Below are positions 1-64,000 of a DNA stretch of 64,000 bases, one piece after another. The notes under the pieces were generated by a model, which was given only the letters and a program-made list of their open reading frames with translations, searched no databases and was not told the origin of the DNA. Source of the DNA: Mycolicibacterium tusciae JS617 (GTDB lineage: Bacteria > Actinomycetota > Actinomycetes > Mycobacteriales > Mycobacteriaceae); the NCBI RefSeq assembly GCF_000243415.2, contig NZ_KI912270.1, positions 3,286,001-3,350,000 on the forward strand. Direction: 5' to 3'. The stretch's first letter is position 1, and each line of letters starts with the position of its first letter. Both the position numbers and the translations under genes were made by a program.

Positions 1-774
1 GTGCCCTCGCACGGCTTCCGCGGCGTGCTCGAGCACCTGGCCAAGGAGCTACGGCCGTGGGTTCCGGTGGTGTCCCTGGTGAAGGGCCTCGAGCAGGGCA
101 CCAACTATCGGATGAGCCAGATCGTCAACGAGGTGCTGCCCGGTCACCCGGCGGGCATCCTGGCCGGGCCTAACATCGCGCGGGAGGTCGCCGAGGGATA
201 TGCCGCCGCCGCGGTACTCGCGATGCCCGACCAGAGTCTCGCGGCGAACCTTGGAAACCTGTTCCGCACGAAGAGATTTCGGACCTATACCACCGATGAT
301 GTCGTCGGGGTGGAGATGGCGGGTGCGCTCAAGAACGTGTACGCGATCGCCGTGGGGATGGGCTATTCCCTTGGCATCGGCGAAAATACCCGCGCGATGG
401 TGATTGCCCGCGCCTTGCGGGAGATGTCGAAGCTCGGCGAAGCGATGGGCGGTCATCGTGACACGTTCGCGGGCCTGGCCGGCATGGGTGACCTCATCGT
501 CACATGCACCAGCCAGCGCAGCCGCAACCGCCACGTCGGCGAACAACTCGGCTCCGGTAAGACGATCGAAGAGATCATCTCCTCCATGAATCAGGTCGCC
601 GAGGGCGTGAAGGCCGCAAGCGTGATCATGGAATTCGCGGAAAAGTACGGCATCTCGATGCCTATCGCGCGCGAAGTCGACGGCGTGGTCAACCACGGTT
701 CCACCGTCGAACAGGCCTACCGTGGCCTGGCCGCCGAGAAGCCCGGCCATGAGGTGCACGGCGCAGGATTCTGA
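1..774 (+). CDS. gpsA: Glycerol-3-phosphate dehydrogenase [NAD(P)+], 3' part
   Basis: Makes sn-glycerol-3-phosphate from dihydroxyacetone phosphate for phospholipid synthesis in the cytoplasm. The 257 residues visible run from inside the NAD-binding domain to the end of the C-terminal catalytic domain. GpsA family landmarks include VSLVKGLE, the AGPNIAREV segment, EMAGALKNVYAIA with the catalytic Lys, and GLAGMGDL. The family is about 330 residues long, so roughly 75-80 N-terminal residues, including the GxGxxG loop, lie upstream of the window. The GTG at base 1 is an internal codon, not a start. The gene converges on the next one across a 10-bp gap. It matches the gpdA1 position next to htpX in M. 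tuberculosis. Confidence 0.93.
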   Translation: MPSHGFRGVLEHLAKELRPWVPVVSLVKGLEQGTNYRMSQIVNEVLPGHPAGILAGPNIAREVAEGYAAAAVLAMPDQSLAANLGNLFRTKRFRTYTTDDVVGVEMAGALKNVYAIAVGMGYSLGIGENTRAMVIARALREMSKLGEAMGGHRDTFAGLAGMGDLIVTCTSQRSRNRHVGEQLGSGKTIEEIISSMNQVAEGVKAASVIMEFAEKYGISMPIAREVDGVVNHGSTVEQAYRGLAAEKPGHEVHGAGF

Positions 775-784
775 GTCCGGTGGC

Positions 785-1312
785 TCAGTTGAAGTACGGG
801 TTGGTGCCCTCGGGACGATCCACCAGCGGGTTGCGACCACCGTTGATGATGTAGCTGCCCGTTGGGCTGAGAACGAACCCCGACTGGATGCGGCTGTCCG
901 AACAGGTCGTCACGGACCCGTCGCTGCCGCAGCTGACCGTCTGATAGCTGAGACGCGAACCCGCCGGGAGCGGCTTGGCGTTGACACTTGCAAAGACATC
1001 GCCAGCCGCAGTGGAGAACGCCGGCGCGCCCGGCCCGCCGCTGACAAGGTTCTCGCCCTGTGGCGCCCCGGGGATCGGGCCACTGCAGCCGTAGCCACCG
1101 TTGCGCTGCATGACGCAGGTCAAGCCGTCGGGCGTCTTGAAGGCGTACCAGTCATTGCCCATCACCTGGTACTCCGACAGGTTCGCCGGTGCGTACGCGT
1201 TCACGTTGGGCGGCGGCGGAGGTGGCGGTGCCGGCGGCTGAGCCATGGCGATACCCGGCAGTCCGATGAGGGCCGCGGAGCCAACAACGCCGATCAGCAT
1301 TCTGTTCAGCAC
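785..1312 (-). CDS. Secreted Pro-rich mycobacterial protein of unknown function
   Basis: A protein of about 175 residues with a signal peptide (hydrophobic segment GVVGSAALIGLPGIAMA), cleavage expected near AMA-QPP, then a run of eight prolines. The mature part has paired Cys residues and a GGYGCSGPIPGAP segment, a type I recognise in several exported mycobacterial proteins without known function. The start is uncertain. GTG at 1318 opens the longest frame, but a TAGGGT -10 box touches it. GTG at 1312 lies six bases after that box, which fits a leaderless transcript, so I prefer 1312. It stands alone, convergent with gpsA. Confidence 0.75.
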   Translation of the reverse strand: MLNRMLIGVVGSAALIGLPGIAMAQPPAPPPPPPPNVNAYAPANLSEYQVMGNDWYAFKTPDGLTCVMQRNGGYGCSGPIPGAPQGENLVSGGPGAPAFSTAAGDVFASVNAKPLPAGSRLSYQTVSCGSDGSVTTCSDSRIQSGFVLSPTGSYIINGGRNPLVDRPEGTNPYFN

Positions 1313-1318
1313 GTCCAC

Positions 1319-1324
1319 ACCCTA
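1319..1324 (-). promoter_or_regulatory. -10 box TAGGGT for a leaderless start at 1312
   Basis: On the minus strand TAGGGT is followed by exactly six bases and then GTG at 1312. TANNNT followed by 6-7 bases is the spacing seen at mycobacterial leaderless transcripts. No Shine-Dalgarno sequence is visible. The promoter role is inference. Confidence 0.45.
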
Positions 1325-1398
1325 AGTGGCGCGCCTGCGACTCGCAGCATGCCCCTGACATCGGCCTCTGGCCTGCGGGCGTTACCTGCTTAGCCAGC

Positions 1399-1423
1399 GA
1401 TTGGGTGCGCCGGCAGTCGCTGA
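1399..1423 (+). repeat. Left inverted arm next to the IS1182-type element
   Basis: A 25-base segment starting GATTGGGTGCGCC and ending TCGCTGA. With one gap it matches about 21 of 26 positions of the arm at 46175-46200. An inverted relative lies at 3312-3337 on the other side of the insertion sequence. Unlike the other three arms it does not touch a stop codon. Confidence 0.55.
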
Positions 1424-3310
1424 CGGGCTGTCTCGAATTGAAGTTCTCGCTGGATCGACGGGCATAGTTCGTCGCTGGATCGATGGTGAGTGTTAGTACT
1501 GGGGCCGCCCGATCAGGCGGGCAGTGGTGTGCTGGCGAGGTGGTTGAGGATCTTGCCGATGTTGTGGACCGCGGCGTGGAATGTCCATTCGCTGCGTGCT
1601 CGGGCCAGGCCTCTGCCGGTGAATCGGCGGAATCCGAGGTTGTGCTTGGCATGTCCGAATGGTGTCTCGGCGATGTGAGATCGCATGGCGTACTGAATGA
1701 TTCCCTGCGGGGTGCGTAACCGGTGAGCCATCGCCGCGATCGGATCGGCGTCGGTGGGCGGTGGCCCTTGAGTGGGATGTTCGGTGGCCGCGTGGTGCAC
1801 GTCGCGGGCCTTGCCGGTAGCGATCAGCCGGTCTGGTCCTGGCGCGGTCAGGTTCTCGTTCGTGCAGTAGCCGGCGTCGGCGAGCACCATCGCGATCGAG
1901 GAGGCGGTGGCCGTGGTTGATGTGTCATCGCGGCGGTGGCCGGTGATCAGGTCCGCGGACTTGATGGCCTTGTCGATCATGTCGGTGTAGTACTGGTTGT
2001 CCACCGGGCTGGTGCCCACCCCGGTGGCCACGATCAGCCCGTCAGCGGCGGTGACTGCCTGGCAGTTGTAGCCCTGCAGCCAGCCACCCCCGCGCAACGG
2101 CTGGATCCGTGATTGGGGATCGGTGAGATTGGCCGTGCGTTCGACGTTGGTGGCGGCCTGGGCGGCAGCCACCTGCGCGGCCCGGGCCCGCTCCAGTCGC
2201 GCTCGCGCCTGACGGACCCGGGCGTTCTGCTCGACGGGCGCCGGTGAGCGCCCCGGACGTCGGGCGCCGACCGCGCCGCGTGCGGCCCAACTCTGGTGTT
2301 TGGCCTGCGACCTGGCCACCGCCGCGGCCAGCACCCGCTCGGCCATCGCCACCTGGGCGCCGGCCGGGATCCGGCCGGTCATCTTCTCCCCGGCCGCGAT
2401 GCGCGCCAGATACTTGCCCACCAAGGCGTCGCGTTCGGCGCGTTCGGCGGCGATCTCGGCGTCGATGCGGGCCTGGGCTTGGGCGATGCGCCCCGATCGG
2501 TCGTGGGCAACCCGTTCGAGCTCAACCGATTCCGCAGCCGGTGCACCATCATCGGCGGCGGGCCCCTGGGCGGTGTCCTCGGCGTTGCGCCGTGCCAGCG
2601 CTTCGGCGATGCGTTTAGCCAGCACCGCCGGATCGGTCAACTCGGCCGGTACCGACCCCGGGTTATCGTCGCCAAACATCTCGTCCTCGGCGGCATCAGT
2701 GGCTTCGTGTGCGGCCGCCGCAGCCTTGGCGATTCGGGCCGCCTCCGCCGCGGCGGCCTTGGCTAGCCCCGAGGTGGTGCGGTTGGCCGACAGCGACGCG
2801 TTCGAGGCGATCTTGACTCCGTCGAGTGCCACAGTCTCCAGCCGGCCCAACCCCAGCCCGGCAGCCAACATCAACACCTCGGTGAACAACTGCTCACACG
2901 CGGCGTGGTTCTCGGCGCGAAACCGCGCGATCGTGACGTGATCAGGCCCATCACCAGCACAGATCACCCGATAAGACACCACATCAGCACACGCCCGCTC
3001 GATCCGACGCGAGGACCGCACCCCCTGCGACCACGCCCAGATCAGCAGCGTCACCAACATGTCGGGGTCATACCCGGCCCGCCCGACACCACCGGTCCGT
3101 CGCTGGTGGTGAAACGCCGAGGTGTCCAACCCCTCCACGATCCCGATCAACGCCCACACCGAATGATCCGCAGGCAGCCACTCCCGCATATCCGGCGGAA
3201 CTAAGAACTGCTGATCACGCACTACCGGTCGATACCCCTTGGCCACCAACACATTCTCGACGACCAACAAATCAGGCACTCACACCGACACGCCATTTCG
3301 AAACAACCCG
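1424..3310. mobile_element. IS1182-type insertion sequence
   Basis: About 1.9 kb with one transposase gene on the minus strand. Likely terminal inverted repeats are CGGGCTGTCTCGAA at 1424-1437 and its partner CGGGTTGTTTCGAA on the minus strand at 3297-3310, matching at 12 of 14 bases. No obvious target duplication was found. Outside these ends lie the inverted arms at 1399-1423 and 3312-3337. The transposase reads through intact, so the element may still be active. The exact ends are an estimate. Confidence 0.75.
1513..3279 (-). CDS. IS1182-family transposase
   Basis: A DDE transposase of 588 residues. The N-terminal domain carries LPADHSVWALIGIVEGLD. The first catalytic Asp is about residue 153 (ETVALDGVKIASNAS), the second about 468 (LADAGYCTNENL) and the Glu about 538 (AETPFGHAKHNLGFRRF). 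Between the first and second acids lies a long Ala/Arg-rich, probably coiled-coil insert (about residues 170-390), then ANLTDPQSRIQ, the usual lead-in to the RNase H core. The frame is uninterrupted. The start could also be the Met at residue 31 (MREWLPADHS). It is the only gene in the element. Confidence 0.93.
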   Translation of the reverse strand: MPDLLVVENVLVAKGYRPVVRDQQFLVPPDMREWLPADHSVWALIGIVEGLDTSAFHHQRRTGGVGRAGYDPDMLVTLLIWAWSQGVRSSRRIERACADVVSYRVICAGDGPDHVTIARFRAENHAACEQLFTEVLMLAAGLGLGRLETVALDGVKIASNASLSANRTTSGLAKAAAAEAARIAKAAAAAHEATDAAEDEMFGDDNPGSVPAELTDPAVLAKRIAEALARRNAEDTAQGPAADDGAPAAESVELERVAHDRSGRIAQAQARIDAEIAAERAERDALVGKYLARIAAGEKMTGRIPAGAQVAMAERVLAAAVARSQAKHQSWAARGAVGARRPGRSPAPVEQNARVRQARARLERARAAQVAAAQAATNVERTANLTDPQSRIQPLRGGGWLQGYNCQAVTAADGLIVATGVGTSPVDNQYYTDMIDKAIKSADLITGHRRDDTSTTATASSIAMVLADAGYCTNENLTAPGPDRLIATGKARDVHHAATEHPTQGPPPTDADPIAAMAHRLRTPQGIIQYAMRSHIAETPFGHAKHNLGFRRFTGRGLARARSEWTFHAAVHNIGKILNHLASTPLPA

Positions 3311-3311
3311 C

Positions 3312-3337
3312 TGAGCGAACGTTTGGGCACCGAAATC
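3312..3337 (-). repeat. Right inverted arm, two bases after the htpX stop
   Basis: Read on the minus strand it begins GATTTCGGTGC, two bases after the TGA of htpX, and matches the arm at 47703-47728 at 22 of 26 bases. Together with 1399-1423 it encloses the IS1182-type element. It may be half of a palindromic terminator of htpX. Confidence 0.6.
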
Positions 3338-3339
3338 GC

Positions 3340-4218
3340 TCAGTAGCGGTCCGGCCCCCGGCCCGCCATCGCCTCCAGCCGCGCGATGCGGTCTTCCATC
3401 GGTGGATGCGTCGCGAAAAGCTTGCCGATTTTCTCGCCGGCCCGGAACGGGTTGGCGATCATCAGGTGCGCCTGATCGGCCAGCTGCGGCTCCGGCGGCA
3501 GCGGGGCCTGCTGCACACCCATGCTGATCTTGCGCAGGGCGCTCGCCAACGCCAGCGGATCACCCGTCAACTCCGCGCCCGACTGGTCGGCCTGGTACTC
3601 GCGTGACCGCGAAACGGCCAGCTTGATCACCGTCGCGGCGATCGGGCCGAGGAGCGAAACCAGAAGAATTGCAAAGGGATTGGTGCCACCCTCACGGTTC
3701 CCACCGAACATGCTCGCGAAGAACGCCAGGTTCGCCAATGCGGTGATCACCGCAGCCATGGCGCCCGCCACACACGAGATGAGAATGTCACGGTTGTACA
3801 CATGACTGAGCTCGTGGCCGAGCACCGCCCGCAATTCCCGCTCGTTGAGGATGCCGAGGATGCCTGTCGTGCAGCACACTGCCGCGTTGCGCGGGTTGCG
3901 CCCCGTCGCGAACGCATTCGGAGCCGCGGTGTCGCTGATGTAGAGCCGCGGCATGGGCTGGCGCGCCGTGGTCGCCAGTTCGCGCACGATCTTGTACATC
4001 AACGGCGCCTGCATCTCGTTCACCGGCTGCGCGTGCATCGCTTTCAACGCCAGCTTGTCGCTGTTGAAGTACACGTACACGTTCATGCCGACGGCGAACA
4101 GGACGGCCAGAAACATGATGTTCCGCCCGAACAGTGCGCCGACGAAGACGATCAGCGCCGAAAAGCTGGCGAGCAGCAAGAACGTCTTTGCCGTGTTCGC
4201 GTGCGGATGCCAGGTCAT
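3340..4218 (-). CDS. htpX: Membrane zinc metalloprotease HtpX
   Basis: A 292-residue M48 peptidase that degrades misfolded membrane proteins. Two N-terminal membrane helices (about residues 12-52) precede the zinc motif HELSH at 135-139. Two further hydrophobic segments (about 145-200) follow, then [13 protein letters not shown] supplies the third zinc-ligand Glu, and [15 protein letters not shown] is the usual family C-terminus. Length is normal. The neighbour on one side is grcC1, 41 bases upstream on the same strand, the same order as in M. tuberculosis. Its stop lies two bases from the repeat arm at the edge of the IS1182-type element, so its original downstream terminator may have been split. 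Confidence 0.95.
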
Positions 4219-4259
4219 GCTTGTCTAACGCTTAGCCCGGCTGCGCAAGTTCCGCTGCC

Positions 4260-5267
4260 TCAGCCGTGGCGATTCGCCGTGTAATCCGCCAGTGTCGCCA
4301 ATGCCTGGCGGCCCGGACCCTCGGGCAGATTCGCCAGCTCCTCACGGGCCTGCGCGGCATACTCAGCGACCGTCGCTTTGGCCCGCACCATGCCTTGGGA
4401 GGCCCGCAGCAGTCGGAGTGCCTCCGCCAGATCGTCGTCGTTCTCCACCGGACCGGCCAAAAGTTCACGCAGCCGGTCGGCGTCGACACCCGTATCCCGC
4501 AGGGCGTACAGCACCGGCAGCGTGTGCACACCCTCACGTAGATCCGTGCCGGGCAACTTTCCGGATTCGTCTGGATCACTGTCGATGTCGATGATGTCGT
4601 CGGAGATCTGGAACGCTGTGCCGACGATGCCGCCGAGGCGGCTGAGCCGCTCGATCTGCTCCTCGTCGGCGCCGGAGAAGGTCGCGCCGAACCGGCCGGA
4701 CGCCGCGATCAGGCAGGCGGTCTTTTCGTACACCACCTTCAGGTAGTGCTCGACGGAGTCGACATGCTCGGCCGCACCGCGCGTTTCGCGCATCTGGCCC
4801 GTGACCAGCTGGGCGAACGTTTCGGCGATGATGCGCACCGCCTCCGGGCCCAGCCGGGAGACCAGCCGCGAAGCCGTCGCGAACAGGTAGTCACCAGCCA
4901 GGATTGCGATGTTGTTGCTCCACCGTGCGTTCGCGCTGGGCGCACCACGCCGGACCTGGGCCTCGTCCATTACATCGTCGTGGTACAGCGTCGCCAGGTG
5001 GACCAACTCGATGACGGCGCCGGCGACATCGACCTGCCAAGCATCGGGCTCGGGACCGAGCCGCGCCGACAACACGGTGAACAGTGGACGGAACCGCTTA
5101 CCGCCGGCCTGGAACAGGTGCTGAACGGCCTCGGACATCAGCTCGTCGGCTTTGCCCAGCTCAGTGGCCATCAAATCCTCGATGCGGGCCACCGCTTCGC
5201 GCACGTCCTGCGCAAAGGCGTCGTCGCCGAAGTCGACGCCTGCCACCACACTCGCCGGTGTCCTCAC
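4260..5267 (-). CDS. grcC1: Polyprenyl diphosphate synthase (menaquinone side chain)
   Basis: A trans-isoprenyl diphosphate synthase that lengthens allylic diphosphates with isopentenyl diphosphate. In this cluster it probably makes the menaquinone tail. Using the GTG at 5267 it has 335 residues, with the first Asp-rich motif DDVMD at about 97-101, the second DDIID at about 223-227, and GGKRFRPL for substrate binding. The frame is open up to an ATG at 5294, but a TATGTT -10 box lies exactly six bases upstream of GTG 5267, and the protein then starts at RTPASVVAGVD as the M. tuberculosis GrcC1 does. It is divergent from menJ. Confidence 0.92.
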   Translation of the reverse strand: MRTPASVVAGVDFGDDAFAQDVREAVARIEDLMATELGKADELMSEAVQHLFQAGGKRFRPLFTVLSARLGPEPDAWQVDVAGAVIELVHLATLYHDDVMDEAQVRRGAPSANARWSNNIAILAGDYLFATASRLVSRLGPEAVRIIAETFAQLVTGQMRETRGAAEHVDSVEHYLKVVYEKTACLIAASGRFGATFSGADEEQIERLSRLGGIVGTAFQISDDIIDIDSDPDESGKLPGTDLREGVHTLPVLYALRDTGVDADRLRELLAGPVENDDDLAEALRLLRASQGMVRAKATVAEYAAQAREELANLPEGPGRQALATLADYTANRHG

Positions 5268-5273
5268 CCTGCC

Positions 5274-5279
5274 AACATA
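5274..5279 (-). promoter_or_regulatory. -10 box TATGTT of a leaderless grcC1 transcript
   Basis: TATGTT on the minus strand, six bases (GGCAGG), then the GTG start of grcC1 at 5267. This decides the start and argues against the longer ATG form at 5294. It is inferred from spacing alone. Confidence 0.55.
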
Positions 5280-5330
5280 CTGGGAGCTATGCACTTACCG
5301 GCGGGCAGGAGCGAGGCGACCGGGGGATCG

Positions 5331-6545
5331 ATGAAGGCCGACGTGGTGGTCGTCGGGGCCGGCCCCGCCGGTTCCGCCGCGGCCGCGTGGGCGTGTCGGG
5401 CCGGGCGCGACGTGCTGGTGATCGATTCCGCGCAGTTCCCTCGCGACAAGGCATGCGGCGACGGCCTGACTCCCCGCGCGGTCCAGGAGATGGAGCGGCT
5501 CGGCCTCGGACCGTGGCTCGACGGCCGCGTGCGGCACCGCGGGCTTCGAATGTCAGGCTTCGGCGCCGACGTCGAGATCGAGTGGCCGGGGCCGTCGTTC
5601 CCCGCCACCTCGAGCGCAGTCCCGCGCACCGAACTCGACGACCGCATCCGCATGGTGGCCGTCGACGAGGGCGCAAAGATGATGCTCGGCGCCAAAGCCG
5701 TTGACGTCCGCCATGATTCGTCGGGCCGGGTGTCGTCGGTGATACTGGACAACGGTGCCGAGATCGGGTGTGGCGAGCTGATCGTCGCCGACGGTGCGCG
5801 CTCGACCCTAGGGCGGGTGCTCGGTCGCGAGTGGCACAAGCAGACGGTCTACGGCGTGGCGATCCGCGGATATATCGCCACACCGCGCGCGAACGAGCCG
5901 TGGATCACGTCGCATCTCGAATTGCGCTCACCCGAGCATGAAGTGCTGCCGGGCTACGGCTGGATCTTCCCGCTGGGCAACGGCGAGGTGAACATCGGCG
6001 TTGGCGCCCTCGCGACCTCCAAGCGGCCGGCCGACGCCGCCCTACGGCCGCTGATGTCGTACTACACCGACCTGCGCCGCGAGGAATGGGGCTTCGACGG
6101 TGAGCCGCGCGCGGGTCTATCGGCGTTGCTTCCGATGGGTGGGGCCGTATCCGGGGTGGCCGGGCCGAACTGGATGCTGATCGGGGACGCCGCAGCCTGC
6201 GTCAATCCGCTGAATGGCGAGGGCATCGACTACGGGCTGGAGACCGGCAGGCTGGCGGTCGAGCTGCTGGGCACCGGGGACTTCACGTCGGCGTGGCCCG
6301 CGGTGTTGTCGGCGCATTACGCGCAGGGTTTCTCCGTGGCACGACGGCTGGGGCTGCTGTTGACGATTCCGCGATTCCTGCCCGCGACGGGGCCGCTGGC
6401 GATGCGGTCGTCGCATCTGATGACGATCGCAGTCCGCGTGATGGGCAACTTCGTCACCGACGAGGATGCGGACTGGGTTGCGCGGGTGTGGCGGCGGGCG
6501 GGTGCGGCGTCGCGTCGCATCGACGAACGGCCACCGTTTCGCTAG
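5331..6545 (+). CDS. menJ: Menaquinone beta-isoprenyl reductase (geranylgeranyl reductase family)
   Basis: A FAD-dependent reductase that saturates one double bond of the menaquinone tail; the M. tuberculosis counterpart is Rv0561c. It has 404 residues. The Rossmann motif GAGPAG is at about 9-14, CGDGLTPRAV follows as in this family, and GDAAACVNPLNGEGI marks the second FAD contact. The ATG at 5331 has GGGGG four bases upstream. The same frame is open far upstream but there it lies antisense to grcC1, so that part is not coding. It is divergent from grcC1 and shares a CTAG with the stop of the next gene. Confidence 0.93.
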   Translation: MKADVVVVGAGPAGSAAAAWACRAGRDVLVIDSAQFPRDKACGDGLTPRAVQEMERLGLGPWLDGRVRHRGLRMSGFGADVEIEWPGPSFPATSSAVPRTELDDRIRMVAVDEGAKMMLGAKAVDVRHDSSGRVSSVILDNGAEIGCGELIVADGARSTLGRVLGREWHKQTVYGVAIRGYIATPRANEPWITSHLELRSPEHEVLPGYGWIFPLGNGEVNIGVGALATSKRPADAALRPLMSYYTDLRREEWGFDGEPRAGLSALLPMGGAVSGVAGPNWMLIGDAAACVNPLNGEGIDYGLETGRLAVELLGTGDFTSAWPAVLSAHYAQGFSVARRLGLLLTIPRFLPATGPLAMRSSHLMTIAVRVMGNFVTDEDADWVARVWRRAGAASRRIDERPPFR

Positions 6546-6802
6546 CTGTCGCGGCGCTGCTTTCGCTTCTCAAGCGCCATGGCGATGCTCACGTCCTTGG
6601 GCGTTTGGCCGTCCCCGGTTGAACCCGCGAGCCACAGGGCGATGAGTACATCGCCGGTGGTGATGAACAGACCCGCCCAGTACGCCCAGCGGAGCGCAGG
6701 GTCGGGCTGCGACGCGAAAAACATGATCAGGAAGATCGGGCCGACGATGCCGAAGACGAACGTCATGGCCTGAAACATCAGATACCGCTTGAACGTTTCC
6801 AT
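6542..6802 (-). CDS. Small two-helix membrane protein, unknown function
   Basis: An 86-residue protein starting METFKRYLMFQ. Two hydrophobic segments are visible, about residues 13-29 (FVFGIVGPIFLIMFFA) and 39-59 (AYWAGLFITTG onward), followed by a charged tail EKRKQRRDS. I recognise no family beyond a general mycobacterial small membrane protein. Its stop overlaps the stop of convergent menJ at the shared bases CTAG. The frame continues upstream of 6802, but those residues look antisense to the next gene. Confidence 0.7.
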   Translation of the reverse strand: METFKRYLMFQAMTFVFGIVGPIFLIMFFASQPDPALRWAYWAGLFITTGDVLIALWLAGSTGDGQTPKDVSIAMALEKRKQRRDS

Positions 6803-6823
6803 CTCGAGTGCAGAATATCGCGG

Positions 6824-7252
6824 GTGCCCGATGTCTACCGCGCTCCGATGCGGTCCCGTAGCGACGACATCGACCATCAACTGGCGATCGACCGCGCGCT
6901 CGCGATGGGACTCGTCGGCTTTGGTGACGCAGGTGCCGACGATCGGCTCGCCCGCCGCGTCGCCCGCTTCGCCGACGTGTCCGACGGCTCGTTCGTGTGG
7001 ACCCGCGACACCGACGGTCTCTACTGGCTCGGCCGCATCGACGGCCCACTCTTCTACGACGACGCGGGTGCCGCCGTCGATCTCGTCCACGTCCGGCCGT
7101 GTCGATGGATCACCGATCCGGTGCTCGAACCCGACGTACCCGCCGCGGTGCTCGCCACGTTCGCAAGGGGCGGCCGCAACTTTCAACAGACGCACAGCCC
7201 AGGTGTCGGCGAGCAGACGGCGGCGATTTGGCGCACGCGCCGCGCAGGGTAG
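6824..7252 (+). CDS. Conserved hypothetical protein
   Basis: 142 residues from GTG 6824, or 134 from ATG 6848. It is Arg/Asp-rich and soluble-looking, with a core FADVSDGSFVWTRDTDGLYW followed by VHVRPCRWI and GRGGRNFQQTH-like residues near the end. Proteins of this build occur in actinobacteria without a known role. No catalytic motif is evident. It is divergent from the small membrane protein, and only 21 bases separate the two starts, so their promoters must overlap. Confidence 0.6.
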   Translation: MPDVYRAPMRSRSDDIDHQLAIDRALAMGLVGFGDAGADDRLARRVARFADVSDGSFVWTRDTDGLYWLGRIDGPLFYDDAGAAVDLVHVRPCRWITDPVLEPDVPAAVLATFARGGRNFQQTHSPGVGEQTAAIWRTRRAG

Positions 7253-7330
7253 GACGAAAACCGGTGAAAACCGTTGCTGGAGCGCGAGGTTTGCACAGCC
7301 AGACTAACTGTAAGCCCAGCTAGACGACCT

Positions 7331-7352
7331 ATCCCGAAACACTTTGCGGGAT
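7331..7352. other. Short inverted repeat before the exported peptide gene
   Basis: ATCCCG, ten bases, CGGGAT, located 52 bases upstream of the start at 7404. It could be a weak hairpin terminator of the upstream gene or an operator. There is no T-tract. Confidence 0.25.
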
Positions 7353-7403
7353 TACCCTGGATAGCACAGGCGTTCTGATAAGCATCGGCGGAAGGAATGC
7401 GCG

Positions 7404-7631
7404 ATGCAGAAGCTGACATTTCGAGCAGCACTCGCGGCAATGGCCGTCGCGGCCGCCGCGTTGGGCACGGCCACCGGTGCGAGCGCAGCGCCCACCGGCC
7501 CGTGTGAAGAAGTCACGTACGTCGGCGTGTGCCAGCCGTTCCATCAGCAGCAGACGCGGTCCCCGTCACAGCAGGGCATGGGTGAAGTGATCGTGCCCGG
7601 CATCGGCAACAACCCCGTGACCGTCGGCTAG
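7404..7631 (+). CDS. Small exported protein, unknown function
   Basis: A 75-residue precursor. A clear signal peptide (MQKLTFRAALAAMAVAAAAL) ends at GASA-AP, leaving a mature peptide of about 46 residues with two Cys (PCEEV and GVCQP) that could form one disulfide, a Gln-rich stretch and a C-terminus VPGIGNNPVTVG. A Shine-Dalgarno AAGGAA stands before the ATG. Its stop overlaps that of the convergent esterase at the shared bases CTAG. No family recognised. Confidence 0.7.
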   Translation: MQKLTFRAALAAMAVAAAALGTATGASAAPTGPCEEVTYVGVCQPFHQQQTRSPSQQGMGEVIVPGIGNNPVTVG

Positions 7632-8686
7632 CCAAGCGACTTCGCGAAACCGCTCACGTCGCGGATGCTGGCGTCGAACACCTCTGGCATCACGTGCGGC
7701 AGTAACAGGTCGCCGCCATGACAGGTGCCCGCGACCATCCGGCCCACCGTAGGCACCCCGGCTCGAAGAAGGCGGCGGTAGTACTGCAACCCCTCGTCGC
7801 GCAACGGGTCCAGTTCGTTGACCGAGATGACATGCGGCGGCAGGCCCGCCAATTCGTCATCGGTGGCCACCGCGGCCCAACAGGTCGCGTCGTCGCCATG
7901 GCTGTTGGTGGGGTCGTAGAGCGAGCCGAGCAGCGCCAGCTGCTGGCACGTGACGAAGTACTCATCGTTCTCGGTGAGCGAGGGTAGGTCCTCGCACTCG
8001 TCGAGCCAACGATTCGAGATGTACGGACACTGCGCGTAGAAGCCCGCGACCTCGTGCAGCCAGCCGTCCCGCTTCGCCCGGTGGGCGACGGTGAGCGTCA
8101 GGTTGCCGCCGCCGGATTCACCGGACACGATCAGGTGCGCGATGCCGAGTTCGGCGCGGTTGGCTGCGGCCCATCGGACCGCAGCCGCGCAGTCGTTCAG
8201 ACCCGCAGGGAACGGGTGCGGGCCGAGCTTGCCGCCCGAGTTGCGGAGCTCCACACCGACGACGACAACGCCTGTTGCGGCGAGGTATTCGCGCAGCTTC
8301 CGATATCCGACATCGGCAGCACTACCGATTGCCATCCCGCCGCCGTGCAGGTGCACCACTCCCGGGATCGGACCGTCGGCGCGGTCGGGCCTGCTGATGT
8401 ACAGCGTGATGTCGTTGCCGTCGTCGCCGGTGATTGTGGTCGTTGTCGTGGTGGCACCGGTGATCTCGGGAGCGGCTAACGCAAAGACGTCGAAGATCGC
8501 GCCCATGCCTTCTTCGCTCATCGCGGCGAAGGCCAGCCGCTCCTCCAACGGAGCGTCGACGGTCAGCGGTATCGGCGGCATTCTGCCGTCGAGCCCGAAC
8601 TCGGCGAGCGCCTTGACCATTCGCGGGTCAGAACGAGGGTCGGTGGCGAGGGTGGATTCTGGGTCGGCGTGACGTCCGTGGGCCAT
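7628..8686 (-). CDS. Alpha/beta hydrolase, HSL-type esterase/lipase
   Basis: A 352-residue hydrolase of the hormone-sensitive-lipase class that cleaves carboxylic esters. The oxyanion motif HGGG is at about 114-117 and the nucleophile Ser in GESGGG at about 191. The acid is probably in NELDPLRDEG and the His in GTCHGGD. The N-terminal cap is about 100 residues. A TTG at 8701 would add five residues; the ATG at 8686 is preferred. No signal peptide. It stands between the exported peptide and the sulfur cassette with no evident link to either. Confidence 0.85.
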   Translation of the reverse strand: MAHGRHADPESTLATDPRSDPRMVKALAEFGLDGRMPPIPLTVDAPLEERLAFAAMSEEGMGAIFDVFALAAPEITGATTTTTTITGDDGNDITLYISRPDRADGPIPGVVHLHGGGMAIGSAADVGYRKLREYLAATGVVVVGVELRNSGGKLGPHPFPAGLNDCAAAVRWAAANRAELGIAHLIVSGESGGGNLTLTVAHRAKRDGWLHEVAGFYAQCPYISNRWLDECEDLPSLTENDEYFVTCQQLALLGSLYDPTNSHGDDATCWAAVATDDELAGLPPHVISVNELDPLRDEGLQYYRRLLRAGVPTVGRMVAGTCHGGDLLLPHVMPEVFDASIRDVSGFAKSLG

Positions 8687-8731
8687 GGCGCGACGGTACA
8701 ACTCGGCCGCGCGTCGCGGCCCGGATTCCGG

Positions 8732-9658
8732 TCAGTTCGCCGCGTTGAACGGCTCTCCGTCCAGCGCCACCGACGCGCGCCCGTCCGGCCCGACGGGCAC
8801 GTCGCCCACCAGAGTCACCCGATACAGCCGCCGGTCGTGGTCGGTCGTCAGGTCCGAGGGTGCCAGGTGCACGGTGGAGCGATTGTCCCAGAACGCAATG
8901 CTGCCGGGAGCCCACTTGAACCGGACGGTGTACTCGGGGCGGGCCAACTCGTCGTAGAACAGGCCTAGCAGGCGCCGGCTTTCGTGCGGTGACACGTCGA
9001 TGATGTGGCTCGTGAAACCCGGGTTGACGTACAGCGCCTTCTCGCCCGTTTCGGGATGCACCCGCACCACGGGGTGTTCGGTCAGCAGTGGGCGTCCGTT
9101 GACGCGGCGCTGGTAGTCGTCGGTGGCGGCCGCGCCGTCCGGCGGTGAGAAGCGGTGCACCGCGCGCAGTCGGTCGGCGAGCTCGCGCAGCGGCTTCGAC
9201 AGTCCCTCGTATGCGGCGACGGTGTTGGACCACTGGGTGTCACCCCCGTAGGGCGGGATGACCTCGGCGCGCAGGATCGATGCGGCGGGCGGGTTCACTG
9301 CGGCGGTGACGTCGGCGTGCCAATTCGGCTTGTCGAAGCTGTTGCCTCCGAGGTCGCGGAAGCGAGCCTTGAACCGGTCGCGAAAGATCGGGTAGATCGT
9401 GGGGTAGTCCGGATCGGGAATCGAATCAAACAACGGATGCGCGGGCGTCGGCGCTCCGAAGGCACGCGCGAACCTCAGATGGTCGTCGTGCGAGATGAAC
9501 TGGTCGCGGAAGAACACCACCTTCCACTTCAGCAGGGCGGCGCGGATCTCGGCGACATGGTCGTCGCGCAGTGGCGCAGTCAGATCGACTCCGCTGATCT
9601 CGGCTCCGGTCCAACCGGATTGCGGACGAACGTCCAGTGCTGTAGTCGCCAGTGTCAT
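8732..9658 (-). CDS. Fe(II)/2-oxoglutarate dioxygenase, TauD/AtsK type
   Basis: A 308-residue TauD/TfdA-family enzyme that probably oxidises an alkyl sulfate or sulfonate so that sulfite or sulfate is released. The iron ligands are H114 and D116 (NWHADVT) and H264 (TVHLAPSD). An Arg near the end (RRLYRVTLVGD) would bind 2-oxoglutarate. The segment IPPYGGDTQWSNTVAAYEGL resembles AtsK alkylsulfatases. A Shine-Dalgarno AAGGAA precedes the ATG. It is the last gene of the ssu-like operon, 30 bases after the binding-protein gene, and is paralogous to the first gene at 12384-13328. Confidence 0.9.
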   Translation of the reverse strand: MTLATTALDVRPQSGWTGAEISGVDLTAPLRDDHVAEIRAALLKWKVVFFRDQFISHDDHLRFARAFGAPTPAHPLFDSIPDPDYPTIYPIFRDRFKARFRDLGGNSFDKPNWHADVTAAVNPPAASILRAEVIPPYGGDTQWSNTVAAYEGLSKPLRELADRLRAVHRFSPPDGAAATDDYQRRVNGRPLLTEHPVVRVHPETGEKALYVNPGFTSHIIDVSPHESRRLLGLFYDELARPEYTVRFKWAPGSIAFWDNRSTVHLAPSDLTTDHDRRLYRVTLVGDVPVGPDGRASVALDGEPFNAAN

Positions 9659-9688
9659 CGTCGTGAATTCCTTTCTGTTGCAGGGTTT

Positions 9689-10762
9689 CTAGGAGTCGAT
9701 CGGTTTGAGTGCGACGCCGTCGAGTTCGTTCTGCGCGGTGACGATCGAGTTGTAGCGACCGTCTACATACGGCTTGAGGTCGACGTGCGTCGTGGTCACC
9801 TCGGAGTCGAAGAGCCCGTCGGCGACCTCTTGGAACAGCGCAGTCGACTGGGCGTCGATCGGGTAGTACGGCGCGAGACCATCCTCTTCGTACAGCTTCT
9901 TGCCCTGATCGAAGGTGATGCCCTGCTGATCGACGTAATAGGCGTCGATCCACTGATCGGCGTGGCTGTCCTTCCAGTTGTTGGCCGCGATCGCGCGGCC
10001 GACATAGTCGCCGATCGCCGCGACCTTCACCGGATCGTCGAGGATGTCTTTACGCACGATCAAGGTCTGGATACCGGTGTTGATTCCCTTTCCGTCACCC
10101 AGGATCGGTGGTTCACCCAACTGGTAGTACTGGTTGCCGAGCACGATGGCCGCCTCGACGGCGCCGGCCGCAAATGTCGGAACCACCTCGGCCCCAGCGA
10201 GTTCGACCGGTTGCACATCGGTCTTGAGATCGAGCCCGTGCTGCTTGAGCAGGCCTGCCGTGATCATCTGCCGTCCGGATCCCGGCGGATACGCCACCCG
10301 CTTGCCGCGCAACTGCTCGATGCTGGTGATCCCGCTGTCGGGACGGGCGACCAGGAAGTAGCCACCGCTGGTGCCCGGGTTGGCCTGCAGGCCGATGGCG
10401 ACGAGATCGGTGACACCGCTGTCCACTGCGATCGGCACGGGTGCCTCACCGATGGACCCGACGTCGGCCGCACCTGAGCGCAGTGCCTCGATCACCGCGG
10501 CGCCACCACTGAAATCGGCGAACTCGACCGAATACGGTGCATCCTTGCCGGCGTTGGCCAGGTTCCACGGCAGCGACTGGGTTCCGTTCTGCTGCGCGAC
10601 CACAAGCTTCGTACCACTGGGGACTTCGACCGTATTGGCGATGCGCACCGAGTCTATGGCAGCGTCGCCCGAATCGTCCGACAGGCCGCAGGCGCTTGCC
10701 AGGAGCGTAATCGACAGTGCCGCAGGCAGTTTCCATCGTGACGATATGCGCATGGTTCTCAT
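9689..10762 (-). CDS. ssuA: ABC transporter substrate-binding lipoprotein, sulfonate/nitrate type
   Basis: A 357-residue SsuA/NrtA-type periplasmic binding protein, anchored by a lipobox LLASACG with Cys at about 25. The mature part has the family pattern: GGAAVIEALRSGAADVGS, a RGKRVAYPPGSGRQ phosphate-like loop and LAGAEVVPTFAAGAVEAAI. It should bind an organosulfur compound for the adjacent permease. The ATG at 10753 may be the true start, because GAGAGA sits too close to 10762. Eleven bases separate it from ssuB. Confidence 0.88.
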   Translation of the reverse strand: MRTMRISSRWKLPAALSITLLASACGLSDDSGDAAIDSVRIANTVEVPSGTKLVVAQQNGTQSLPWNLANAGKDAPYSVEFADFSGGAAVIEALRSGAADVGSIGEAPVPIAVDSGVTDLVAIGLQANPGTSGGYFLVARPDSGITSIEQLRGKRVAYPPGSGRQMITAGLLKQHGLDLKTDVQPVELAGAEVVPTFAAGAVEAAIVLGNQYYQLGEPPILGDGKGINTGIQTLIVRKDILDDPVKVAAIGDYVGRAIAANNWKDSHADQWIDAYYVDQQGITFDQGKKLYEEDGLAPYYPIDAQSTALFQEVADGLFDSEVTTTHVDLKPYVDGRYNSIVTAQNELDGVALKPIDS

Positions 10763-10773
10763 CTCTCTCGTAA

Positions 10774-11538
10774 CTAGATCTGTGGGCCGTCGTCGACGAC
10801 GCCGAGCTCGGTCAATAGCCAGCGTCGCAGTGTCGCGAACTCCGCCGATTCCCGCCGACGGGGCTTGGGTACCTCGACTTCGACGTCGAGCGAGATGGCG
10901 CCTGCGGTCAAGACCACCACCCGGTCGGCAAGCAGGATCGCCTCGTCGACATCATGGGTGACCAAGAGGACGGCAGGGGTGTGCCGGCGGCACAGGTCTT
11001 GCAGCAGCCCGTGCATCCTGATCCGCGTCAGCGCATCCAGCGCGCCGAAAGGCTCGTCGAGCAACAGCAATTCAGGCTCGCGAACCAAGGCACGGGCCAG
11101 CGCCACCCGCTGCGCTTCACCGCCGGACAGCGTGCGCGGCCAAACCTTGGCCTTGTCGGCAAGGCTTACCTCGGACAGTGCGTCGAGCGCCTGCTTGCGC
11201 ACCGCGCCGGAGCCGCCCCGGCGGCGACATTGAGCGGAGGTGGCGGGCAAGCCGACGGTCACGTTCGTCAGGACCCGTTGCCACGGCAACAGCCGCGGAT
11301 CCTGGAACACGATGGCGCGACGTTCGGGGACTTGCAGGGTGCCTTCGACGTCTCCGTCAAGCGCGCCGAGCGCGCGCAGGAAGGTGCTCTTGCCAGAACC
11401 GCTGCGGCCCAGCAGCGCGACGAACTCCCCCGCGCGGATCTCCAGATCCAGCCCGTCGAGAACGATGTTGTCGCCGAATACCTTTCGAAGGCCACGTGCG
11501 ACGACGACGGTCTCGGTCGCCGTGTCAGTCACCGTCAT
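10774..11538 (-). CDS. ssuB: ABC transporter ATPase, sulfonate type
   Basis: A 254-residue ATPase that powers uptake through the adjacent permease. Walker A GRSGSGKST, a Q-loop (VFQDPRLLPW), the signature LSGGEAQR, Walker B LLLLDEPF and the switch THD are all present and intact. QDPRLLPW is typical of the nitrate/sulfonate/taurine subfamily. Its start overlaps the permease 3' end by 14 bases, indicating coupled translation. Confidence 0.92.
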   Translation of the reverse strand: MTVTDTATETVVVARGLRKVFGDNIVLDGLDLEIRAGEFVALLGRSGSGKSTFLRALGALDGDVEGTLQVPERRAIVFQDPRLLPWQRVLTNVTVGLPATSAQCRRRGGSGAVRKQALDALSEVSLADKAKVWPRTLSGGEAQRVALARALVREPELLLLDEPFGALDALTRIRMHGLLQDLCRRHTPAVLLVTHDVDEAILLADRVVVLTAGAISLDVEVEVPKPRRRESAEFATLRRWLLTELGVVDDGPQI

Positions 11539-12382
11539 AGGCTCGTCTCCAGGTCAGCAGCCGGCCTTCGAGGAAGCGGACGATGAGGATCGAGAGCAGA
11601 CCGAGAGCGGCGTACACGGCGATCAGCACGAACACCACGTCGACTTGGAAGTACTCACGGGCGTCGGTCATCATGCGGCCAAGGCCCTTCTTCGCGTTGA
11701 TGGTCTCGGCGAAGATCAGCGCCAACCACGATGCGGTGAGCGCCAGACGCAGTCCAATCAGGAAGCCGGGCAGCGATCCGGGGATGATGACCCGGTAGAT
11801 CATCTCCGTCCGCCCAGCGCCAAAGGAGCGGGCCGCTTCGACGAGTCCGGCGTCGACGCTGCGGATGGCGCTGAACGTGTTGATGTAGATGGACACCGCC
11901 ACCGCCAGGGTGATCAGCAGGATCTTGGGCACCTCACTGATGCCGAACCACACGATCAGCAAGGGCACCAGGGCAAAGTTCGGAATCGCATTGAGCACTT
12001 CCATATTCGCATCGAAGATGTTTTCGCCGAACCTGGACAGCCCGGTGATCAACGCCAGACCCAGCCCGAGGACGATGCCGAACAACAACCCGTAGCCCAC
12101 GCGCAACAGGCTGGTCGACATGTGGTCGGCCAGCGACCCGTCGGCGATGAGCCGGTAGGCAGCGCGGACAACCCGGGTGGGTGGCGGCACCGTGCGCTGA
12201 TCGAAGGCACCCGTCATCGACAGGAGCTGCCACAGGCCGATGAGTAGCACCGGGCCCAGTAGCCGCTGCAGCTGACGCGGAATGCGTTGCCCGCGTCGAC
12301 TCATCTTGACGACCACCCTCGGGTCGACAAGCCCGGTGCCGACCCGGGTGTCGGTCGACCGCCGTGAGAGGACGCTGGTCAT
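11525..12382 (-). CDS. ssuC: ABC transporter permease, sulfonate type
   Basis: A 285-residue BPD_transp_1 permease with about six membrane helices. The EAA loop reads VEAARSFGAGRTEMIYRVI, followed by PGSLPGFLIGLRLAL. The start is ATG 12382, one base after the stop of the upstream dioxygenase gene. The same frame is open further upstream but there it lies over that gene in another frame and is not coding. It forms the channel for the SsuA/SsuB partners. Confidence 0.92.
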   Translation of the reverse strand: MTSVLSRRSTDTRVGTGLVDPRVVVKMSRRGQRIPRQLQRLLGPVLLIGLWQLLSMTGAFDQRTVPPPTRVVRAAYRLIADGSLADHMSTSLLRVGYGLLFGIVLGLGLALITGLSRFGENIFDANMEVLNAIPNFALVPLLIVWFGISEVPKILLITLAVAVSIYINTFSAIRSVDAGLVEAARSFGAGRTEMIYRVIIPGSLPGFLIGLRLALTASWLALIFAETINAKKGLGRMMTDAREYFQVDVVFVLIAVYAALGLLSILIVRFLEGRLLTWRRAYDGD

Positions 12383-12383
12383 G

Positions 12384-13328
12384 TCAGGCAGCTCCGAAGA
12401 ACTCACCTGAGATCGACTCGGAGGCCACACCGTCGGGACCCACTGGGACGTCACCGACGAGCGTGATCCGATGCAGTACGCGATCACCCTGCACGTGTTC
12501 GAAGTCGCGCGGTGCGAGGTGAAGTGCGGCGCGGTTGTCCCAGAACGCGACGCTGCCCGGCTCCCATTTGAAGCGCACCGCGTACTCGGGGCGAGCGATC
12601 TGCTCGAACAGCAGGTCGAGCACATGCCTGCTCTCGCGCGGCGACAGGTTGACGATCTCTTTGGTGAAGGACGGGTTGGCGTATACGACGCGCTCCTGGG
12701 TCTCCGGGTGCACGCGAACCACCGGGTGTACCGACGCAAGGGGATTGGTGCGCACGAGGTCACCGATCTTCTCGTTGCTGCGCTCCGCGGTGACGGTGGA
12801 CTCGAAACGGTGCTCGGCGCGCAGATCGTCGATGAACGCACGCACTGCAGGCGCGAGGCCCTGGTAGACGGCGGCCACGTTGACGAACTGCGTATCCCCG
12901 CCGTAGGGCGGCACCGCTTCCGCGCGCAGGATCGAATGCGACGGCGGATTGATCAGCGGAGTGACGTCGGCATGCCAGCCGGGACCGTTGGGGCTTTGCT
13001 TCTTTCGGTACTTGGTGCCATAGCGGTGGTCATAGGCCGCAGGCGAAACGGTGTGAATTTGCGGGAATTCCGGTGGTGCCGAATCACCCTCGTACGGGTG
13101 GCCGGGCGTCACCTCGCCGAATTGCGCGCCGAATGCGATCTGGGCCGCATGATCGAGCGTCTGATCGCGAAAGAAGACGACTTTCCAGGTGTGCAATGCA
13201 TCCCGAATGGTCTTCACTTCGTTGGCCGACAGCGGCGCCGACAGGTCGACTCCACTGATGAGTGCTCCGGTCCAACCGGACAGCGGAGTTACTTCAAGAC
13301 GGGTATCTGTTGCAGCAGTCATCCCCAT
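12384..13328 (-). CDS. Fe(II)/2-oxoglutarate dioxygenase, TauD/AtsK type
   Basis: A 314-residue TauD/TfdA enzyme and first gene of the organosulfur operon. Iron ligands are H119 and D121 (GWHADVT) and a distal His in ALHLAPRD at about 275. It shares VVFFRDQ, SILRAE, PPYGGDTQ, HPVVRVHPET and VRFKW with the second copy at 8732-9658, so the two look like paralogs that may take different substrates. A Shine-Dalgarno GAGGGGAA lies next to the first ATG; a second Met follows two codons later. The promoter should be in 13329-13423. Confidence 0.9.
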   Translation of the reverse strand: MGMTAATDTRLEVTPLSGWTGALISGVDLSAPLSANEVKTIRDALHTWKVVFFRDQTLDHAAQIAFGAQFGEVTPGHPYEGDSAPPEFPQIHTVSPAAYDHRYGTKYRKKQSPNGPGWHADVTPLINPPSHSILRAEAVPPYGGDTQFVNVAAVYQGLAPAVRAFIDDLRAEHRFESTVTAERSNEKIGDLVRTNPLASVHPVVRVHPETQERVVYANPSFTKEIVNLSPRESRHVLDLLFEQIARPEYAVRFKWEPGSVAFWDNRAALHLAPRDFEHVQGDRVLHRITLVGDVPVGPDGVASESISGEFFGAA

Positions 13329-13423
13329 GTTCCCCTCGAAAGCGGTTGCAAATATCGGCTATTCGTACGTTATCGAGAACACGCCGAATGGGGATCAGTT
13401 GAAATCGGCGTGAAATGAAATCC

Positions 13424-15208
13424 TCATCGACTCGGCCAGCGAGTGTCGAGTATGTCGAGGACGTGCGGCAGACCCGAGCGGTAGCGTCCCCGATCGACCT
13501 GTTTGAACGGCGCCCACCACGGCGCCTGGAACAACTCGACGATCTTGACCATGTCGCCGTTGTAGCCAGAGGCCTGCAGCACGCCGTTGGCCGCGTAGCG
13601 TCCGCCCTCGTTGGCGCCCTCCATGGTCGTGACGTTCTGGTCCGTCTTGATCCATTCGCCTGCGAGGAACAGATTGTCGATTGCGGTGACCGCGGTGGGC
13701 CGACGGTTCCAGGACCCGGGGTCCTGAATGAACAACGGTTCGTCGTTGCGGACGTCCGGCGTGCCGGAGTCGATGATCGAGGGGTCAAGGAACCACGAAT
13801 GCAACATGCTGTCGGTGACGACCGTGTCGGTGTCGTTGAGGTGCGCCTTGATCTGCGACCACGCCTCGTCGGCGATCTCGTCGGGTGTGCAGTCCATGGC
13901 GCTCTTGCGGTTGAAGTTGCCCGGCGTGGACCAGTCCGAAATGATCGCCGACATGCAGTCCTTGACGGTGCCGTCGCCGTACGTGGTCAGGCTCTTCTTC
14001 CAGAACTGCGCTTCGCTGATCGAGGTGATCGCCCAAGCCGAGTCGACGTAGTTGACATGGCCCTTCGTCACGTCGACGCGCTTCTTGAGGTAGAACATCA
14101 GGCCGTTCATCCACTCGGTACGCAACAGCGCGATGTTGGCCAACAGCGGATCGGCGTCGAGCAGGTCGGGCGTGAGCACCGCTGCCAGCTTCTCGCAGGG
14201 CACCGCCGACACGTACCAATCGTGGGTGACCTGCTGCGGTATGCCGTTGGTGCCGGTGACCGTCGCGGACTGAATATGCCTGCCATTGGGGGTGAGTCGT
14301 GACAACGCGCGACCGACGTGGAATGTGACCCCCTGGTCGCGCAGGTGGTCCACCCAGGGGTCGAGCCACTGCGAGCTGGTGGGTCCGTTCAACACGCGGT
14401 CGAAGCCTTTGCCGTCGATGTCGTTGCCGAACAGCAGGATCGACCAGACTGATGCCTCACCAACCAGCCCGATCGAATGTGCGCTGGCGTCACGCGATTT
14501 CGAGGCAGCCAGGTTGCGAATGATGCCGTCGGCCAGGTAGCGGTTGTACTCGGCAGACTTCCTGTTCGCACCGATGTAGTCTTCCCACGTCATGTTCTCC
14601 CACTGGCCGAGCTTGCGCTCGTTGCTGCTGGTGACGTAGACCGCCAGCTTCTGGGCCGCGTAGGCGGCCTCCCATAGCGGCAACCGGAACAGCGTCTCGA
14701 ACACCGTCGTCACCGATTCGATGAACGCCTTGGGCGTGATCGGATTCGGCAACGTCGGCAGCGGAAATGGCAGCGGCACAGTCAGATCGGAGCGCCCCAT
14801 CCCGGAATGCAGGTAGGACGTCGCACGAGTCAGGTTCTCCCATGCGCCGTTCCCGTTGCCGGGAAAGGGAATTCGTCGCATCGTGTCGGTGACGTTGCGG
14901 TAGAAGCCCGGAAAGAACCGGAAGCCGTGTTCGGCGGGCAACGGCGTCGCACCCGAGTTCGGCACCGGAATCGACCGGGCCTTACCGCCGAGCGCCTTGC
15001 GTTCGTAGACCGTAACCGTGTAGCCGCGGTCGACCAACTCGTGCGCGGCCGTGAGCCCGGCGATCCCCGCTCCGAACACCGCAACCGACTTGCCGGGTGC
15101 GGCGCTGACGCTCGGGGGCAACGCCGTCAGCGCCGCCGCGGTGGCAGTTCCCACCAGGAACGTTCGGCGACTCAAGGGCGCGCGCTGGACCCCACCCGGC
15201 ATGGCCAC
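13424..15208 (-). CDS. Tat-exported FAD-dependent amine oxidase/desaturase-like flavoprotein
   Basis: 594 residues. The N-terminus has a twin-arginine signal SRRTFLVG and a hydrophobic stretch ending VSAAPGK, so the folded, FAD-loaded protein is probably exported. The dinucleotide motif GAGIAG follows at about residue 47, then a GGKAR segment and a C-terminal FLAGEWIKTDQNVTTMEGA typical of amine oxidase, phytoene-desaturase and hydroxysqualene-dehydroxylase relatives. The substrate cannot be told from the sequence. It lies between the sulfur cassette and menG on the same strand, 64 bases downstream of menG. Confidence 0.82.
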   Translation of the reverse strand: MAMPGGVQRAPLSRRTFLVGTATAAALTALPPSVSAAPGKSVAVFGAGIAGLTAAHELVDRGYTVTVYERKALGGKARSIPVPNSGATPLPAEHGFRFFPGFYRNVTDTMRRIPFPGNGNGAWENLTRATSYLHSGMGRSDLTVPLPFPLPTLPNPITPKAFIESVTTVFETLFRLPLWEAAYAAQKLAVYVTSSNERKLGQWENMTWEDYIGANRKSAEYNRYLADGIIRNLAASKSRDASAHSIGLVGEASVWSILLFGNDIDGKGFDRVLNGPTSSQWLDPWVDHLRDQGVTFHVGRALSRLTPNGRHIQSATVTGTNGIPQQVTHDWYVSAVPCEKLAAVLTPDLLDADPLLANIALLRTEWMNGLMFYLKKRVDVTKGHVNYVDSAWAITSISEAQFWKKSLTTYGDGTVKDCMSAIISDWSTPGNFNRKSAMDCTPDEIADEAWSQIKAHLNDTDTVVTDSMLHSWFLDPSIIDSGTPDVRNDEPLFIQDPGSWNRRPTAVTAIDNLFLAGEWIKTDQNVTTMEGANEGGRYAANGVLQASGYNGDMVKIVELFQAPWWAPFKQVDRGRYRSGLPHVLDILDTRWPSR

Positions 15209-15272
15209 AAGTTAACCGTGATTCTGATCACTATCGGCTCGACACGCCGATGAGAGCAGGTGCGGAGTTAGC

Positions 15273-15965
15273 TCAGAGCGACGGCTTGGTCGCGGCGTGC
15301 AGCGCCACGATGCCACCGGTTAGATTGCGCCACCGAACCGCCGACCAGCCCGCGTCGGCGATGCGACGCGAAAGGTCCGGCTGGTCGGGCCACGCGCGGA
15401 TCGACTCCGCGAGGTACACGTAGGCATCGGGGTTCGACGACACCGCACGCGCCATCCGCGGCAGCGCCTGCATGAGGTACTCCTTGTACACCGTGGCGAA
15501 CAGCCGGGCCGTCGGTGTTGAGAACTCGCACACGACCAGCCTCCCGCCTGGCCGCGTCACGCGTGCCATCTCACGAAGAGCGGCGCCGTGGTCGACGATG
15601 TTGCGCAACCCGAAGCTGATGGTCACCGCATCGAACACGCCGTCGTCGAACGGCAGCTTCGTCGCGTCCGCGGCAACCTTGGGCACCTTGCGCGCGCTGC
15701 CCGCGGCGAGCATGCCGACGGAGAAGTCCGCGGCCACACACCACGCCCCCGAGGTCTGGAGCTCCACCGTCGACACCGCGGTGCCGGCCGCGAGGTCCAG
15801 CACCTTGTCAGAAGGCCCGATCCGCAGCGCCTCGCGCGTCGCTCGCCGCCAGAATCGGTCCTGACCGAGGGACAGCACCGTGTTCGTCAGGTCGTAGCGG
15901 CGCGCTACCCCGTCGAACATCGATGCGACCTCGTGTGGGTCCTTGTCCAGCGTCGCGCGGTTCAC
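15273..15965 (-). CDS. menG: Demethylmenaquinone methyltransferase
   Basis: Transfers a methyl group from S-adenosylmethionine to demethylmenaquinone, the last ring step of menaquinone synthesis (UbiE/MenG family). 230 residues. The SAM motif is [17 protein letters not shown] and [15 protein letters not shown] are family hallmarks. The frame is open to 16025, but TAGCGT with seven bases before the GTG at 15965 supports the shorter form starting NRATLDKDP, close to the M. tuberculosis start. It is divergent from an SDR gene. Confidence 0.93.
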
Positions 15966-15972
15966 GAATGCG

Positions 15973-15978
15973 ACGCTA
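15973..15978 (-). promoter_or_regulatory. -10 box TAGCGT of a leaderless menG transcript
   Basis: TAGCGT followed by seven bases and the GTG at 15965 on the minus strand, with no Shine-Dalgarno sequence. The same hexamer with the same spacing stands before bpoC (22960-22965). Confidence 0.5.
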
Positions 15979-16035
15979 CCTGCCGACATGCGCGCGCCGG
16001 GAATGGATTGCGCCACGGCGGGCATTTAACCCCAC

Positions 16036-16860
16036 ATGGCTGCAAAGGTTTGGTTCATCACGGGGACATCGCGTGGCTTCGGCCGGGAGTGGGCCATAGC
16101 GGCGCTCGAGCGCGGCGACAAAGTTGCGGCGACTGCGCGGAACACGGCGACTCTCGACGATCTGGCTGCGAAGTTCGGGGAGGCACTGTTGCCGATTCAG
16201 CTCGACGTGACCGACCGCGACGCAGACTTCGCCGCCATCAAGGCTGCGCATGACCACTTCGGACGGCTCGACATCGTCGTCAACAATGCGGGCTACGGCC
16301 ACTTCGGCTTCATCGAGGAGCTGACCGAGTCCGAGGCGCGCGACCAGATCGAGACCAACGTGTTCGGCGCGCTGTGGATCACTCAGGCGGCGCTGCCGTT
16401 TCTGCGGGCTCAGCGCAGCGGACACATCATCCAGGTGTCGTCGATCGGCGGGATCACCGCGTTCCAGAACGTCGGCATCTATCACGCGTCGAAGTGGGCG
16501 CTGGAAGGGTTCTCGCAGTCCCTTGCGCAGGAGGTCGCGCCGTTCGGGATTCACGTGACGTTGATCGAGCCGGGTGGCTTCGCGACCGACTGGGCGGGTG
16601 CGTCGTCGAAGCGGTCGCAACCGCTGCCCGGCTACAAAGAGGTGCACGAGGAAGCGGACCGACTACGCAGCCAGCGCGTGTCGGCGCCCGGCGACCCGAA
16701 GGCGTCCGCGGCGGCGGTGCTCAAGATCGTCGACGCCGAGAAGCCGCCGCTGCGAATCTTTTTCGGTGAGCTACCGCTGCAGCTGGCCAAGGCCGATTAC
16801 GAGAGCCGGCTGAAGAACTGGGAGGAATGGCAGCCGGTCTCGATCGAGGCGCAGGGCTAG
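16036..16860 (+). CDS. Short-chain dehydrogenase/reductase
   Basis: A classical NAD(P)-dependent SDR of 274 residues. The cofactor motif is TGTSRGFG at about 9-16, the structural motif NNAG at about 86 and the catalytic YHASK with Ser upstream (VSSIGG). After PGGF a substrate loop reads ATDWAGASSKRSQPLPGY. Substrate unknown. Divergent from menG and not obviously part of the quinone pathway. Confidence 0.87.
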   Translation: MAAKVWFITGTSRGFGREWAIAALERGDKVAATARNTATLDDLAAKFGEALLPIQLDVTDRDADFAAIKAAHDHFGRLDIVVNNAGYGHFGFIEELTESEARDQIETNVFGALWITQAALPFLRAQRSGHIIQVSSIGGITAFQNVGIYHASKWALEGFSQSLAQEVAPFGIHVTLIEPGGFATDWAGASSKRSQPLPGYKEVHEEADRLRSQRVSAPGDPKASAAAVLKIVDAEKPPLRIFFGELPLQLAKADYESRLKNWEEWQPVSIEAQG

Positions 16861-16893
16861 GTTTCGGTAGCGAGCAGCAATCGGTGAGCGGCG

Positions 16894-17343
16894 TCACCGG
16901 GTGGTGACGAGCTTGACGATTTCTGCCCAATAACGTTCGCGTTCCGCGTCGGGCACCACTGGCGCGAAGGTCACCACCACGGTTTCCACCTGTTTGGCGC
17001 CGGTCTGCCCCGCGTACTTCTGCGCCTGCCCGGTCTCGGCGAACGACCTGATGCGCAGACGGTCGGTGACCACCGATTGCAGGCAGCCGACCGCGCGACA
17101 TTCCTGTTCAGTGGTGTCGAGGGGATTTCGCATCTCGAGGCCTGAGTCCGTGAGCGCCTGGACCAGACCGTGTGCTGTCAGCGCATCCAGCGAACCGTCG
17201 CGGGTGAGGGCTGTCATGGATTGAGCTGCGCTAGGAGGCGGGGCAGTCGAGCTGGACGCTACGGAATCCGATGGCGCCGAGGAGCATCCGCCGGCGAGCA
17301 CGCACACCGCCAGCGCGGCCAGCCCCGCTCGAAGTGTGTTCAT
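16894..17343 (-). CDS. Putative lipoprotein, unknown function
   Basis: 149 residues starting MNTLRAGLAALAVCVLAGGC, with a lipobox AGGC, so it should be lipid-anchored outside the membrane. A Ser/Thr/Pro linker is followed by a compact domain with two Cys (QECRAVGC), possibly a disulfide. The open frame extends upstream to 17580, but the signal peptide fixes the start at ATG 17343. It overlaps the stop of the upstream F420-type gene by one base (TGATG), so the two are probably co-transcribed. Confidence 0.72.
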   Translation of the reverse strand: MNTLRAGLAALAVCVLAGGCSSAPSDSVASSSTAPPPSAAQSMTALTRDGSLDALTAHGLVQALTDSGLEMRNPLDTTEQECRAVGCLQSVVTDRLRIRSFAETGQAQKYAGQTGAKQVETVVVTFAPVVPDAERERYWAEIVKLVTTR

Positions 17344-17825
17344 CAGCGGAGGCTGAACAAGACCATCGGAAGTGTGGTGTCGTGTTCGGAGACCGACTCC
17401 CCGAGCGTGCTTTCGATCGCCGGTTTGAGCGCCGACCACGCCCCGGGGTGCCGGGCGATGTAGGACTGCAGAGCGGCGTCGGCTTCGGCGGTGGTCAGAT
17501 GGCGGGCCTCGGCAGGTACCGATCGCCTCCCGCCGGCCGAGATCTTGACCTGCGGATTCGCTTGGACGTTCTTGAACCATTGCGCTCGGGTGCCGAACCC
17601 GGATGCGACGATGTAGCTGTCAGGATCGGGATGATCGATGACCTCCAGCACTACGTATCGCGTCGCACCGGTGCGCCGCCCGATGTGCTCGAGCATCAGC
17701 ATTCGTGACCCGAAGACAAATCCGAGGCCCGCGCGATACACCCAGATCGGCGCACGGGTAAGCGTGCGCGAATGCAATACGCGCTCAACCAGTTTCACAC
17801 CCCGCGCGGTGATGGCGTTCGACAT
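17343..17825 (-). CDS. Deazaflavin (F420)-dependent nitroreductase-family protein
   Basis: 160 residues of the DDN/FDOR-B split-barrel family, which binds coenzyme F420 and often reduces quinones. LEHIGRRTGATRYVVLEVI, GFGTRAQWFKNVQANPQV and a C-terminal DTTLPMVLFSLR are recognisable family segments. Its place in a menaquinone cluster fits the quinone-reductase activity known for some members, but that is inference. Two further paralogs lie at 54504-54965 and 54976-55434. Confidence 0.85.
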   Translation of the reverse strand: MSNAITARGVKLVERVLHSRTLTRAPIWVYRAGLGFVFGSRMLMLEHIGRRTGATRYVVLEVIDHPDPDSYIVASGFGTRAQWFKNVQANPQVKISAGGRRSVPAEARHLTTAEADAALQSYIARHPGAWSALKPAIESTLGESVSEHDTTLPMVLFSLR

Positions 17826-17988
17826 ATCAGCCTCCTAGGGTTTCCGTAGCTGCTGCCGGAAAATGGGCGTGCGGCAATACCGCAATTATTCGCCCCACTG
17901 TTTCGTCATACCGGCAATCGCCGAGCCAGGCAACTACTCCAGTTCAGCGTGCACTCCGCGGGGACCGCCCGCGACCCACCGGTGGAAC

Positions 17989-19116
17989 TCAGGCAGCTTT
18001 GAGACGGCGCAGGCCGATGACCTCGTCGTAGTGGCCGAGCAACTCGTCGCAGATCGCGGGCCATGTCCGGGTCAACACGCTGCGACGCGCTGCCACCGAA
18101 TACCGCTGCCGTTCGGCGATCAGATGGTCGACGGCCTCGGGCAGTTTGTCTTCGAACTCGTCGACCGACAACAGCAGGCCGGTGCGGTACGGGGTGACGA
18201 GATCGCGTGGCCCGCCGGCATTGGGCGCGATCGCAGGCAGACCCGAGGCCATCGCCTCCTGCACCGCCTGACAGAAGGTCTCATGTTCGCCGGGGTGAAC
18301 GAAGACATCCATGCTGGCGTACGCCGCCGCCAGCTCTCCTCCGTACAGTGCGCCGGTGAAAACCGCTGACGGCAAGAGAGTTTCGAGCTTCGCGCGGTCG
18401 ACGCCGTCACCGACGATGACCAGCTGAAGATCCTTGCGTGCCGACAGTGTCGCCAACCGCTCGACGTGCTTCTCGGGCGCTAGACGCCCGACAAAACCGA
18501 CGATCGGCTTATTCTGCGGCGACCACATGCGGCGCAGGTTCTCGTCGCGCGCCGAGGGTGCGAAACCGGTGATGTCGACCCCACGCGCCCACTTGTGCAC
18601 CCGCGGGATCCGGTGGGCCGTCAGGTTTTCCATCGCCGCGGTTGACGGGGCCAGCGTGCGGTCGGCCCTACTGTGCAGGTGCCGCGTCCATGCCCAGGCG
18701 GTCCTGGCGGCAAAACCGACGCCGTAGCTCTCGGCGAAACCTGCGACGTCGGTTTGGAATACCGCGACCGTCGGCACGCCGAGGTGGCGCGCCGCGTGCA
18801 GCCCGCCGTAGCCCAGCAGCGCCGGCGAAGCCAGATGCACGACGTCGGGGTCGAACCCGCGCAGCACGTTCATCATTCGGGGGCGTGGGATGCCAAGCGG
18901 GAGCGAATTGACCTTCGGGAACATCCGCGACGGCACCCGGTGAACACGGACGCCCTCATGGATCTTGGAGGCCGGCGGCTCACCCCGCGGGGTGTCCGGC
19001 GCGATGACAAGGGCCTCGTGACCCGTGCAGCGAAGATGCTCGATCACCCGAAGCACCGAGTTGGTGACGCCGTTGACATTCGGGAGGAAGGACTCTGCGA
19101 CCATTGCCACGCGCAC
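17989..19116 (-). CDS. mgtA: GDP-mannose-dependent alpha-mannosyltransferase MgtA
   Basis: A GT4-type glycosyltransferase of 375 residues. The M. tuberculosis counterpart, Rv0557, mannosylates a glucuronosyl diacylglycerol anchor of the cell envelope. [12 protein letters not shown] opens the N-terminal domain, [16 protein letters not shown] the C-terminal one, and [20 protein letters not shown] holds the EX7E motif of the nucleotide-sugar site. The start is GTG 19116. Its position between the menG and menD regions is as in M. tuberculosis. Confidence 0.9.
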
Positions 19117-19249
19117 GCCTCGAGAGTCCCATCGCCGGCTGTCGGCAAGGTTTCGTGCAGGGATATGTCATGCGAACAGCTCATGGGAATGAACGGATTC
19201 TCCAGATGGGCGTTTTCGAGTAAGGTGCGCACAGAGAAAGGCGGTTGAC

Positions 19250-19927
19250 ATGCGGATATTCCGGGTGGCATCGGTGCTGGCCATCGCCGTGGTACTTGCC
19301 GTCGCCGGCTGCACGACGCACGTATCAGGCACCGCGCAACGGGATCGGACTGAGCCCCCGCTCGTCGTGAGCGAAGACGGCTTCGGTATCGCCGCAGGTT
19401 TCGACGATGCACCGACCCGCATCGAGATCTTCACCGAGCCGCAGTGTTCGCATTGCGCGGATTTGCAGACCGATTTCGGCGACCAGTTCGCCTACTACAT
19501 CGGTGTCGGCGCGCTGCAGATCACCTACCGGCCGTTGACGTTCCTGGACAGTGGCTCCGGCGGGTACTCGGCGAATGTGAGCAACGCGTTGTTCCTTGCC
19601 GCCGAGGGCGATGCGACGGGAACGCAGTTCCAGCGCTTCGTTCAGGAGTTGTACGCCCACCAGCAACGGACCAAGGGCGGGCTCGGCCCCACCAACGACG
19701 AGATGGCAGAGATGGCGAAGTCCGCGGGCATGCCGGACACCGTCGCCGACCGCATCGCCGACGGTGGGTCAGCGATCGACACCGCGGAGATGGAAGACGC
19801 CAACTTCGGGTACCTGTACGACGTCGACACGATGAACACCGGCACGCCAACGGTTTACGACCCGGAGAACGATACGAAGATCGACATCTTCGACAACGAC
19901 TGGTTGAACAAGCTGATGCAGACCTGA
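19250..19927 (+). CDS. DsbA-like thioredoxin-fold lipoprotein
   Basis: 225 residues. The signal peptide ends in VAGC, so it is a probable lipoprotein. The thioredoxin-fold active site is EPQCSHCADL (CxxC at about residues 65-68), and TGTPTVYD carries the expected cis-Pro loop. It may oxidise or isomerise disulfides in secreted proteins. A Shine-Dalgarno AAAGG precedes the ATG. It is divergent from mgtA, with its own 133-base upstream region, and may be an addition to the cluster. Confidence 0.85.
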   Translation: MRIFRVASVLAIAVVLAVAGCTTHVSGTAQRDRTEPPLVVSEDGFGIAAGFDDAPTRIEIFTEPQCSHCADLQTDFGDQFAYYIGVGALQITYRPLTFLDSGSGGYSANVSNALFLAAEGDATGTQFQRFVQELYAHQQRTKGGLGPTNDEMAEMAKSAGMPDTVADRIADGGSAIDTAEMEDANFGYLYDVDTMNTGTPTVYDPENDTKIDIFDNDWLNKLMQT

Positions 19928-19941
19928 GGGTCTAAGACTCT

Positions 19942-20445
19942 TTACCCGGATAGGTGAGTTCGGGAGGGCCGGCGCTCCAAGAATGCGAGCCCGGCGAGCA
20001 GCATTACCGCGATCAGCCAGCCGACCACCGCGATCGAGCCCGCCGGGATGATCGCCAGCGACGCGTTGCGGTCCCGCACCCGCACCAAATCCGGGTTGTT
20101 CGCGTCGTATTCGACATAGATGCGCATGCCCGCTTCCAGTTCGGACGGGTACAGCACACCCAGTTCGGGGCGATAGGTCACGCGGTCGGGCGTGACGAAC
20201 TCGATCGTCGACCGTCGCGGTCCAGCGCTGAGCACCTCGGCGGCGGCCACGCCCATGTGCCGTTCGATCTGCCGGTCGTCCCGCCAGGCGCCCACCACCA
20301 TGAGTGCCGATTGCAGCGTCACCAGAGACGCCACGAGCACGATTCCGATCCGGATGCGCCGGAACGTGCGCCCGGATCGCGTCTCGTCGGGGTCACGCGT
20401 CAGCCGCGGAACCAGCTTGCGCCACAACGCGATCACCCGCTTCAC
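19942..20445 (-). CDS. Membrane protein, Rv0556-like (DUF3592-type)
   Basis: 167 residues with two membrane helices (about 33-52 and 130-152) enclosing an extracytoplasmic beta-rich domain, FVTPDRVTYRPELGVLYPSE then RIYVEYDANNPDLVRVR, as in DUF3592 proteins. It follows menD on the same strand, as Rv0556 follows menD in M. tuberculosis. The GTG start at 20445 lies inside the first copy of a 26-base tandem repeat that begins in the end of menD, so the repeat sets both spacing and start codon. Confidence 0.8.
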   Translation of the reverse strand: MKRVIALWRKLVPRLTRDPDETRSGRTFRRIRIGIVLVASLVTLQSALMVVGAWRDDRQIERHMGVAAAEVLSAGPRRSTIEFVTPDRVTYRPELGVLYPSELEAGMRIYVEYDANNPDLVRVRDRNASLAIIPAGSIAVVGWLIAVMLLAGLAFLERRPSRTHLSG

Positions 20446-20518
20446 AGTGCAATCTCGTTCGCTCGGCTCACAGTGCAGCCTTGATCGCTCGGCTCACAGT
20501 GCAGCCTTGATCGCCGCA
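20442..20518. repeat. Three tandem 26-base repeats at the menD 3' end
   Basis: Copies at 20442-20467, 20468-20493 and 20494-20518. On the plus strand the shared core is TCACAGTGCAGCCTTGATCG; the last two copies are identical for about 21 bases and the first differs at a few positions. The third copy encodes the last residues and stop of menD, the second is untranslated, and the first supplies the GTG of the downstream gene. Confidence 0.85.
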
Positions 20519-22167
20519 TGCAGCGCTCGCAACGACGACCGGTCGGCCTTCACCTCCAGCACCCGCATCCCGTCGAACGGCTCATTCAGCGCATCCACCA
20601 GCCCGTCGACTTCGATCTGACGGCTCTCGACGTGGTACGCGCGGCACAAGGCGCCGACGTCCACATCGTGGGGCGTACCGAAGATCCGCGACGATACGTC
20701 GGAGAACCGTGGATCGCCCTGCTCGAGCAGTTCGAAAATGCCGCCGCCGTTGTCGTTGGACACGACGATGGTCAGGTTGCGCGGCATCGGCTCTGTCGGA
20801 CCGATCAGCAGCCCGGAACTGTCGTGCACGAACGTCAGGTCCCCGATGAGCGCGATGGTGCGGCCCGGGTTGCTCCCACCGGCCTCCCGTTCGTGGGCAA
20901 GCGCCGCGCCGATCGTCGTCGATACCGTGCCGTCGATGCCCGCGACGCCCCGGTTGGACCGCACCTTGATGCCCTGGGTGTTCAGGCCGACCAACGCCGC
21001 ATCCCGGACCGGGTTGGATGCCCCGAGCACCAACTGATCGCCCGGCCGGATTGCGTCGGCCACCGCGGCCGCGACATGCAGTCCAGTCTTGAGCGGATGC
21101 GCCTCGAGTTGCGCGCGCACCGCGTCGACCGCGTGCCGATTGACCTCGGCGCAACGCTCCAACCAGGCAGGATCGGGATCGCCCGTGGTTACCGCCCGGG
21201 TGCCTGTGGCCGCCGAGTTCCCCGAGACGTCGGGCCAGCGCGGGCCGGTCGTCAGCGCGTACACCGGGACCGCCGGATCGGCCAGCAGCGTCGACACCGG
21301 CCGGTGCAGCGTCGGGCGGCCGAGCATGATCACCTGCTGCGGGCGGACCAGTCGCAGGGCGAACGGATGCAGTGGGTTGGCGGCGGGCGGTGCGGTGGGC
21401 TCCGCGACGGTCGGCAATGCGGCCAGATTGGGGTGCACACCGGCGCCGTGCCCGGCGATGACGACGGTGTCGGGTGTCAGGTCGATATCGAGCGGCTGGT
21501 CGAAGGTGACGGCAGGCGTGTATGTCCACGGCTTGCCGCCGGGGCGTCCCTGGGGGCAATAGTCGATGCCGGCGTCCAAGTTGTCCCGGGCATCGGGCAC
21601 CAAAGGCTCACGCAACGGGATGTCGAACTGCACCGGCCCGGCGTTGGCCGAGCGGGTTCCGGTGGCGGCCACCAACACTCGGCATGTTGCCGAGCGCCAC
21701 TGCGCATTGAGCGAAGACAAATCGCCAGGCCCGTCTCCCCCCATTTCCGGGGCGAGGCCGAGGCTGATGGTCTCGCGCATCTGGGTGCCGAAGTAGCCCA
21801 GCTGCTCGAACGTCTGATTCGCGCCGGTGCCGAGCAACTCGTACGGGCGGTTGGCGCTGAGCACGATGAGCGGCACCCGCGCGTAGTTGGCCTCCACCAC
21901 GGCGGGCCCGAGGTTGGCCACCGCGGTGCCCGACGTCATCGCCACGCACACCGGCGCCCGCTCGGCGACCGCGAGGCCGATCGCCAGGAAGCCGGCAGTG
22001 CGTTCGTCGATGCGCACGTGCAGCCGAAGCCGACCCGCACGGTCGGCGTCCTGCAAGGCGAATGCCAGCGGCGCGTTTCGCGATCCCGGGCACAGCACGA
22101 CGTCACGGACGCCGCCACGGACCAGTTCGTCGACAACCACGCGGGTCTGCGCAGTCGAGGGGTTCAC
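20494..22167 (-). CDS. menD: SEPHCHC synthase MenD
   Basis: Thiamine-diphosphate-dependent enzyme joining isochorismate and 2-oxoglutarate, the first committed step of menaquinone synthesis. 557 residues. The ThDP motif is [11 protein letters not shown] at about 442 through SNDNGGGIF at about 470; [14 protein letters not shown] lies near the N-terminus and [12 protein letters not shown] holds the catalytic Glu. Two GTG codons stand in a row at the start. 22167 gives NPSTAQTRV as in M. tuberculosis, while 22170 overlaps the stop of bpoC by one base. Its last codons lie in the 26-base tandem repeat. Confidence 0.95.
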
Positions 22168-22169
22168 CA

Positions 22170-22952
22170 CTACAGACTATCGGCGAAGAATTTCAGCACC
22201 GCGGTGTTGACTTCCTGCGGCTTTTCAATGAATCCGAGGTGGCCGGTGTCGGCAATCTCCAGGTAGTAGCCGGTGCGGATGGCATTGGCGACCTCGCGGC
22301 CCAGATGCGGCGGCAGCACGATGTCGTCGGCGAACCCGATGACGAGCGTTGGCGTCGTAATACTTTTGTAAGCAGGTAGGCGATCGGCCGTCGGTCCGGC
22401 GTCGATCTGGCAGCGCTGCCCGGGTGACGGTTTGGTGGGCCACATCGTGAACATTTCGGCCCAGTCGCCCACGAAATTGTCGTTGTTCAGCGACTTGGGT
22501 GAAAAGCTCTCCATCAGACGGATTTTCGCGTCATAGGAGGCGGGCAGCTCGATACCGGCGTCGTAGAGTTCGCGTTCGGCGTCGCGGAAGAAGGCGCGGG
22601 CGCGATCCTGCCTGCCACGGGTGGCCATCAGCACCGACGCACGAACCAACTCCGGCCGCGCCAGCATCAGCTCCTGGGCGATGTAAGCGCCCATCGATAC
22701 CCCGACAATGCGCGCGGGCCCGACGTCGAGCTTCTCGATCAATTCGGCGGTGTCCGCGACCATTTCCGCGGTCCCGAAGCCGTCGGCATTCTCGGTGGCG
22801 CCGATCCCGCGGTTGTCGAAGGTGATGCAGCGGTATCCGGCGCGTTGAAACTCCGGCACCTGATGCAGGTGCCAGGTACGCCCAGCCCCGCCCCTACCCG
22901 CGATGAACAGCACCGGATCGCCTTTGCCGCGGTCGTCGTACTCCAATTCCAC
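22170..22952 (-). CDS. bpoC: Alpha/beta hydrolase BpoC, likely SHCHC synthase (MenH role)
   Basis: 260 residues with the catalytic Ser in GVSMGA at about 86, Asp at about 209-210 (GFADD) and His at about 238 (DTGHLG). The counterpart Rv0554 is annotated as a peroxidase but sits between menD and menC, where menH is expected, so it may remove pyruvate from SEPHCHC. Its stop overlaps the menD start. A TAGCGT box seven bases before the GTG at 22952 suggests a leaderless transcript covering bpoC, menD and the Rv0556-like gene. Confidence 0.87.
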
Positions 22953-22959
22953 GCCGAAG

Positions 22960-22965
22960 ACGCTA
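22960..22965 (-). promoter_or_regulatory. -10 box TAGCGT of the bpoC-menD operon
   Basis: TAGCGT, seven bases, then GTG 22952 on the minus strand. Same hexamer and spacing as at menG, and no Shine-Dalgarno sequence. Confidence 0.5.
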
Positions 22966-23020
22966 CTGCACCCGGTCTGTCGACCTCAGACCCAGGAACA
23001 GAGTTCAATCAATTTGCACA

Positions 23021-23037
23021 TCGTGCGCTACGCACGA
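23021..23037. promoter_or_regulatory. Candidate operator TCGTGCG-CTA-CGCACGA
   Basis: A perfect 7-base inverted repeat with a 3-base centre, 73 bases upstream of the FAD monooxygenase start. The MarR-type gene just downstream (24338-24823) is the obvious candidate to bind it. Inference from position and symmetry. Confidence 0.5.
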
Positions 23038-23110
23038 AAGAGGGCTATCGTGGGTAACGGCCGATCGCACCGGGCTTCCAGCAAGGGCCCCGCACAGAGA
23101 GGCACAAATC

Positions 23111-24286
23111 ATGCGAATCGCCATCAACGGCGCCGGCATCGCGGGGCCAGCGTTCGCGCACTGGATGCACCGCACCGGCCACGACGTCACATTGATCGAG
23201 CAGGCGGCCAAATTCCGCACCGGCGGCTACCTCATCGACTTCTGGGGGCTGGGCTACTCCATCGCGCAGAAGATGGGAATAGAAAAGGAGGTCCTGGCTG
23301 CGGGCTACCGGATCAAGGAACTCCGGTCAGTCCGCGCGGACGGAAGCACATCGGCCCGCCTGAACGTGGACCCGATTCGACGTATGACGGAGGGTCGGTA
23401 CACCAGCGTGGCCCGCGGCGATCTGGCGGCCGCGATCTACCGCACCGTCGAAGACGACATCGAGACAATCTATTCCGACACCATCACCGCCATCGACGAC
23501 CGAGCGGACTGCGTCTCGGTCGAGTTCGAGCACAGCGCACCTCGGGACTTCGATCTCGTCATCGGAGCCGACGGCCTGCATTCCACGGTTCGCCGGCTGG
23601 CCTTCGGGGCGGAGTCGGCGAGTGAGCGTTACCTCGGCTGCCACGTGGCGGCATGCGTGATCGACGGATATCGGCCACGCGACGAGCTCGTGTACCTGAC
23701 CCACAACCTGCCCGGCAGACAGGTCGGGCGGGCTTCCCTCGGTGATGACCGCACGATGATCCTTTTCATCTTCCGGGCTCCCACACCGCGCAATCCCCCT
23801 GATCTTGAGTCATGTAAAGACTTGTTACGAAACGAATTTGCCGGCGGAGGATGGGAGTGCGCTGAAATTCTCGAGGCCCTGGACCAGGCGGAGGACCTGT
23901 ACTTCGACGTCGTCAGCCAGATACGGCTCGACCGCTGGACATCGGGCCGCGTCGCACTCATCGGCGACGCTGCCGCGTGTGTGTCTCTACTCGCCGGCGA
24001 GGGAACGGGTCTGGCCATGGTCGAGGCATATGTGCTGGCAGGAGAGCTCGCCCGGGCCGGCGGCGATCTTCCGCAGGCGTTCGCCGCCTACGAGGACCGG
24101 CTCAGACAATTCATCACGCAAAAGCAGGACAGCGCAATCAAATTCATCCCGTTCTTCGTTGCTCGCAGCCGCCCGGGCATCTGGTTTCGCAATCTCGGCA
24201 TGCGGGCGATGAATCTGCCGATCGGCAATCTGGTGTTGACTCGCGCTCTCCGCGATGACCTCGACCTACCCGATTATGATCTGTGA
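23111..24286 (+). CDS. FAD-dependent monooxygenase (aromatic hydroxylase / TetX class)
   Basis: 391 residues of the p-hydroxybenzoate-hydroxylase fold. The FAD motif GAGIAG is at about 8-13, the middle motif IGADGLHSTVRR (DG motif) follows, and GDAAACVSLLAGEGTGLAM is the second FAD contact. Such enzymes hydroxylate aromatic compounds or inactivate antibiotics using NAD(P)H and oxygen. A Shine-Dalgarno GAGAGG stands before the ATG. It forms a unit with the MarR gene 51 bases downstream, with a palindrome at 23021-23037 as a possible operator. Not present in the M. tuberculosis cluster. Confidence 0.87.
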   Translation: MRIAINGAGIAGPAFAHWMHRTGHDVTLIEQAAKFRTGGYLIDFWGLGYSIAQKMGIEKEVLAAGYRIKELRSVRADGSTSARLNVDPIRRMTEGRYTSVARGDLAAAIYRTVEDDIETIYSDTITAIDDRADCVSVEFEHSAPRDFDLVIGADGLHSTVRRLAFGAESASERYLGCHVAACVIDGYRPRDELVYLTHNLPGRQVGRASLGDDRTMILFIFRAPTPRNPPDLESCKDLLRNEFAGGGWECAEILEALDQAEDLYFDVVSQIRLDRWTSGRVALIGDAAACVSLLAGEGTGLAMVEAYVLAGELARAGGDLPQAFAAYEDRLRQFITQKQDSAIKFIPFFVARSRPGIWFRNLGMRAMNLPIGNLVLTRALRDDLDLPDYDL

Positions 24287-24337
24287 CAACAGTTTCGAGG
24301 CCCCAGGGTTTCCCTCCGCCGGGAGAAAGGTGGGTCC

Positions 24338-24823
24338 ATGCCCTCGACGAAGAACGTAGGAACGCCGGGCGATTCAGAGGACTTCCTCGTGCACCTCGAG
24401 CACGCCACCCGCGGACTGCTGGCGCTGAATGTCTCTGTGCTCGAGCGCATGGAGAAGCGGATTGGCCTAGCGCCCCTACGAGCCCTACAGTCGCTGGAAC
24501 GGCTCGGCCCAAGCCTGGTAACCGAGTTGGGTGTCGATCTGGACCTGTTGCCGTCCACGGCCAGCCGACTCAGTGACCGGCTGGCCAGCTCCGGCTACAT
24601 CACCCGCAGTATCTCTCCGACAAATCGGCGCGCCACGCTGCTCGAGTTGACCCCCGCCGGCCGAGCGGTGCTGGAGGAGCTGTTCACCCTGCGCCTTGAG
24701 GCCTTCGGTGAGATCACGCGTCACATGAGCGCATCCGACTGTGCCGCGCTGATCCAAGGCACGCAGGCATTTACCGCTGTGCATCGCGAGCTATCCGGCA
24801 GACCGCACGTCCGCCAGCCGTGA
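24338..24823 (+). CDS. MarR-family transcriptional regulator
   Basis: 161 residues. The winged-helix core LGVDLDLLPSTASRLSDRL followed by SPTNRRATLLELTPAG (the wing) is typical of MarR proteins, which usually repress a neighbouring gene and release DNA on binding a phenolic or drug-like ligand. AAAGG stands before the ATG. It is placed to control the FAD monooxygenase. Its 3' end overlaps the convergent DJ-1/PfpI gene by 33 bases. Confidence 0.88.
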   Translation: MPSTKNVGTPGDSEDFLVHLEHATRGLLALNVSVLERMEKRIGLAPLRALQSLERLGPSLVTELGVDLDLLPSTASRLSDRLASSGYITRSISPTNRRATLLELTPAGRAVLEELFTLRLEAFGEITRHMSASDCAALIQGTQAFTAVHRELSGRPHVRQP

Positions 24824-25543
24824 GCGGGTCTTCTTCGATCGCACGCGGCCGATCGCCGCGTTCCACAGCAGCGCCACCGTCGGGGTCAGCTGGTGCCCCT
24901 TGATGGTCTCGACGCTCAGCGCGGCGGTGGCCGCGGCCTTCGTCGCCGCGGAGGCCTTGGACACGTGGCCGGAGTCATACGGCGGCTGCGGGTCGTACTC
25001 GATCACCAGCTGCACCGCCTTGGCTTTGGCGTCCCCGCAGATCTGGCCGAACAACCAGAGCCCGAGATCGATACCGGCCGAGACTCCGGCTGCGGTGACG
25101 ATCTTGCCGTCGCGCACGATCCGCTCATCGCCGACAGCCTCGACGCCGAACGGCTTGAGCATCGGCACCACCATCCAGTGCGATGTGGCGCGACGACCGT
25201 CCAGCACGCCCGCCGCGGCGAGGATCATCGAACCTGAGCACACCGACGTCGTCCAGGTGGACGTCTCATGGGCCTTACGCACCCAGTCGAGGACCTTTTC
25301 GTCGCGGGCATGCTCGAAGGTCCCCGCGCCGCCGGGCACCAAAATGATGTCGGGACTTGGAGTCTCGTCGAAGGAATGCGTGGCGCCGACAAGCAGCACA
25401 GCGGAGTCGGCGGCGATGGGGCCGGGCTCGTGCCAGACGAACCGCACCTCGGCGTCGGGAAGATTACGCAACACCTCGTAGGGGCCGATGAAGTCCAGCG
25501 CGGTGAACCCGGGGTACACCATGATTGCGATCTGCTGGGACAT
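24791..25543 (-). CDS. DJ-1/PfpI-family protein (isonitrile hydratase-like)
   Basis: 250 residues. The nucleophile elbow reads TSVCSGSMIL with the reactive Cys, and an early acid lies in GFTALDFIGPYEVL, as in InhA-type isonitrile hydratases and ThiJ proteins. The ~60 C-terminal residues are an Ala/Lys-rich tail beyond the usual domain (SKASAATKAAATAAL). It lies 19 bases after the GlxA-type regulator on the same strand, so that regulator may control it. Confidence 0.83.
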   Translation of the reverse strand: MSQQIAIMVYPGFTALDFIGPYEVLRNLPDAEVRFVWHEPGPIAADSAVLLVGATHSFDETPSPDIILVPGGAGTFEHARDEKVLDWVRKAHETSTWTTSVCSGSMILAAAGVLDGRRATSHWMVVPMLKPFGVEAVGDERIVRDGKIVTAAGVSAGIDLGLWLFGQICGDAKAKAVQLVIEYDPQPPYDSGHVSKASAATKAAATAALSVETIKGHQLTPTVALLWNAAIGRVRSKKTRSRLADVRSAG

Positions 25544-25562
25544 TTTGAGCCATCTCCTTTGG

Positions 25563-26528
25563 TTAGGCGAACGTCTTGCGGTACTGGTCGGGCGAGATGC
25601 CCAGTCGTCGAACGAAGTTGCGGCGCAGCGTCTCGGCGCTACCGAATCCGCAGCGCGTCGCGATGACCGTCACGGTGTCGTCGGTCTCCTCGAGCTGGCG
25701 ACGGGCGGCCTCGGTGCGGATCCGCTCGACGTAGGCCCCCGGCGCCTCCCCCACCTCGTCGGTGAACACCCGTGTGAAGTGCCGCGGGCTCATCGAAGCG
25801 CGACGGGCCAGGTCGGGAATGCTATGCGCACCACCGGGTTCGGAGTCGATGGCGTTCTGGACGTCGCGGATCGGCGCCCGCTTGGCGCGCGGCATCCACA
25901 CCGGGGCGGCGAACTGCGTCTGTCCACCCGGTCGCCGCAAGTACATCACCATCCAGCGCGCCACCATCTGCGCGACATCGGTGCCGAAGTCGTCCTCGAC
26001 GAGAGACAGGGCCAGGTCGATGCCCGCCGTGACGCCCGCCGCCGTCCAGACCTGCTTGGAACTGCGCACGAAGATCGGTTCCGGGTCGACGGTCACCGCG
26101 GGGAATTCGCGTGCCAGCTGCGCGGCGAACGCCCAGTGCGTGGTCGCGACGCAGCCGTCGATCAGACCCGCCTGTGCGGCGAGGAAGGCGCCGCTGCACA
26201 CGCTGACGACGCGACGCGTGTGCTCGGCAGCGATCTGGATCCATCCGACGGTCTCTGGATCTCGCCGCGCATCGTCGACCCCCATGCCGCCGGGCAGGAC
26301 GAGGGTGTCGAGGGGTTGCCGCGGATCCGGGAACGGCTGGGCGACCAGTGCGAGTCCGGTCAGGGTGGCGGCGGGTTCGCCGGTCCGGGTGACGATGCTG
26401 ACGGTGTAGCCCTCGTCCGTACGGCCCTGACTGGCCAGGCACATGGTGGCGCCGGTGAACACGTCGAACGGGCCGACCAGGTCAAGAGCCTGCACGCCCG
26501 GAAATCCGAGGATCACCACCGATCGCAC
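25563..26528 (-). CDS. GlxA-type AraC-family regulator with DJ-1/PfpI domain
   Basis: About 321 residues from GTG 26528. The N-terminal amidotransferase-like domain has FPGVQALDLVGPFDVF and VCSGAFLAAQAG; the C-terminal AraC domain has LARRASMSPRHFTRVF and a second helix-turn-helix CGFGSAETLRRNF. GlxA regulators often sense amines or nitrogen compounds. The frame is open to 26627, but that part would overlap the 3' end of menC, and the protein homology begins at SVVILGFPG. It probably drives the DJ-1 gene downstream. Confidence 0.85.
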   Translation of the reverse strand: MRSVVILGFPGVQALDLVGPFDVFTGATMCLASQGRTDEGYTVSIVTRTGEPAATLTGLALVAQPFPDPRQPLDTLVLPGGMGVDDARRDPETVGWIQIAAEHTRRVVSVCSGAFLAAQAGLIDGCVATTHWAFAAQLAREFPAVTVDPEPIFVRSSKQVWTAAGVTAGIDLALSLVEDDFGTDVAQMVARWMVMYLRRPGGQTQFAAPVWMPRAKRAPIRDVQNAIDSEPGGAHSIPDLARRASMSPRHFTRVFTDEVGEAPGAYVERIRTEAARRQLEETDDTVTVIATRCGFGSAETLRRNFVRRLGISPDQYRKTFA

Positions 26529-26581
26529 ATCCTCAGTGTTGGCGACCGCTCGCGTGGCGTCTAGGCCATGACCCCCACAAA

Positions 26582-27550
26582 TTAGGACATCAGCGGTAAA
26601 CAGGCCTTGATGCGGTCGATCCACCACTGACGGCGGCCAGCCGATGCGGCCAGCGCGGCCAACCGTGCCGGATCCGGCGACACCGGTGCGACCGGCAGGA
26701 ATCCGTCGACGGGCACGGCGGGCTCGGCGATGTCGTCGACGAAAAGCCCGCCCGTGCCGAGGCCACAGGCATAGCGCAGGTCCGGCAGCGCAGCGGCCGC
26801 CAGCAGTCCACGGCCGATGCCCACTGCCGAGTCGAGTGCGCTGGAGACCACGATCGGGATGTCGATCCGATCGGCGATCTCGAGCATCGGAGCGACGCCA
26901 CCCAGGGGCGCGACCTTCAGCACCGCGACATCGGCGGCCTTGGAACGCACGACGTGCAGCGGATCGTCGGCCTTGCGGATGCTCTCGTCGGCGGCGATCA
27001 GCACGTCGATGCGGCGCCGCAGCGCGGCCAGCTCGGGAACCGTCGCACAGGGCTGCTCGATGTACTCGAGTGATCCGTCAGCGCTCAGCGCGGCGGCCGC
27101 CACGACGGCCTCGTCGACGGTCCAGCCGCCATTGGCGTCCACGCGCACCGCCGGCACCAGCGCACGAACGGCGTTGACGCGCGCCACGTCGGCGGCAAGG
27201 GACTGGCCGGGCTCGGCCACTTTGACCTTCGCGGTGCGGGCGCCGGGGAATCGGGCCAGCACCTCGGGCACCTGGTCCGCCGCGACGGCAGGCACGGTCG
27301 CGTTGATGGGGATGCGGTCGCGCCGGACGTCGGGTGCAGCCTGGTACGCCGCCTCGACAGCCGACGCCAGCCAATGCACCGCCTCGGGTGGCTCGTATTC
27401 GAGAAATGCCCCAAACTCACCCCAGCCCGCAGGCCCCTCGATGAGGGCAACCTCCCGAACGGTGATGCCGCGGAACCGAACTCGCATCGGCAGCGAGACG
27501 ACATGCAATCCGTCGAGCAGGTCGTCCAGCGGCGGCGTCACGTCGCTCAT
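26582..27550 (-). CDS. menC: o-Succinylbenzoate synthase MenC
   Basis: Enolase-superfamily enzyme that dehydrates SHCHC to o-succinylbenzoate. 322 residues. The catalytic Lys pair is K108/K110 (TAKVKV), metal ligands are D138 (VDANGG), E165 (IEQP) and D188 (AADES), and the second Lys is K212 (LKVAPLGG). All expected residues are present. In M. tuberculosis menC lies beside bpoC; here a 3.4-kb block separates them. Divergent from tspO across 68 bases. Confidence 0.94.
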   Translation of the reverse strand: MSDVTPPLDDLLDGLHVVSLPMRVRFRGITVREVALIEGPAGWGEFGAFLEYEPPEAVHWLASAVEAAYQAAPDVRRDRIPINATVPAVAADQVPEVLARFPGARTAKVKVAEPGQSLAADVARVNAVRALVPAVRVDANGGWTVDEAVVAAAALSADGSLEYIEQPCATVPELAALRRRIDVLIAADESIRKADDPLHVVRSKAADVAVLKVAPLGGVAPMLEIADRIDIPIVVSSALDSAVGIGRGLLAAAALPDLRYACGLGTGGLFVDDIAEPAVPVDGFLPVAPVSPDPARLAALAASAGRRQWWIDRIKACLPLMS

Positions 27551-27587
27551 GGTGCCACGTTTAGCCGTATGCCGAGGTGGGTAATGT

Positions 27588-27600
27588 TTAAGTTACTTAA
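27588..27600. promoter_or_regulatory. Candidate operator TTAAGT-T-ACTTAA in the menC/tspO gap
   Basis: A 6-base inverted repeat around one base, 18 bases before the tspO start and 37 bases before menC. Its core TAAGT-T-ACTTA closely resembles TAAGT-TA-ACTTA at 42670-42681 upstream of the mce operon. AT-rich against a GC-rich background. Confidence 0.45.
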
Positions 27601-27618
27601 CTAATTGAGGAGATTCCG

Positions 27619-28104
27619 ATGCAGTTGCGTACGCTCGTCCCCACTGCCCTGGCTGTGACCGCCACGGGGGTTATCGGCGGGCTGGCGAGTCGTCCGGCGC
27701 AGTCGGCCTGGTTCGCCAAGCTGAAGAAGCCGCCGTATCAGCCTCCGCGCCTGGCCTTTCCGATTGTGTGGAACCTGCTCTACGCGAATATCGCCGCCAC
27801 ATCGGCGGCCACGCTGGACGAACTCGAGGAACGTGGCCTGCATCAGGAACGACGTGCCTACATTGCCGCGCTGGCGTCGAACCTGGTGCTCAACGCCAGT
27901 TGGTCCTGGCTGTTCTTCAACCAGCGACGGCTGGGGACGGCCGCGGTCGCCGCCGGGGTGCTTGCAGCCAGCAGCGCCGACCTGACCAGGCGCTCGATGT
28001 CCGTACAGGGCGCCAAGGCCGCTCCACTGGCCGCCTATCCCGCCTGGTGCACGTTCGCCACCGCGCTGTCGACCCACATCTGGGCCCTCAACAGGCGGCG
28101 CTGA
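27619..28104 (+). CDS. tspO: TspO/MBR-family membrane protein
   Basis: 161 residues with five hydrophobic segments. KKPPYQPPRLAFPIVWNLLY is the TspO hallmark (Pro-rich loop into helix 2), and ASWSWLFFNQRR matches helix 4. TspO proteins bind tetrapyrroles and sterols. A Shine-Dalgarno GAGGAG precedes the ATG. Its stop overlaps the start of the SOUL heme-binding gene (TGATG), which suggests the pair works together in tetrapyrrole handling. The N-terminal AVTATGVIGGLASR is the first helix. Confidence 0.9.
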   Translation: MQLRTLVPTALAVTATGVIGGLASRPAQSAWFAKLKKPPYQPPRLAFPIVWNLLYANIAATSAATLDELEERGLHQERRAYIAALASNLVLNASWSWLFFNQRRLGTAAVAAGVLAASSADLTRRSMSVQGAKAAPLAAYPAWCTFATALSTHIWALNRRR

Positions 28105-28769
28105 TGCGACTCATCGACATTCCCGGCCAAGCCGCAGAATCGATCCTCTCGATCGTCGGTATCCGCGTCGGCACCGAAGAACCCCACTACCTGGCGACCC
28201 CGCTGACCGACAACGTGACGATACGGCGGTACGGCCCCCGAATCGCCGCCGAGACGACGGTGGACGCCGACGACGAACGCGCCCGCAATATTGGCTTCCG
28301 CCGCCTGGCGGGCTACATCTTCGGCGCCAATCACCGCGACCAGACGATTGCGATGACCGCACCGGTCAGCCAGGAAACAGGTGATCGAATCGCGATGACC
28401 GCACCCGTCGCACAGGTCCGTGACGGCGAAAACACCTCGGTCATCCGCTTTTTCATGCCGTCCAAGTGGACGATGGAGACGCTGCCGAAACCCGACGACG
28501 AGCACGTCGAGTTGGTCGAGGTTCCCGCCGAGACCTACGCCGTCCTACGGTTCACCGGTGACCGCAGCCCGTCAGCCGTCACCGCCCGGACAACCGAACT
28601 GCGGAAAATCCTGGGCGACAACGATGTCGATGCGGTAGGCGAGCCGGTCGCGTGGTTCTTCGATCCTCCGTGGACGCTGCCGTTCCGGCGGCGCAACGAG
28701 ATCGCGATCCCGGTCGCGCCACCCGACCTAGACAGCCTTACGAGTACTGCTTGCGCAGATCCTTCTTGA
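28104..28769 (+). CDS. SOUL-family heme-binding protein
   Basis: 221 residues of the SOUL/HEBP fold. VTIRRYGPRIAAETTV opens the domain, and FRRLAGYIFGANH, IAMTAPVSQ and a repeated IAMTAPV are strong family signatures, as is FFMPSKWTMETLPKP. It is expected to bind heme or a porphyrin in the cytoplasm. The start overlaps the tspO stop by one base; the open frame further upstream is over tspO and not coding. Its 3' end overlaps the convergent acyl-CoA ligase by 32 bases. Confidence 0.9.
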   Translation: MRLIDIPGQAAESILSIVGIRVGTEEPHYLATPLTDNVTIRRYGPRIAAETTVDADDERARNIGFRRLAGYIFGANHRDQTIAMTAPVSQETGDRIAMTAPVAQVRDGENTSVIRFFMPSKWTMETLPKPDDEHVELVEVPAETYAVLRFTGDRSPSAVTARTTELRKILGDNDVDAVGEPVAWFFDPPWTLPFRRRNEIAIPVAPPDLDSLTSTACADPS

Positions 28770-30291
28770 GGATCTTTCCGGTCGGGTTGCGCGGCAACTC
28801 GTCGTGGACATCGACGGACTTGGGGCACTTGTAGGCGGCCAGCCGCTCTCTCGCAAAGGCGATCAGCTCAGCTTCGGTGGCCTCACCGTCAAGCTGGACA
28901 ACGGCTTTGACGACCTCGCCCCACTTTTCGTCGGGTATTCCGATGATTGCGACGTCGACGACCGCCGGATGCTCGGCGAGTACCCGCTCCACCTCGATGG
29001 AATAGATGTTCTCGCCACCGGAGATGATCATGTCCTTCAGCCGGTCCTCGACGAAGATGTAGCCGCCGTCGTCGACGCGACCGATATCACCGGTGCGGAA
29101 CCAGCCATCCTCGGTGATCGACTCGGCGGTCGCCTCCGGCTTGTTGTGATAGCCCTTCATCAACTGTGGTGAGCGGAACCACAATTCGCCCTGCTCACCC
29201 TCGGGTACGTCGTCGAGAGTGTCGGGGTCGACCACTCGCACCTCGGCGTTGGGAACCAGCGTGCCGGCACTCGATAGGCGCTCCTCCTTGCCGGGGTCAC
29301 GGTGGGCCTCGGGAAGCAGGTGGCTGATGACGCCGCACAGTTCGGTCAGACCGTACGCCTGCATGAAATCGGTGTCGGGCCATGCTTCCAGCGCCTTGCG
29401 CAACAAGGGAAGCGGCATCGGCGACGCGCCGTAGGCGAAGGTCTTCAGCGATCCGAACAGCTTGACGGCATCCTCACCGGAGTCGAGCACCTTGGCCAGC
29501 ACCGCGGGCACCAGGAAGGTTCTGTTGGCGCCCTTGAGGATTGCGCCGGCCAGTGAAGCACCGTCGACCTCGCGGGTCATCACGCTGGGGAAACCGTCGT
29601 GGATTCCGAATTGCACGTAGGACGAGCCGCCGACGTGGAACAGCGGCATCGACACCATGTTCTTGTCGCCCTCGTCGAACTCGAACCCCTCGTGCGCATT
29701 CACGGTGTGCGCAATGATGTTCGCCTGAGTCAGCTGAACGCCCTTGGGTTTGCCCGTGGTGCCTGACGAATACATGATGATCGCGACGTCGTCGGGTTCG
29801 ACATCATCGGCTCGCCCGGTCGGGGTGGCCGACGCCAGCATCGCCTCGTATTCGTCGCCGTCGCCGCCCTCTGGAGTCACCTCGATGAGGTGCTCGACAT
29901 GGGTGAGCTTGTCGCGGATCTTGTCGATGTTCTCCCGCAGGTCCTTGCCGACGATCAGCAGCTTGGCACCGGAGTCGTTGAGCACATAGTCGAGTTCGGA
30001 GGCCGCGAGCCGGAAGTTGATGATTGCGGTCGCCGCACCCAGCGAGGCCGCGGCGTACGTCATCTCCACGCAGGCAGGGTGGTTCTTGTCGAGGAACGCC
30101 ACCACGTCGCCGCGTTTGACACCGCGCTCCTTCAGCGCGCCTGCCAGCCGGCGCACGCGGTCATTCCACTGGGCCCACGTCCAAGATCGGTCGAGGTAAT
30201 CGAACGCCTCGGCGTCGGGTTTGGTTTCGGCCCAGTGAGCCGTGCGTTCGTCGAGGAATCGGGGTTCGGCCAGCGCTTCAGACATGCCCAT
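28738..30291 (-). CDS. Fatty-acyl-CoA synthetase (FadD-type, AMP-forming)
   Basis: 517 residues. The ATP motif is MYSSGTTGKPKGV, then YGLTELCG, and the hinge is TGDIGRVDDGGYIFVEDRLKD. The catalytic Lys is in PTGKILKKDLR. It activates a carboxylic acid to its CoA thioester. It is not fadD8, which is at 48046-49656; its closest relative in the window is 60151-61704 (shared IIGIPDEKWGE and ELIAFARERLA). ATG 30291 or 30285 are both possible. It follows the amidohydrolase by 29 bases, so they may be co-transcribed. Confidence 0.88.
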   Translation of the reverse strand: MGMSEALAEPRFLDERTAHWAETKPDAEAFDYLDRSWTWAQWNDRVRRLAGALKERGVKRGDVVAFLDKNHPACVEMTYAAASLGAATAIINFRLAASELDYVLNDSGAKLLIVGKDLRENIDKIRDKLTHVEHLIEVTPEGGDGDEYEAMLASATPTGRADDVEPDDVAIIMYSSGTTGKPKGVQLTQANIIAHTVNAHEGFEFDEGDKNMVSMPLFHVGGSSYVQFGIHDGFPSVMTREVDGASLAGAILKGANRTFLVPAVLAKVLDSGEDAVKLFGSLKTFAYGASPMPLPLLRKALEAWPDTDFMQAYGLTELCGVISHLLPEAHRDPGKEERLSSAGTLVPNAEVRVVDPDTLDDVPEGEQGELWFRSPQLMKGYHNKPEATAESITEDGWFRTGDIGRVDDGGYIFVEDRLKDMIISGGENIYSIEVERVLAEHPAVVDVAIIGIPDEKWGEVVKAVVQLDGEATEAELIAFARERLAAYKCPKSVDVHDELPRNPTGKILKKDLRKQYS

Positions 30292-30320
30292 GAGCGTGCC
30301 ATGACAACTGCGGTTGTCAA

Positions 30321-31928
30321 TCAAAGTTCGCCATATACCTGCCGTCCCGCCAAAAACGTCGCCTGGACGTCGAGGTCCGCGATCGCCTCCGGCGGCACCG
30401 AGCGCGGGTCCGCCGAGAGCACCACCATGTCGGCGTACTTGCCGACCTCGAGCGAACCGACGACGTCGTCGGAGTGCAGTTGCCATGCCGCGTCGATGGT
30501 CTGGGCCCGGATGGCCTGATCGACGGTGATCCGCTGCTCGGGGCCGATCACGCGGCCGCTGGGGGCGGTGCGGGTGACGGCCACGCTGATGTTGCGCAGC
30601 GGTTCCTCCGGCGTGACGGGCGGGTCGTTGTGCAGGGAGATACGCATGCCCGTCGCGACTGCTGAACCGCAAGGCATCCAACGGTTTCCACGTTCGGCAC
30701 CGAACAGGCCGTCGACGACGATATCGCCCCAGTAGTGGATCTGGTCGACGAACAGGCTGCAGGTGACCCCGAGCTCGTGGGCGCGCTGCAGTTGGTCGTC
30801 GCGGATAGCGCCGACGTGTTCGAGCCGCAGCCGATGGTCGTCGCGGGGATGGGAGCGCAGCGCCTCCTCATAGACGTCGAGGATGGTGTCCGCGCCCGCG
30901 TCGCCCTGGACGTGGCAGGCCATCTGCCAGCCCTTCGGGAAGTAGGCGCCGACGATCTCGGTCAGCTGCTCGCGGGTGTAGTTCGCGCAGCCACACGACC
31001 CCTTCGGGATGCCGATGCTGCGGGTCGCCTCGGTGTCCAGGTACGGAAACGACAGGTCGATGTTGCCGATCCACGGCGAGCCGTCGACCCAGATCTTGAT
31101 GCCGGCCTGCCGGACCAGATCGTCGCCGTTGTCGGGCACCATATCGGTGGTCATGGCGGCGGTGGACATCTCGTAGACGCGCAGCCGCACCGTCAGGTCG
31201 TCGCGCATCTCGTTGATCACCGGGCGGAAAATCGGATCGAACGCCATCTCCGAACATGTCGTCAACCCGGCACGATTCAGCCGGGCGAGTTCGGCGCGCA
31301 GCATCGCGGGGTATTCGCTGGGCTGAATCGCGCCCGAGAGCAGCGGGAAGACCGCTCCGATCTCCTGGGCGGACCCGTTGAGTTCGCCGTTGGCGTCGCG
31401 TCCGTAGCTGGCGCCCTTCGGATCCGGGGTGTCGCGCGTCAGCCCGACACGGGCGGCAGCCGCGGAGTTGAAGTAGGCCTTGTGCCCGGAGTTGTGCACG
31501 ATCACCAGTGCGGTTGCGGGGGCGACGCCGTCGAGCCACTCGAGCGTCGGGTCGGGCAGGCCGTGCTGCAGTAGCGCATCCCAGCCGTTCAGGTAGGCGC
31601 CGTCGGCCCCGCGCTTGGCGACCTCCGCTTGGATGGCCGCGACGACGTCGTCGGCCTCTGGCAGTGTCACCGGGCGGATATCGACCATCCGATCCGAGAG
31701 CACGATGGCCTCCATGAGTGGGTGCCCGTGCGCCTCGATGAGGCCCGGCATCACGCAACTGCCTTGCAGGTCAACCGTCCTGGTTTCGTGCCCGATCCAT
31801 TCCTCGACATCGGCTCGCCTCCCGACCGCGACGATGCGGCCGTTCGATACGGCGATGGCCTCGGCGGTCGGTTGCTGTACGTCGACGGTGAGGACAGTTC
31901 CGGTGATCACGAGATCGGCAGTGGGCAT
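30321..31928 (-). CDS. Amidohydrolase family 3 (YtcJ-like), Rv0552 type
   Basis: 535 residues. The metal motif HGHP is at about 67, a Lys or carboxylated position lies in the middle, and LEHVGAIRD and LHNDPPVTPEEP carry later His and Asp ligands, as in amidohydrolase_3 enzymes. GKYADMVVLSADP is the usual beta-sandwich close. Substrate unknown; N-acyl amides or formamides are typical. The counterpart Rv0552 lies between fadD8 and menC in M. tuberculosis. Here it lies 53 bases downstream of the mce operon on the same strand and could be read through from it. Confidence 0.87.
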   Translation of the reverse strand: MPTADLVITGTVLTVDVQQPTAEAIAVSNGRIVAVGRRADVEEWIGHETRTVDLQGSCVMPGLIEAHGHPLMEAIVLSDRMVDIRPVTLPEADDVVAAIQAEVAKRGADGAYLNGWDALLQHGLPDPTLEWLDGVAPATALVIVHNSGHKAYFNSAAAARVGLTRDTPDPKGASYGRDANGELNGSAQEIGAVFPLLSGAIQPSEYPAMLRAELARLNRAGLTTCSEMAFDPIFRPVINEMRDDLTVRLRVYEMSTAAMTTDMVPDNGDDLVRQAGIKIWVDGSPWIGNIDLSFPYLDTEATRSIGIPKGSCGCANYTREQLTEIVGAYFPKGWQMACHVQGDAGADTILDVYEEALRSHPRDDHRLRLEHVGAIRDDQLQRAHELGVTCSLFVDQIHYWGDIVVDGLFGAERGNRWMPCGSAVATGMRISLHNDPPVTPEEPLRNISVAVTRTAPSGRVIGPEQRITVDQAIRAQTIDAAWQLHSDDVVGSLEVGKYADMVVLSADPRSVPPEAIADLDVQATFLAGRQVYGEL

Positions 31929-31980
31929 CGGCCCAGTATGGCGTCGCAGGGTTGCGCCGGTGGGCCGTTCGATGACCGGG

Positions 31981-32790
31981 CTACGGGGTACCGCCGAACT
32001 CAGGACGCAGGCTCGGGCGCAGCGCGGCCAGCGGGATGTGCACCTGCACGGTGCCGCCGTCCATCGACCACTGCATGCGGCCGATCGTGTAGTCCAGCGG
32101 GGTATCGCGGCCGACCGGATAGTCGGGCAGGTAGAGAACCAACTCGTCGGGTGTCAGCGCCCAGGCCCGGTAACCGCCGGAGTACACCTTGTCCGGGGTC
32201 CATCGGTCGGGGGTGAACGGATAGGTGCCAGGCTGATGCGGCGGCGGTGCGGCATCGAGGGCCGCAACGATGAATGGGGCACCGACACGCGGGATCTCGG
32301 CCCCGTGGTCGACTCCCGGTTTGAACAGGTCGGCCAGCTTCAGCTGTCGCCCGCCCGCGAAGGTGAAAGTGCGGTAGGCGTCGCTGATGATGGGTGCATT
32401 CGGGTGTGCGAGGGCGTCGGTACCGACGGTGCCCGAATACATCTCGTGGAAAACGACCGTCATCGCGTCACCGTGCTGGAAGACCTGAAAGCTCTCCTCG
32501 CCGAAGCTGTCGGCAGCCATCTTGGCCGCCGCGTTGCGCCAGTTGTTCATCAGGTTGGCCAGGTACTCCCGGATGGTGGGGTTTTCCACCAGATCGCCCG
32601 GCAACGCCATCTTGATGTCGCGGGTCGCCTTGCGCTCCGACTCCACCGACGTGCTGCAGAACTGCCCGTCCCACCGACCGCCCAGCTCACCGCAGAAGGC
32701 CGGCGCCGACGCCGACGCGGGTGCGGTGGCGACCACAGCCGCAGCCGCCAGAGCTATCGCGCTACTGCGCTTCAGGCGGCGCAGAATCAC
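31981..32790 (-). CDS. MPT64-like secreted protein, last gene of the mce operon
   Basis: 269 residues. The signal peptide LKRSSAIALAAAAVVATAPASA is followed by APAFCGELGGRWDGQFC, which parallels the YCEEL...GQAC start of secreted antigen MPT64, with a Cys pair. The rest (IKMALPGD, RTFTFAGGRQLKLADLF, LPDYPVGRD) fits the RsiV/DUF3298 fold. The GTG start at 32790 overlaps the stop of the Mce-associated gene (GTGA), so it is translationally coupled to the mce operon. The family function is unknown. The frame is open much further upstream but overlaps the neighbour there. Confidence 0.8.
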   Translation of the reverse strand: MILRRLKRSSAIALAAAAVVATAPASASAPAFCGELGGRWDGQFCSTSVESERKATRDIKMALPGDLVENPTIREYLANLMNNWRNAAAKMAADSFGEESFQVFQHGDAMTVVFHEMYSGTVGTDALAHPNAPIISDAYRTFTFAGGRQLKLADLFKPGVDHGAEIPRVGAPFIVAALDAAPPPHQPGTYPFTPDRWTPDKVYSGGYRAWALTPDELVLYLPDYPVGRDTPLDYTIGRMQWSMDGGTVQVHIPLAALRPSLRPEFGGTP

Positions 32791-33437
32791 GGCAGCTCGA
32801 CTTTGCTTGCACGCCAACGACCGTCGACGTTCTCCATCGTCATCTTGATCCTGCTGCGGTCGACACGCGCGTCGGGCACGTTGGTGTTCGACACGGATTG
32901 GTCGACGAACAGCAGCACAACGACTTTCTCCTCGGCCGCGGACTGCACCGCGGAGTCCACGACGACCCCATGCGCTGTCGCCTTGTTGTCGATGAGCAGT
33001 TGTCGCAGCTGCCCGCTCGATTGCGAGTACATGTCCTTGAATTCGCCGGTGGAGCCGTCGAGGACCTGCGCGAAGTTCTCGTCGACCTTGTTCGAGTCGA
33101 TGCTGGTCAACACCTGCGCGTACGCGACGGCAGCTTGCTGGGCCTGCTCGCTCGCCTGGTCGACCTGCCGCTCCTGCCACAGTTGCCACCCGAGAAAGCC
33201 CGATCCGGCAAGTGCGGCAACAAAGATCGCGATCGCCGAGCCGATGAGCAGGCGGCGTGGCCATCGCCGTACCGCGGGCTCCGCGTCGGCAGTGACGTCT
33301 TCGGTGACGTCTTCGGTGACGTCTTCGGTGCCGCCTTCGGTGCCGTCTTCGGCCGCTACTTCTTCGACCGCTACTTCTTCGGCGTCGAGTGTTTCGGCTG
33401 TATCGGGGTCGCGTTTCTTCTGAGACGTCGTTGTCAT
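32787..33437 (-). CDS. Mce-associated membrane protein
   Basis: 216 residues. A very acidic N-terminal tail of about 55 residues is built from short repeats (EDVT units), followed by one membrane helix (LLIGSAIAIFVAALAGSGFL) and an extracytoplasmic domain with an NTF2-like pattern, SGQLRQLLIDNKATAHGVVVDS. Mce-associated (Mas) proteins of this layout usually follow mceF and stabilise the transporter. GAGGAG stands before the ATG at 33437. Confidence 0.83.
   Translation of the reverse strand: MTTTSQKKRDPDTAETLDAEEVAVEEVAAEDGTEGGTEDVTEDVTEDVTADAEPAVRRWPRRLLIGSAIAIFVAALAGSGFLGWQLWQERQVDQASEQAQQAAVAYAQVLTSIDSNKVDENFAQVLDGSTGEFKDMYSQSSGQLRQLLIDNKATAHGVVVDSAVQSAAEEKVVVLLFVDQSVSNTNVPDARVDRSRIKMTMENVDGRWRASKVELP
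33293..33382 (-). repeat. In-frame 12- and 15-base repeats encoding an acidic tail
   Basis: Five 12-base units (TGACGTCTTCGG on the plus strand, three perfect and two diverged) at 33293-33352, then two 15-base units at 33353-33382. All are multiples of three, so copy number can change without breaking the Mce-associated protein frame. Confidence 0.8.
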
Positions 33438-33462
33438 CAACTTCTCCTCACAGGTAGCGCCG

Positions 33463-34713
33463 TCAGCGCGGCGGGTCGATTGGCAGGGTGGGGCCGCCAT
33501 AGGGGGTGGGGATTGTGAAGCGGCCCTGCGGCGTCGGGTCGGTCCTCCGGCCGAGGTCGGCGCCAGGTGGTGGGCCCGCGGTGTCGTCGTCGGCCGGACG
33601 CGGCGCATTCTTCGCCCCGCGGACGAGGACACCCGGATGGTCGTCGCGGCAGTAGGTGTACATGAACGGTTCGGGATAGTCGGCGGATGCCGGTGGTAGA
33701 CGCGGCGTTCCGTAATCACAGGCGTACTGAGGGTAGATGTCACCGGTCGCCCACAGCCCGTTGTCGTGCAGAGTGCTGCTGAGCGCATCGATCAGCGATG
33801 TGCGGTAGGTGGGGAACAGCGCATTGAGCGCGGGCACGCGAAGGTAGAGCAGTCGTGACGTGGTGGTCAGGTTCCCCAGTAGTTGCACCATGGTGTCGGA
33901 GTTGTCCGCGAACAGCGCGTCGACGTCCGACAGCGTGCCCGGTCCCTCATTGGTGAGTCGTCGGTAGCCGTCGCGCATCTTGCTGATCCCGGTGAATGTC
34001 TCGTTGAGATTGCCTGACGCGACGTCGATTCCGGCGTTCTTGTCGGCGACGAGCGTGAACACGGTGCGGCTGTGTCGCAGAACGCTGGTGGTCTCCGGCA
34101 GCACCGAGTCGAGGGTGGACAACAGGAAGGTGCCGCCGTTGATGATGTCGGCAAGCTTGCGCGGACCGTCCTTGCTCAGGCTCAGCTCGGATTTGATCAG
34201 CTCGATCTTGGCCGTGTCGACCTGGGCGAGCGTGCCGTCGGCATTGGCGAGCAATTGGGCAAGGCTGACCGGGACGGTGGCCCGGCCCTGGGCGATGACG
34301 GCGCCGTCGCTCAGATAGGGACCGTCGTTGGACTGCGCAACGAAGTCAATGTACTGCTCGCCAGCGGGCGAAAGCCCCGACACGCGTACATCACTGGATT
34401 CGGGGATGGGCACCTCCGAATTGACGTTGACAATCGCGTTGACACCCGACGGTGTGATGTCCAGACGGTCCACCCGCCCGATCCGCACGCCGCGAAGCGT
34501 GACGTCCTGATTGGGAAGCAGGCCCGCGGACTCCGGCAGTTCGACCGTCACCCGGTAGGTCGATGCCAACGGATTCACCTGCAGCGCACCAAGAGACAGA
34601 TAGCCCGTGGCGACAACCAGCGTCAGGAGCAGAGCGCCCGCGGACAGCCACGCCTTCCGGCGGTGGCCGGCGCGCACCACTGCGACGATGCGATTGGCGA
34701 TGGCGGCGATCAT
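33463..34713 (-). CDS. Mce-family protein MceF
   Basis: 416 residues. An N-terminal membrane anchor (SAGALLLTLVVATGYL) is followed by the MlaD/Mce domain (about residues 45-125: VTVELPESAGLLPNQDVTLRGV then VRIGRVD), a long helical region, and a Pro/Arg-rich C-terminus. Six Mce subunits are thought to form a hydrophobic tunnel delivering lipids or sterols to the YrbE permease. Its start overlaps mceE by four bases. Last of the six mce genes; the Mce-associated gene follows 25 bases on. Confidence 0.9.
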   Translation of the reverse strand: MIAAIANRIVAVVRAGHRRKAWLSAGALLLTLVVATGYLSLGALQVNPLASTYRVTVELPESAGLLPNQDVTLRGVRIGRVDRLDITPSGVNAIVNVNSEVPIPESSDVRVSGLSPAGEQYIDFVAQSNDGPYLSDGAVIAQGRATVPVSLAQLLANADGTLAQVDTAKIELIKSELSLSKDGPRKLADIINGGTFLLSTLDSVLPETTSVLRHSRTVFTLVADKNAGIDVASGNLNETFTGISKMRDGYRRLTNEGPGTLSDVDALFADNSDTMVQLLGNLTTTSRLLYLRVPALNALFPTYRTSLIDALSSTLHDNGLWATGDIYPQYACDYGTPRLPPASADYPEPFMYTYCRDDHPGVLVRGAKNAPRPADDDTAGPPPGADLGRRTDPTPQGRFTIPTPYGGPTLPIDPPR

Positions 34714-35939
34714 GGCGGCGGCTCCTGCCCCGGCGGCGCGCCAGGCGGAGGCGGCGCCCCGGGGGGAGGCGGCGCGACCATCACCTGTCCCGGTTCGGCC
34801 GGATTCGGGATCACCGGCACCTGCGGGACACCGGGCCCCTTGCCGACGATCCGCTCCTGCAGCCGGTAGAGCGTGTACTGCACCGACCCGACGAGCTGAT
34901 GCCAGTTGTACCGCTTGGGACCGTGCAACCCCGGGTCACCGGCGAAGCCGATGTCAGGGATGGATCCCAGAATCAGCCGGTCGGCGCTGGCGTTGACTGC
35001 GATGGCATTGCTGGTCATCGACTTCACGAACGGCGGCATCAGTCGGTTCAACGAATACAGAGTGGCGTCGGGCGTCAGCGCCACCTCGTTCCACGCCCGC
35101 GCGACCTCGTTGGCATCGACGATCACGCTTCGGCCGCTGGTGTCGGTGCCTGCGATCGACGGGAACTTGCGAAGCTGGTCGGAGACGTCGCCCACCTGCG
35201 CGACGAGGTCGGTGATCTGATTGGTGTGGACGGCCAGGGTCTCGGTCGCGGGGCGGGCCTCTGACAGGACATCGGCGAGCGTCTGGTTCTTGGCCTCGAT
35301 GGTGTCGACAAGTCGCGACGTTTCGGTCATCGCGTCAGCGATCTGGTCCGACCGCGAGTTCAGCTTGCCGAGCGTGTGGTTCGTCTTTCGGATGAGGGCG
35401 CCGAAGGCCTGGCCCTGATCCCCGGTCGCCTTGCCCAGACCATTGACGATATTGGTGAAGTTGCGCACCGCGCCACCGTTCACCAGGATCGCGGCCGAGC
35501 TGAGCACCGACTCGACTGTCGCGGCCGCGGTCGTCGCGTCCAGATCGATGGTGTCACCGTTCTTCAACAGTGGCGCATCGGGTTTGGCAGGGCTCGGCGG
35601 CTTCAACGCGACGAACACGTCACCGAGCGGAGTCGCCGACCGCAGCTCCGCGGTGCTGCCCTTCGGCAGCCGCACTCCGTCCATGATGCGCAACGTCGTC
35701 ACGGCGGTGTAGTTGCGGGCGACCATCGATTCGAGTTGCCCGACATCGGCGCCTGCGAGTTTGACCCTAGCGTTGGCAGGCAGATTGAGCGCATTGGAGA
35801 ACACCGCCTTCAGCGTGTAACCGCCGGAACCTGCACCAGGTGCGGGCAGCGGTAGGCTCGCCAAACCTTCGGAAGCACAACTGGATACGGTCAGACATAC
35901 GGCCGTGGCCACCGCGACAACGCCTTTGATGTTGATCAC
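34710..35939 (-). CDS. Mce-family lipoprotein MceE
   Basis: 409 residues from GTG 35939, which overlaps the mceD stop (GTGA). The signal peptide ends in the lipobox VSSC with Cys at about 21, the usual feature of the fifth Mce subunit (LprK/LprN class). The Mce domain begins YTLKAVFSNALNLPANARVKL. The C-terminus is a long Pro/Gly-rich tail (APPPPGAPPPPGAPPG). It is the lipid-anchored member of the transporter. Confidence 0.92.
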   Translation of the reverse strand: MINIKGVVAVATAVCLTVSSCASEGLASLPLPAPGAGSGGYTLKAVFSNALNLPANARVKLAGADVGQLESMVARNYTAVTTLRIMDGVRLPKGSTAELRSATPLGDVFVALKPPSPAKPDAPLLKNGDTIDLDATTAAATVESVLSSAAILVNGGAVRNFTNIVNGLGKATGDQGQAFGALIRKTNHTLGKLNSRSDQIADAMTETSRLVDTIEAKNQTLADVLSEARPATETLAVHTNQITDLVAQVGDVSDQLRKFPSIAGTDTSGRSVIVDANEVARAWNEVALTPDATLYSLNRLMPPFVKSMTSNAIAVNASADRLILGSIPDIGFAGDPGLHGPKRYNWHQLVGSVQYTLYRLQERIVGKGPGVPQVPVIPNPAEPGQVMVAPPPPGAPPPPGAPPGQEPPP

Positions 35940-37045
35940 TTCTGCCCCATCGCGGCGAGGCCGTCGAGCATGTAGGTCAGGCCGTAGTCCGGCCCGAAGT
36001 CCTGCAGTGTGCCGGTGCTGCAACCCAACTGTCGTAGGCCCATCATGTTGCAGACTTCCTTCATCGTCTGGGTGTCGAAGAGCACCCGGTCGGTGAGCAC
36101 CTTGGCCCTCAGCGCGCCGTTGCGCTGATCGACGATGTTGTAGATGTTGTCCAGCGTCATCGGCGCAAGGTCAAGGAACTCTGCGAGATCACGCTGGTGA
36201 TCCACGGTCGTCACCGACACGGTGTTGGCGTTGCCGACGATGCCCTTGATGTTGTCGCGATTGGCCTCGAGAACCTCGCCCGCCTGGACGAGCACCTCGT
36301 TCAGCTTCTTGCCGGTGGTTCCACTTCCGAGGTCCTCGTCGGCGATGACCTGGCTGAGCACATTGACATTCGAGCCGAACTCACGAAGCTCGGCATCGTT
36401 GGCTGCCGCGGCGTCGAGCAGTGAACTGACGTTACGAACGATCGTCGTCAGCTGGTCGCGGGTCACCGCACCTCCATCCGCACTGAGCCGCAGGGCGTCG
36501 GACAGTTCGCCGAGCGAGTCCTTCATCTCCTGGCCGTTGCCATCCGCGATGGCGGCACTGGCGTTGACCAGGTCGGCGACGGGGCCGTTGCCGTTACCAT
36601 CACCGCGCAGCGAAGTCGACAGTTTGTCGAAGACATCGAGCACACGCGCGAACTCGACCGGGGTCTGGGTCCGGTTGAGGCCGATGGTGTCCCCGTTGGT
36701 CAGAGTCGGTCCCCCGCTGTAAGGCGGCGTCAGCTCGATTTGGCGGTCGGTGAGAATCGAATTCGAGATCGTCACCGCCTTGGCGTCCGCGGGTACCTTG
36801 ACGTCCTTGTCCACAGTGAACTGGACCTCGACGTATCCTCCCTTGGGAGTGATTCTGGTGACCTTGCCCACCGGCATACCCAGCACCGCGACGGTGTTGT
36901 TCTCGTAAAGTCCTGCCGCATTCTCGAATTGGGCCGTGACCGTGACCGAATCGAGGCGGTCCTTGGCCAGATTCCACACGACGACGGCGCTCACCGCCGC
37001 GAGCACGAGGAGCGTGGCGCCGATCGCGAGCACTTTGGGTCTCAT
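35936..37045 (-). CDS. Mce-family protein MceD
   Basis: 369 residues starting MRPKVLAIGATLLVLAAVSA, one membrane anchor. The Mce domain (VTAQFENAAGLYENNTVAVLG then MPVGKV) is followed by a long helical stretch and a Cys-containing end (VCNMMGLRQLGCSTG). The start overlaps the mceC stop (ATGA). Open frame upstream of 37045 lies over mceC and was not used. Confidence 0.92.
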   Translation of the reverse strand: MRPKVLAIGATLLVLAAVSAVVVWNLAKDRLDSVTVTAQFENAAGLYENNTVAVLGMPVGKVTRITPKGGYVEVQFTVDKDVKVPADAKAVTISNSILTDRQIELTPPYSGGPTLTNGDTIGLNRTQTPVEFARVLDVFDKLSTSLRGDGNGNGPVADLVNASAAIADGNGQEMKDSLGELSDALRLSADGGAVTRDQLTTIVRNVSSLLDAAAANDAELREFGSNVNVLSQVIADEDLGSGTTGKKLNEVLVQAGEVLEANRDNIKGIVGNANTVSVTTVDHQRDLAEFLDLAPMTLDNIYNIVDQRNGALRAKVLTDRVLFDTQTMKEVCNMMGLRQLGCSTGTLQDFGPDYGLTYMLDGLAAMGQK

Positions 37046-38082
37046 TTGCAGTCCTGGAAGTACGGGATCATGTTGAACTGCTCGGCGCGCCCGCTGATGG
37101 CACACATCCAGGAGTCGACGAGCAGGCCGTTGGGCGCGTTGAATCCGACCGCGTTGCCGGTGCCGGTCGCATTGGCCAGACCGCGCAGTGCGACGGGGCC
37201 GGATTGCAAAGTGCTGCGCAACAAGTCGTCGTGCTCGGCGAGCATGCCGGACAGCTCATGGACGTTACGCAGCAACTCCTCGAGTTCGGGCCGGTCCTCG
37301 ATGACGATTCCGCTGAGCGTCTCGACCAGGTTGGTGAGGGCGCCCATCATCGCGTGAAAGGTCGCGCGCCTGGTCACGAATTCTCCCGCGAGTGAATTAC
37401 CTTGCCTGACAAGGCTTCCAATGGCAGCCTGCTGACGGCGCAGCGTATTCGTCACCGTCTCGGTGGTCTTCAGCAGCGATCCCAACTGATCGCGTCGTTC
37501 GGCGATGATCTGCGAAAGTGTCTGAGTGTTGGCCAACGCCTGCGGAATGACCGGAGGGAGCGTTTGCAGCTGCTTGCCGAGGATGCCGAGCGTCTCGGCG
37601 AACCGGTCGGAGTCGACCTGCTCGTAGGTGGTGGTGACGTCGGACAGCGCCTCCTGGAGATCGTATGGCACCTCCGTGTGTGCCAGGTCAAAGGTGTTGT
37701 CGGGCACCGATCCTTCCCCGGCCGGCTGCAACGACAGGTAGCGGGATCCCAGGATTGTGGTGATCTTGATGGAGGCGCTGGATTGTGCGCCGAGAGCTAT
37801 GTCGTCGCGGACCTTGAGGCCGGCTTCCACGTGGTCGCCGGCCAACTCCATGCTGGTGACCTCGCCGACAGGGATGCCCGCGATCGTGATCGGGTTGCCC
37901 ACCTGCAGGGCCGCGGCTTGCAGGAACTGGGCGGTGTAGTGGCGATAGCCCACATTGGCGACCTTGACGAGCAGCATCGCCCCGATTACCACCGCCACCA
38001 CCGTCACCGCGATGATCCCGAGCCAGGTCTTGTTGCGTTCCTCCAGCGGTATGCGTCGCCGCTGCGGTGATTGGTCAGCCAT
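37042..38082 (-). CDS. Mce-family protein MceC
   Basis: 346 residues. Cytoplasmic basic start, membrane anchor (LGIIAVTVVAVVIGAMLLV), Mce domain (YTAQFLQAAALQVGNPITIAG then IPVGEV), helical region, and a C-terminal Cys pair (SWMCAIS and YFQDC). Overlaps mceB by eight bases. A normal member of the set. Confidence 0.92.
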   Translation of the reverse strand: MADQSPQRRRIPLEERNKTWLGIIAVTVVAVVIGAMLLVKVANVGYRHYTAQFLQAAALQVGNPITIAGIPVGEVTSMELAGDHVEAGLKVRDDIALGAQSSASIKITTILGSRYLSLQPAGEGSVPDNTFDLAHTEVPYDLQEALSDVTTTYEQVDSDRFAETLGILGKQLQTLPPVIPQALANTQTLSQIIAERRDQLGSLLKTTETVTNTLRRQQAAIGSLVRQGNSLAGEFVTRRATFHAMMGALTNLVETLSGIVIEDRPELEELLRNVHELSGMLAEHDDLLRSTLQSGPVALRGLANATGTGNAVGFNAPNGLLVDSWMCAISGRAEQFNMIPYFQDCK

Positions 38083-39130
38083 TGGCCATGTTCCTGCATT
38101 TCGGTGAATACTGCGTACCCGGTCCCGGTGAAGCGGCGTCGACGATGATCGGAATCACGTCGTTGAGCCCGGGGAAGAAGCCCTGCAGGTTGAGGTCGCA
38201 GGCGTACGCGTTGGCGTACGGGCCTTCGTTGGTGATGCGCGCAAACCCCTTGAGTAGCAGCGGCAGATTCGCGCCGGTGAACGCCAGCTGCGGCTCGATG
38301 CCGACCATATGTGAGGCAAACCCCGGCTCACGTGTGACGAGTTCCTTCAACGACGGGTACACGTCATCGGAGATCGTCGACATCTGCCGCACCACTTTCG
38401 CGATCGATCCCATCGACTCCACCAGCTCAGGACGCCGGGCGTCGAAAGTGGATACCACACTGCGCGTTTCGGTGATGACGTGGTCGAGATCGTCGTTGTG
38501 CCTGGCCAGGTTGGCGACCACGGTGTTCAGATCCGTGATGACGGCACCCAGTTCCTCGTCACGGCCTGCGAACGATTCCGTCAGCCGCGAGGTCTGGTCC
38601 ACCAGCGCCGTGATCGATCCGGCGTCGCCCTGTAGCGACTGCACGACGCCTTTGGTGAGATTGTCGGCGTCGCGGGGGTCGAGCAGGCTGAACAGGGGCT
38701 CGTAACCGTTGAGAAGTGTGCCGACGTCGAACGAGGGGTCAGTGCGTTCGACCGGGATGACACTGCCCGGCGCCATGGGGCCCGGTTGACCGAGTTGGCC
38801 CAACGACAACCCGAGATAGCGCTGGCCGACGATGTTCTGATAGGTCACCGACGCGACGGTCGTCCCCAGCACCTGCTGGTCGGATTGCACGACGAATGAA
38901 ACCTTCGCCAGATTGCCTTGCAATTCGATGCTTTCGACGCGACCGACGCGAACCCCCGCCATCCGGACGTCGTCGCCCTCGCGCAGGCCGAACACGTCGG
39001 TGAACACGGCGGCATAGGGCACCGTCCTACCGGCGACGTCGCGCCGCAGCGTTACATAAACCAGCCAAGTCAACGCCACCGCCACAACCATGAAGATCGC
39101 CAGTCCGACGAAGGCCCCGCGGTACCTCAT
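38075..39130 (-). CDS. Mce-family protein MceB
   Basis: 351 residues. Membrane anchor (VGLAIFMVVAVALTWLVYV), Mce domain (YAAVFTDVFGLREGDDVRMAG then VRVGRVE), helical region, and a C-terminal pair of Cys (NAYACDLNLQG and SPKCRN). Starts with a four-base overlap on the mceA stop. Confidence 0.92.
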   Translation of the reverse strand: MRYRGAFVGLAIFMVVAVALTWLVYVTLRRDVAGRTVPYAAVFTDVFGLREGDDVRMAGVRVGRVESIELQGNLAKVSFVVQSDQQVLGTTVASVTYQNIVGQRYLGLSLGQLGQPGPMAPGSVIPVERTDPSFDVGTLLNGYEPLFSLLDPRDADNLTKGVVQSLQGDAGSITALVDQTSRLTESFAGRDEELGAVITDLNTVVANLARHNDDLDHVITETRSVVSTFDARRPELVESMGSIAKVVRQMSTISDDVYPSLKELVTREPGFASHMVGIEPQLAFTGANLPLLLKGFARITNEGPYANAYACDLNLQGFFPGLNDVIPIIVDAASPGPGTQYSPKCRNMANG

Positions 39131-40734
39131 CCTGCCTCCTGCACAACAGACACCGTCGTCCCGCGCGCGAGCGGGCCGAGCAACAGTTGGGTGGCACTCG
39201 ACGCCGACTGACCGGTCAGGAGGCCGAACTGGGCCCGCTCCTGCGGGCTACCGACCGGCCCCACGTTGCCGCCGTACGACGCGGGCGCGGCCTCAGCAGG
39301 CAGCGCGGGTGGAGTCGCCGGAGCTTGTTGTGCCCCTCGCGAATTCGGCTCGGTCGGATCTGCCCACGGCTTGGGCGCCACGGGTGCCGGCGGTGACAGC
39401 GGCACTGGCGGCGGCGGTGTCGGGACAAGCGCCGGATTGGCCGTTCCCGGCACCGGCAATGCGGGCGACATCCACGGCGGTAGTGGCGGGTTGGGGTCGG
39501 CCAAGCTTGGATTCGGGTTGATCAACGGCGGACCGACGGCGACGAGATTGCCGTTCTCCCCCAGGACCGTGCCTGGCGGTGGCGCCAGATCCTTCGGCGG
39601 CTGGTAGTTCTGCGGCAAGAGCACGTCGGGCAGTTCGGGTCGGGTCGGAACGAGCGGCGCTGTATAACAGCTCGGCCCCTTCAGCTCGCCGTACTGCGGA
39701 CAATCCGCACGGCTGTACGTGTGACTGGGTGTGAACGACAGGTTGAGGCGCATGTTGCCGATATCGCGATCGGCGATCCAGACGTGCTCGAAGAACCTGT
39801 CGGCCAACGTATTCAATTTGACGAACGCCGGGACGAAGTTGTGCGAGGTCTGCGCCAGCACGCCGACCACCGGCGTCAACTCCCCCGTGATTTTGATCAG
39901 CCGGTCGGTGTGGTTGTTCAGCGCGGTGTGCGTAGTGCCCATGGTGTGCACGCCGCCGGATATGAGTGAGTCGAGCTGGGATCGCTGTTCGACGAGGGTC
40001 TGCATCGGTTCTATTGCCTGCTGCAGCGAGTCGATGAGCTCGGGAGCCGTGGCCTGCAGGCCGTGCGTCGCATCGATGAGCGCCGAGACCGTCGTCGCAT
40101 CCGGGTCGGTGGCCACGATCGTGTCGAGCTGATCGATCAACCGGTTCAAATGCGCACCCGAGGCCAGCAATTCGGTTCGCTTGCCCTCGGTCGCGGCGTT
40201 GACCGCCGCGAGGATGCCCACCGTCTTGTCCTCCCGACCGCGCCCGGTCGCGGCCAGCATGTCACGCAACTTGCTGATGGTGGTCTGAAACAACACCGTC
40301 GGCAGGTCGACGTCCTCCGGAATGTGAGCGCCTGCGCGGATCGGGGCCCCCGGACCCTGGTCGACGAGCTGAACCGAGGACACCGCGAACACATTGCTCG
40401 GCACCACGCGAGCGGTCACGTCGGCCGGAATCGATTGGGCGTACTCGGGATTGAGGTCGATTTGGACGAAGTTCGGATTGCCGTCCGCGGCAGGGGTGAC
40501 GTCGTCCACCATGCCGACGAGCACGCCGTGGTACTTGACGTCGGACCGTTGCGGCAGACCGTCGCCGACATTGACGAGGTCGGCCACCACCCGGACATAC
40601 GGGTCCAGCCGACCCGTCGACTTGACCAATAGCGTCGCGGTGGCCAGCGCCACGACGACGAGCACAGCCGCACCACAGCCGAACAGCTGGCGGTTCGACG
40701 GTCCACGACCGTCCAGGTCAAGGGAATTGGGCAT
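39127..40734 (-). CDS. Mce-family protein MceA
   Basis: 535 residues, longer than the usual 400-450 of MceA because of a Pro-rich tail of about 140 residues (PPWMSPALPVPGTANPALVP is an example). Membrane anchor (GCGAAVLVVVALATATLLV), Mce domain (VADLVNVGDGLPQRSDVKYHG then VLVGMVD), helical region, then two Cys (RADCPQYG and GPSCYTAP). The ATG at 40734 follows the yrbEB stop by two bases. Open frame upstream lies over the yrbE genes and is not coding. I cannot assign a numbered mce class with confidence. Confidence 0.92.
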   Translation of the reverse strand: MPNSLDLDGRGPSNRQLFGCGAAVLVVVALATATLLVKSTGRLDPYVRVVADLVNVGDGLPQRSDVKYHGVLVGMVDDVTPAADGNPNFVQIDLNPEYAQSIPADVTARVVPSNVFAVSSVQLVDQGPGAPIRAGAHIPEDVDLPTVLFQTTISKLRDMLAATGRGREDKTVGILAAVNAATEGKRTELLASGAHLNRLIDQLDTIVATDPDATTVSALIDATHGLQATAPELIDSLQQAIEPMQTLVEQRSQLDSLISGGVHTMGTTHTALNNHTDRLIKITGELTPVVGVLAQTSHNFVPAFVKLNTLADRFFEHVWIADRDIGNMRLNLSFTPSHTYSRADCPQYGELKGPSCYTAPLVPTRPELPDVLLPQNYQPPKDLAPPPGTVLGENGNLVAVGPPLINPNPSLADPNPPLPPWMSPALPVPGTANPALVPTPPPPVPLSPPAPVAPKPWADPTEPNSRGAQQAPATPPALPAEAAPASYGGNVGPVGSPQERAQFGLLTGQSASSATQLLLGPLARGTTVSVVQEAG

Positions 40735-40736
40735 CG

Positions 40737-41594
40737 TTATCCGCCAAACCTTGCGCCGGCATCGACGGACCACAACGCCATCGTCAACAACATGTTGACC
40801 ATGATCACGACGGTGATGCTGGCCCTCATCGCATGTCCGGCCGCCACTCCAACGCCTTCGGGCCCGCCAGCGGCGTAGAACCCGTAGTAGCACTGCACCG
40901 TCGAGGCGATCCACACGAAGATGACGGTCTTGATCAGCGAGTAGAGGATGTCCTGACCGGACAGCATCAGTCCGAAGTAGTGCAGATACGAGCCCGTCGA
41001 GCCACCGCTGATGACGTACACGACGACCTGCGTCGTCAGGTAGCTGACCGCAAGGCATGCGACGTACAGCGGGACGACAGCGACCACCGACGCCATCAGA
41101 CGCGTGGTCACGAGGTAGGGAATCGGCCGGATCGCCAGTGAATCCAGCGCGTCGATCTCTTCGGCGATGCGCATCGATCCCAGCTGGGCGGTGAACCGGC
41201 AGCCTGCCTGGGTGGCGAACGCCAGCGACGCCGCGATCGGCGCGAGTTCGCGGGTGTTGACCAACGACGAGATGATTCCCGTCGCGGGCCCCAGCCCCAG
41301 CAGGTCGAGGAAGTTGTATCCCTCGATCCCCACCAAGGCCCCGACAGTGATGCCGAGGACGACCGCCACCCCGGCCGTGCCGCCGCCGACCACCAACGAC
41401 CCGTTGCCCCAAGCGATGTCGGAGAGCAGCCGGACGAACTCGCTGCGATAGTGGCGCAATGCCAACGGCACACCCATCAGCGCCCGGATGAAGAACACCA
41501 GCATGTGCCCGAGCCGCAACACCGGCATGCTGAATCTGCGGTAGAGCCGGACGGCGGGGACGAAGACCTTCGGTCGGTAAGGGGCTACTGCCAT
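40737..41594 (-). CDS. ABC-type permease YrbEB of the mce transporter
   Basis: 285 residues, MlaE/YrbE permease family. Hydrophobic helices are arranged as in the family, with the conserved loop FATQAGCRFTAQLGSMRIAEEID and IRPIPYLVTTRLMA. It pairs with YrbEA to form the membrane channel. ATG 41594 lies two bases after the yrbEA stop. The MceG ATPase is not in the window, as usual for mycobacteria. Confidence 0.93.
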   Translation of the reverse strand: MAVAPYRPKVFVPAVRLYRRFSMPVLRLGHMLVFFIRALMGVPLALRHYRSEFVRLLSDIAWGNGSLVVGGGTAGVAVVLGITVGALVGIEGYNFLDLLGLGPATGIISSLVNTRELAPIAASLAFATQAGCRFTAQLGSMRIAEEIDALDSLAIRPIPYLVTTRLMASVVAVVPLYVACLAVSYLTTQVVVYVISGGSTGSYLHYFGLMLSGQDILYSLIKTVIFVWIASTVQCYYGFYAAGGPEGVGVAAGHAMRASITVVIMVNMLLTMALWSVDAGARFGG

Positions 41595-41596
41595 CT

Positions 41597-42454
41597 CTAC
41601 AGACCCACCCGCGGGAACATCATGATGTAGAGCTGGCTGATGACGACGTTGACGATCATCAGCACCAGAATCGATTCGACCACCGCCGCGTTGACCGAGT
41701 TCGCGACGCCCGTCGGACCCCCGACCGTGGACATCCCCTTCTGACACGACACCACGGCGACGATGGCGCCGAAGATCACCGCCTTCACCAGCGCGACGAT
41801 CAGGTCTCCGGTGGTCGCGAACGACGCGAAGGTGGCAACAAAGCTTCCCGGTGCGCCGTTCTGGAAGTAGACGTTGAACAGGTAGCTCGCCAGGAACCCG
41901 ACGAAGCAGACGACGCCGGTGAGCGCGACGCCGATCATGATTGCAGCGGCGAAGCGCGGCACCACCAGGCGACGGATCACCGAGACCCCCATGACCTCCA
42001 TCGCGTCGGTCTCTTCCCGCATCTTGCGCGAGCCAAGATCGGCGGTGATCGCCGATCCGACGGCGGCCGCCATCAGGATCGCTGCCGTCAGTGACGCGGC
42101 CTGCCGGATGACTGCGAGCCCGCTGGCGGCCCCGGCCAGCGAGGTCGCGCCCACCTGCCCGGCCAACAAGGCGAACTGAATCGACAGCGTGACACCGATC
42201 GGCAGGGCCACGAGGACCGTCGGGAGCACCGCGGTGCCGGCCATGAACGCGCCCTGGCGGATGAACTCCTGCCATTGAAAGCGGCCGGTGAAGAGGTCGA
42301 TGAACAAGTATTGAACGGTGCGAACGGCGAGAACGAACTGGTCACCGACGGTGGTCAGCGACGCCAACGGATGGCGGCGAACGTATCCGGCGCTCCAGTC
42401 CTGAATGGCTTCGAGGCCGTCGTCATTACCGGCTATGCGCTCGGGCGGCGTCAT
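41597..42454 (-). CDS. ABC-type permease YrbEA of the mce transporter
   Basis: 285 residues from ATG 42454, MlaE/YrbE family. The conserved loop AITADLGSRKMREETDAMEVMG and SVIRRLVVPRFAAA are clear. First gene of the ten-gene mce operon, with a 312-base upstream region. An alternative start at 42550 would add 32 poorly conserved-looking residues. Confidence 0.92.
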   Translation of the reverse strand: MTPPERIAGNDDGLEAIQDWSAGYVRRHPLASLTTVGDQFVLAVRTVQYLFIDLFTGRFQWQEFIRQGAFMAGTAVLPTVLVALPIGVTLSIQFALLAGQVGATSLAGAASGLAVIRQAASLTAAILMAAAVGSAITADLGSRKMREETDAMEVMGVSVIRRLVVPRFAAAIMIGVALTGVVCFVGFLASYLFNVYFQNGAPGSFVATFASFATTGDLIVALVKAVIFGAIVAVVSCQKGMSTVGGPTGVANSVNAAVVESILVLMIVNVVISQLYIMMFPRVGL

Positions 42455-42766
42455 TGCCGAGACCTGTGGAGCAAGGGGGGTCAGCCGTCGGCTCGCGGTG
42501 GAATGCGAGTGATCAAAGGTCCTCCCCCAATGTGGCCCGGCAACCGACACGCTAGGGCGGCAACCTCTCCGCCGTCAAGCAGTCGAGGAATCCTGATTAA
42601 CATATGAGGGTATTTCGTGGGATAGATGAAGTCTCTGCCCAGTTGAACAGCTCTCGCCCGGGGCGAACATAAGTTAACTTAGGGCGAGTGATTCACAGGG
42701 CGGGAGGCACCGTTGCGATCACGATCCCGATGCTGACACGAGCGGGCGCTCGCGTTCAATTCGCGT
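42455..42766. promoter_or_regulatory. Promoter region upstream of the mce operon (no gene)
   Basis: 312 bases without a believable gene, between yrbEA and the 3' end of the tetR gene. It is markedly AT-richer in 42590-42690 than its surroundings and holds a 12-base palindrome at 42670-42681. The operon promoter must lie here unless it is read from tetR. I see no clear -10/-35 pair. Confidence 0.5.
42670..42681. promoter_or_regulatory. Candidate operator TAAGTTAACTTA
   Basis: A perfect 12-base palindrome 215 bases before yrbEA and 85 bases after the tetR stop codon. It shares the half-site TAAGT/ACTTA with 27588-27600 in front of tspO. The TetR-family protein encoded next door is a candidate binder; this is inference. 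Confidence 0.45.
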
Positions 42767-43411
42767 TCAGTCAAAGCACTCTTCGGGCGCAGTAGGCCAC
42801 GGTCGCAGATAACTCAGCGCCATGACCGTGAGCTCGTCGACGAACTCGTCACGGCCGATGGACGGTTGATCGAGGATGTACCGCACGCACAGGTGCTCGA
42901 CCATCCGCACCAGCATCCATGCTGCGGTGTCATTCGAGCCGACGGGCCGAACCTGTTTCTGATTGATGGTCAGATAGGCCTTGGTGAGGTCGCCGATGCG
43001 CTCCTCGAAGGCGATCAGCTTGCTACCGGAACCGAGGCGCGGCGTCTGCTCCATCACCGCCCGCAAGAACTCGGGGTGCACGTCGAGGGCGTCAAGCAGT
43101 GCGGCAATGGAGTCGCGCACGTAATCCGGCGCCGGCCGGCGCAGCCGTTCGGACACCCGGGCGGCGACCCGGGCGGACAGTTCGTCGCTGTACCGATCGA
43201 TCACCGCCGCCGCGATCGCGTCCTTGTTCGGAAAGTACTGATACAGCGACCCGGGGCTGATACCCGCCGCGGCGGCGATGCGATTGGTGGACGCACCGTC
43301 ATAACCGTGGGCGATGAGCATCTGCTGGCCCGCGTCCAGGATGCGGTCGACCATGATGCGAGAACGCTCCTGGCGCGGCGTCCTTCGCAGCGCGGGATCG
43401 ACCTTCGCCAT
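42767..43411 (-). CDS. TetR-family transcriptional regulator
   Basis: 214 residues. The N-terminal helix-turn-helix reads GASTNRIAAAAGISPGSLYQYFPNKDAI; the rest is a TetR ligand domain with no named subfamily. It stands between the mce operon (same strand, downstream) and the MpaB-type oxygenase genes (divergent), so either or both could be its targets. A palindrome in each flank (42670-42681 and 43430-43443) is a possible binding site. Confidence 0.9.
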   Translation of the reverse strand: MAKVDPALRRTPRQERSRIMVDRILDAGQQMLIAHGYDGASTNRIAAAAGISPGSLYQYFPNKDAIAAAVIDRYSDELSARVAARVSERLRRPAPDYVRDSIAALLDALDVHPEFLRAVMEQTPRLGSGSKLIAFEERIGDLTKAYLTINQKQVRPVGSNDTAAWMLVRMVEHLCVRYILDQPSIGRDEFVDELTVMALSYLRPWPTAPEECFD

Positions 43412-43429
43412 CAGAAGACGAATTGAATG

Positions 43430-43443
43430 CGAGCTATTACTCG
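43430..43443. promoter_or_regulatory. Inverted repeat CGAG-N6-CTCG between tetR and the oxygenases
   Basis: Half-sites CGAG and CTCG around six AT-rich bases in the short gap between the divergent tetR and oxygenase starts. The outer bases are partly symmetrical too (TGA...TCA). A plausible self-regulatory site for the TetR protein. Confidence 0.35.
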
Positions 43444-43458
43444 TGTCAACATACGGTC

Positions 43459-44688
43459 ATGTTCGCACAGCGGGTGCTGCCGTCGCATCCCCGTCGATTC
43501 ATGGAAGCACCGCAACGCAACCGCCGCCTGGGGCGTCCGCTGAAGGTGCTCACCAGGACGACGCGGCCCGATGACCAGTTGGTCGAGCTGATCGGTCAAC
43601 GACTCATGAAGCGCGATGAGGTCGGCGCAGCGCTGGTCAGGGCCATGCGGATCACCGACTCCGACGATCCCGACCGGGCGACCATGGGCCAGTTCAAGAC
43701 CGCGCTCGAATACGGGGCCGACGCGGTGCCCGACTGCCCCCGCGCGTTGCGCGACTTCTTCGCCGAGGTCGAGCGGGTTCCGCACTGGGTGGACATGGAT
43801 TTGGTCAATGAGGGTGCCGCCGCGTACCGACGCCTGGGCAGCAACGCCGCCGATGTAATGCTGCAGCTATCGCTGATCGGAGGCTACCGATTCGGTGGGC
43901 CCGCCGATCTGTTGGTCGAAACCGGCGCGCTGACCGGGGGCACGACCGTACGACGCCTGGCCGAGACCCAAAAATGGGCAGTGTCCGTATCGCAGCACGA
44001 CGCCATGCGACGAGACGGCGAAGGATTCAAGCTCACCGTCCACGTCCGCTTGATGCACGCACTGGTGAACCATCAATTCGAGACGAACGGTCGCTGGGAC
44101 ATCGACCGGTGGGGACTACCGATCAACCAAACCGACCAGGCCGCCACCCTCGGGCTGTTCAACGGCGCATTGCTGCTCGGGGTGCGGCTCCTCGGCGTTC
44201 GGGTCAGCAAGTCCGAGTCACGGGCCATCATGCACCTGTGGAAGTACGTCGGCTGGTTGATGGGCGTCGACGAAGACTGGTTGTGCAACAACGAAGCTCA
44301 GCAACACCGGCTCAACTACCATTTCCTCATCACCCAATCAACTGTCAGCGCGGCTGGGCCGCCGCTGGCGCAGGCGATCGTCGACGCGCAGCGGCGTCTG
44401 CACTACCCCAACATGTCCCGGCTGCGCGGCGCCTACCAACGTGCGCGTCTACTGAGCATGCTGAGTTACTTCCTGCGCTCCGAAGGAATGCGCGACCTCG
44501 CGCTGCCCCGTTCGATCCCCTGGGCAGTGGTACCGGTGCTCGCCACGAACATCGTTCGATACCAACTTCTTTCACGCACCCGCGTCGGTCGCGCATATCT
44601 TTTGCGCTGGGGCGAACGGTCGAGCGAAAAGCTGTTGAGCACATACTTCGGAACGCAGAACCATGACGTCGCACAGCTCGCCGTCTGA
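43459..44688 (+). CDS. MpaB/DUF2236-family oxygenase
   Basis: About 410 residues of the oxygenase MpaB / latex-clearing-protein-like family (DUF2236), whose better-known members bind heme b. FFAEVERVPHWVDMDLVNEGA, MLQLSLIGGYRFGGPADLLV, MRRDGEGFKLTVHVRLMHA and NQTDQAATLGLFNGALL are family segments, with several conserved His. The start is unsure: ATG 43459 or 43501, neither with a Shine-Dalgarno sequence. It overlaps the next, related gene by 26 bases. Confidence 0.82.
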   Translation: MFAQRVLPSHPRRFMEAPQRNRRLGRPLKVLTRTTRPDDQLVELIGQRLMKRDEVGAALVRAMRITDSDDPDRATMGQFKTALEYGADAVPDCPRALRDFFAEVERVPHWVDMDLVNEGAAAYRRLGSNAADVMLQLSLIGGYRFGGPADLLVETGALTGGTTVRRLAETQKWAVSVSQHDAMRRDGEGFKLTVHVRLMHALVNHQFETNGRWDIDRWGLPINQTDQAATLGLFNGALLLGVRLLGVRVSKSESRAIMHLWKYVGWLMGVDEDWLCNNEAQQHRLNYHFLITQSTVSAAGPPLAQAIVDAQRRLHYPNMSRLRGAYQRARLLSMLSYFLRSEGMRDLALPRSIPWAVVPVLATNIVRYQLLSRTRVGRAYLLRWGERSSEKLLSTYFGTQNHDVAQLAV

Positions 44689-45574
44689 CGGGGCGCGGAT
44701 CGCCCTCGGGCCGCAATCGCTGCTATGGCGCTGGGCGGGCGACATGCGCATCGCGTTCGAAGGCGGCACCGCGGGTCTGTTGCAGACCATGCATCCGGCC
44801 ATCGGGCAGGGGCTCATCGACCACTCCGACTTCTTCGACGATCCGGTCGATCGCGTATTTCGTTCGCTACCCGGGATTTTGGGAACGATCTACAACGGCG
44901 AACACGCCGAAGCGACCGGAGTGCGAGTTCGAGACTTCCACCGCGAAATCAAGGGCACGCTGTCCACGGGCGATCGCTACCACGCCCTGCACCCCGAGAC
45001 GTTCTGGTTCGCGCATGCCACCTTTCAGCGCATGGTCGACCGCCTCGCGATGCACTGGGACCGCCACCACCTGACCGACGAGCAGAACGAGCAGTTATAC
45101 GCCGAGGGCTGTGAGTGGTATCGGCGCTACGGCATGTCCGGGAGCGTGGTGCCGCCGAATCGGGCCGCATTCGAGCTCGAATTCGACCGCTACTGCCGGG
45201 AGGTTCTCGAGCCAAACGAGGCTTCGCAATACCTGATCGAGTTCATTGGGCGACGCGCGATTCCCGATATGAGCGCATCGCCGGACTATCCAACTCATCC
45301 GCGGCTGCGGCCGCTGACCAACGCGTTGCTTCCGACCTTGCCGGTGCGGATGGCGTTGGCGCCGCCGATGCGGTTGGTGATCTTCGGCGGGCTGCCCGCG
45401 TTCGTCCGCGATCGATTCGGCATCCCCTGGAGCCGGGGGGACGAACGGCGATATCGAGGTCTTCGGGCCAGCATTCGGGCGGGTTGGACCTATGTCCCGG
45501 CGTCACTGAAGTGGTATCCCGCCGCACGCAAGGGCTGGCTTCGCGAACAGGGACGCGTGCCCCGTAGCTTTTGA
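44663..45574 (+). CDS. MpaB/DUF2236-family oxygenase, second copy
   Basis: 303 residues of the same DUF2236 family but a shorter, divergent branch. LLWRWAGDMRIAFEGGTAGLLQ, MHPAIGQGLIDHSDFFDDP, FHREIKGTL and ALHPETFWFAHATFQRMVD carry the conserved His and Arg. It begins inside the 3' end of the first copy, so the two proteins are made together and may act on one substrate or as a pair. No signal peptide. Confidence 0.85.
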   Translation: MTSHSSPSDGARIALGPQSLLWRWAGDMRIAFEGGTAGLLQTMHPAIGQGLIDHSDFFDDPVDRVFRSLPGILGTIYNGEHAEATGVRVRDFHREIKGTLSTGDRYHALHPETFWFAHATFQRMVDRLAMHWDRHHLTDEQNEQLYAEGCEWYRRYGMSGSVVPPNRAAFELEFDRYCREVLEPNEASQYLIEFIGRRAIPDMSASPDYPTHPRLRPLTNALLPTLPVRMALAPPMRLVIFGGLPAFVRDRFGIPWSRGDERRYRGLRASIRAGWTYVPASLKWYPAARKGWLREQGRVPRSF

Positions 45575-45611
45575 GGTGCCAAGTTCTTCGATGATTTTTC
45601 TTCGCGGCGCG

Positions 45612-45639
45612 TGTCGATTTCAGTGGGTTGCCAATCGAC
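45612..45639 (+). promoter_or_regulatory. Candidate ECF42-type promoter of the YCII/DGPF gene
   Basis: TGTCGA at 45612-45617, an 18-base spacer, then CGAC at 45636-45639, 63 bases before the ATG. As I recall, promoters of ECF42 sigma factors carry TGTCGA at -35 and CGA/TC at -10, and DGPF genes are their usual targets. An ECF42-type sigma gene lies at 51800-53050. Confidence 0.4.
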
Positions 45640-45701
45640 GTAGAACACGAGGGGCACCTGAAGCAAAATGACGAGCCCTTCCCCACTAGAAGGAGACAAC
45701 A

Positions 45702-46172
45702 ATGTCGCGCTACATGCTGATCATGCGGTCCAGCGCCGAGGCCGAGGCGGCCATGGCGGAAGCCAACATCGACTTCGACCAGATCATCGAGGAGATGGGC
45801 CGCTTCAACGAGGAGCTCATCAAGGCCGGTGTGCTGCTCGCCGGTGAGGGCCTGACGGGACCCGAAGAGGGCTTCGTCGTCGATTTCAACTCCGACCCGC
45901 CCGTGGTTACCGACGGTCCCTATACCGAGGCCAAGGAGCTGTTCAACGGGTTCTGGATCCTGGACGTGTCCTCGAAGGAGGAGGCCAAGCAGTGGGCGCA
46001 GAAGATCCCGCTCGGCAAGGGCGTCAAGGTCGAGGTGCGCAGGGTGTCGGAGACCGAGGAGTTTCCGCAGGACAACCCGTGGGTTCAGAAAGAGATCCAG
46101 TGGAAGGCCGACCTGGCCGAGAAGATCGCGGTTCAGGCCCGCGCGGACGCCGACAAGTTCGCAAGCCGCTGA
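45702..46172 (+). CDS. YCII-related (DGPF-type) protein
   Basis: 156 residues starting MSRYMLIMRSSAEAEA, with the family core VTDGPYTEAKELFNGFW, in which DGPY is the DGPF-type motif, and a final AKQWAQKIPLGKGVKVEVR segment. Such proteins are genetically tied to ECF42-type sigma factors; their biochemical role is unknown. A strong Shine-Dalgarno AGAAGGAG precedes the ATG. The stop lies two bases before the left arm flanking the IS3-type element. Confidence 0.88.
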   Translation: MSRYMLIMRSSAEAEAAMAEANIDFDQIIEEMGRFNEELIKAGVLLAGEGLTGPEEGFVVDFNSDPPVVTDGPYTEAKELFNGFWILDVSSKEEAKQWAQKIPLGKGVKVEVRRVSETEEFPQDNPWVQKEIQWKADLAEKIAVQARADADKFASR

Positions 46173-46174
46173 GT

Positions 46175-46200
46175 GATTTCGGTGCGCCTGCGATCGCTGA
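46175..46200 (+). repeat. Left inverted arm next to the IS3-type element
   Basis: Starts GATTTCGGTGCGC and ends TCGCTGA, two bases after the stop of the YCII gene. Its inverted partner at 47703-47728 matches at 21 of 26 bases, including a perfect first 13. Confidence 0.65.
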
Positions 46201-46227
46201 CCCTCTTTGCCACGCTGGTTGTGAGTC

Positions 46228-46692
46228 ATGTTGACGACCAGAGTGGGGAGTTGGGTTGTGTCGATCAGTCCGGGGTTCACGGCTGCGGAGATTCATGATT
46301 TCGTCGTTGAGTATCACTTGCAGCCTTATGGCCAGAAGGAGGCCTGGCGTGCTGCTCAGGGGGTTTCTGTCCGCCAGTTGAGGCGCTGGGAAGCCACGGT
46401 GTTCGCCGGTGATCTCGACCGGGGCCTGATTCCGCGAGAGGGTAGTGGTATGACAGGTCCCCCTGGGAGACGAGCGGCGTTCGTTCAGGCGAAGACGGCA
46501 AAGCAGGAACGCGAGGCGGCCGAACTGGCTGGGTTGCGGGCGCGGGTCCGCGAGCTCGAGGCGACCAACGAGGCGTTGGGAAAAGCTATCGGGCTCTTGC
46601 ACGAATTGAACGTGCCAGGGCCCGACTCCACCCCGACGATCCGCAATCTCGACGATTCCTCGACGCCGAGAACGGACTCGTCGCCGAGCTGA
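46228..46692 (+). CDS. IS3-type OrfA (DNA-binding)
   Basis: 154 residues from ATG 46228; GTG 46258 is also possible. A helix-turn-helix (EAWRAAQGVSVRQLRRWEA) is followed by a leucine-zipper-like region (ELAGLRARVRELEATNEALG). The OrfB frame is one base back, and a slippery GGGAAAA at 46578-46584 could fuse the two by -1 frameshifting as in other IS3 elements. Without the shift, OrfA continues to 46692. Confidence 0.82.
   Translation: MLTTRVGSWVVSISPGFTAAEIHDFVVEYHLQPYGQKEAWRAAQGVSVRQLRRWEATVFAGDLDRGLIPREGSGMTGPPGRRAAFVQAKTAKQEREAAELAGLRARVRELEATNEALGKAIGLLHELNVPGPDSTPTIRNLDDSSTPRTDSSPS
46578..46584 (+). promoter_or_regulatory. Candidate -1 frameshift site G GGA AAA
   Basis: In the OrfA frame the codons are GGA AAA preceded by G, which fits the X XXY YYZ rule. 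After slipping, translation continues in the OrfB frame without a stop through the catalytic domain. A stimulatory stem-loop was not identified. Confidence 0.5.
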
Positions 46693-46727
46693 CCGCGGCG
46701 ACCGGTTCGCAACGGCAAGCGCTGGCG

Positions 46728-47693
46728 ATGATCGATCTGTCGCGCTCGAGCTGGCACTACCGATCGCACCCGCGCCCGCGCGTGGCCGACCCGGTGCCGC
46801 ACAAGGATCGGGCCTACCCCTCGCGTATCGGCGTCTCCGACCGTGCGGCGATCGCCGAACATATCCTCGCCGGCTGGCTGACGGGGATGTCGGTGGATCA
46901 GTCCTTCGCCGAGATGTGGGATGCCGGTGTGGTGTTGGCGTCGCGGCGGTCGTGGTGGCGCATCGCGGCCGCGATCGAGGATCAAAGTGCGCGGCCGGTC
47001 GCGCCGACCCGTTCGAATAACAAGGCGCCACGGTCGGCGCCGGTGCTCAAAGCGACCGGACCGCAACAGATCTGGAGTTGGGATATCACCGACTTGCGGA
47101 GCCCGTGGCGTGGTGTGGCGTTCAAGGCGTACTCGATCATCGACATCTACTCCCGCAAGATCGTGGGCTGGCGGGTCGAGGAACGCGAGTGCGACGACAT
47201 GGCCGTGGAGATGTTCGAGACCGCGTTCACCGAACACGGACCACCCTTGGTGGTGCACGCCGATTCCGGGCCGGCGATGCGCTCCACCGTGCTCAAGGAC
47301 CTCCTCGCCGATCTCGGAATCGGCCGGACCCACAACCGGCCCCACGTCAGCAACGACAACCCGTACTCCGAATCGGAGTTCCGCACGATGAAGTACCGAC
47401 CGAACTACCCGGGCGTCTTCGACGATCTCGACGCCGCCCGCGCCTGGGTGAGCGCCTACGTGCCTTGGTACAACCAGCACCACCGCCACAGCGGCATCGC
47501 GCTGTTCACTCCGGACGAGGTTCACAGCGGAACGTGGACGCGGCAATGGGATCGCCGCGACCACGCCCTACAGGCCTACTACGACGCCCACCCCGAACGC
47601 TTCCGCAACCGTCCACACACCAACAGTCCCAGCCCCGTCGTCGGCATCAACCTCCCCGCCGAAACCGACCCCAACCGACTCCACGCAGCTTGA
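46728..47693 (+). CDS. IS3-type OrfB transposase (DDE)
   Basis: 321 residues from the first in-frame ATG, although the coding frame is open from at least 46581 and is probably entered by frameshift. Catalytic residues: D119 (WSWDITDL), D179 (VHADSGPAM), E215 (NDNPYSESEFRTM). The end YVPWYNQHHRHSGIALFTP is typical of IS3 integrase-like domains. Intact. Confidence 0.92.
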   Translation: MIDLSRSSWHYRSHPRPRVADPVPHKDRAYPSRIGVSDRAAIAEHILAGWLTGMSVDQSFAEMWDAGVVLASRRSWWRIAAAIEDQSARPVAPTRSNNKAPRSAPVLKATGPQQIWSWDITDLRSPWRGVAFKAYSIIDIYSRKIVGWRVEERECDDMAVEMFETAFTEHGPPLVVHADSGPAMRSTVLKDLLADLGIGRTHNRPHVSNDNPYSESEFRTMKYRPNYPGVFDDLDAARAWVSAYVPWYNQHHRHSGIALFTPDEVHSGTWTRQWDRRDHALQAYYDAHPERFRNRPHTNSPSPVVGINLPAETDPNRLHAA

Positions 47694-47702
47694 CAACGCC
47701 CG

Positions 47703-47728
47703 TGATCGAACGTACGCGCACCGAAATC
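47703..47728 (-). repeat. Right inverted arm, five bases from the DUF3253 stop
   Basis: On the minus strand it starts GATTTCGGTGCGC, five bases after the TGA of the DUF3253 gene. It pairs with 46175-46200; joined without the insertion they would form a palindrome between two convergent genes. Confidence 0.65.
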
Positions 47729-47733
47729 GCCGC

Positions 47734-47979
47734 TCAGATGGCGCGGATCCTGATGGGTCCGCGCCACTGCGCGTCCGGGTCGAGCACCTCGCCATGCTGC
47801 ATGATCTCCACTTCGCCGGCTCTCGCGAGGTCTCGCGAGATGTGGCGGGCCTGCTCCATCAGGTCACGCCACTGATCACCGCCGACCGCGCGTGCGGCGT
47901 CCGACGGGCAGATGGTTTTGGCAGGCGCCCGCTCGTGGGCCAGCGCCAGGATCGCCTCGCGTAGTTGCGTCTCACTCAC
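47734..47979 (-). CDS. DUF3253-family protein
   Basis: 81 residues from GTG 47979. REAILALAHERAPAKTICPSDAAR is a winged-helix-like core typical of DUF3253, followed by EVEIMQHGEVLDP and a basic C-terminus. Function unknown, possibly nucleic-acid binding. Divergent from fadD8 across 66 bases and convergent toward the YCII gene, with the IS3 element lying between their ends. Confidence 0.8.
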   Translation of the reverse strand: MSETQLREAILALAHERAPAKTICPSDAARAVGGDQWRDLMEQARHISRDLARAGEVEIMQHGEVLDPDAQWRGPIRIRAI

Positions 47980-48021
47980 TGATCGGGAGAAGCCCGTTTA
48001 CCCGGGCCTTGAAACCGTTTC

Positions 48022-48039
48022 TGTAACACGTTCTAATCT
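48022..48039 (+). promoter_or_regulatory. KstR-like box overlapping a leaderless fadD8 promoter
   Basis: TGTAACACGTTCTA at 48022-48035 fits the published KstR consensus TNNAACNNGTTNNA at every defined base. It overlaps TAATCT (48034-48039), a TANNNT -10 box placed six bases before the ATG at 48046. A bound repressor would cover the -10 box. Regulation by KstR (sterol regulon) is inference. Confidence 0.6.
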
Positions 48040-48045
48040 GATGGC

Positions 48046-49656
48046 ATGAGCGACTCCCTGCTGCGTCACCCCATCCACTCCGGGCACCTCACGGTCGGCG
48101 CGCTGAAGCGCAATAAGGACAAACCGGTCCTGTTCCTCGGCGACACCACGATGACCGGCGGCGAGCTGGCCGAGCGCATCAGCCAGTACATCCAGGCCTT
48201 CGAGGCGCTGGGGGCGGGCACGGGAGTCGTCAGCGGGCTGCTGGCCCTCAACCGGCCCGAGGTGCTGATGATCCTCGGCGCCGGCCAGACGCAGGGCTAT
48301 CGGCGCCTGTCACTACACCCTCTCGGCTCGCTGGACGACCACGCATACGTCCTCAACGACGCCGGCGTCACGTCACTCACCATCGATCCGAACCCGATGT
48401 TCGTCGAACGGGCCAGGGGACTGCTGGAGAAGGTCCCCGGCCTCAAGCAGATCCTGACGATCGGGCCGGTGCCCGAGGAACTGGCTGACAGCGACGTCAC
48501 AGCGGTAGACCTGACCGCCGAGGCCGCGAAGTACTCGCCAAAGCCGTTGGTCGCCGCTGATCTGCCGCCAGACCATATCGGTGGCATGGCCTACACCGGC
48601 GGCACGACCGGCAAACCCAAGGGCGTGATCGGCACCGCTCAGTCGATCACCACGATGACGACTATTCAGCTCGCAGAGTGGGAATGGCCCGAGCGCCCCA
48701 AGTTCCTGATGTGTACCCCGCTGTCGCATGCGGGTGCGGCGTTCTTCGTGCCGACGATCATCAAGGGCGGCGAGCTGGTAGTGCTCACCAAGTTCGATCC
48801 AGCCGAGGTGCTGAAAACCATTGAGGAGCAGAAGATCACGGCGACCATGCTGGTGCCGTCCATGATCTACGCGCTGATGGACCACCCGGATTCGCAGACC
48901 CGCGACCTGTCGTCGCTGGAAACGGTGTACTACGGCGCCTCGGCGATGAACCCGGTGCGCCTGAAGGAGGCGATCCGACGGTTCGGCCCGATCTTCGCGC
49001 AGTACTACGGCCAGTCCGAAGCCCCGATGGTGATCACTTACCTGCCCAAGGGTGATCACGACGACAAGCGGCTCACGTCGTGCGGTCGGCCCACCGTTTT
49101 TGCGCGGACTGCACTGCTCGATGCCGACGGAAATGAGGTGCCTCAGGGCGAAGTCGGCGAGATCTGCGTATCGGGACCGCTGGTGTCCGGCGGGTATTGG
49201 AACAAGCCGGAGGCGACGGCCGAGACTTTTCGAGACGGCTGGATGCACACCGGCGACCTGGCCCGTGAGGACGAGGACGGCTTCTGGTACATCGTGGATC
49301 GCACCAAGGACATGATCGTCACCGGCGGCTTCAACGTGTTCCCCCGCGAAGTGGAAGACGTTGTCGCAGAGCACCCCTCGGTCGCCCAGGTCTGTGTGAT
49401 CGGGACGCCGGACGAGAAGTGGGGCGAGGCGGTGACCGCCGTGGTCGTGCTGCGGCCCGACGCAGCCTCCGACGAGGCGGCGATCGCGACGATGACCGCC
49501 GAGATCCAGTCCGCGGTCAAGGAACGCAAGGGCTCGGTGCAGTCGCCCAAACAGGTCATCATCGTCGAGTCGGTGCCGGTGACCGCGCTGGGCAAGCCCG
49601 ACAAGAAGGCGGTGCGCGCACAGTTCTGGGAAGGTGCCGACCGCGCCATCGGCTGA
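48046..49656 (+). CDS. fadD8: Acyl-CoA ligase FadD8
   Basis: 536 residues, close over its whole length to M. tuberculosis FadD8 (Rv0551c) as I recall it: it begins SDSLLRHPIHSGHLTVGAL and has LNRPEVLMILGAGQTQGYRR. The ATP motif is TGGTTGKPKGV, then YYGQSEAPMV, the hinge TGDLAREDEDGFWYIVDRTKD, and the catalytic Lys region LGKPDKKAVR. It makes an acyl-CoA thioester; the natural acid is unknown, and the KstR-like box hints at sterol degradation. The next gene starts three bases after its stop. Confidence 0.94.
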   Translation: MSDSLLRHPIHSGHLTVGALKRNKDKPVLFLGDTTMTGGELAERISQYIQAFEALGAGTGVVSGLLALNRPEVLMILGAGQTQGYRRLSLHPLGSLDDHAYVLNDAGVTSLTIDPNPMFVERARGLLEKVPGLKQILTIGPVPEELADSDVTAVDLTAEAAKYSPKPLVAADLPPDHIGGMAYTGGTTGKPKGVIGTAQSITTMTTIQLAEWEWPERPKFLMCTPLSHAGAAFFVPTIIKGGELVVLTKFDPAEVLKTIEEQKITATMLVPSMIYALMDHPDSQTRDLSSLETVYYGASAMNPVRLKEAIRRFGPIFAQYYGQSEAPMVITYLPKGDHDDKRLTSCGRPTVFARTALLDADGNEVPQGEVGEICVSGPLVSGGYWNKPEATAETFRDGWMHTGDLAREDEDGFWYIVDRTKDMIVTGGFNVFPREVEDVVAEHPSVAQVCVIGTPDEKWGEAVTAVVVLRPDAASDEAAIATMTAEIQSAVKERKGSVQSPKQVIIVESVPVTALGKPDKKAVRAQFWEGADRAIG

Positions 49657-49659
49657 GCC

Positions 49660-50922
49660 GTGCCGGGTCACGGCTGGGTGCGGGGCGATCACCTCGGCAT
49701 CGACATGCCCGCGGACGTGGGCGCGCTGGGTGACGGTGGTGCGCGCTTCCTCACCGACGCGTTCCGGGCCACCGGGGCGCTGAAGGCCGACGCCACAGTG
49801 CGCGCTATCACCGACCTTCGCGAGTTCCGCGGGGGCAGCACCGGGCGCAAGGCACTTCTGGCCGTCGAATACGACCGCGGCGACCTACCGGCCGACCTCT
49901 TCGTCAAATTCTCCCGCGATTTCGACGACGCGGGCCGCGACGGCGGGCGCACGCAGATGGAGTTCGAGGTTCGCTTCGCGCTGCTGTCCCAGACGCCGGG
50001 CTTCCCGATCGCGGTGCCGAGATGCCTGTTCGCCGACTATCACCGACCGTCGGGCACCGGACTGCTGATCACCGATCGAATCCCCTACGGGGACAGCGGT
50101 ATCGAGCCGCACTATGCCAAGTGTATGGATTATCAGATGCCCGACCCCGTCGGCCATTACCGGGCCCTTCTCGGCGCTCTCGGCCGGCTCGCGGGCACCC
50201 ACAAGGCCGGCGGGCTACCCACGGAACTCGTCGACCACTTCCCTGTGGACATGGAGCGGCTTTCGGTCGGAGACCGGGTCCCGTACACAGCCGATCAGCT
50301 ACAGCGCCGTGTCGACAGGCTCGCCGAGTTCGCGGTCGCCCAGCCCGGACTCTTGCCCGCCAACGTTCGCGCGCCGGAGTTTCTGGGCCGACTGAGGTAC
50401 GAGGTGGCGCGGTTCCCACAGCATGAGAAGGCCATTTGGCGTTTGCTCGCAGAGCATTCCGACTATGTGGCGCTGTGCCATTGGAACGCCAACGTAGACA
50501 ACGCGTGGTTCTGGGACGGCGGTGGCGGCCTCGAATGCGGGCTGATGGACTGGGGCTGCGTCGGCCAGATGAACGTAGCCATGGCGATCTGGGGCGCGAT
50601 GTGCAGCGCCGAGACCTCGATGTGGGACGAGCACCTGGACGGACTTTTGGAGGTGTTCACTACCGAGTTCAGCGCGGCGGGTGGTCCTGCGCTCGCCTCG
50701 GTCACGATCAAGCAGCATTTGATGCTCTACGTCGCGGTCATGGGATTGGCCTGGTTGCTCGACGTGCCGTCCTATCTACTGCGACTGCTACCGGAACTGG
50801 TGGCCGACCGGTTCGACGCGCGAATCGCCGGCAACGAGCAGGCCCGTAGCCGTCTGTTGATGATGACGAATTTCTTGAATCTCTGGGAGACAGCCGATTT
50901 CGTCGACGCACTAGACCACTAG
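49660..50922 (+). CDS. APH/CHK-type phosphotransferase-fold protein, catalytic Asp replaced
   Basis: 420 residues with an aminoglycoside-phosphotransferase/choline-kinase-like layout: LFVKFSR supplies a candidate ATP Lys (K83), GLLITDRIPYG the hinge region, and the loop around 274 reads CHWNANVDNAWF. In kinases of this fold this loop is HxDxxxxN; here the Asp position is Asn276, while H274, N281 and the metal Asp (GLMDWG, D297) remain. It may be a weak or pseudo-kinase, or the family may use another acid. It follows fadD8 by three bases and shares CTAG with the next gene's stop. Confidence 0.8.
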   Translation: MPGHGWVRGDHLGIDMPADVGALGDGGARFLTDAFRATGALKADATVRAITDLREFRGGSTGRKALLAVEYDRGDLPADLFVKFSRDFDDAGRDGGRTQMEFEVRFALLSQTPGFPIAVPRCLFADYHRPSGTGLLITDRIPYGDSGIEPHYAKCMDYQMPDPVGHYRALLGALGRLAGTHKAGGLPTELVDHFPVDMERLSVGDRVPYTADQLQRRVDRLAEFAVAQPGLLPANVRAPEFLGRLRYEVARFPQHEKAIWRLLAEHSDYVALCHWNANVDNAWFWDGGGGLECGLMDWGCVGQMNVAMAIWGAMCSAETSMWDEHLDGLLEVFTTEFSAAGGPALASVTIKQHLMLYVAVMGLAWLLDVPSYLLRLLPELVADRFDARIAGNEQARSRLLMMTNFLNLWETADFVDALDH

Positions 50923-51515
50923 ACCACTAGGTCGGCCTTGTGCCGGACACGCTCGATCCGTTCGGCGTTCGGATCGTCGACGGCACGCACCCAAGCCTGC
51001 GCCTGCTCGAGCGATTTGCCGAACTCGACATGGCGTGCGATGAGCCGTCGTCGCCGCTCCTCGGGTGCAAGGTCGACGAACCACACCTCGTCCAACGTGC
51101 TCCGCACGTCAGGCCACGGATGGTCGTCGTCCAACAGATAATTTCCCTCGGTGATGATGAGCCGCGCCGACGGTGCGACCCATATGCTGCCCGCCACCGG
51201 CTGCTCGATATCGCGGTCGAACGCCGGGGCATAGACGGTCTCGGTGTCCTGAGCCCTAATACGTTGCAGCAGAGCGAGGTACCCGTAGGCATCGAATGTG
51301 TCGATCGCACCCTTACGGTCGAGCCGTCCCAACCGCTGCAGCTGCACGTCTGCGAGGTGGAAGCCGTCCATGGGAAGGTGCACGGCGTCTTCAACTGTTG
51401 ACGCGATCCGCGATGCCATCGCCGTCTTGCCCGCGCCGGGCGAGCCGGTGATGCCGAGGATGACACGGCGATCCCGGGCGAGCAGAGCCGCCAGACGGCT
51501 AGCCCAGGAATTCAT
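50919..51515 (-). CDS. P-loop nucleoside/pantothenate kinase-like protein
   Basis: 198 residues from ATG 51515. Walker A GITGSPGAGKT at about 23-33, PMDGFHLAD (substrate-loop Asp), IITEGNYLL and a lid region RRRRLIARHVEFGK fit the uridine-kinase/PanK superfamily. Substrate unknown. It overlaps the small upstream gene by 17 bases. A longer open frame exists upstream of 51515 but looks antisense to the sigma-factor region. Confidence 0.83.
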   Translation of the reverse strand: MNSWASRLAALLARDRRVILGITGSPGAGKTAMASRIASTVEDAVHLPMDGFHLADVQLQRLGRLDRKGAIDTFDAYGYLALLQRIRAQDTETVYAPAFDRDIEQPVAGSIWVAPSARLIITEGNYLLDDDHPWPDVRSTLDEVWFVDLAPEERRRRLIARHVEFGKSLEQAQAWVRAVDDPNAERIERVRHKADLVV

Positions 51516-51708
51516 CGATCTCGGCGGCCAGCCGAGTGATGCGCTCTTGTTCGGTGGGGATGCCACGGCTGTCGTCGGCGGCGCGCTGCCATCCCAGCCG
51601 CCACATCCGCGCGACGACGCGATCGCCGATGCTCGCATATGGATTCGCGATCGTCTCCGGGTAGGCCTTGCGGCCATCCCGGTACGCGGTCACGAGCCGG
51701 TGCGTCAT
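51499..51708 (-). CDS. Small hypothetical protein upstream of the kinase
   Basis: 69 residues (MTHRLVTAYRDGRKAYPETI at the start) with a good Shine-Dalgarno AGGAAAG before ATG 51708. It is basic and Trp-containing (RMWRLGWQRA), with no recognised family. Its 3' end overlaps the kinase start, so they are probably co-translated. Its promoter lies close to that of the divergent sigma-factor gene. Confidence 0.6.
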   Translation of the reverse strand: MTHRLVTAYRDGRKAYPETIANPYASIGDRVVARMWRLGWQRAADDSRGIPTEQERITRLAAEIDEFLG

Positions 51709-51799
51709 CACCGTCAACTTTCCTGCGCGAGCAGCCGCAAAGGGGCCCATTTCGTCGGCGTGTCGCGGACTTTTGCGAGTGCTCGGCAGAATGGGGAAC

Positions 51800-53050
51800 G
51801 TGTCGGACATCCAGCAGACCGTCGACGCCGTCTGGCGGATGGAGGCCGCCAAGATCGTCGCGACGCTGACCCGGGTCGTCGGCGATGTCGGCTTCGCCGA
51901 GGATCTGGCGCAGGAGGCCCTCGTCGACGCGCTCACCCAATGGCCCGACACCGGTGTGCCGAGAAACGCCGCCGCCTGGTTGACCGCCGTGGCCAAGCGC
52001 AAGGCGATCGATCAGTGGCGGCGCCAGGAGAACCTCGACACCAAGTACGCGGCGCTGGCGCGCGACCTGGAGACCCAGGGCCAAGACTCCCCCGACGCAT
52101 GGGATCCCGACCGCATCGACGACGACGTGCTGCGACTGGTCTTCATCTCCACACACCCGGTGTTGTCGCGGGAAGGCCAGATCGCGCTGACGCTGCGCAT
52201 CATCGGCGGCCTGACCACCGAGGAGATCGCCCGCGCGTTTCTGACGTCCAAGGCGACGATCGCCGCGCGGATCACCCGCGCGAAGAAGACACTGTCCGAC
52301 GCAGGAGTTCCGTTCGAAGTGCCGGACCGCTCGGAGTATCCGCAGCGACTGTCGGCGGTGTTGTCGGTGATCTACCTGGTCTACAACGAAGGCTATTCGG
52401 CGTCGTTCGGACAGCGCTGGATCCGTGACGAACTGTGCAGCGAGGCACTACGATTGGGCCGCGTGCTTGCCGCGCTGATACCCGAGGGACCGGAAGTGCA
52501 CGGCCTGGTCTCGCTGATGGAGTTCCAGTCGTCGCGATTCGCCGCCCGTACCGACAGCGACGGCAGGCCGATCCTGTTGGAGGCTCAGAACCGGGCCAGG
52601 TGGGACCGCGCGCAGATCCAGCGCGGGGTGGCCGCCCTTGGGCGGTCCGCGGAGGCGTTGCAGCACAAAGGTGTTGGCTGGGGACCGTACGCGCTGCAGG
52701 CCGCGATCGCCGAGTGCCACGCGACGGCCCCGACGGCTGACGACACCGACTGGAAGCACATCGTGATGCTCTACGACGGGCTGGTGCAGGTGGCGCCGTC
52801 CCCCGTCGTCCAGCTCAACCGGGCAGTCGCGGTCGCCATGGCCGGGAACCCGGCCGATGCTCTGGAGATCGTCGACGGGCTCACCGGTCTCGATGACTCG
52901 TACCTATTGCCGAGCGTGCGCGGCGAGCTGCTGATCCGGCTGGGGCGCGACGTCGAAGCGGCCGACGACTTCGACCGCGCCGCGGCATTGACCGACAATG
53001 AACGCGAGCGGGAAGTGCTGGCGGACAAGGCCGCCCGGGCTCGGGACTAG
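51800..53050 (+). CDS. ECF42-type RNA polymerase sigma factor with C-terminal extension
   Basis: 416 residues from GTG 51800 (GGGGA before it; ATG 51791 is an alternative). Sigma region 2 is VGFAEDLAQEALVDALTQWP followed by AVAKRKAIDQWRR; region 4 is GLTTEEIARAFLTSKATIAAR. About 240 further residues form a helical DUF6596/TPR-like extension (LNRAVAVAMAGNPADALEIV, PSVRGELLIRLGR). This is the ECF42 layout, which has no classical anti-sigma factor and is usually encoded beside DGPF genes. Here the DGPF-type gene is at 45702-46172. Confidence 0.88.
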   Translation: MSDIQQTVDAVWRMEAAKIVATLTRVVGDVGFAEDLAQEALVDALTQWPDTGVPRNAAAWLTAVAKRKAIDQWRRQENLDTKYAALARDLETQGQDSPDAWDPDRIDDDVLRLVFISTHPVLSREGQIALTLRIIGGLTTEEIARAFLTSKATIAARITRAKKTLSDAGVPFEVPDRSEYPQRLSAVLSVIYLVYNEGYSASFGQRWIRDELCSEALRLGRVLAALIPEGPEVHGLVSLMEFQSSRFAARTDSDGRPILLEAQNRARWDRAQIQRGVAALGRSAEALQHKGVGWGPYALQAAIAECHATAPTADDTDWKHIVMLYDGLVQVAPSPVVQLNRAVAVAMAGNPADALEIVDGLTGLDDSYLLPSVRGELLIRLGRDVEAADDFDRAAALTDNEREREVLADKAARARD

Positions 53051-53063
53051 GCCACGCGCAGTG

Positions 53064-53771
53064 TCAGGTCTCTGCGCGAACCTTGCGACGTCGCCGCGCA
53101 AGCCCGCGGAGATGCGCGGCGAACCCGTTGGGTGCGCGCCCTTCTTGACGGGCCGAGGTCGCCACCGAAAGCTTGGCGTCGCGGTGGATGCTCATGTGCG
53201 CCGAGGTGAATCGTTCGACGAGGTCGACGTCCTCACCCGTGCTCAGCGCGCGGAAGCCTCCGACGCCCCAGTAGGCGTCCGCCCGGAATCCCATGTTGGC
53301 GCCGTGGACGTGATCGTGGCCGGGTCCTTTCGAGTTGTAGGCGGCCAGGTAGCGGCGGGCAACCCCGACGGGCAGCCGCCACACCGATGTCCGAACCGTG
53401 CCGAGCACCATGTCGGTGCCGGCTTCCATCATCCGTGACAGCCACCGACTACCGACGATGGTGTCCGCGTCGGTGGTGGCAAACCAGGTGCGCGCAGGCT
53501 CGACATCGGTGCACACCGACCGCGCGTACTCGAACCCCGCGGCGCGGGCGGCGCCGACATTGCCCGCATCGGTCGAAATGAAGTGCACATTCGGCCCGAA
53601 CCGCTCGGCAAGGTGTTCACTGCCGTCGTCGCAGGCATCGAGAACGACCACGATCAGAACCGGTATCGGCGCATGCATGGAGGCCGCGATCAAGGCGGAC
53701 AGGCAGGCCGGCAGACTCTCGATCTCATTGTGCGCAGGTACGACCACCACCGCCCGCTCCAGCTCCGCCAT
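53064..53771 (-). CDS. Glycosyltransferase family 2 protein
   Basis: 235 residues, GT-A fold: VVVVPAHNEIESLPACL opens, LDACDDGSEH and TTDADT give the nucleotide-sugar and metal Asp residues, and GHDHVHGANMGFRADAYWGV with GEDVDLVER provides the acceptor-side ED motif. No membrane helix. Donor and acceptor unknown. Convergent with the sigma gene and divergent from the HAD gene. Confidence 0.87.
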   Translation of the reverse strand: MAELERAVVVVPAHNEIESLPACLSALIAASMHAPIPVLIVVVLDACDDGSEHLAERFGPNVHFISTDAGNVGAARAAGFEYARSVCTDVEPARTWFATTDADTIVGSRWLSRMMEAGTDMVLGTVRTSVWRLPVGVARRYLAAYNSKGPGHDHVHGANMGFRADAYWGVGGFRALSTGEDVDLVERFTSAHMSIHRDAKLSVATSARQEGRAPNGFAAHLRGLARRRRKVRAET

Positions 53772-53814
53772 GCCAGTTAATTAGCCGGTTTCGCCACGGC
53801 TCACACCTGGCAGC

Positions 53815-54507
53815 ATGGGGCAGGTGAATGTTGAGGCTGTCCTGTTCGACTACTCCGGCACGCTGTTCCGTCTCGAAGAGGACGACAGCTGGTTCCACGG
53901 CATCGAAGTCGATGAACGCCAGATCGAGGGCCACGTGCAGGCCGAGCTGATGCGCAGGATGACCGCGCCGACCGGCCAGACCGTCGAGATGACTCCCGAA
54001 GCGCACCACGCCTGGGTCAACCGCGACTTAGCCCCACACCTCCATCGCGAGGCCTACCTGCACGTACTTCGCGAATCCGGGGTGGCCGACCACCAGGCCG
54101 AAGCGCTCTACGGCCTGATGATCGACCCGCTGAATTGGACGCCCTACCCCGACACCACCGGGGTGCTGGAGAGCCTGCATCGGCAGGGCATCAAGACCGC
54201 GGTCGTTTCCAATATCGCGTTCGACGTGCGGCCGGCGTTCGAGTCGATCGGTACGGCCGGGTTCGTCGACGAATTCGTCTTGTCATTCGAGGTGGGCGCC
54301 ATGAAGCCGGACGCGGCGATCTTCGAGACCGCGTTGGGCCGGCTGGGGGTACCGGCCGCGCACGCGGTCATGGTCGGTGACAGCGACGAGGCCGACGGCG
54401 GTGCCCGCGCCATCGGCTGCGGGTTCATCCTGGTCGATCCGCTCCCGACCGCCCAGCGCCACGACGGCGTACGTAACGCACTCGCCGATTACGGTGTCGC
54501 GGTATGA
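53815..54507 (+). CDS. HAD-superfamily hydrolase-like protein
   Basis: 230 residues. Motif I is LFDYSGTLF with the nucleophile Asp, but the usual second Asp (DxD) is Ser, so acid-base chemistry may differ. Motif II SNIAF, motif III Lys in GAMKPDAAIF and motif IV GDSDEADGGA are present. The start may be ATG 53815 or GTG 53824, the latter with GGGG before it. Overlaps the first DDN-type gene by four bases (ATGA). Confidence 0.83.
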   Translation: MGQVNVEAVLFDYSGTLFRLEEDDSWFHGIEVDERQIEGHVQAELMRRMTAPTGQTVEMTPEAHHAWVNRDLAPHLHREAYLHVLRESGVADHQAEALYGLMIDPLNWTPYPDTTGVLESLHRQGIKTAVVSNIAFDVRPAFESIGTAGFVDEFVLSFEVGAMKPDAAIFETALGRLGVPAAHAVMVGDSDEADGGARAIGCGFILVDPLPTAQRHDGVRNALADYGVAV

Positions 54508-54965
54508 CTGGTCCGGAGCGCATCCGAACGCCCTGGTGGCTCAAACACGCGAACAAGGTTTTCGTGGTGCTGCTGCGGCTCGGTGTGCCGGTTTCGCGGC
54601 ATGAGTCACCGGTGGTGCTGACAGTGCCAGGCCGCAAGACGGGCAAGCCGCGCTCGACGCCCGTGACGCCGATGCGTGTGGATGGCAAACGCTATGTCGT
54701 CAACGGCTATCCGGGCGCGGAGTGGGTCCGCAACGTCCGCGCCGCCGAACGGGTGACGTTCACCCAGGGCAGGCGATCGGAGCCGGTGCGGATGGTCGAA
54801 CTGAGCGCCGAGGAGGCCCGGCCCATCCTGCGGGAGTTCCCGACGCAGGTGTCGACCGGTGTCGACATCATGAAACGAGCCGGTGTTCTGCAGACGGGTA
54901 CACCCGACGAATTGGAGGGGTTGGCCGGACGCCTGCCGGTGTTTCGCATCGATGCGGTCGCGTAG
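54504..54965 (+). CDS. Deazaflavin-dependent nitroreductase-family protein (tandem copy 1)
   Basis: 153 residues of the DDN/FDOR-B family. RTPWWLKHANKVFVVLLRLG, VLTVPGRKTGKPRSTPVTPM and YPGAEWVRNVRAAERV are the typical segments for F420 binding. It overlaps the HAD gene and lies ten bases before a close paralog. A member of this family can reduce menaquinone, which fits the position just before menB, but the specific role is not shown. Confidence 0.88.
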   Translation: MTGPERIRTPWWLKHANKVFVVLLRLGVPVSRHESPVVLTVPGRKTGKPRSTPVTPMRVDGKRYVVNGYPGAEWVRNVRAAERVTFTQGRRSEPVRMVELSAEEARPILREFPTQVSTGVDIMKRAGVLQTGTPDELEGLAGRLPVFRIDAVA

Positions 54966-54975
54966 CGTTTCGGCC

Positions 54976-55434
54976 ATGTCCGACAGCGCGCGTATCCGGC
55001 CGCCGTGGTGGCTGAAGTACGTCAACAAGGTGATGATCGGCCTGCAGAAGCTCGGCGTCGGCGGCGAGAAGGGGCCTGCGGTGCTGACGGTCGTCGGCCG
55101 CAAGTCCGGCAAGCCGCGCTCGACGCCTGTCACCCCGATGACCGTCGACGGTAAGCGCTACATCGTCGCCGGCCTGCCTGGGGCCGACTGGTCGGCCAAT
55201 GCCCGCGCCGCCGGAGAGGCGACGTTGCATCGTGGCAGGCGCGCCGAGCGGGTTCACATGGTGGAGATGTCCGCCGAAGAGGCCAGGCCTTTGCTGCGGG
55301 TGTTTCCCATCGAGGTGCCGACCGGGGTCGGCTTCATGAAGAACGCCGGGCTGGTCACCGGCGCCAACCCCGACGAGTTCGAGGCCCTCGCCGGCCGCTG
55401 CCCGGTCTTTCGGATGGATTCCGTGAACGCATGA
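54976..55434 (+). CDS. Deazaflavin-dependent nitroreductase-family protein (tandem copy 2)
   Basis: 152 residues, same family and overall plan as copy 1: RPPWWLKYVNKVMIGLQKLG, VLTVVGRKSGKPRSTPVTPM, LPGADWSANARAAGEA. The two proteins look about half identical, and GKPRSTPVTPM and VDGKRY are unchanged, so the pair arose by tandem duplication. The last codon overlaps menB (ATGA), so translation of menB may depend on it. Confidence 0.88.
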   Translation: MSDSARIRPPWWLKYVNKVMIGLQKLGVGGEKGPAVLTVVGRKSGKPRSTPVTPMTVDGKRYIVAGLPGADWSANARAAGEATLHRGRRAERVHMVEMSAEEARPLLRVFPIEVPTGVGFMKNAGLVTGANPDEFEALAGRCPVFRMDSVNA

Positions 55435-56342
55435 GCGACAACCCTTTTGACGCGTCAGTGTGGCAGCCGGTCGACGGTTTCGACCTGACCGACATCACGT
55501 ACCACCGTCACGTCGTCGACGGGAAGCCACAGCCGACCGTGCGGGTGGCCTTCGACCGCCCAGAGGTGCGCAACGCGTTCCGGCCGCACAGCGTCGACGA
55601 GCTGTACCGGGTGCTCGACCATGCCCGGATGTGGCCCGAGATCGGCGTCATTCTGCTCACCGGCAATGGGCCAAGTCCGAAAGATGGCGGCTGGGCGTTC
55701 TGCTCGGGCGGCGACCAGCGCATCCGTGGTCGCAGCGGCTACCAGTACGCATCGGGCGAGACCGCCGAGTCGGTCGATCCCGCGCGGGCCGGACGGCTGC
55801 ACATCCTCGAGGTGCAACGGTTGATCCGGTTCATGCCGAAGGTCGTCATCTGTCTGGTCAACGGCTGGGCGGCAGGCGGCGGCCACAGCCTGCACGTGAC
55901 GTGCGACCTGACCCTGGCCAGCCGTGAGCACGCCCGCTTCAAGCAGACCGACGCCGATGTCGGCAGCTTCGACGGCGGCTACGGCAGCGCATACCTGGCC
56001 AAGCAGGTCGGCCAGAAGTTCGCCCGCGAAGTCTTCTTCCTCGGCAGGCCGTATGACGCCGAGCAGATGCACGCGATGGGCGCGGTCAACGAGGTGGTCG
56101 ACCACGCCTCGCTGGAAACTGTCGGGCTCGAATGGGCGGCGGCCATCAACGGCAAGTCACCGCAGGCGATCCGGATGCTCAAGTACGCGTTCAACCTGAC
56201 CGACGACGGCTTGATGGGCCAGCAGCTGTTCGCCGGCGAGGCAACACGATTGGCGTACATGACCGACGAGGCCGTCGAGGGCCGCGACGCGTTCCTGGAG
56301 AAGCGCGATCCGGACTGGAGTCAGTTCCCCCGCTACTTCTGA
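55431..56342 (+). CDS. menB: 1,4-Dihydroxy-2-naphthoyl-CoA synthase MenB
   Basis: Crotonase-fold enzyme that closes the ring of o-succinylbenzoyl-CoA. 303 residues. FCSGGDQRIRG (about 90-100) forms the oxyanion-side loop, NGWAAGGGHSLHVTCDL the CoA-binding turn, and SFDGGYGSAYLA (about 179-190) the conserved acid loop. C-terminal EKRDPDWSQFPRYF is typical of MenB. Starts within the preceding DDN gene (ATGA overlap). A hairpin terminator lies just after the stop. Confidence 0.96.
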   Translation: MSDNPFDASVWQPVDGFDLTDITYHRHVVDGKPQPTVRVAFDRPEVRNAFRPHSVDELYRVLDHARMWPEIGVILLTGNGPSPKDGGWAFCSGGDQRIRGRSGYQYASGETAESVDPARAGRLHILEVQRLIRFMPKVVICLVNGWAAGGGHSLHVTCDLTLASREHARFKQTDADVGSFDGGYGSAYLAKQVGQKFAREVFFLGRPYDAEQMHAMGAVNEVVDHASLETVGLEWAAAINGKSPQAIRMLKYAFNLTDDGLMGQQLFAGEATRLAYMTDEAVEGRDAFLEKRDPDWSQFPRYF

Positions 56343-56348
56343 GGCGAT

Positions 56349-56391
56349 TTGTGCACATCCACCGGCGGTCAGCGCCGCCAACGGTGCACAA
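56349..56391. terminator. Nested hairpin between menB and the DUF488 gene
   Basis: Outer arms TTGTGCAC (56349-56356) and GTGCACAA (56384-56391), inner arms GGCGG (56364-56368) and CCGCC (56375-56379). It starts six bases after the menB stop in a convergent gap, so it can serve both genes. It begins GATTTGTGC, reminiscent of the GATTTCGGTGC arms around the two insertion sequences. Confidence 0.6.
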
Positions 56392-56479
56392 GTCACCACT
56401 TGAACGTCGTCTGGTCGGCGTCGGCGAGGGCAGGGCGGTCAGCGTCTGTAGCCCTTTGAACCATAGGACTGTCGACAGC

Positions 56480-57007
56480 TCATTGCGAAAGGTCCCACAC
56501 CACCTGGCCGTCCGCACGGAGCCGCGCGCCGGCGGCAAGCACATGCGGCATCAGCCGGCTGTCGTGCATCAGGTGGTGGACGGCCACCGCGAACTTCAGC
56601 ACTGCAACATCGGCGACCAGCCGCCGGTGGCAACGCCACCACACGCTTTCGCTACACATCATCGCCGTTCGCCGGCCTGCAGCATTTTCGAGCAGATCGA
56701 TCAACCCCTCGTTGAACAGCGCGGTCCGGGTGTGGGCCGCGTAGGCGGCGAACTGGTCGACTTGCCACCATCCGTCCTCGCGCACCGCGCCCGCGGGCAA
56801 TCGGCGACGCCCGCCAAGTCTGGGGTCCCCGCGGTACTCGATTCCGACGTCGGCAAGCCAGTCGTTCATCGTGTTGGCCTCGACGTCCGGGTTGCGTCGG
56901 CTGTTGGGAAAACGCCGAATATCCACCAGCACTTCGATGTCCGCGCTGCAAAGCAGCTCACTCAGCGCTTCTCGGCCGAGCGAGCCGTGCCCCACCGAAA
57001 TCAACAT
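56480..57007 (-). CDS. DUF488-family protein
   Basis: 175 residues from ATG 57007. ISVGHGSLGREAL, VLVDIRRFPNSRRNP and RRTAMMCSESVWWRCHRRL with conserved Cys and His are DUF488 signatures. The function is not established. The frame is open far upstream to 57859, but that region is antisense to the nitronate monooxygenase gene and has no family similarity. The 56392-56479 gap before its stop shows nothing else. Confidence 0.83.
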   Translation of the reverse strand: MLISVGHGSLGREALSELLCSADIEVLVDIRRFPNSRRNPDVEANTMNDWLADVGIEYRGDPRLGGRRRLPAGAVREDGWWQVDQFAAYAAHTRTALFNEGLIDLLENAAGRRTAMMCSESVWWRCHRRLVADVAVLKFAVAVHHLMHDSRLMPHVLAAGARLRADGQVVWDLSQ

Positions 57008-57032
57008 GACGCCGCAACGGCAGTATGGCCGG

Positions 57033-58007
57033 ATGCAGATGTTGTCGACACCATGGTCACACGGTATGGGACTGGAGGTGCCAATCGTCAACGCGCCGAT
57101 GGGCGGCGCTGCCGGAGGCGCACTGGCAGCTGCGGTGTCGCGTGCGGGTGGATTGGGAATGATCGGCATCGGGAGTTCCGGCTCTGCCGCACTGCTCGAA
57201 GACGAGCTCACGTTGGTAAGCGATGGCGGCCGGCCGTTCGGAATCGGGTTGGTGCACTGGCGAATCGCGATGGAACCGGAACTGTTGACAACCGCTCTGA
57301 GGGCCAATCCAACGCTGCTGTCGGTGAGCTTCGGTGACGAATGGTCGTGGGTGCAGCGCGCACACGACGCCGGTGTCAGCACCGCGACGCAAGTCGGCGA
57401 TCTCGAGGCTGCGCGCCGCGCCGTCGACGCGGGCGTGGACGTGGTGATCGCGCGGGGCGCCGAAGGCGGCGGGCACGGTGAGCCGACCGTTGGAACGCTG
57501 CCGCTGCTGTCGGCGGTGCTCGACCACGTGGCTGTTCCCGTGCTTGCGGCGGGCGGCATTTCGTCCGGCCGTGGTCTGGCGGCCGTGCTGGCGGCCGGCG
57601 CGTCGGGGGCGTGGCTCGGCACCGCTTTTTGCGCCTGCACCGAGGCGCTGACGCCGGCCGTCACTCGGCGTGCCCTGCTCGCCGCCGACGAGACGTCCAC
57701 CGTGACGACGCGCGTGTTCGATATCGCCCAGGGATTTCGCTGGCCTGCCCACCTCCCCGAACGGACGTTGCGAAACGCGTTCGTGGACCGCTGGGACGGC
57801 CGCGAAAACGAACTCGTCCACGACCACAGCGCACAGGAACAACTGACGGCCGCTATCACCGCGCGAGATCACTCGCTCGCGCCGGTGAACGCAGGTCAAG
57901 GTGTCCGCGCGCTGACCGACGAGCAACCCGCCGCAGTGGTGATCGACCGGTTCGTCGACCAAGCGGCCGAACTGCTTGGCCATTGGGGGGACCGCTCCGC
58001 CGATTAG
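57033..58007 (+). CDS. Nitronate monooxygenase-family flavoprotein
   Basis: 324 residues, FMN TIM barrel. VPIVNAPMGGAAGGALAAAV, SRAGGLGMIG, ARGAEGGGHGE (the family His) and AAGGISSGRGLAAVLAAGASG with LGTAF bind FMN. Members oxidise alkyl nitronates such as propionate 3-nitronate. Starts at 57006 or 57039 are also possible. Divergent from DUF488; its stop shares TTAG with the convergent DoxX gene. Confidence 0.88.
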   Translation: MQMLSTPWSHGMGLEVPIVNAPMGGAAGGALAAAVSRAGGLGMIGIGSSGSAALLEDELTLVSDGGRPFGIGLVHWRIAMEPELLTTALRANPTLLSVSFGDEWSWVQRAHDAGVSTATQVGDLEAARRAVDAGVDVVIARGAEGGGHGEPTVGTLPLLSAVLDHVAVPVLAAGGISSGRGLAAVLAAGASGAWLGTAFCACTEALTPAVTRRALLAADETSTVTTRVFDIAQGFRWPAHLPERTLRNAFVDRWDGRENELVHDHSAQEQLTAAITARDHSLAPVNAGQGVRALTDEQPAAVVIDRFVDQAAELLGHWGDRSAD

Positions 58008-58465
58008 GCGGAGGCCGTGGTTCCAGAGGCCTTTCCACGCCCCCATGCCGGGTCGTAGACCCACGCCAACCGACCGAGCGTCAGCGCGCCCAATAGGAGG
58101 CCGAAGTCGCGAAGGGCGACGTCGTAGAAGCCCGAATAGGTGAGCAGGTTGACGATGATGCCGGCCAGCCAGGCCGCGACGACGTATGCCGCATATCGAG
58201 GTTTGATCGCGACCGCGAGGCCGGCCACGATCTCGACCACCCCGACCACCAGCATCGTGCCGTGGGCGCTGAGCGGGCTCAGATCGACGATCCACGGGGC
58301 GAGGTAGACCTCCCAGTCGACGAGGAAGTTCGTGAACTTGTCCACGCCCATCAGTATCGGCAGCACAGTGAAACCGATCCGCAGCAAGAGAAATGCCCCA
58401 TAAGCGGGATCGCTGGCGGCCCGCCGTAGTACTCCCTCGCCTGTTCGCGGCGTTGAGGTGACCAT
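58004..58465 (-). CDS. DoxX-family membrane protein
   Basis: 153 residues with four hydrophobic segments: LLLRIGFTVLPILMGVDKF, then AHGTMLVVGVVEIVAGLAVA, AAYVVAAWLAGIIVNLLTY and the last near ALRDFGLLLGAL, as in DoxX/MauE-like proteins. A strong Shine-Dalgarno AGAAGGAG precedes the ATG. It is divergent from a helix-turn-helix regulator across 88 AT-rich bases with a palindrome (58476-58503), so that regulator may control it. Confidence 0.82.
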   Translation of the reverse strand: MVTSTPRTGEGVLRRAASDPAYGAFLLLRIGFTVLPILMGVDKFTNFLVDWEVYLAPWIVDLSPLSAHGTMLVVGVVEIVAGLAVAIKPRYAAYVVAAWLAGIIVNLLTYSGFYDVALRDFGLLLGALTLGRLAWVYDPAWGRGKASGTTASA

Positions 58466-58475
58466 GATTACTCCT

Positions 58476-58503
58476 TCTAAAGCTAATGCATTCTATTTTT
58501 AGA
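58476..58503. promoter_or_regulatory. Candidate operator TCTAAA-N16-TTTAGA
   Basis: Inverted repeats TCTAAA (58476-58481) and TTTAGA (58498-58503) around an inner palindrome AATGCATT (58485-58492), in the doxX/regulator gap. Strikingly AT-rich for this genome. Probably the binding site of the divergent regulator. Confidence 0.45.
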
Positions 58504-58542
58504 TTCGACCTTTTCCCACGATTTGTCAACAGTTTTTGGTGT

Positions 58543-58548
58543 TAGAGT
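58543..58548 (+). promoter_or_regulatory. -10 box TAGAGT of a leaderless regulator gene
   Basis: TAGAGT is followed by five bases and ATG 58554, with TTGTCA at 58523-58528 as a possible -35 (14-base spacing, short). No Shine-Dalgarno sequence. Confidence 0.4.
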
Positions 58549-58553
58549 TGCGC

Positions 58554-59243
58554 ATGGCGACGACCCAGCCGGAACAACCCGACGGCCCCGATGCACTGGA
58601 GCGCCTCAGCAATCTCGACGATCCGTTGCGGCGGCGCCTATACCGCCACGTGGCCGAGGCCGATGCGCCGGTGTCGCGCGACGAGGCGGCCACGACGATC
58701 GGAATCGGCCGTACGCTGGCGGCCTACCACTTGGACAAGTTGGCGGGCGCGGGCCTACTCGACGTTCACTACCAGCGCCCGGGCGGAAGAGGCGGGCCGG
58801 GCGCCGGGCGTCCCGCGAAGCTGTACACCCGCGCGGCACGAGAATTGACCGTCTCCGTACCGCCTCGGGAGTACCTGCTGCTTGCCCAGCTACTGGTCGA
58901 ATCGCTCGAACATGACGTCGGCGCGCGGTCGGTGGTCCACGGCGCCGCGTTCGCCGCCGGCAGGCGCGCGGGCGACGCGTCGGGCCGCGACATCGTGGGC
59001 GCACTGCGCAGCTGCGGCTACCTGCCGCGCATCGCCGACAACGGCCGCATCGAGCTGCGCAACTGTCCGTTCCATGTGGTCGCTCAAGATCACACCGAGG
59101 TGGTCTGCGGACTGAATCTGCATCTCGTCCAGGGCGTACTTGCCGGATGTGGCGCCCGCAAGTCACGCGCCGAGCTCAACCCTCACCCGAACCGATGTTG
59201 TGTGGTCATCCACGGCGCGCGCGCCAGACAGCCGAAAAAATAG
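58554..59243 (+). CDS. Winged-helix transcriptional regulator (ArsR-like)
   Basis: 229 residues from ATG 58554. The N-terminal winged helix has LDDPLRRRLYRHVAEADAPV and RTLAAYHLDKLAGAGLLDV, then a GGRGGPGAGRPAKLY wing. The C-terminal half carries several Cys (LRSCGYLP, LRNCPFHV, GCGARKS, NRCCVV), as in regulators that bind metal or an iron-sulfur centre. Likely target: the divergent doxX gene. Confidence 0.83.
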   Translation: MATTQPEQPDGPDALERLSNLDDPLRRRLYRHVAEADAPVSRDEAATTIGIGRTLAAYHLDKLAGAGLLDVHYQRPGGRGGPGAGRPAKLYTRAARELTVSVPPREYLLLAQLLVESLEHDVGARSVVHGAAFAAGRRAGDASGRDIVGALRSCGYLPRIADNGRIELRNCPFHVVAQDHTEVVCGLNLHLVQGVLAGCGARKSRAELNPHPNRCCVVIHGARARQPKK

Positions 59244-59263
59244 GCCACCTAGACTCGCCAGCT

Positions 59264-60148
59264 GTGAGTAGGAATCCGCTGCGCTGGCTCTCCGAACAGG
59301 TGCTGCTGGCGGGCATGCGACCGCCGGTCGACCCGCAATTGTTGCTGCACCGCCCGGATCGCGACGAGATCGACCTCGACGGCAAGCGGATCCTGCTGAC
59401 CGGGGCGTCGTCGGGCATCGGCGAGGCCGCCGCTGCGAAGTTCGCCCGTCGCGGTGCCACCGTCGTCGTCGCGGCCCGCCGCCAGGAACTCCTGGACGAA
59501 TTGGTCGACCGGATCACCGCCGCCGGCGGATCCGCCCTGTCCCACGCCTGCGACCTGTCCGATCTGGGTGCCGCCGACGAACTGTGCGCCAAGGTCGAAC
59601 GCGACCTCGGCGGCATCGACATCCTGATCAACAACGCCGGACGCTCGATCCGCAGACCGCTGGCGGACTCCCTCGACCGGTGGCACGACGTCGAGCGCAC
59701 CATGGCGTTGAACTACTACTCGCCGCTGCGGCTCATCCGAGCCCTGGCGCCGGGCATGCGTGAACGTGGCGACGGGCACATCATCAACGTGTCGACCTGG
59801 GGTGTGCTGAACGAATCGTCGCCTCTGTTCTCGGTGTACAACGCGTCGAAGGCGGCACTTACCTCCGTCAGCCGCGTCATCGAAACCGAATGGGGCGACG
59901 ACGGGGTGCACTCGACGACGCTGTTCTATCCACTGGTCCTCACGCCGATGATCGCCCCCACCCGGGCGTACGACGGCCTGCCCGGGTTGAGCGCCGACGA
60001 AGCAGCCGATTGGATGATCACGGCCGCGCGCGTGCGCCCGATACGTATTGCGCCGCGGATGGCCGTCACCGCCCAGGTGGTGAACAGCGTCGCACCCGGT
60101 GTGGTCAACACGCTGATGAAACGGCAACGCGTTCAACCCACCAGCTGA
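59264..60148 (+). CDS. Short-chain dehydrogenase, Rv0547c type
   Basis: 294 residues from GTG 59264 (TAGACT lies eight bases before it). TGASSGIGEAAAAKFARRGA binds NAD(P), NNAGRSIRRPLADSL and YNASK are the structural and catalytic motifs. RWLSEQVLLAGMRPPVDPQLL before the fold is as in M. tuberculosis Rv0547c. Substrate unknown. Open frame before 59264 overlaps the regulator gene. The acyl-CoA ligase starts two bases after its stop. Confidence 0.9.
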   Translation: MSRNPLRWLSEQVLLAGMRPPVDPQLLLHRPDRDEIDLDGKRILLTGASSGIGEAAAAKFARRGATVVVAARRQELLDELVDRITAAGGSALSHACDLSDLGAADELCAKVERDLGGIDILINNAGRSIRRPLADSLDRWHDVERTMALNYYSPLRLIRALAPGMRERGDGHIINVSTWGVLNESSPLFSVYNASKAALTSVSRVIETEWGDDGVHSTTLFYPLVLTPMIAPTRAYDGLPGLSADEAADWMITAARVRPIRIAPRMAVTAQVVNSVAPGVVNTLMKRQRVQPTS

Positions 60149-60150
60149 CC

Positions 60151-61704
60151 ATGCCCGAGATCTCAACCATCGCCGACATCGTGCGCGTCCAGGCGCGGGT
60201 ACGGCCCGACGCCGCGGCGCTCGTCGTTGGCGAAAGGACGATCTCGTTCGCGGAGCTCGACACGCGGTCCAGCCGAGTCGCCCAAGCCTTCCGTGCGGCC
60301 GGTGTCGGCTTCGGCGACCGCGTCGCCTTCATCGAAAAGAACGGAGCCGAGTTCTTCGAGGTGGTTTGCGGACTCGCCAAGCTGGGTGCCGTTGGTGTGC
60401 CGGTGAACTGGCGCCTCGCGCCACCGGAGATGTTGCATGTCATCGAGGATGCGCAGGCCCGGATCGTCGTCGTGGGATCCGAGTTCTTCGGCCATCTGGA
60501 AGCGATCGAGGATCGGCTGACAACGGTGAGCGCCATCGTGGCGATCGGAGTGCACGACCGTTGGCAGGAATTCGAGGACTGGCTGACCGGTCATCGGAAT
60601 GAAGACCCAGATGTCACAACGGATTCCGACGATATCGCCTTCCTGATGTACACGTCGGGCACCACTGGACTGCCCAAGGGCGTCATGCTGACCAACGGTA
60701 ACTATCTTTGCAAGTCCAGCGGTATCGCGCACCAGTGGCGGTTCACCGCCGACAGCGTCAGCCTCGCGGTGATGCCGATGTTCCACATGGCCGGGTCGGG
60801 GTGGGTGCTGGTCGGACTCTACGAAGGCGCCACCACCGTGGTGCTGCGCGACGTCGATCCGGTTGCGATCCTGAATTCCGTTGTCCGCCACCGGATTACC
60901 AACCTGCTGCTAGTGCCCGCCGTAATCCAGATGATGCTGGACGCCCCGGGTGTCGAGGCCGCGGACTTCTCCAGCGTGCGGGCCATAGTCTACGGCGCGT
61001 CACCGATCACCGACGACGTGCTGATGAAGGGGCTCGACCGCTTCGGATGCGAGTTCCTCCAGGTGTACGGGCTGACCGAAACCACTGGCTCGGTAACGCA
61101 ACTCGACGAGCACGACCCGGTCGGACGCCCCGACCTGCTGCGGTCCTGCGGCAAGCCCTACCCGTGGGTCGAACTGTGCATCGTCGACGACGACGGCCGC
61201 GAAGTACCCATCGGCACGGTGGGTGAGGTGTGGACGCGGTCAGCGCAGAACATGCGCGGCTACTGGAACAATCCCGACGCCACGGCCGCGACGGTCACCG
61301 ACGACGGCTGGCTGAAGACCGGAGACGCCGGCTACATCGACCGTGACGGCTTCGTCTATCTGAACGACCGGAAGAAGGACATGATCGTCTCCGGCGGAGA
61401 GAACGTGTACCCCACCGAGGTCGAGAACGTACTGATGACCCATCCCGCTGTCGGCGATGTGGCGATCATCGGGATACCCGACGAGAAGTGGGGCGAGGCG
61501 GTCAAGGCCGTCATCGTGCCGACAGCAGGAACCGCACCGACCGAAGCCGAACTCATCGCCTACGCGCGCGAGCGCCTCGCCGGTTTCAAGCTGCCCAAGT
61601 CCGTCGACTTCGCCGAGGTGCTGCCCCGCAACCCGAGCGGCAAGCTACTCAAGCGAACGCTTCGCGAGCCGTATTGGACGGGCGTCGACCGTCGAATCGG
61701 CTGA
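60151..61704 (+). CDS. Acyl-CoA ligase (FadD-type, AMP-forming)
   Basis: 517 residues from ATG 60151. ATP motif MYTSGTTGLPKGV, YGLTETTGSV, hinge GDAGYIDRDGFVYLNDRKKD and the Lys region PSGKLLKRTLR are complete. It resembles the ligase at 28738-30291 more than FadD8. Co-directional with and two bases after the SDR gene, so the pair may act on one carboxylic acid or alcohol substrate. In M. tuberculosis the SDR (Rv0547c) is followed by the glyoxalase-like gene instead, so this ligase looks inserted. Confidence 0.9.
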   Translation: MPEISTIADIVRVQARVRPDAAALVVGERTISFAELDTRSSRVAQAFRAAGVGFGDRVAFIEKNGAEFFEVVCGLAKLGAVGVPVNWRLAPPEMLHVIEDAQARIVVVGSEFFGHLEAIEDRLTTVSAIVAIGVHDRWQEFEDWLTGHRNEDPDVTTDSDDIAFLMYTSGTTGLPKGVMLTNGNYLCKSSGIAHQWRFTADSVSLAVMPMFHMAGSGWVLVGLYEGATTVVLRDVDPVAILNSVVRHRITNLLLVPAVIQMMLDAPGVEAADFSSVRAIVYGASPITDDVLMKGLDRFGCEFLQVYGLTETTGSVTQLDEHDPVGRPDLLRSCGKPYPWVELCIVDDDGREVPIGTVGEVWTRSAQNMRGYWNNPDATAATVTDDGWLKTGDAGYIDRDGFVYLNDRKKDMIVSGGENVYPTEVENVLMTHPAVGDVAIIGIPDEKWGEAVKAVIVPTAGTAPTEAELIAYARERLAGFKLPKSVDFAEVLPRNPSGKLLKRTLREPYWTGVDRRIG

Positions 61705-61749
61705 CCGTGTCGCTGCGGCATCAGGCTTGGAACGTGATACACACAATCT

Positions 61750-62121
61750 ATGGAGATCCTGGCCAGCCGGATGCTCATCCGGCCGGCCGATTACGAGAGG
61801 TCGCTGGTGTTTTACCGCGACGAAATCGGATTGGCGATCGCCCGCGACTACGGGGCAGGTACCGTCTTCTACGCAGGTCAGTCGCTAATCGAGCTGGCCG
61901 GCCACGGCACGCCGAAGGCCGGCGGCACGATGTGGCTGCAGGTGCGCGATGTCTACGCGACGGAGAAGGAACTTGTCGGCCGCGGCGTGCCGATCACCCG
62001 CGAAGCCCGCCAGGAATCGTGGGGTCTGCAAGAAATGCACGTGACAGACCCAGACGGCGTTCTGCTGATCTTCGTGCAAGTTCCGGAGAACCACCCACTG
62101 CGACGGGACAGCCGGGGTTAA
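61750..62121 (+). CDS. Glyoxalase/VOC-superfamily protein, Rv0546c type
   Basis: 123 residues of one VOC module pair: RMLIRPADYERSLVFYRDEIG at the start, LIELAGHGTP and QEMHVTDPDGVLLIFVQ at the end, with Glu and His metal-ligand candidates. It corresponds by position to Rv0546c. Substrate unknown. No Shine-Dalgarno sequence is seen, so it may be leaderless. Confidence 0.87.
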   Translation: MEILASRMLIRPADYERSLVFYRDEIGLAIARDYGAGTVFYAGQSLIELAGHGTPKAGGTMWLQVRDVYATEKELVGRGVPITREARQESWGLQEMHVTDPDGVLLIFVQVPENHPLRRDSRG

Positions 62122-62216
62122 CACAGTGCGAATCGATTGCGGAAAGCCGACGTTAGACCGGAACACAACGCCTGCAGAATCGACATTTGGCACCTCCGAC
62201 CGAGAGAATCTGCGCC

Positions 62217-63398
62217 GTGAGCCTTGAGCTGTTTCTTCTGATCATCGTCGTGATCACGGCGCTGGCATTCGACTTCACGAACGGCTTCCATGACACCGGT
62301 AACGCGATGGCGGCCTCCATCGCCAGCGGCGCGCTCAAACCGAAGGCCGCCGTCACGATGTCGGCGGTGCTGAACCTGATCGGCGCTTTCCTGTCGACCG
62401 CGGTCGCGGCGGCGATCGCCAAGGGACTGATCGAACCGGGGCTCGTCACGCTGGAGCTGGTATTCGCCGGCCTGGTGGGCGGCATCGTCTGGAACCTGCT
62501 CACGTGGCTGTTGGGTCTGCCGTCCAGTTCGTCGCACGCGTTGATCGGCGGCATCGTCGGCGCGATGCTCGCCGCGGTCGGCGGACACGGCGTGATCTGG
62601 GCCGGTCTGCTGTCCAAGGTGCTCGTTCCGGCTGTGCTGGCTCCGGTCATTGCGACGCTGGTCGCCAGCATCGGCACCTGGTTGGTGTACCGCATGGTGC
62701 GTGGCGTCCCGGAGAAGCGCACGAATAGCGGTTTTCGCTACGGCCAGGTCGGCTCCGCCGCGCTGATCTCGCTTGCCCACGGCACCAATGACGCGCAGAA
62801 GACGATGGGGGTCATTTTCCTGGCGCTGATCGCCTACGGCTCGGCCGCCGAGTCCGACCCGATGCCGCCGTTCTGGGTCATCTTTGCCTGCGCGGTGGCC
62901 ATCGCATTGGGCACCTACCTCGGCGGCTGGCGCATCATCCGCACGCTCGGTAAGGGCCTTGTCGAAATCAAGCCGCCACAAGGGTTGGCCGCGGATTCGT
63001 CGTCGGCAACGATCATCCTGCTCTCCAGCCACTTCGGCTATTCGCTGTCCACCACCCACGTCGCCACCGGCTCGATCCTAGGCAGCGGGATCGGCAAAGC
63101 CGGCGCCGATGTGCGCTGGGGTGTGGCGGGCCGGATGGCCAGCGCCTGGTTGATCACCCTGCCCGCGGCGGGCACCGTCGGCGCCGCCATGTACTGGTTG
63201 GTGAATTCCATCGGCGGGTTCGTCGGTGCGACAGTCGGATTCCTGTTCCTTGCTGGTGTGTCGTTCATCATCTGGCTGCAGTCGCGCAAGACGCCGATCG
63301 ACCACAACAACGTCAACGACGAGTGGGAAGGCACCCTCGCGGCGGGCACTGGCGACCGCCAACCGTCGGTGACGTCCAAGACCCCAGAACCCGTTTAG
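62217..63398 (+). CDS. pitA: Low-affinity inorganic phosphate transporter PitA
   Basis: 393 residues from GTG 62217, PiT family, about ten membrane helices. The two family repeats FDFTNGFHDTGNAMA (N-terminal) and LISLAHGTNDAQKTMGV (C-terminal) are complete, as are GLPSSSSHALIGG and SLSTTHVATGSILG. It moves phosphate with protons or as a metal phosphate. It corresponds to Rv0545c and is followed 25 bases later by the small membrane protein, as in M. tuberculosis. Confidence 0.94.
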   Translation: MSLELFLLIIVVITALAFDFTNGFHDTGNAMAASIASGALKPKAAVTMSAVLNLIGAFLSTAVAAAIAKGLIEPGLVTLELVFAGLVGGIVWNLLTWLLGLPSSSSHALIGGIVGAMLAAVGGHGVIWAGLLSKVLVPAVLAPVIATLVASIGTWLVYRMVRGVPEKRTNSGFRYGQVGSAALISLAHGTNDAQKTMGVIFLALIAYGSAAESDPMPPFWVIFACAVAIALGTYLGGWRIIRTLGKGLVEIKPPQGLAADSSSATIILLSSHFGYSLSTTHVATGSILGSGIGKAGADVRWGVAGRMASAWLITLPAAGTVGAAMYWLVNSIGGFVGATVGFLFLAGVSFIIWLQSRKTPIDHNNVNDEWEGTLAAGTGDRQPSVTSKTPEPV

Positions 63399-63423
63399 CC
63401 GCCAGACACGAGAGGCCCGACAC

Positions 63424-63714
63424 GTGAACCAGTGGTTCAACTACACCGCCGCCCTGAAAATCCTCGGCTTCGGGCTCCTGATCGGGCCAGGGTTGCCCGC
63501 CCTGTTCGCGGTCGGGGTGCGGGTCAGTGCCAAAGGTGCCGGGGTCGCCGAGCGCAGCGGCGCCGTCGCGCAGAAGAGTCCGATGCTCGTCGCGCTCAGT
63601 TGGGCGTTGTTCGCGCTGGTGCTGCTGGCGGTCGTCCTCGGCGTCCTTTTCATCGCGCGTGACTTCATCGGCCACCAAAGCGGCCTGTACCTGCTTGGCG
63701 CAGAGCGCAAATAG
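63424..63714 (+). CDS. Small membrane protein, Rv0544c type
   Basis: 96 residues from GTG 63424 with two membrane helices, ALKILGFGLLIGPGLPALFAV and LVALSWALFALVLLAVVLGVL, and a short polar loop between. Unknown function. Conserved next to pitA, so it may assist the transporter. The last residues GLYLLGAERK are soluble. Confidence 0.82.
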   Translation: MNQWFNYTAALKILGFGLLIGPGLPALFAVGVRVSAKGAGVAERSGAVAQKSPMLVALSWALFALVLLAVVLGVLFIARDFIGHQSGLYLLGAERK

Positions 63715-63720
63715 GCATCG

Positions 63721-64000
63721 ATGGCGACCGTTAACAAATTCCTCACCAAGGTCGTGGCGTGGATCACCGACGGTTATCCGGAGGGCGTTCCCGGCCCCGA
63801 CCGGGTTCCGCTTCTGGCTCTGCTCAAGCGGCGTCTTACCGACGACGAGGTCAAAGCCGTCACTGGAGAGTTGATGAACCGCGGCGAGTTCGATCACGCC
63901 GATATCGGTGTGCTGATCACCCAGATCACCGATGAGCTACCCACTCTCGACGACGCCGAACGGGTGCGGGCACGACTGGCCACGAAGGGCTGGCCACTCG
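63721..64000 (+). CDS. DUF3349-family protein, Rv0543c type, 5' part
   Basis: 93 residues to the window end, no stop reached; the family is about 100 residues, so only a few are missing. It starts MATVNKFLTKVVAWITDGYPE and has VPLLALLKRRLTDDEVKAV and ARLATKGWPL. Small helical cytoplasmic protein of unknown function. In M. tuberculosis menE (Rv0542c) follows, probably just past the window. Confidence 0.85.
   Translation, partial: MATVNKFLTKVVAWITDGYPEGVPGPDRVPLLALLKRRLTDDEVKAVTGELMNRGEFDHADIGVLITQITDELPTLDDAERVRARLATKGWPL

Follow-up and report, generated by a model that had tools for sequence, protein, structure and literature searches.

In the genome of Mycolicibacterium tusciae JS617, insertion sequences of three types are nearly always found at the centre of a gene-end palindrome

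Why do two insertion sequences of different families, one IS1182-type and one IS3-type, each lie between inverted copies of similar arms in a 64,000-nucleotide stretch of the Mycolicibacterium tusciae JS617 genome (hereafter the window)? A sequence-only reading had proposed that the arms are unlikely to be the ends of the elements and represent a dispersed palindrome drawing insertions into its loop. The inverted arms are real and were read directly at both sites; their bounds were refined, the inner end of each arm being a target duplication (CTGA or TGA) and the right arm of the IS1182-type site starting at 3311. Each element splits a 49-bp palindrome (GATTTCGGTGC...GCACCGAAATC) at its dyad, and the two loci are organised as follows.

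1399-1423, + strand: left palindrome half of the IS1182-type site, GATTGGGTGCGCCGGCAGTCGCTGA; includes one CTGA duplication and resembles intact palindromes
1420-1423 and 3311-3314: left and right copies of the 4-bp target duplication CTGA
1424-3310, - strand: IS1182-type element, 1887 bp, with ends CGGGCTGTCTCGAA / TTCGAAACAACCCG common to 11 copies, one of them split by other DNA
1513-3279, - strand: IS1182-type transposase, 588 aa, with DUF772 and a DDE domain
3311-3337, - strand: right palindrome half of the IS1182-type site, reverse complement GATTTCGGTGCCCAAACGTTCGCTCAG; an intact palindrome is at the orthologous place in the relative G125
3340-4218, - strand: htpX, whose stop codon (3340-3342) is 2 bp off the palindrome
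45702-46172, + strand: YCII-domain gene, with its stop codon 2 bp off the palindrome of the IS3-type site
46175-46200, + strand: left palindrome half of the IS3-type site, GATTTCGGTGCGCCTGCGATCGCTGA; includes one TGA duplication
46201-47702, + strand: IS3-type element, 1502 bp, with ends CCCTCTTTGCCACGC / GACAACGCCCG common to 7 copies, and flanks TGA/TGA (46198-46200 = 47703-47705)
46228-46692, + strand: OrfA of the IS3-type element, without Pfam or NCBIfam match
46728-47693, + strand: OrfB transposase, with an rve integrase core; NF033516 (IS3) at 143.6 bits, cut-off 160
47703-47728, - strand: right palindrome half of the IS3-type site, reverse complement GATTTCGGTGCGCGTACGTTCGATCA

In a profile search, the best model for the IS1182-type transposase was NF033551 (E 6.4e-68), its 229.8 bits lying under the cut-off of 270.

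Arms that belonged to the elements as their own terminal repeats would be expected in inverted orientation, as found around 24 of 25 copies of three elements in this genome. This explanation is nevertheless exceedingly improbable: the arms flank different element types, include the target duplications and extend outside them, and also occur without any element. They differ between near-identical copies (98-100% identity), with 22 distinct left arms among the 23 sites compared, a set that excludes the longer site L018 and the exception L187. Across species, relatives of the elements are flanked by palindromes of other sequence. A palindrome without any insertion was found in related species at three occupied loci, namely the window IS1182 site beside htpX (intact in G125), another IS1182 site in G125 and one IS3 site in G170. 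Intact palindromes, the variability of the arms and the empty sites in relatives thus ruled out the own-end reading, as the sequence-only reading had anticipated. Neither of the outcomes named there as refuting it was found: related copies do not carry the arms as part of the element, and uninterrupted palindromes do exist. In G214, it is an IS481-type end that interrupts the htpX palindrome. No empty ortholog of the window IS3 site was found, three relatives having 1.2-1.5 kb of other DNA there, and the L011 IS1182 site had no palindrome in the three relatives compared.

Genome-wide, all 11 IS1182-type and all 7 IS3-type copies were in palindromes, which supports the earlier proposal, together with 6 of the 7 copies of a third, IS481-type element. 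The IS481-type transposase scored 219.1 bits against a cut-off of 224, and its LZ_Tnp_IS481 domain exceeds its own cut-off. Comparison of the copies shows that IS1182-type, IS3-type and IS481-type transposases each insert at the dyad; the target duplications centred on it measure 4 bp for the first, 3 bp for the second and 15 bp for the third. The duplications were exact in 9/11, 7/7 and 6/7 copies (the six of IS481 including the non-palindromic copy), and at the 24 palindrome sites their centre coincided with the best dyad or lay within about half a base of it. Rebuilt sites had 14-22 of 24 possible pairs at these 24 sites and 7 at the exception, against a mean of 10.7 at 20,000 random window positions, none of which exceeded 18. 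The window IS3 site, with 20/24 pairs, is therefore above all of them; the window IS1182 site is a weak palindrome (14/24 pairs), a score of at least 14 being reached at 720 of the 20,000 positions. By contrast, an IS256-family element used as a control (214.1 bits, cut-off 150) had 0/11 copies in such palindromes, with scores of 8-15. The comparison with random sites that the sequence-only reading had asked for was thus made with both random window positions and a control element. By reading, a second IS1182-type element (2 identical copies, with partly 72% DNA similarity) likewise lies between inverted TAACGGGTTGAT...ATCAACCCGTTA arms. Collectively, insertions of three kinds of mobile DNA in this genome fall nearly always on the palindrome centre just past gene ends. 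What goes beyond the sequence-only reading is the third type, the centring of the duplications on the dyad, the location at gene ends and the existence of various arm classes.

The palindrome itself is abundant. GATTTCGGTGC with at most one mismatch occurs 6 times in the window against 1.66 expected (1 of 100 shuffles gets to 6), and its exact form 79 times in the genome, against 0 for the reversed pattern. By our sorting, 11 of the 79 were within an IS256-family element, 9 were isolated and 59 were in palindromes or their remains. Searching for uninterrupted copies identified 14 intact palindromes with exact GATTTCGG ends in this genome, a count covering the exact-ended class only and not all palindrome classes; across the genus, 24 of the 297 genomes, this one among them, have the exact GATTTCGGTGC form. 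Being 49-52 bp long, palindromic, repeated and mostly at gene ends, the sequence fits the definition of REP sequences (21-65 nt, extragenic). In 3 of 4 folds a hairpin was predicted, with energies between -35.7 and -38.3 kcal/mol and z between -4.5 and -8.5; the fourth reference missed the palindrome. A search of 16 palindrome loci against Rfam gave 0 matches up to E 0.1 and hence no known RNA family, and 0 exact matches were found in viral_contigs, giving no support there to a phage link. When six arm strings were searched in literature text, the matches listed had titles on other subjects, one of them dealing with LAMP detection of Brucella and M. avium paratuberculosis.

The genome also has a 1.5-kb IS110-family element that adjoins the outer edge of the palindrome, not its dyad; the copies noted all come from loci selected for a palindrome. 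IS110-family elements are guided by bridge RNA, and the member found here, abutting the palindrome edge, is separate from the dyad-inserted elements.

Could the palindromes be mobile in their own right? They could be short non-autonomous elements (MITE- or REPIN-like) on which insertion sequences merely land, their spread being the real story. We consider this unlikely, and it is compatible with the explanation that we prefer, in which a palindrome already present is targeted. Presence and absence at the same gene end between species would fit mobility: the htpX palindrome is present in G125 and absent from G146, and that of the L010 site is absent from both. So would arm classes that differ at the same positions, inner stems that are species-specific and a possible TGA...TGA flank at the htpX palindrome. 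However, no duplication was evident by eye around intact palindromes, and replacement of a palindrome in place could be gene conversion. In REP/RAYT systems, short dispersed extragenic palindromes serve as targets of insertion sequences, as they do here. The difference is that no Y1 (REP-type) transposase (PF01797) was found in this genome, and 19 of the 24 exact-palindrome genomes are without one. Mobilisation by a RAYT was rejected, as this genome has 0 PF01797 matches and no association was visible across the 48 genomes compared, a Y1 transposase being found in 5 of 24 exact-palindrome genomes and 6 of 24 others; this control group was picked by its lack of exact GATTTCGGTGC, and G004, G034 and G037 in it carry other palindrome classes.

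The position of the palindromes relative to genes was analysed in 82 named loci, with genes called by a simple in-house caller. Stop codons beside palindromes were within -40 to +25 nt in 101 of 103 cases, 25 of them at -2. After 10 of 88 palindromes near a locus end had been dropped, 9 of 78 were inside a called gene; the 69 placed sites comprised 35 convergent, 33 tandem and 1 divergent pairs, against a baseline of 142/317/122 that includes the palindrome pairs themselves. The 24 palindrome insertions of this genome were at 14 convergent and 10 tandem pairs, with none at a divergent pair and none inside a gene, and the sole IS481 copy outside a palindrome was inside a called gene. One of the 11 intact palindromes placed in this genome (L019) was inside a called gene. 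The palindrome seems to be a landing site that spares host genes. Such a pattern could also be left by random insertion if only insertions at harmless gene ends survived, and each of the 24 palindrome insertions is indeed intergenic by the gene calls, with no divergent pair among them. As a full account this is very improbable: selection cannot place each element on the dyad of a palindrome, and the IS256-family element is in none of them. Survival of random insertions was refuted as the sole cause and may add to true targeting.

Targeting of the palindrome by the transposases leaves the question of what they recognise. Most target cores in this genome carry CGCTNAGCG or close variants, and each transposase might read a conserved central motif (TCGCTNAGCGA) that is symmetric by chance, the long arms being irrelevant. 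Three targets in G011 that have CTGAG in common and differ in their outer arms are also in favour of such sequence-specific targeting, which we regard as somewhat unlikely. Because the cores are so alike here, recognition of sequence and of structure are inseparable within this genome. In other species, however, the cores targeted are CCGTAACCATTCCGG-like for relatives of the IS481 element (70-82% aa identity) and CCGGGGCACAGCACCGG-like for those of the IS3 element (84% aa), each centred on long palindromes. Among 12 scored insertions of relatives, a set without the partial copies L221, L244 and L250, 11 had their dyad at the duplication centre and 15-22 of 24 pairs; the 15 pairs of G004 L233 were reached by 212 of 20,000 random positions. 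The exception was an IS3 relative in G037 with 11/24 pairs, and this copy and one IS481 copy outside palindromes indicate that targeting is not absolute. One more IS3-type copy in G125, which was not scored, reads like palindrome-centred insertions. For distant transposase relatives (mostly <50% identity), the palindrome scans covered 12 IS1182 loci for GATTTCGG and 4 for 12-mer inverted repeats.

Pairing between the two arms was compared with shuffled controls. Across 83 mycobacterial palindromes, inner pairs matched at 0.74 against 0.52 when shuffled (maximum 0.56 of 500), a comparison that ignores kinship. Inside this genome, co-variation of arms was not significant by right-arm shuffling at 23 sites (inner-stem pairing 0.62 within sites against 0.59 with right arms re-dealt, reached in 224 of 2000 shuffles), and 23 palindromes of an Acidobacteria-labelled MAG gave no signal (0.72 against 0.75).

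Insertion sequences that target REP palindromes are known in Proteobacteria and include IS1397, ISKpn1, IS621, ISPsy8, ISPa11, ISPpu9, ISPpu10, ISRm22 and ISRm19 (PMC1525189). As in those systems, all copies of an element occupy the same position of a dispersed extragenic palindrome, and the insertion point is on the symmetry axis and bordered by short direct repeats, as it is for ISPsy8 and ISRm22 (PMC1525189). Since the insertion point is the same in every palindrome copy and the association is complete, the two types of the window belong to type 1 of REP-targeting elements (PMC1525189); the IS481-type, at 6/7, narrowly misses 100% association. Imperfect repeats at REP-targeting elements have been attributed to recombination between copies (PMC1525189). 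The genomes that its abstract names for complete association are of Pseudomonas and Sinorhizobium, none with more than two such elements, and the REP-targeting families named in the passages covered are IS3 and IS110, whereas here three types, including an IS481-like element with a 15-bp duplication, share one palindrome; the mycobacterial row, for M. tuberculosis CDC1551, has only IS1558 (1/2). IS1272, of the IS1182 family, is aimed at stem-loop (inverted-repeat) targets without mutual sequence homology and is reported to replace the target stem-loop with no duplication (PMC5678879), whereas here the palindrome is kept and 4 bp are duplicated (5 bp in G011). In the open-licence PMC literature, no report was found of this palindrome or these targets in mycobacteria, nor of three transposase types on one palindrome.

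Taken as a whole, a pre-existing gene-end palindrome whose dyad is targeted by three transposase types, through recognition of its structure and at a harmless site, is very probably the explanation of these loci. The arms are then the two halves of a dispersed palindrome of about 49 bp predating insertion, which sits just past, or supplies, gene stop codons, often between convergent genes, and can be predicted to fold into a long hairpin or cruciform. Since the palindromes used by relatives in other species are unrelated in both arms and cores, we infer that the transposases respond less to any one fixed sequence than to the symmetric centre or to the cruciform or hairpin once it is extruded. 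Sitting between genes, an element at such a site disrupts none, which would be why these sites are preferred. More tentatively, the palindrome might act in mRNA as a bidirectional 3'-end hairpin, a terminator or an end-protector; the palindrome sequences read have no U-run after GAAATC, and the lack of a U-run behind the stem speaks against a canonical intrinsic terminator. The palindrome itself might also be gained, lost and replaced over time.

In these loci several transposase types converge on a single DNA structure, which makes them a natural and well-replicated example. Since the targets differ between species while the dyad position stays, structure-guided target choice is directly testable. 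The results point to a gene-end palindrome in mycobacteria and suggest a way for a genome to carry many insertion sequence copies with little gene loss. A broader proposal is plausible but tentative: mycobacteria may carry a whole class of gene-end palindromes that change fast and resemble one another in length and position but not in sequence, and at least three transposase types may have independently evolved to recognise the cruciform centre as a harmless landing site, tracking structure as arms turn over between species.

Both insertion sequences of the window were found to interrupt a palindrome at its centre. Comparing all genome copies of each element placed their borders as follows:

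1424-3310, IS1182-type element, flanked on both sides by CTGA
46201-47702, IS3-type element, flanked on both sides by TGA

The positions that the sequence-only reading had given for the four arms were correct to within 1 base. For both elements, the target duplication corresponds to the innermost few bases of each arm, indicating that a single palindrome, split in the middle, supplied the two arms. This bears out the earlier proposal of a pre-existing palindrome split by the insertions, as opposed to arms forming the element ends. A scan for palindromes of 17 or more pairs out of 22 revealed no others in the window.

Across the 7.3-Mb genome containing the window, the arm GATTTCGGTGC had 79 exact matches, against 0 for the reversed pattern. 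By our own sorting, 59 of these arms lie in palindromes or their remains, 11 inside an IS256-family element and 9 are isolated. Counting every site that has one exact arm or more gave 15 empty sites, 19 occupied sites (9 IS1182-type, 5 IS3-type and 5 IS481-type) and 1 truncated next to another element; 5 additional occupied sites lacked any exact arm. With a looser pattern, 14 uninterrupted palindromes whose ends match GATTTCGG exactly were recovered, 2 of which represent a second subtype, GATTTCGGCGTG.

All 11 IS1182-type copies (one interrupted), all 7 IS3-type copies and 6 of the 7 IS481-type copies in this genome are located in palindromes, the suffix "-type" being used because the transposases score slightly under the NCBI family cut-offs. 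Exact duplications were found for 9/11 IS1182-type copies (4 bp; loci L002 and L005 differ), 7/7 IS3-type copies (3 bp) and 6 IS481-type copies (15 bp; L046 is not among them). The latter include L187 (genome position 2986989), inside a called gene, the only IS481-type copy outside a palindrome. The centre of the duplication coincides with the symmetry centre (dyad) to about half a base. By a rough estimate, 34 sites each 49 bp long cover approximately 0.02% of the genome, yet this palindrome family received 24 of the 25 insertions made by the three elements. The IS256-family element used as a control had exact 8-bp duplications in 10/11 copies, and its targets showed only 8-15 of 24 pairs, the range of random positions. 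The IS3-type and IS481-type transposases share an rve core and weakly match each other's models, which makes them distant kin; the IS1182-type transposase has a different DDE domain. A second IS1182-type element, present in 2 identical copies, is bordered by arms that belong to a different class of palindrome, TAACGGGTTGAT...ATCAACCCGTTA.

Flanking target copies unlike each other were seen at L002, L005 and L046 in the window genome, at L261 and L268 (genome G034) and at L323 (genome G125); at L261, L268 and L323, they read inverted, not direct. Such differences could arise if IS copies recombined with each other or if the inverted arms underwent conversion.

The uninterrupted sites expected in relatives were found for the IS1182-type element of the window but not for the IS3-type element. 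In G125, the former site is an intact palindrome immediately past the htpX stop codon. Among 30 htpX loci, including that of the window genome, the state of this gene end varies: G170, a genome of the same genus whose htpX is 98% identical, has a palindrome whose arms differ (GATTTGTGTGCG...), in G214 the palindrome is interrupted by an IS481-type end, and G146 and many others have none. Different palindrome classes, or none, at one and the same gene end in related species indicate that palindromes are gained, lost or overwritten. In three relatives, 1.2-1.5 kb of other DNA lies between the genes that flank the window IS3-type element, so this locus was rearranged in one lineage; considering L021 and L022 as well, the other DNA in relatives spans 0.96-1.9 kb. 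By reading, the other DNA at the L021 site in G125 includes an IS3-type copy cutting a palindrome, GAATCGGGCGCG...CGCGCCGAATTC, with CCA on each side. Intact palindromes were found at L003 (IS3-type in the window genome) in G170 and at L042 (IS1182-type) in G125; the L029 site in G125 holds an IS1182-like element inside a palindrome, and the L011 site has no palindrome in the three relatives compared. By eye, a different, longer palindrome, CGCCGGAAC...GTTCCGGCG, lies at the same gene end downstream of htpX in other species (L276, L283, L285).

Within the window genome, target cores are alike, so that structure and sequence recognition are inseparable, and re-dealing arms between sites gave no significant difference (224/2000). 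Relatives of the elements use other palindromes: in G011, three IS1182 relatives (55% identity across part of the protein) occupy palindromes of two classes, the IS3 relatives of G004 lie in GGCGCGATTTCCGG-type arms and one from G037 in GATTTCGGCGCG arms, and the G034 relatives of the IS481 element lie between GATTTGTGGAG arms, their cores including CCGTAACCATTCCGG. Leaving aside three partial copies and distant relatives, 11 of 12 scored insertions had 15-22 of the 24 possible pairs, their dyad coinciding with the centre of the duplication; in 2 of these 11, the duplications were not identical. The exception, an IS3 relative in G037, had 11/24 pairs and no palindrome-centred target. This cross-species comparison, as distinct from biochemistry, speaks for structural recognition of the palindrome by the transposases, because palindromes of differing arms are used and the duplication stays centred on the dyad. 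By eye, L219, the IS3 relative that forms the exception, may sit within an arm of a palindrome similar to CGCCGGAAC...GTTCCGGCG.

A 1.5-kb IS110-family element (Transposase_20; right end ...CCACTCCCCATATCA) was also seen in the window genome at L007 (two copies), L013, L016, L026, L034 and L046. Its right end abuts the palindrome outer edge (GYGATTT) in 6/7 cases, a share biased by the copies coming from DNA fetched for palindromes; at L007 there is a palindrome remnant. Six left ends read ...TAGACGG, perhaps representing gene stop codons.

Among 88 palindromes in 82 loci, 69 could be placed, 10 being too close to a locus end and 9 inside a called gene. The palindrome is mostly found at gene ends: gene 3' ends beside the placed ones fell within -40 to +25 nt in 101 of 103 cases, 25 exactly at -2, where the palindrome GA completes a TGA stop codon. 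Of the placed sites, 35 lay between convergent genes, 33 between tandem genes and 1 between divergent genes; the corresponding numbers for all pairs of neighbouring genes are 142, 317 and 122 (Fisher p = 1.2e-5 for convergent and 6e-6 for divergent). Of the 11 intact sites placed in the window genome, 9 were convergent, 1 was tandem and another lay within a called gene. Three of four folds gave an RNA hairpin of -36 to -38 kcal/mol, the fourth reference having missed the palindrome. The palindrome may act as a terminator or 3'-end protector. No U-run follows the hairpin, and intrinsic terminators of mycobacterial RNA polymerase are said, in a 2014 title by Czyz, to need one. Inverted repeats prone to cruciform formation are enriched directly past stop codons in E. 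coli, mostly as terminator parts (PMC6060812).

The palindrome with exact ends occurs in 24 of 297 genomes of the genus. A GTDB species scan returned 106 stretches, 82 of them mycobacterial (one bearing the label uncultured actinobacterium); the rest came from two MAGs, one Acidobacteria-labelled (22 stretches) and one of Ignavibacteriales (2). Outer arms were held constant by the search pattern itself; the inner stem varies between species yet pairs (0.74 of inner pairs versus 0.52 when shuffled; 83 sequences). The Acidobacteria-labelled MAG, UR.bin238 (JAKIXW; 22 loci, e.g. L081; 68.5% GC in fetched loci), contains at least 23 palindromes that share this 49-bp form, many of them at the ends of genes. 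Of these palindromes, 8 lie between tandem and 7 between convergent genes, none between divergent ones, and 6 within called genes. No REP-type transposase was found in the window genome or in 19 of the 24 genomes with the exact palindrome.

In Proteobacteria, IS3- and IS110-family elements are described as inserting into REP palindromes, symmetry axis included (PMC1525189), and stem-loops are known targets of IS1182-family elements (PMC5678879). Targeting of such structures is already known; as far as the open-licence literature shows, in which no earlier report of either was found, what is new is this mycobacterial palindrome and its use as a target by these insertion sequences.
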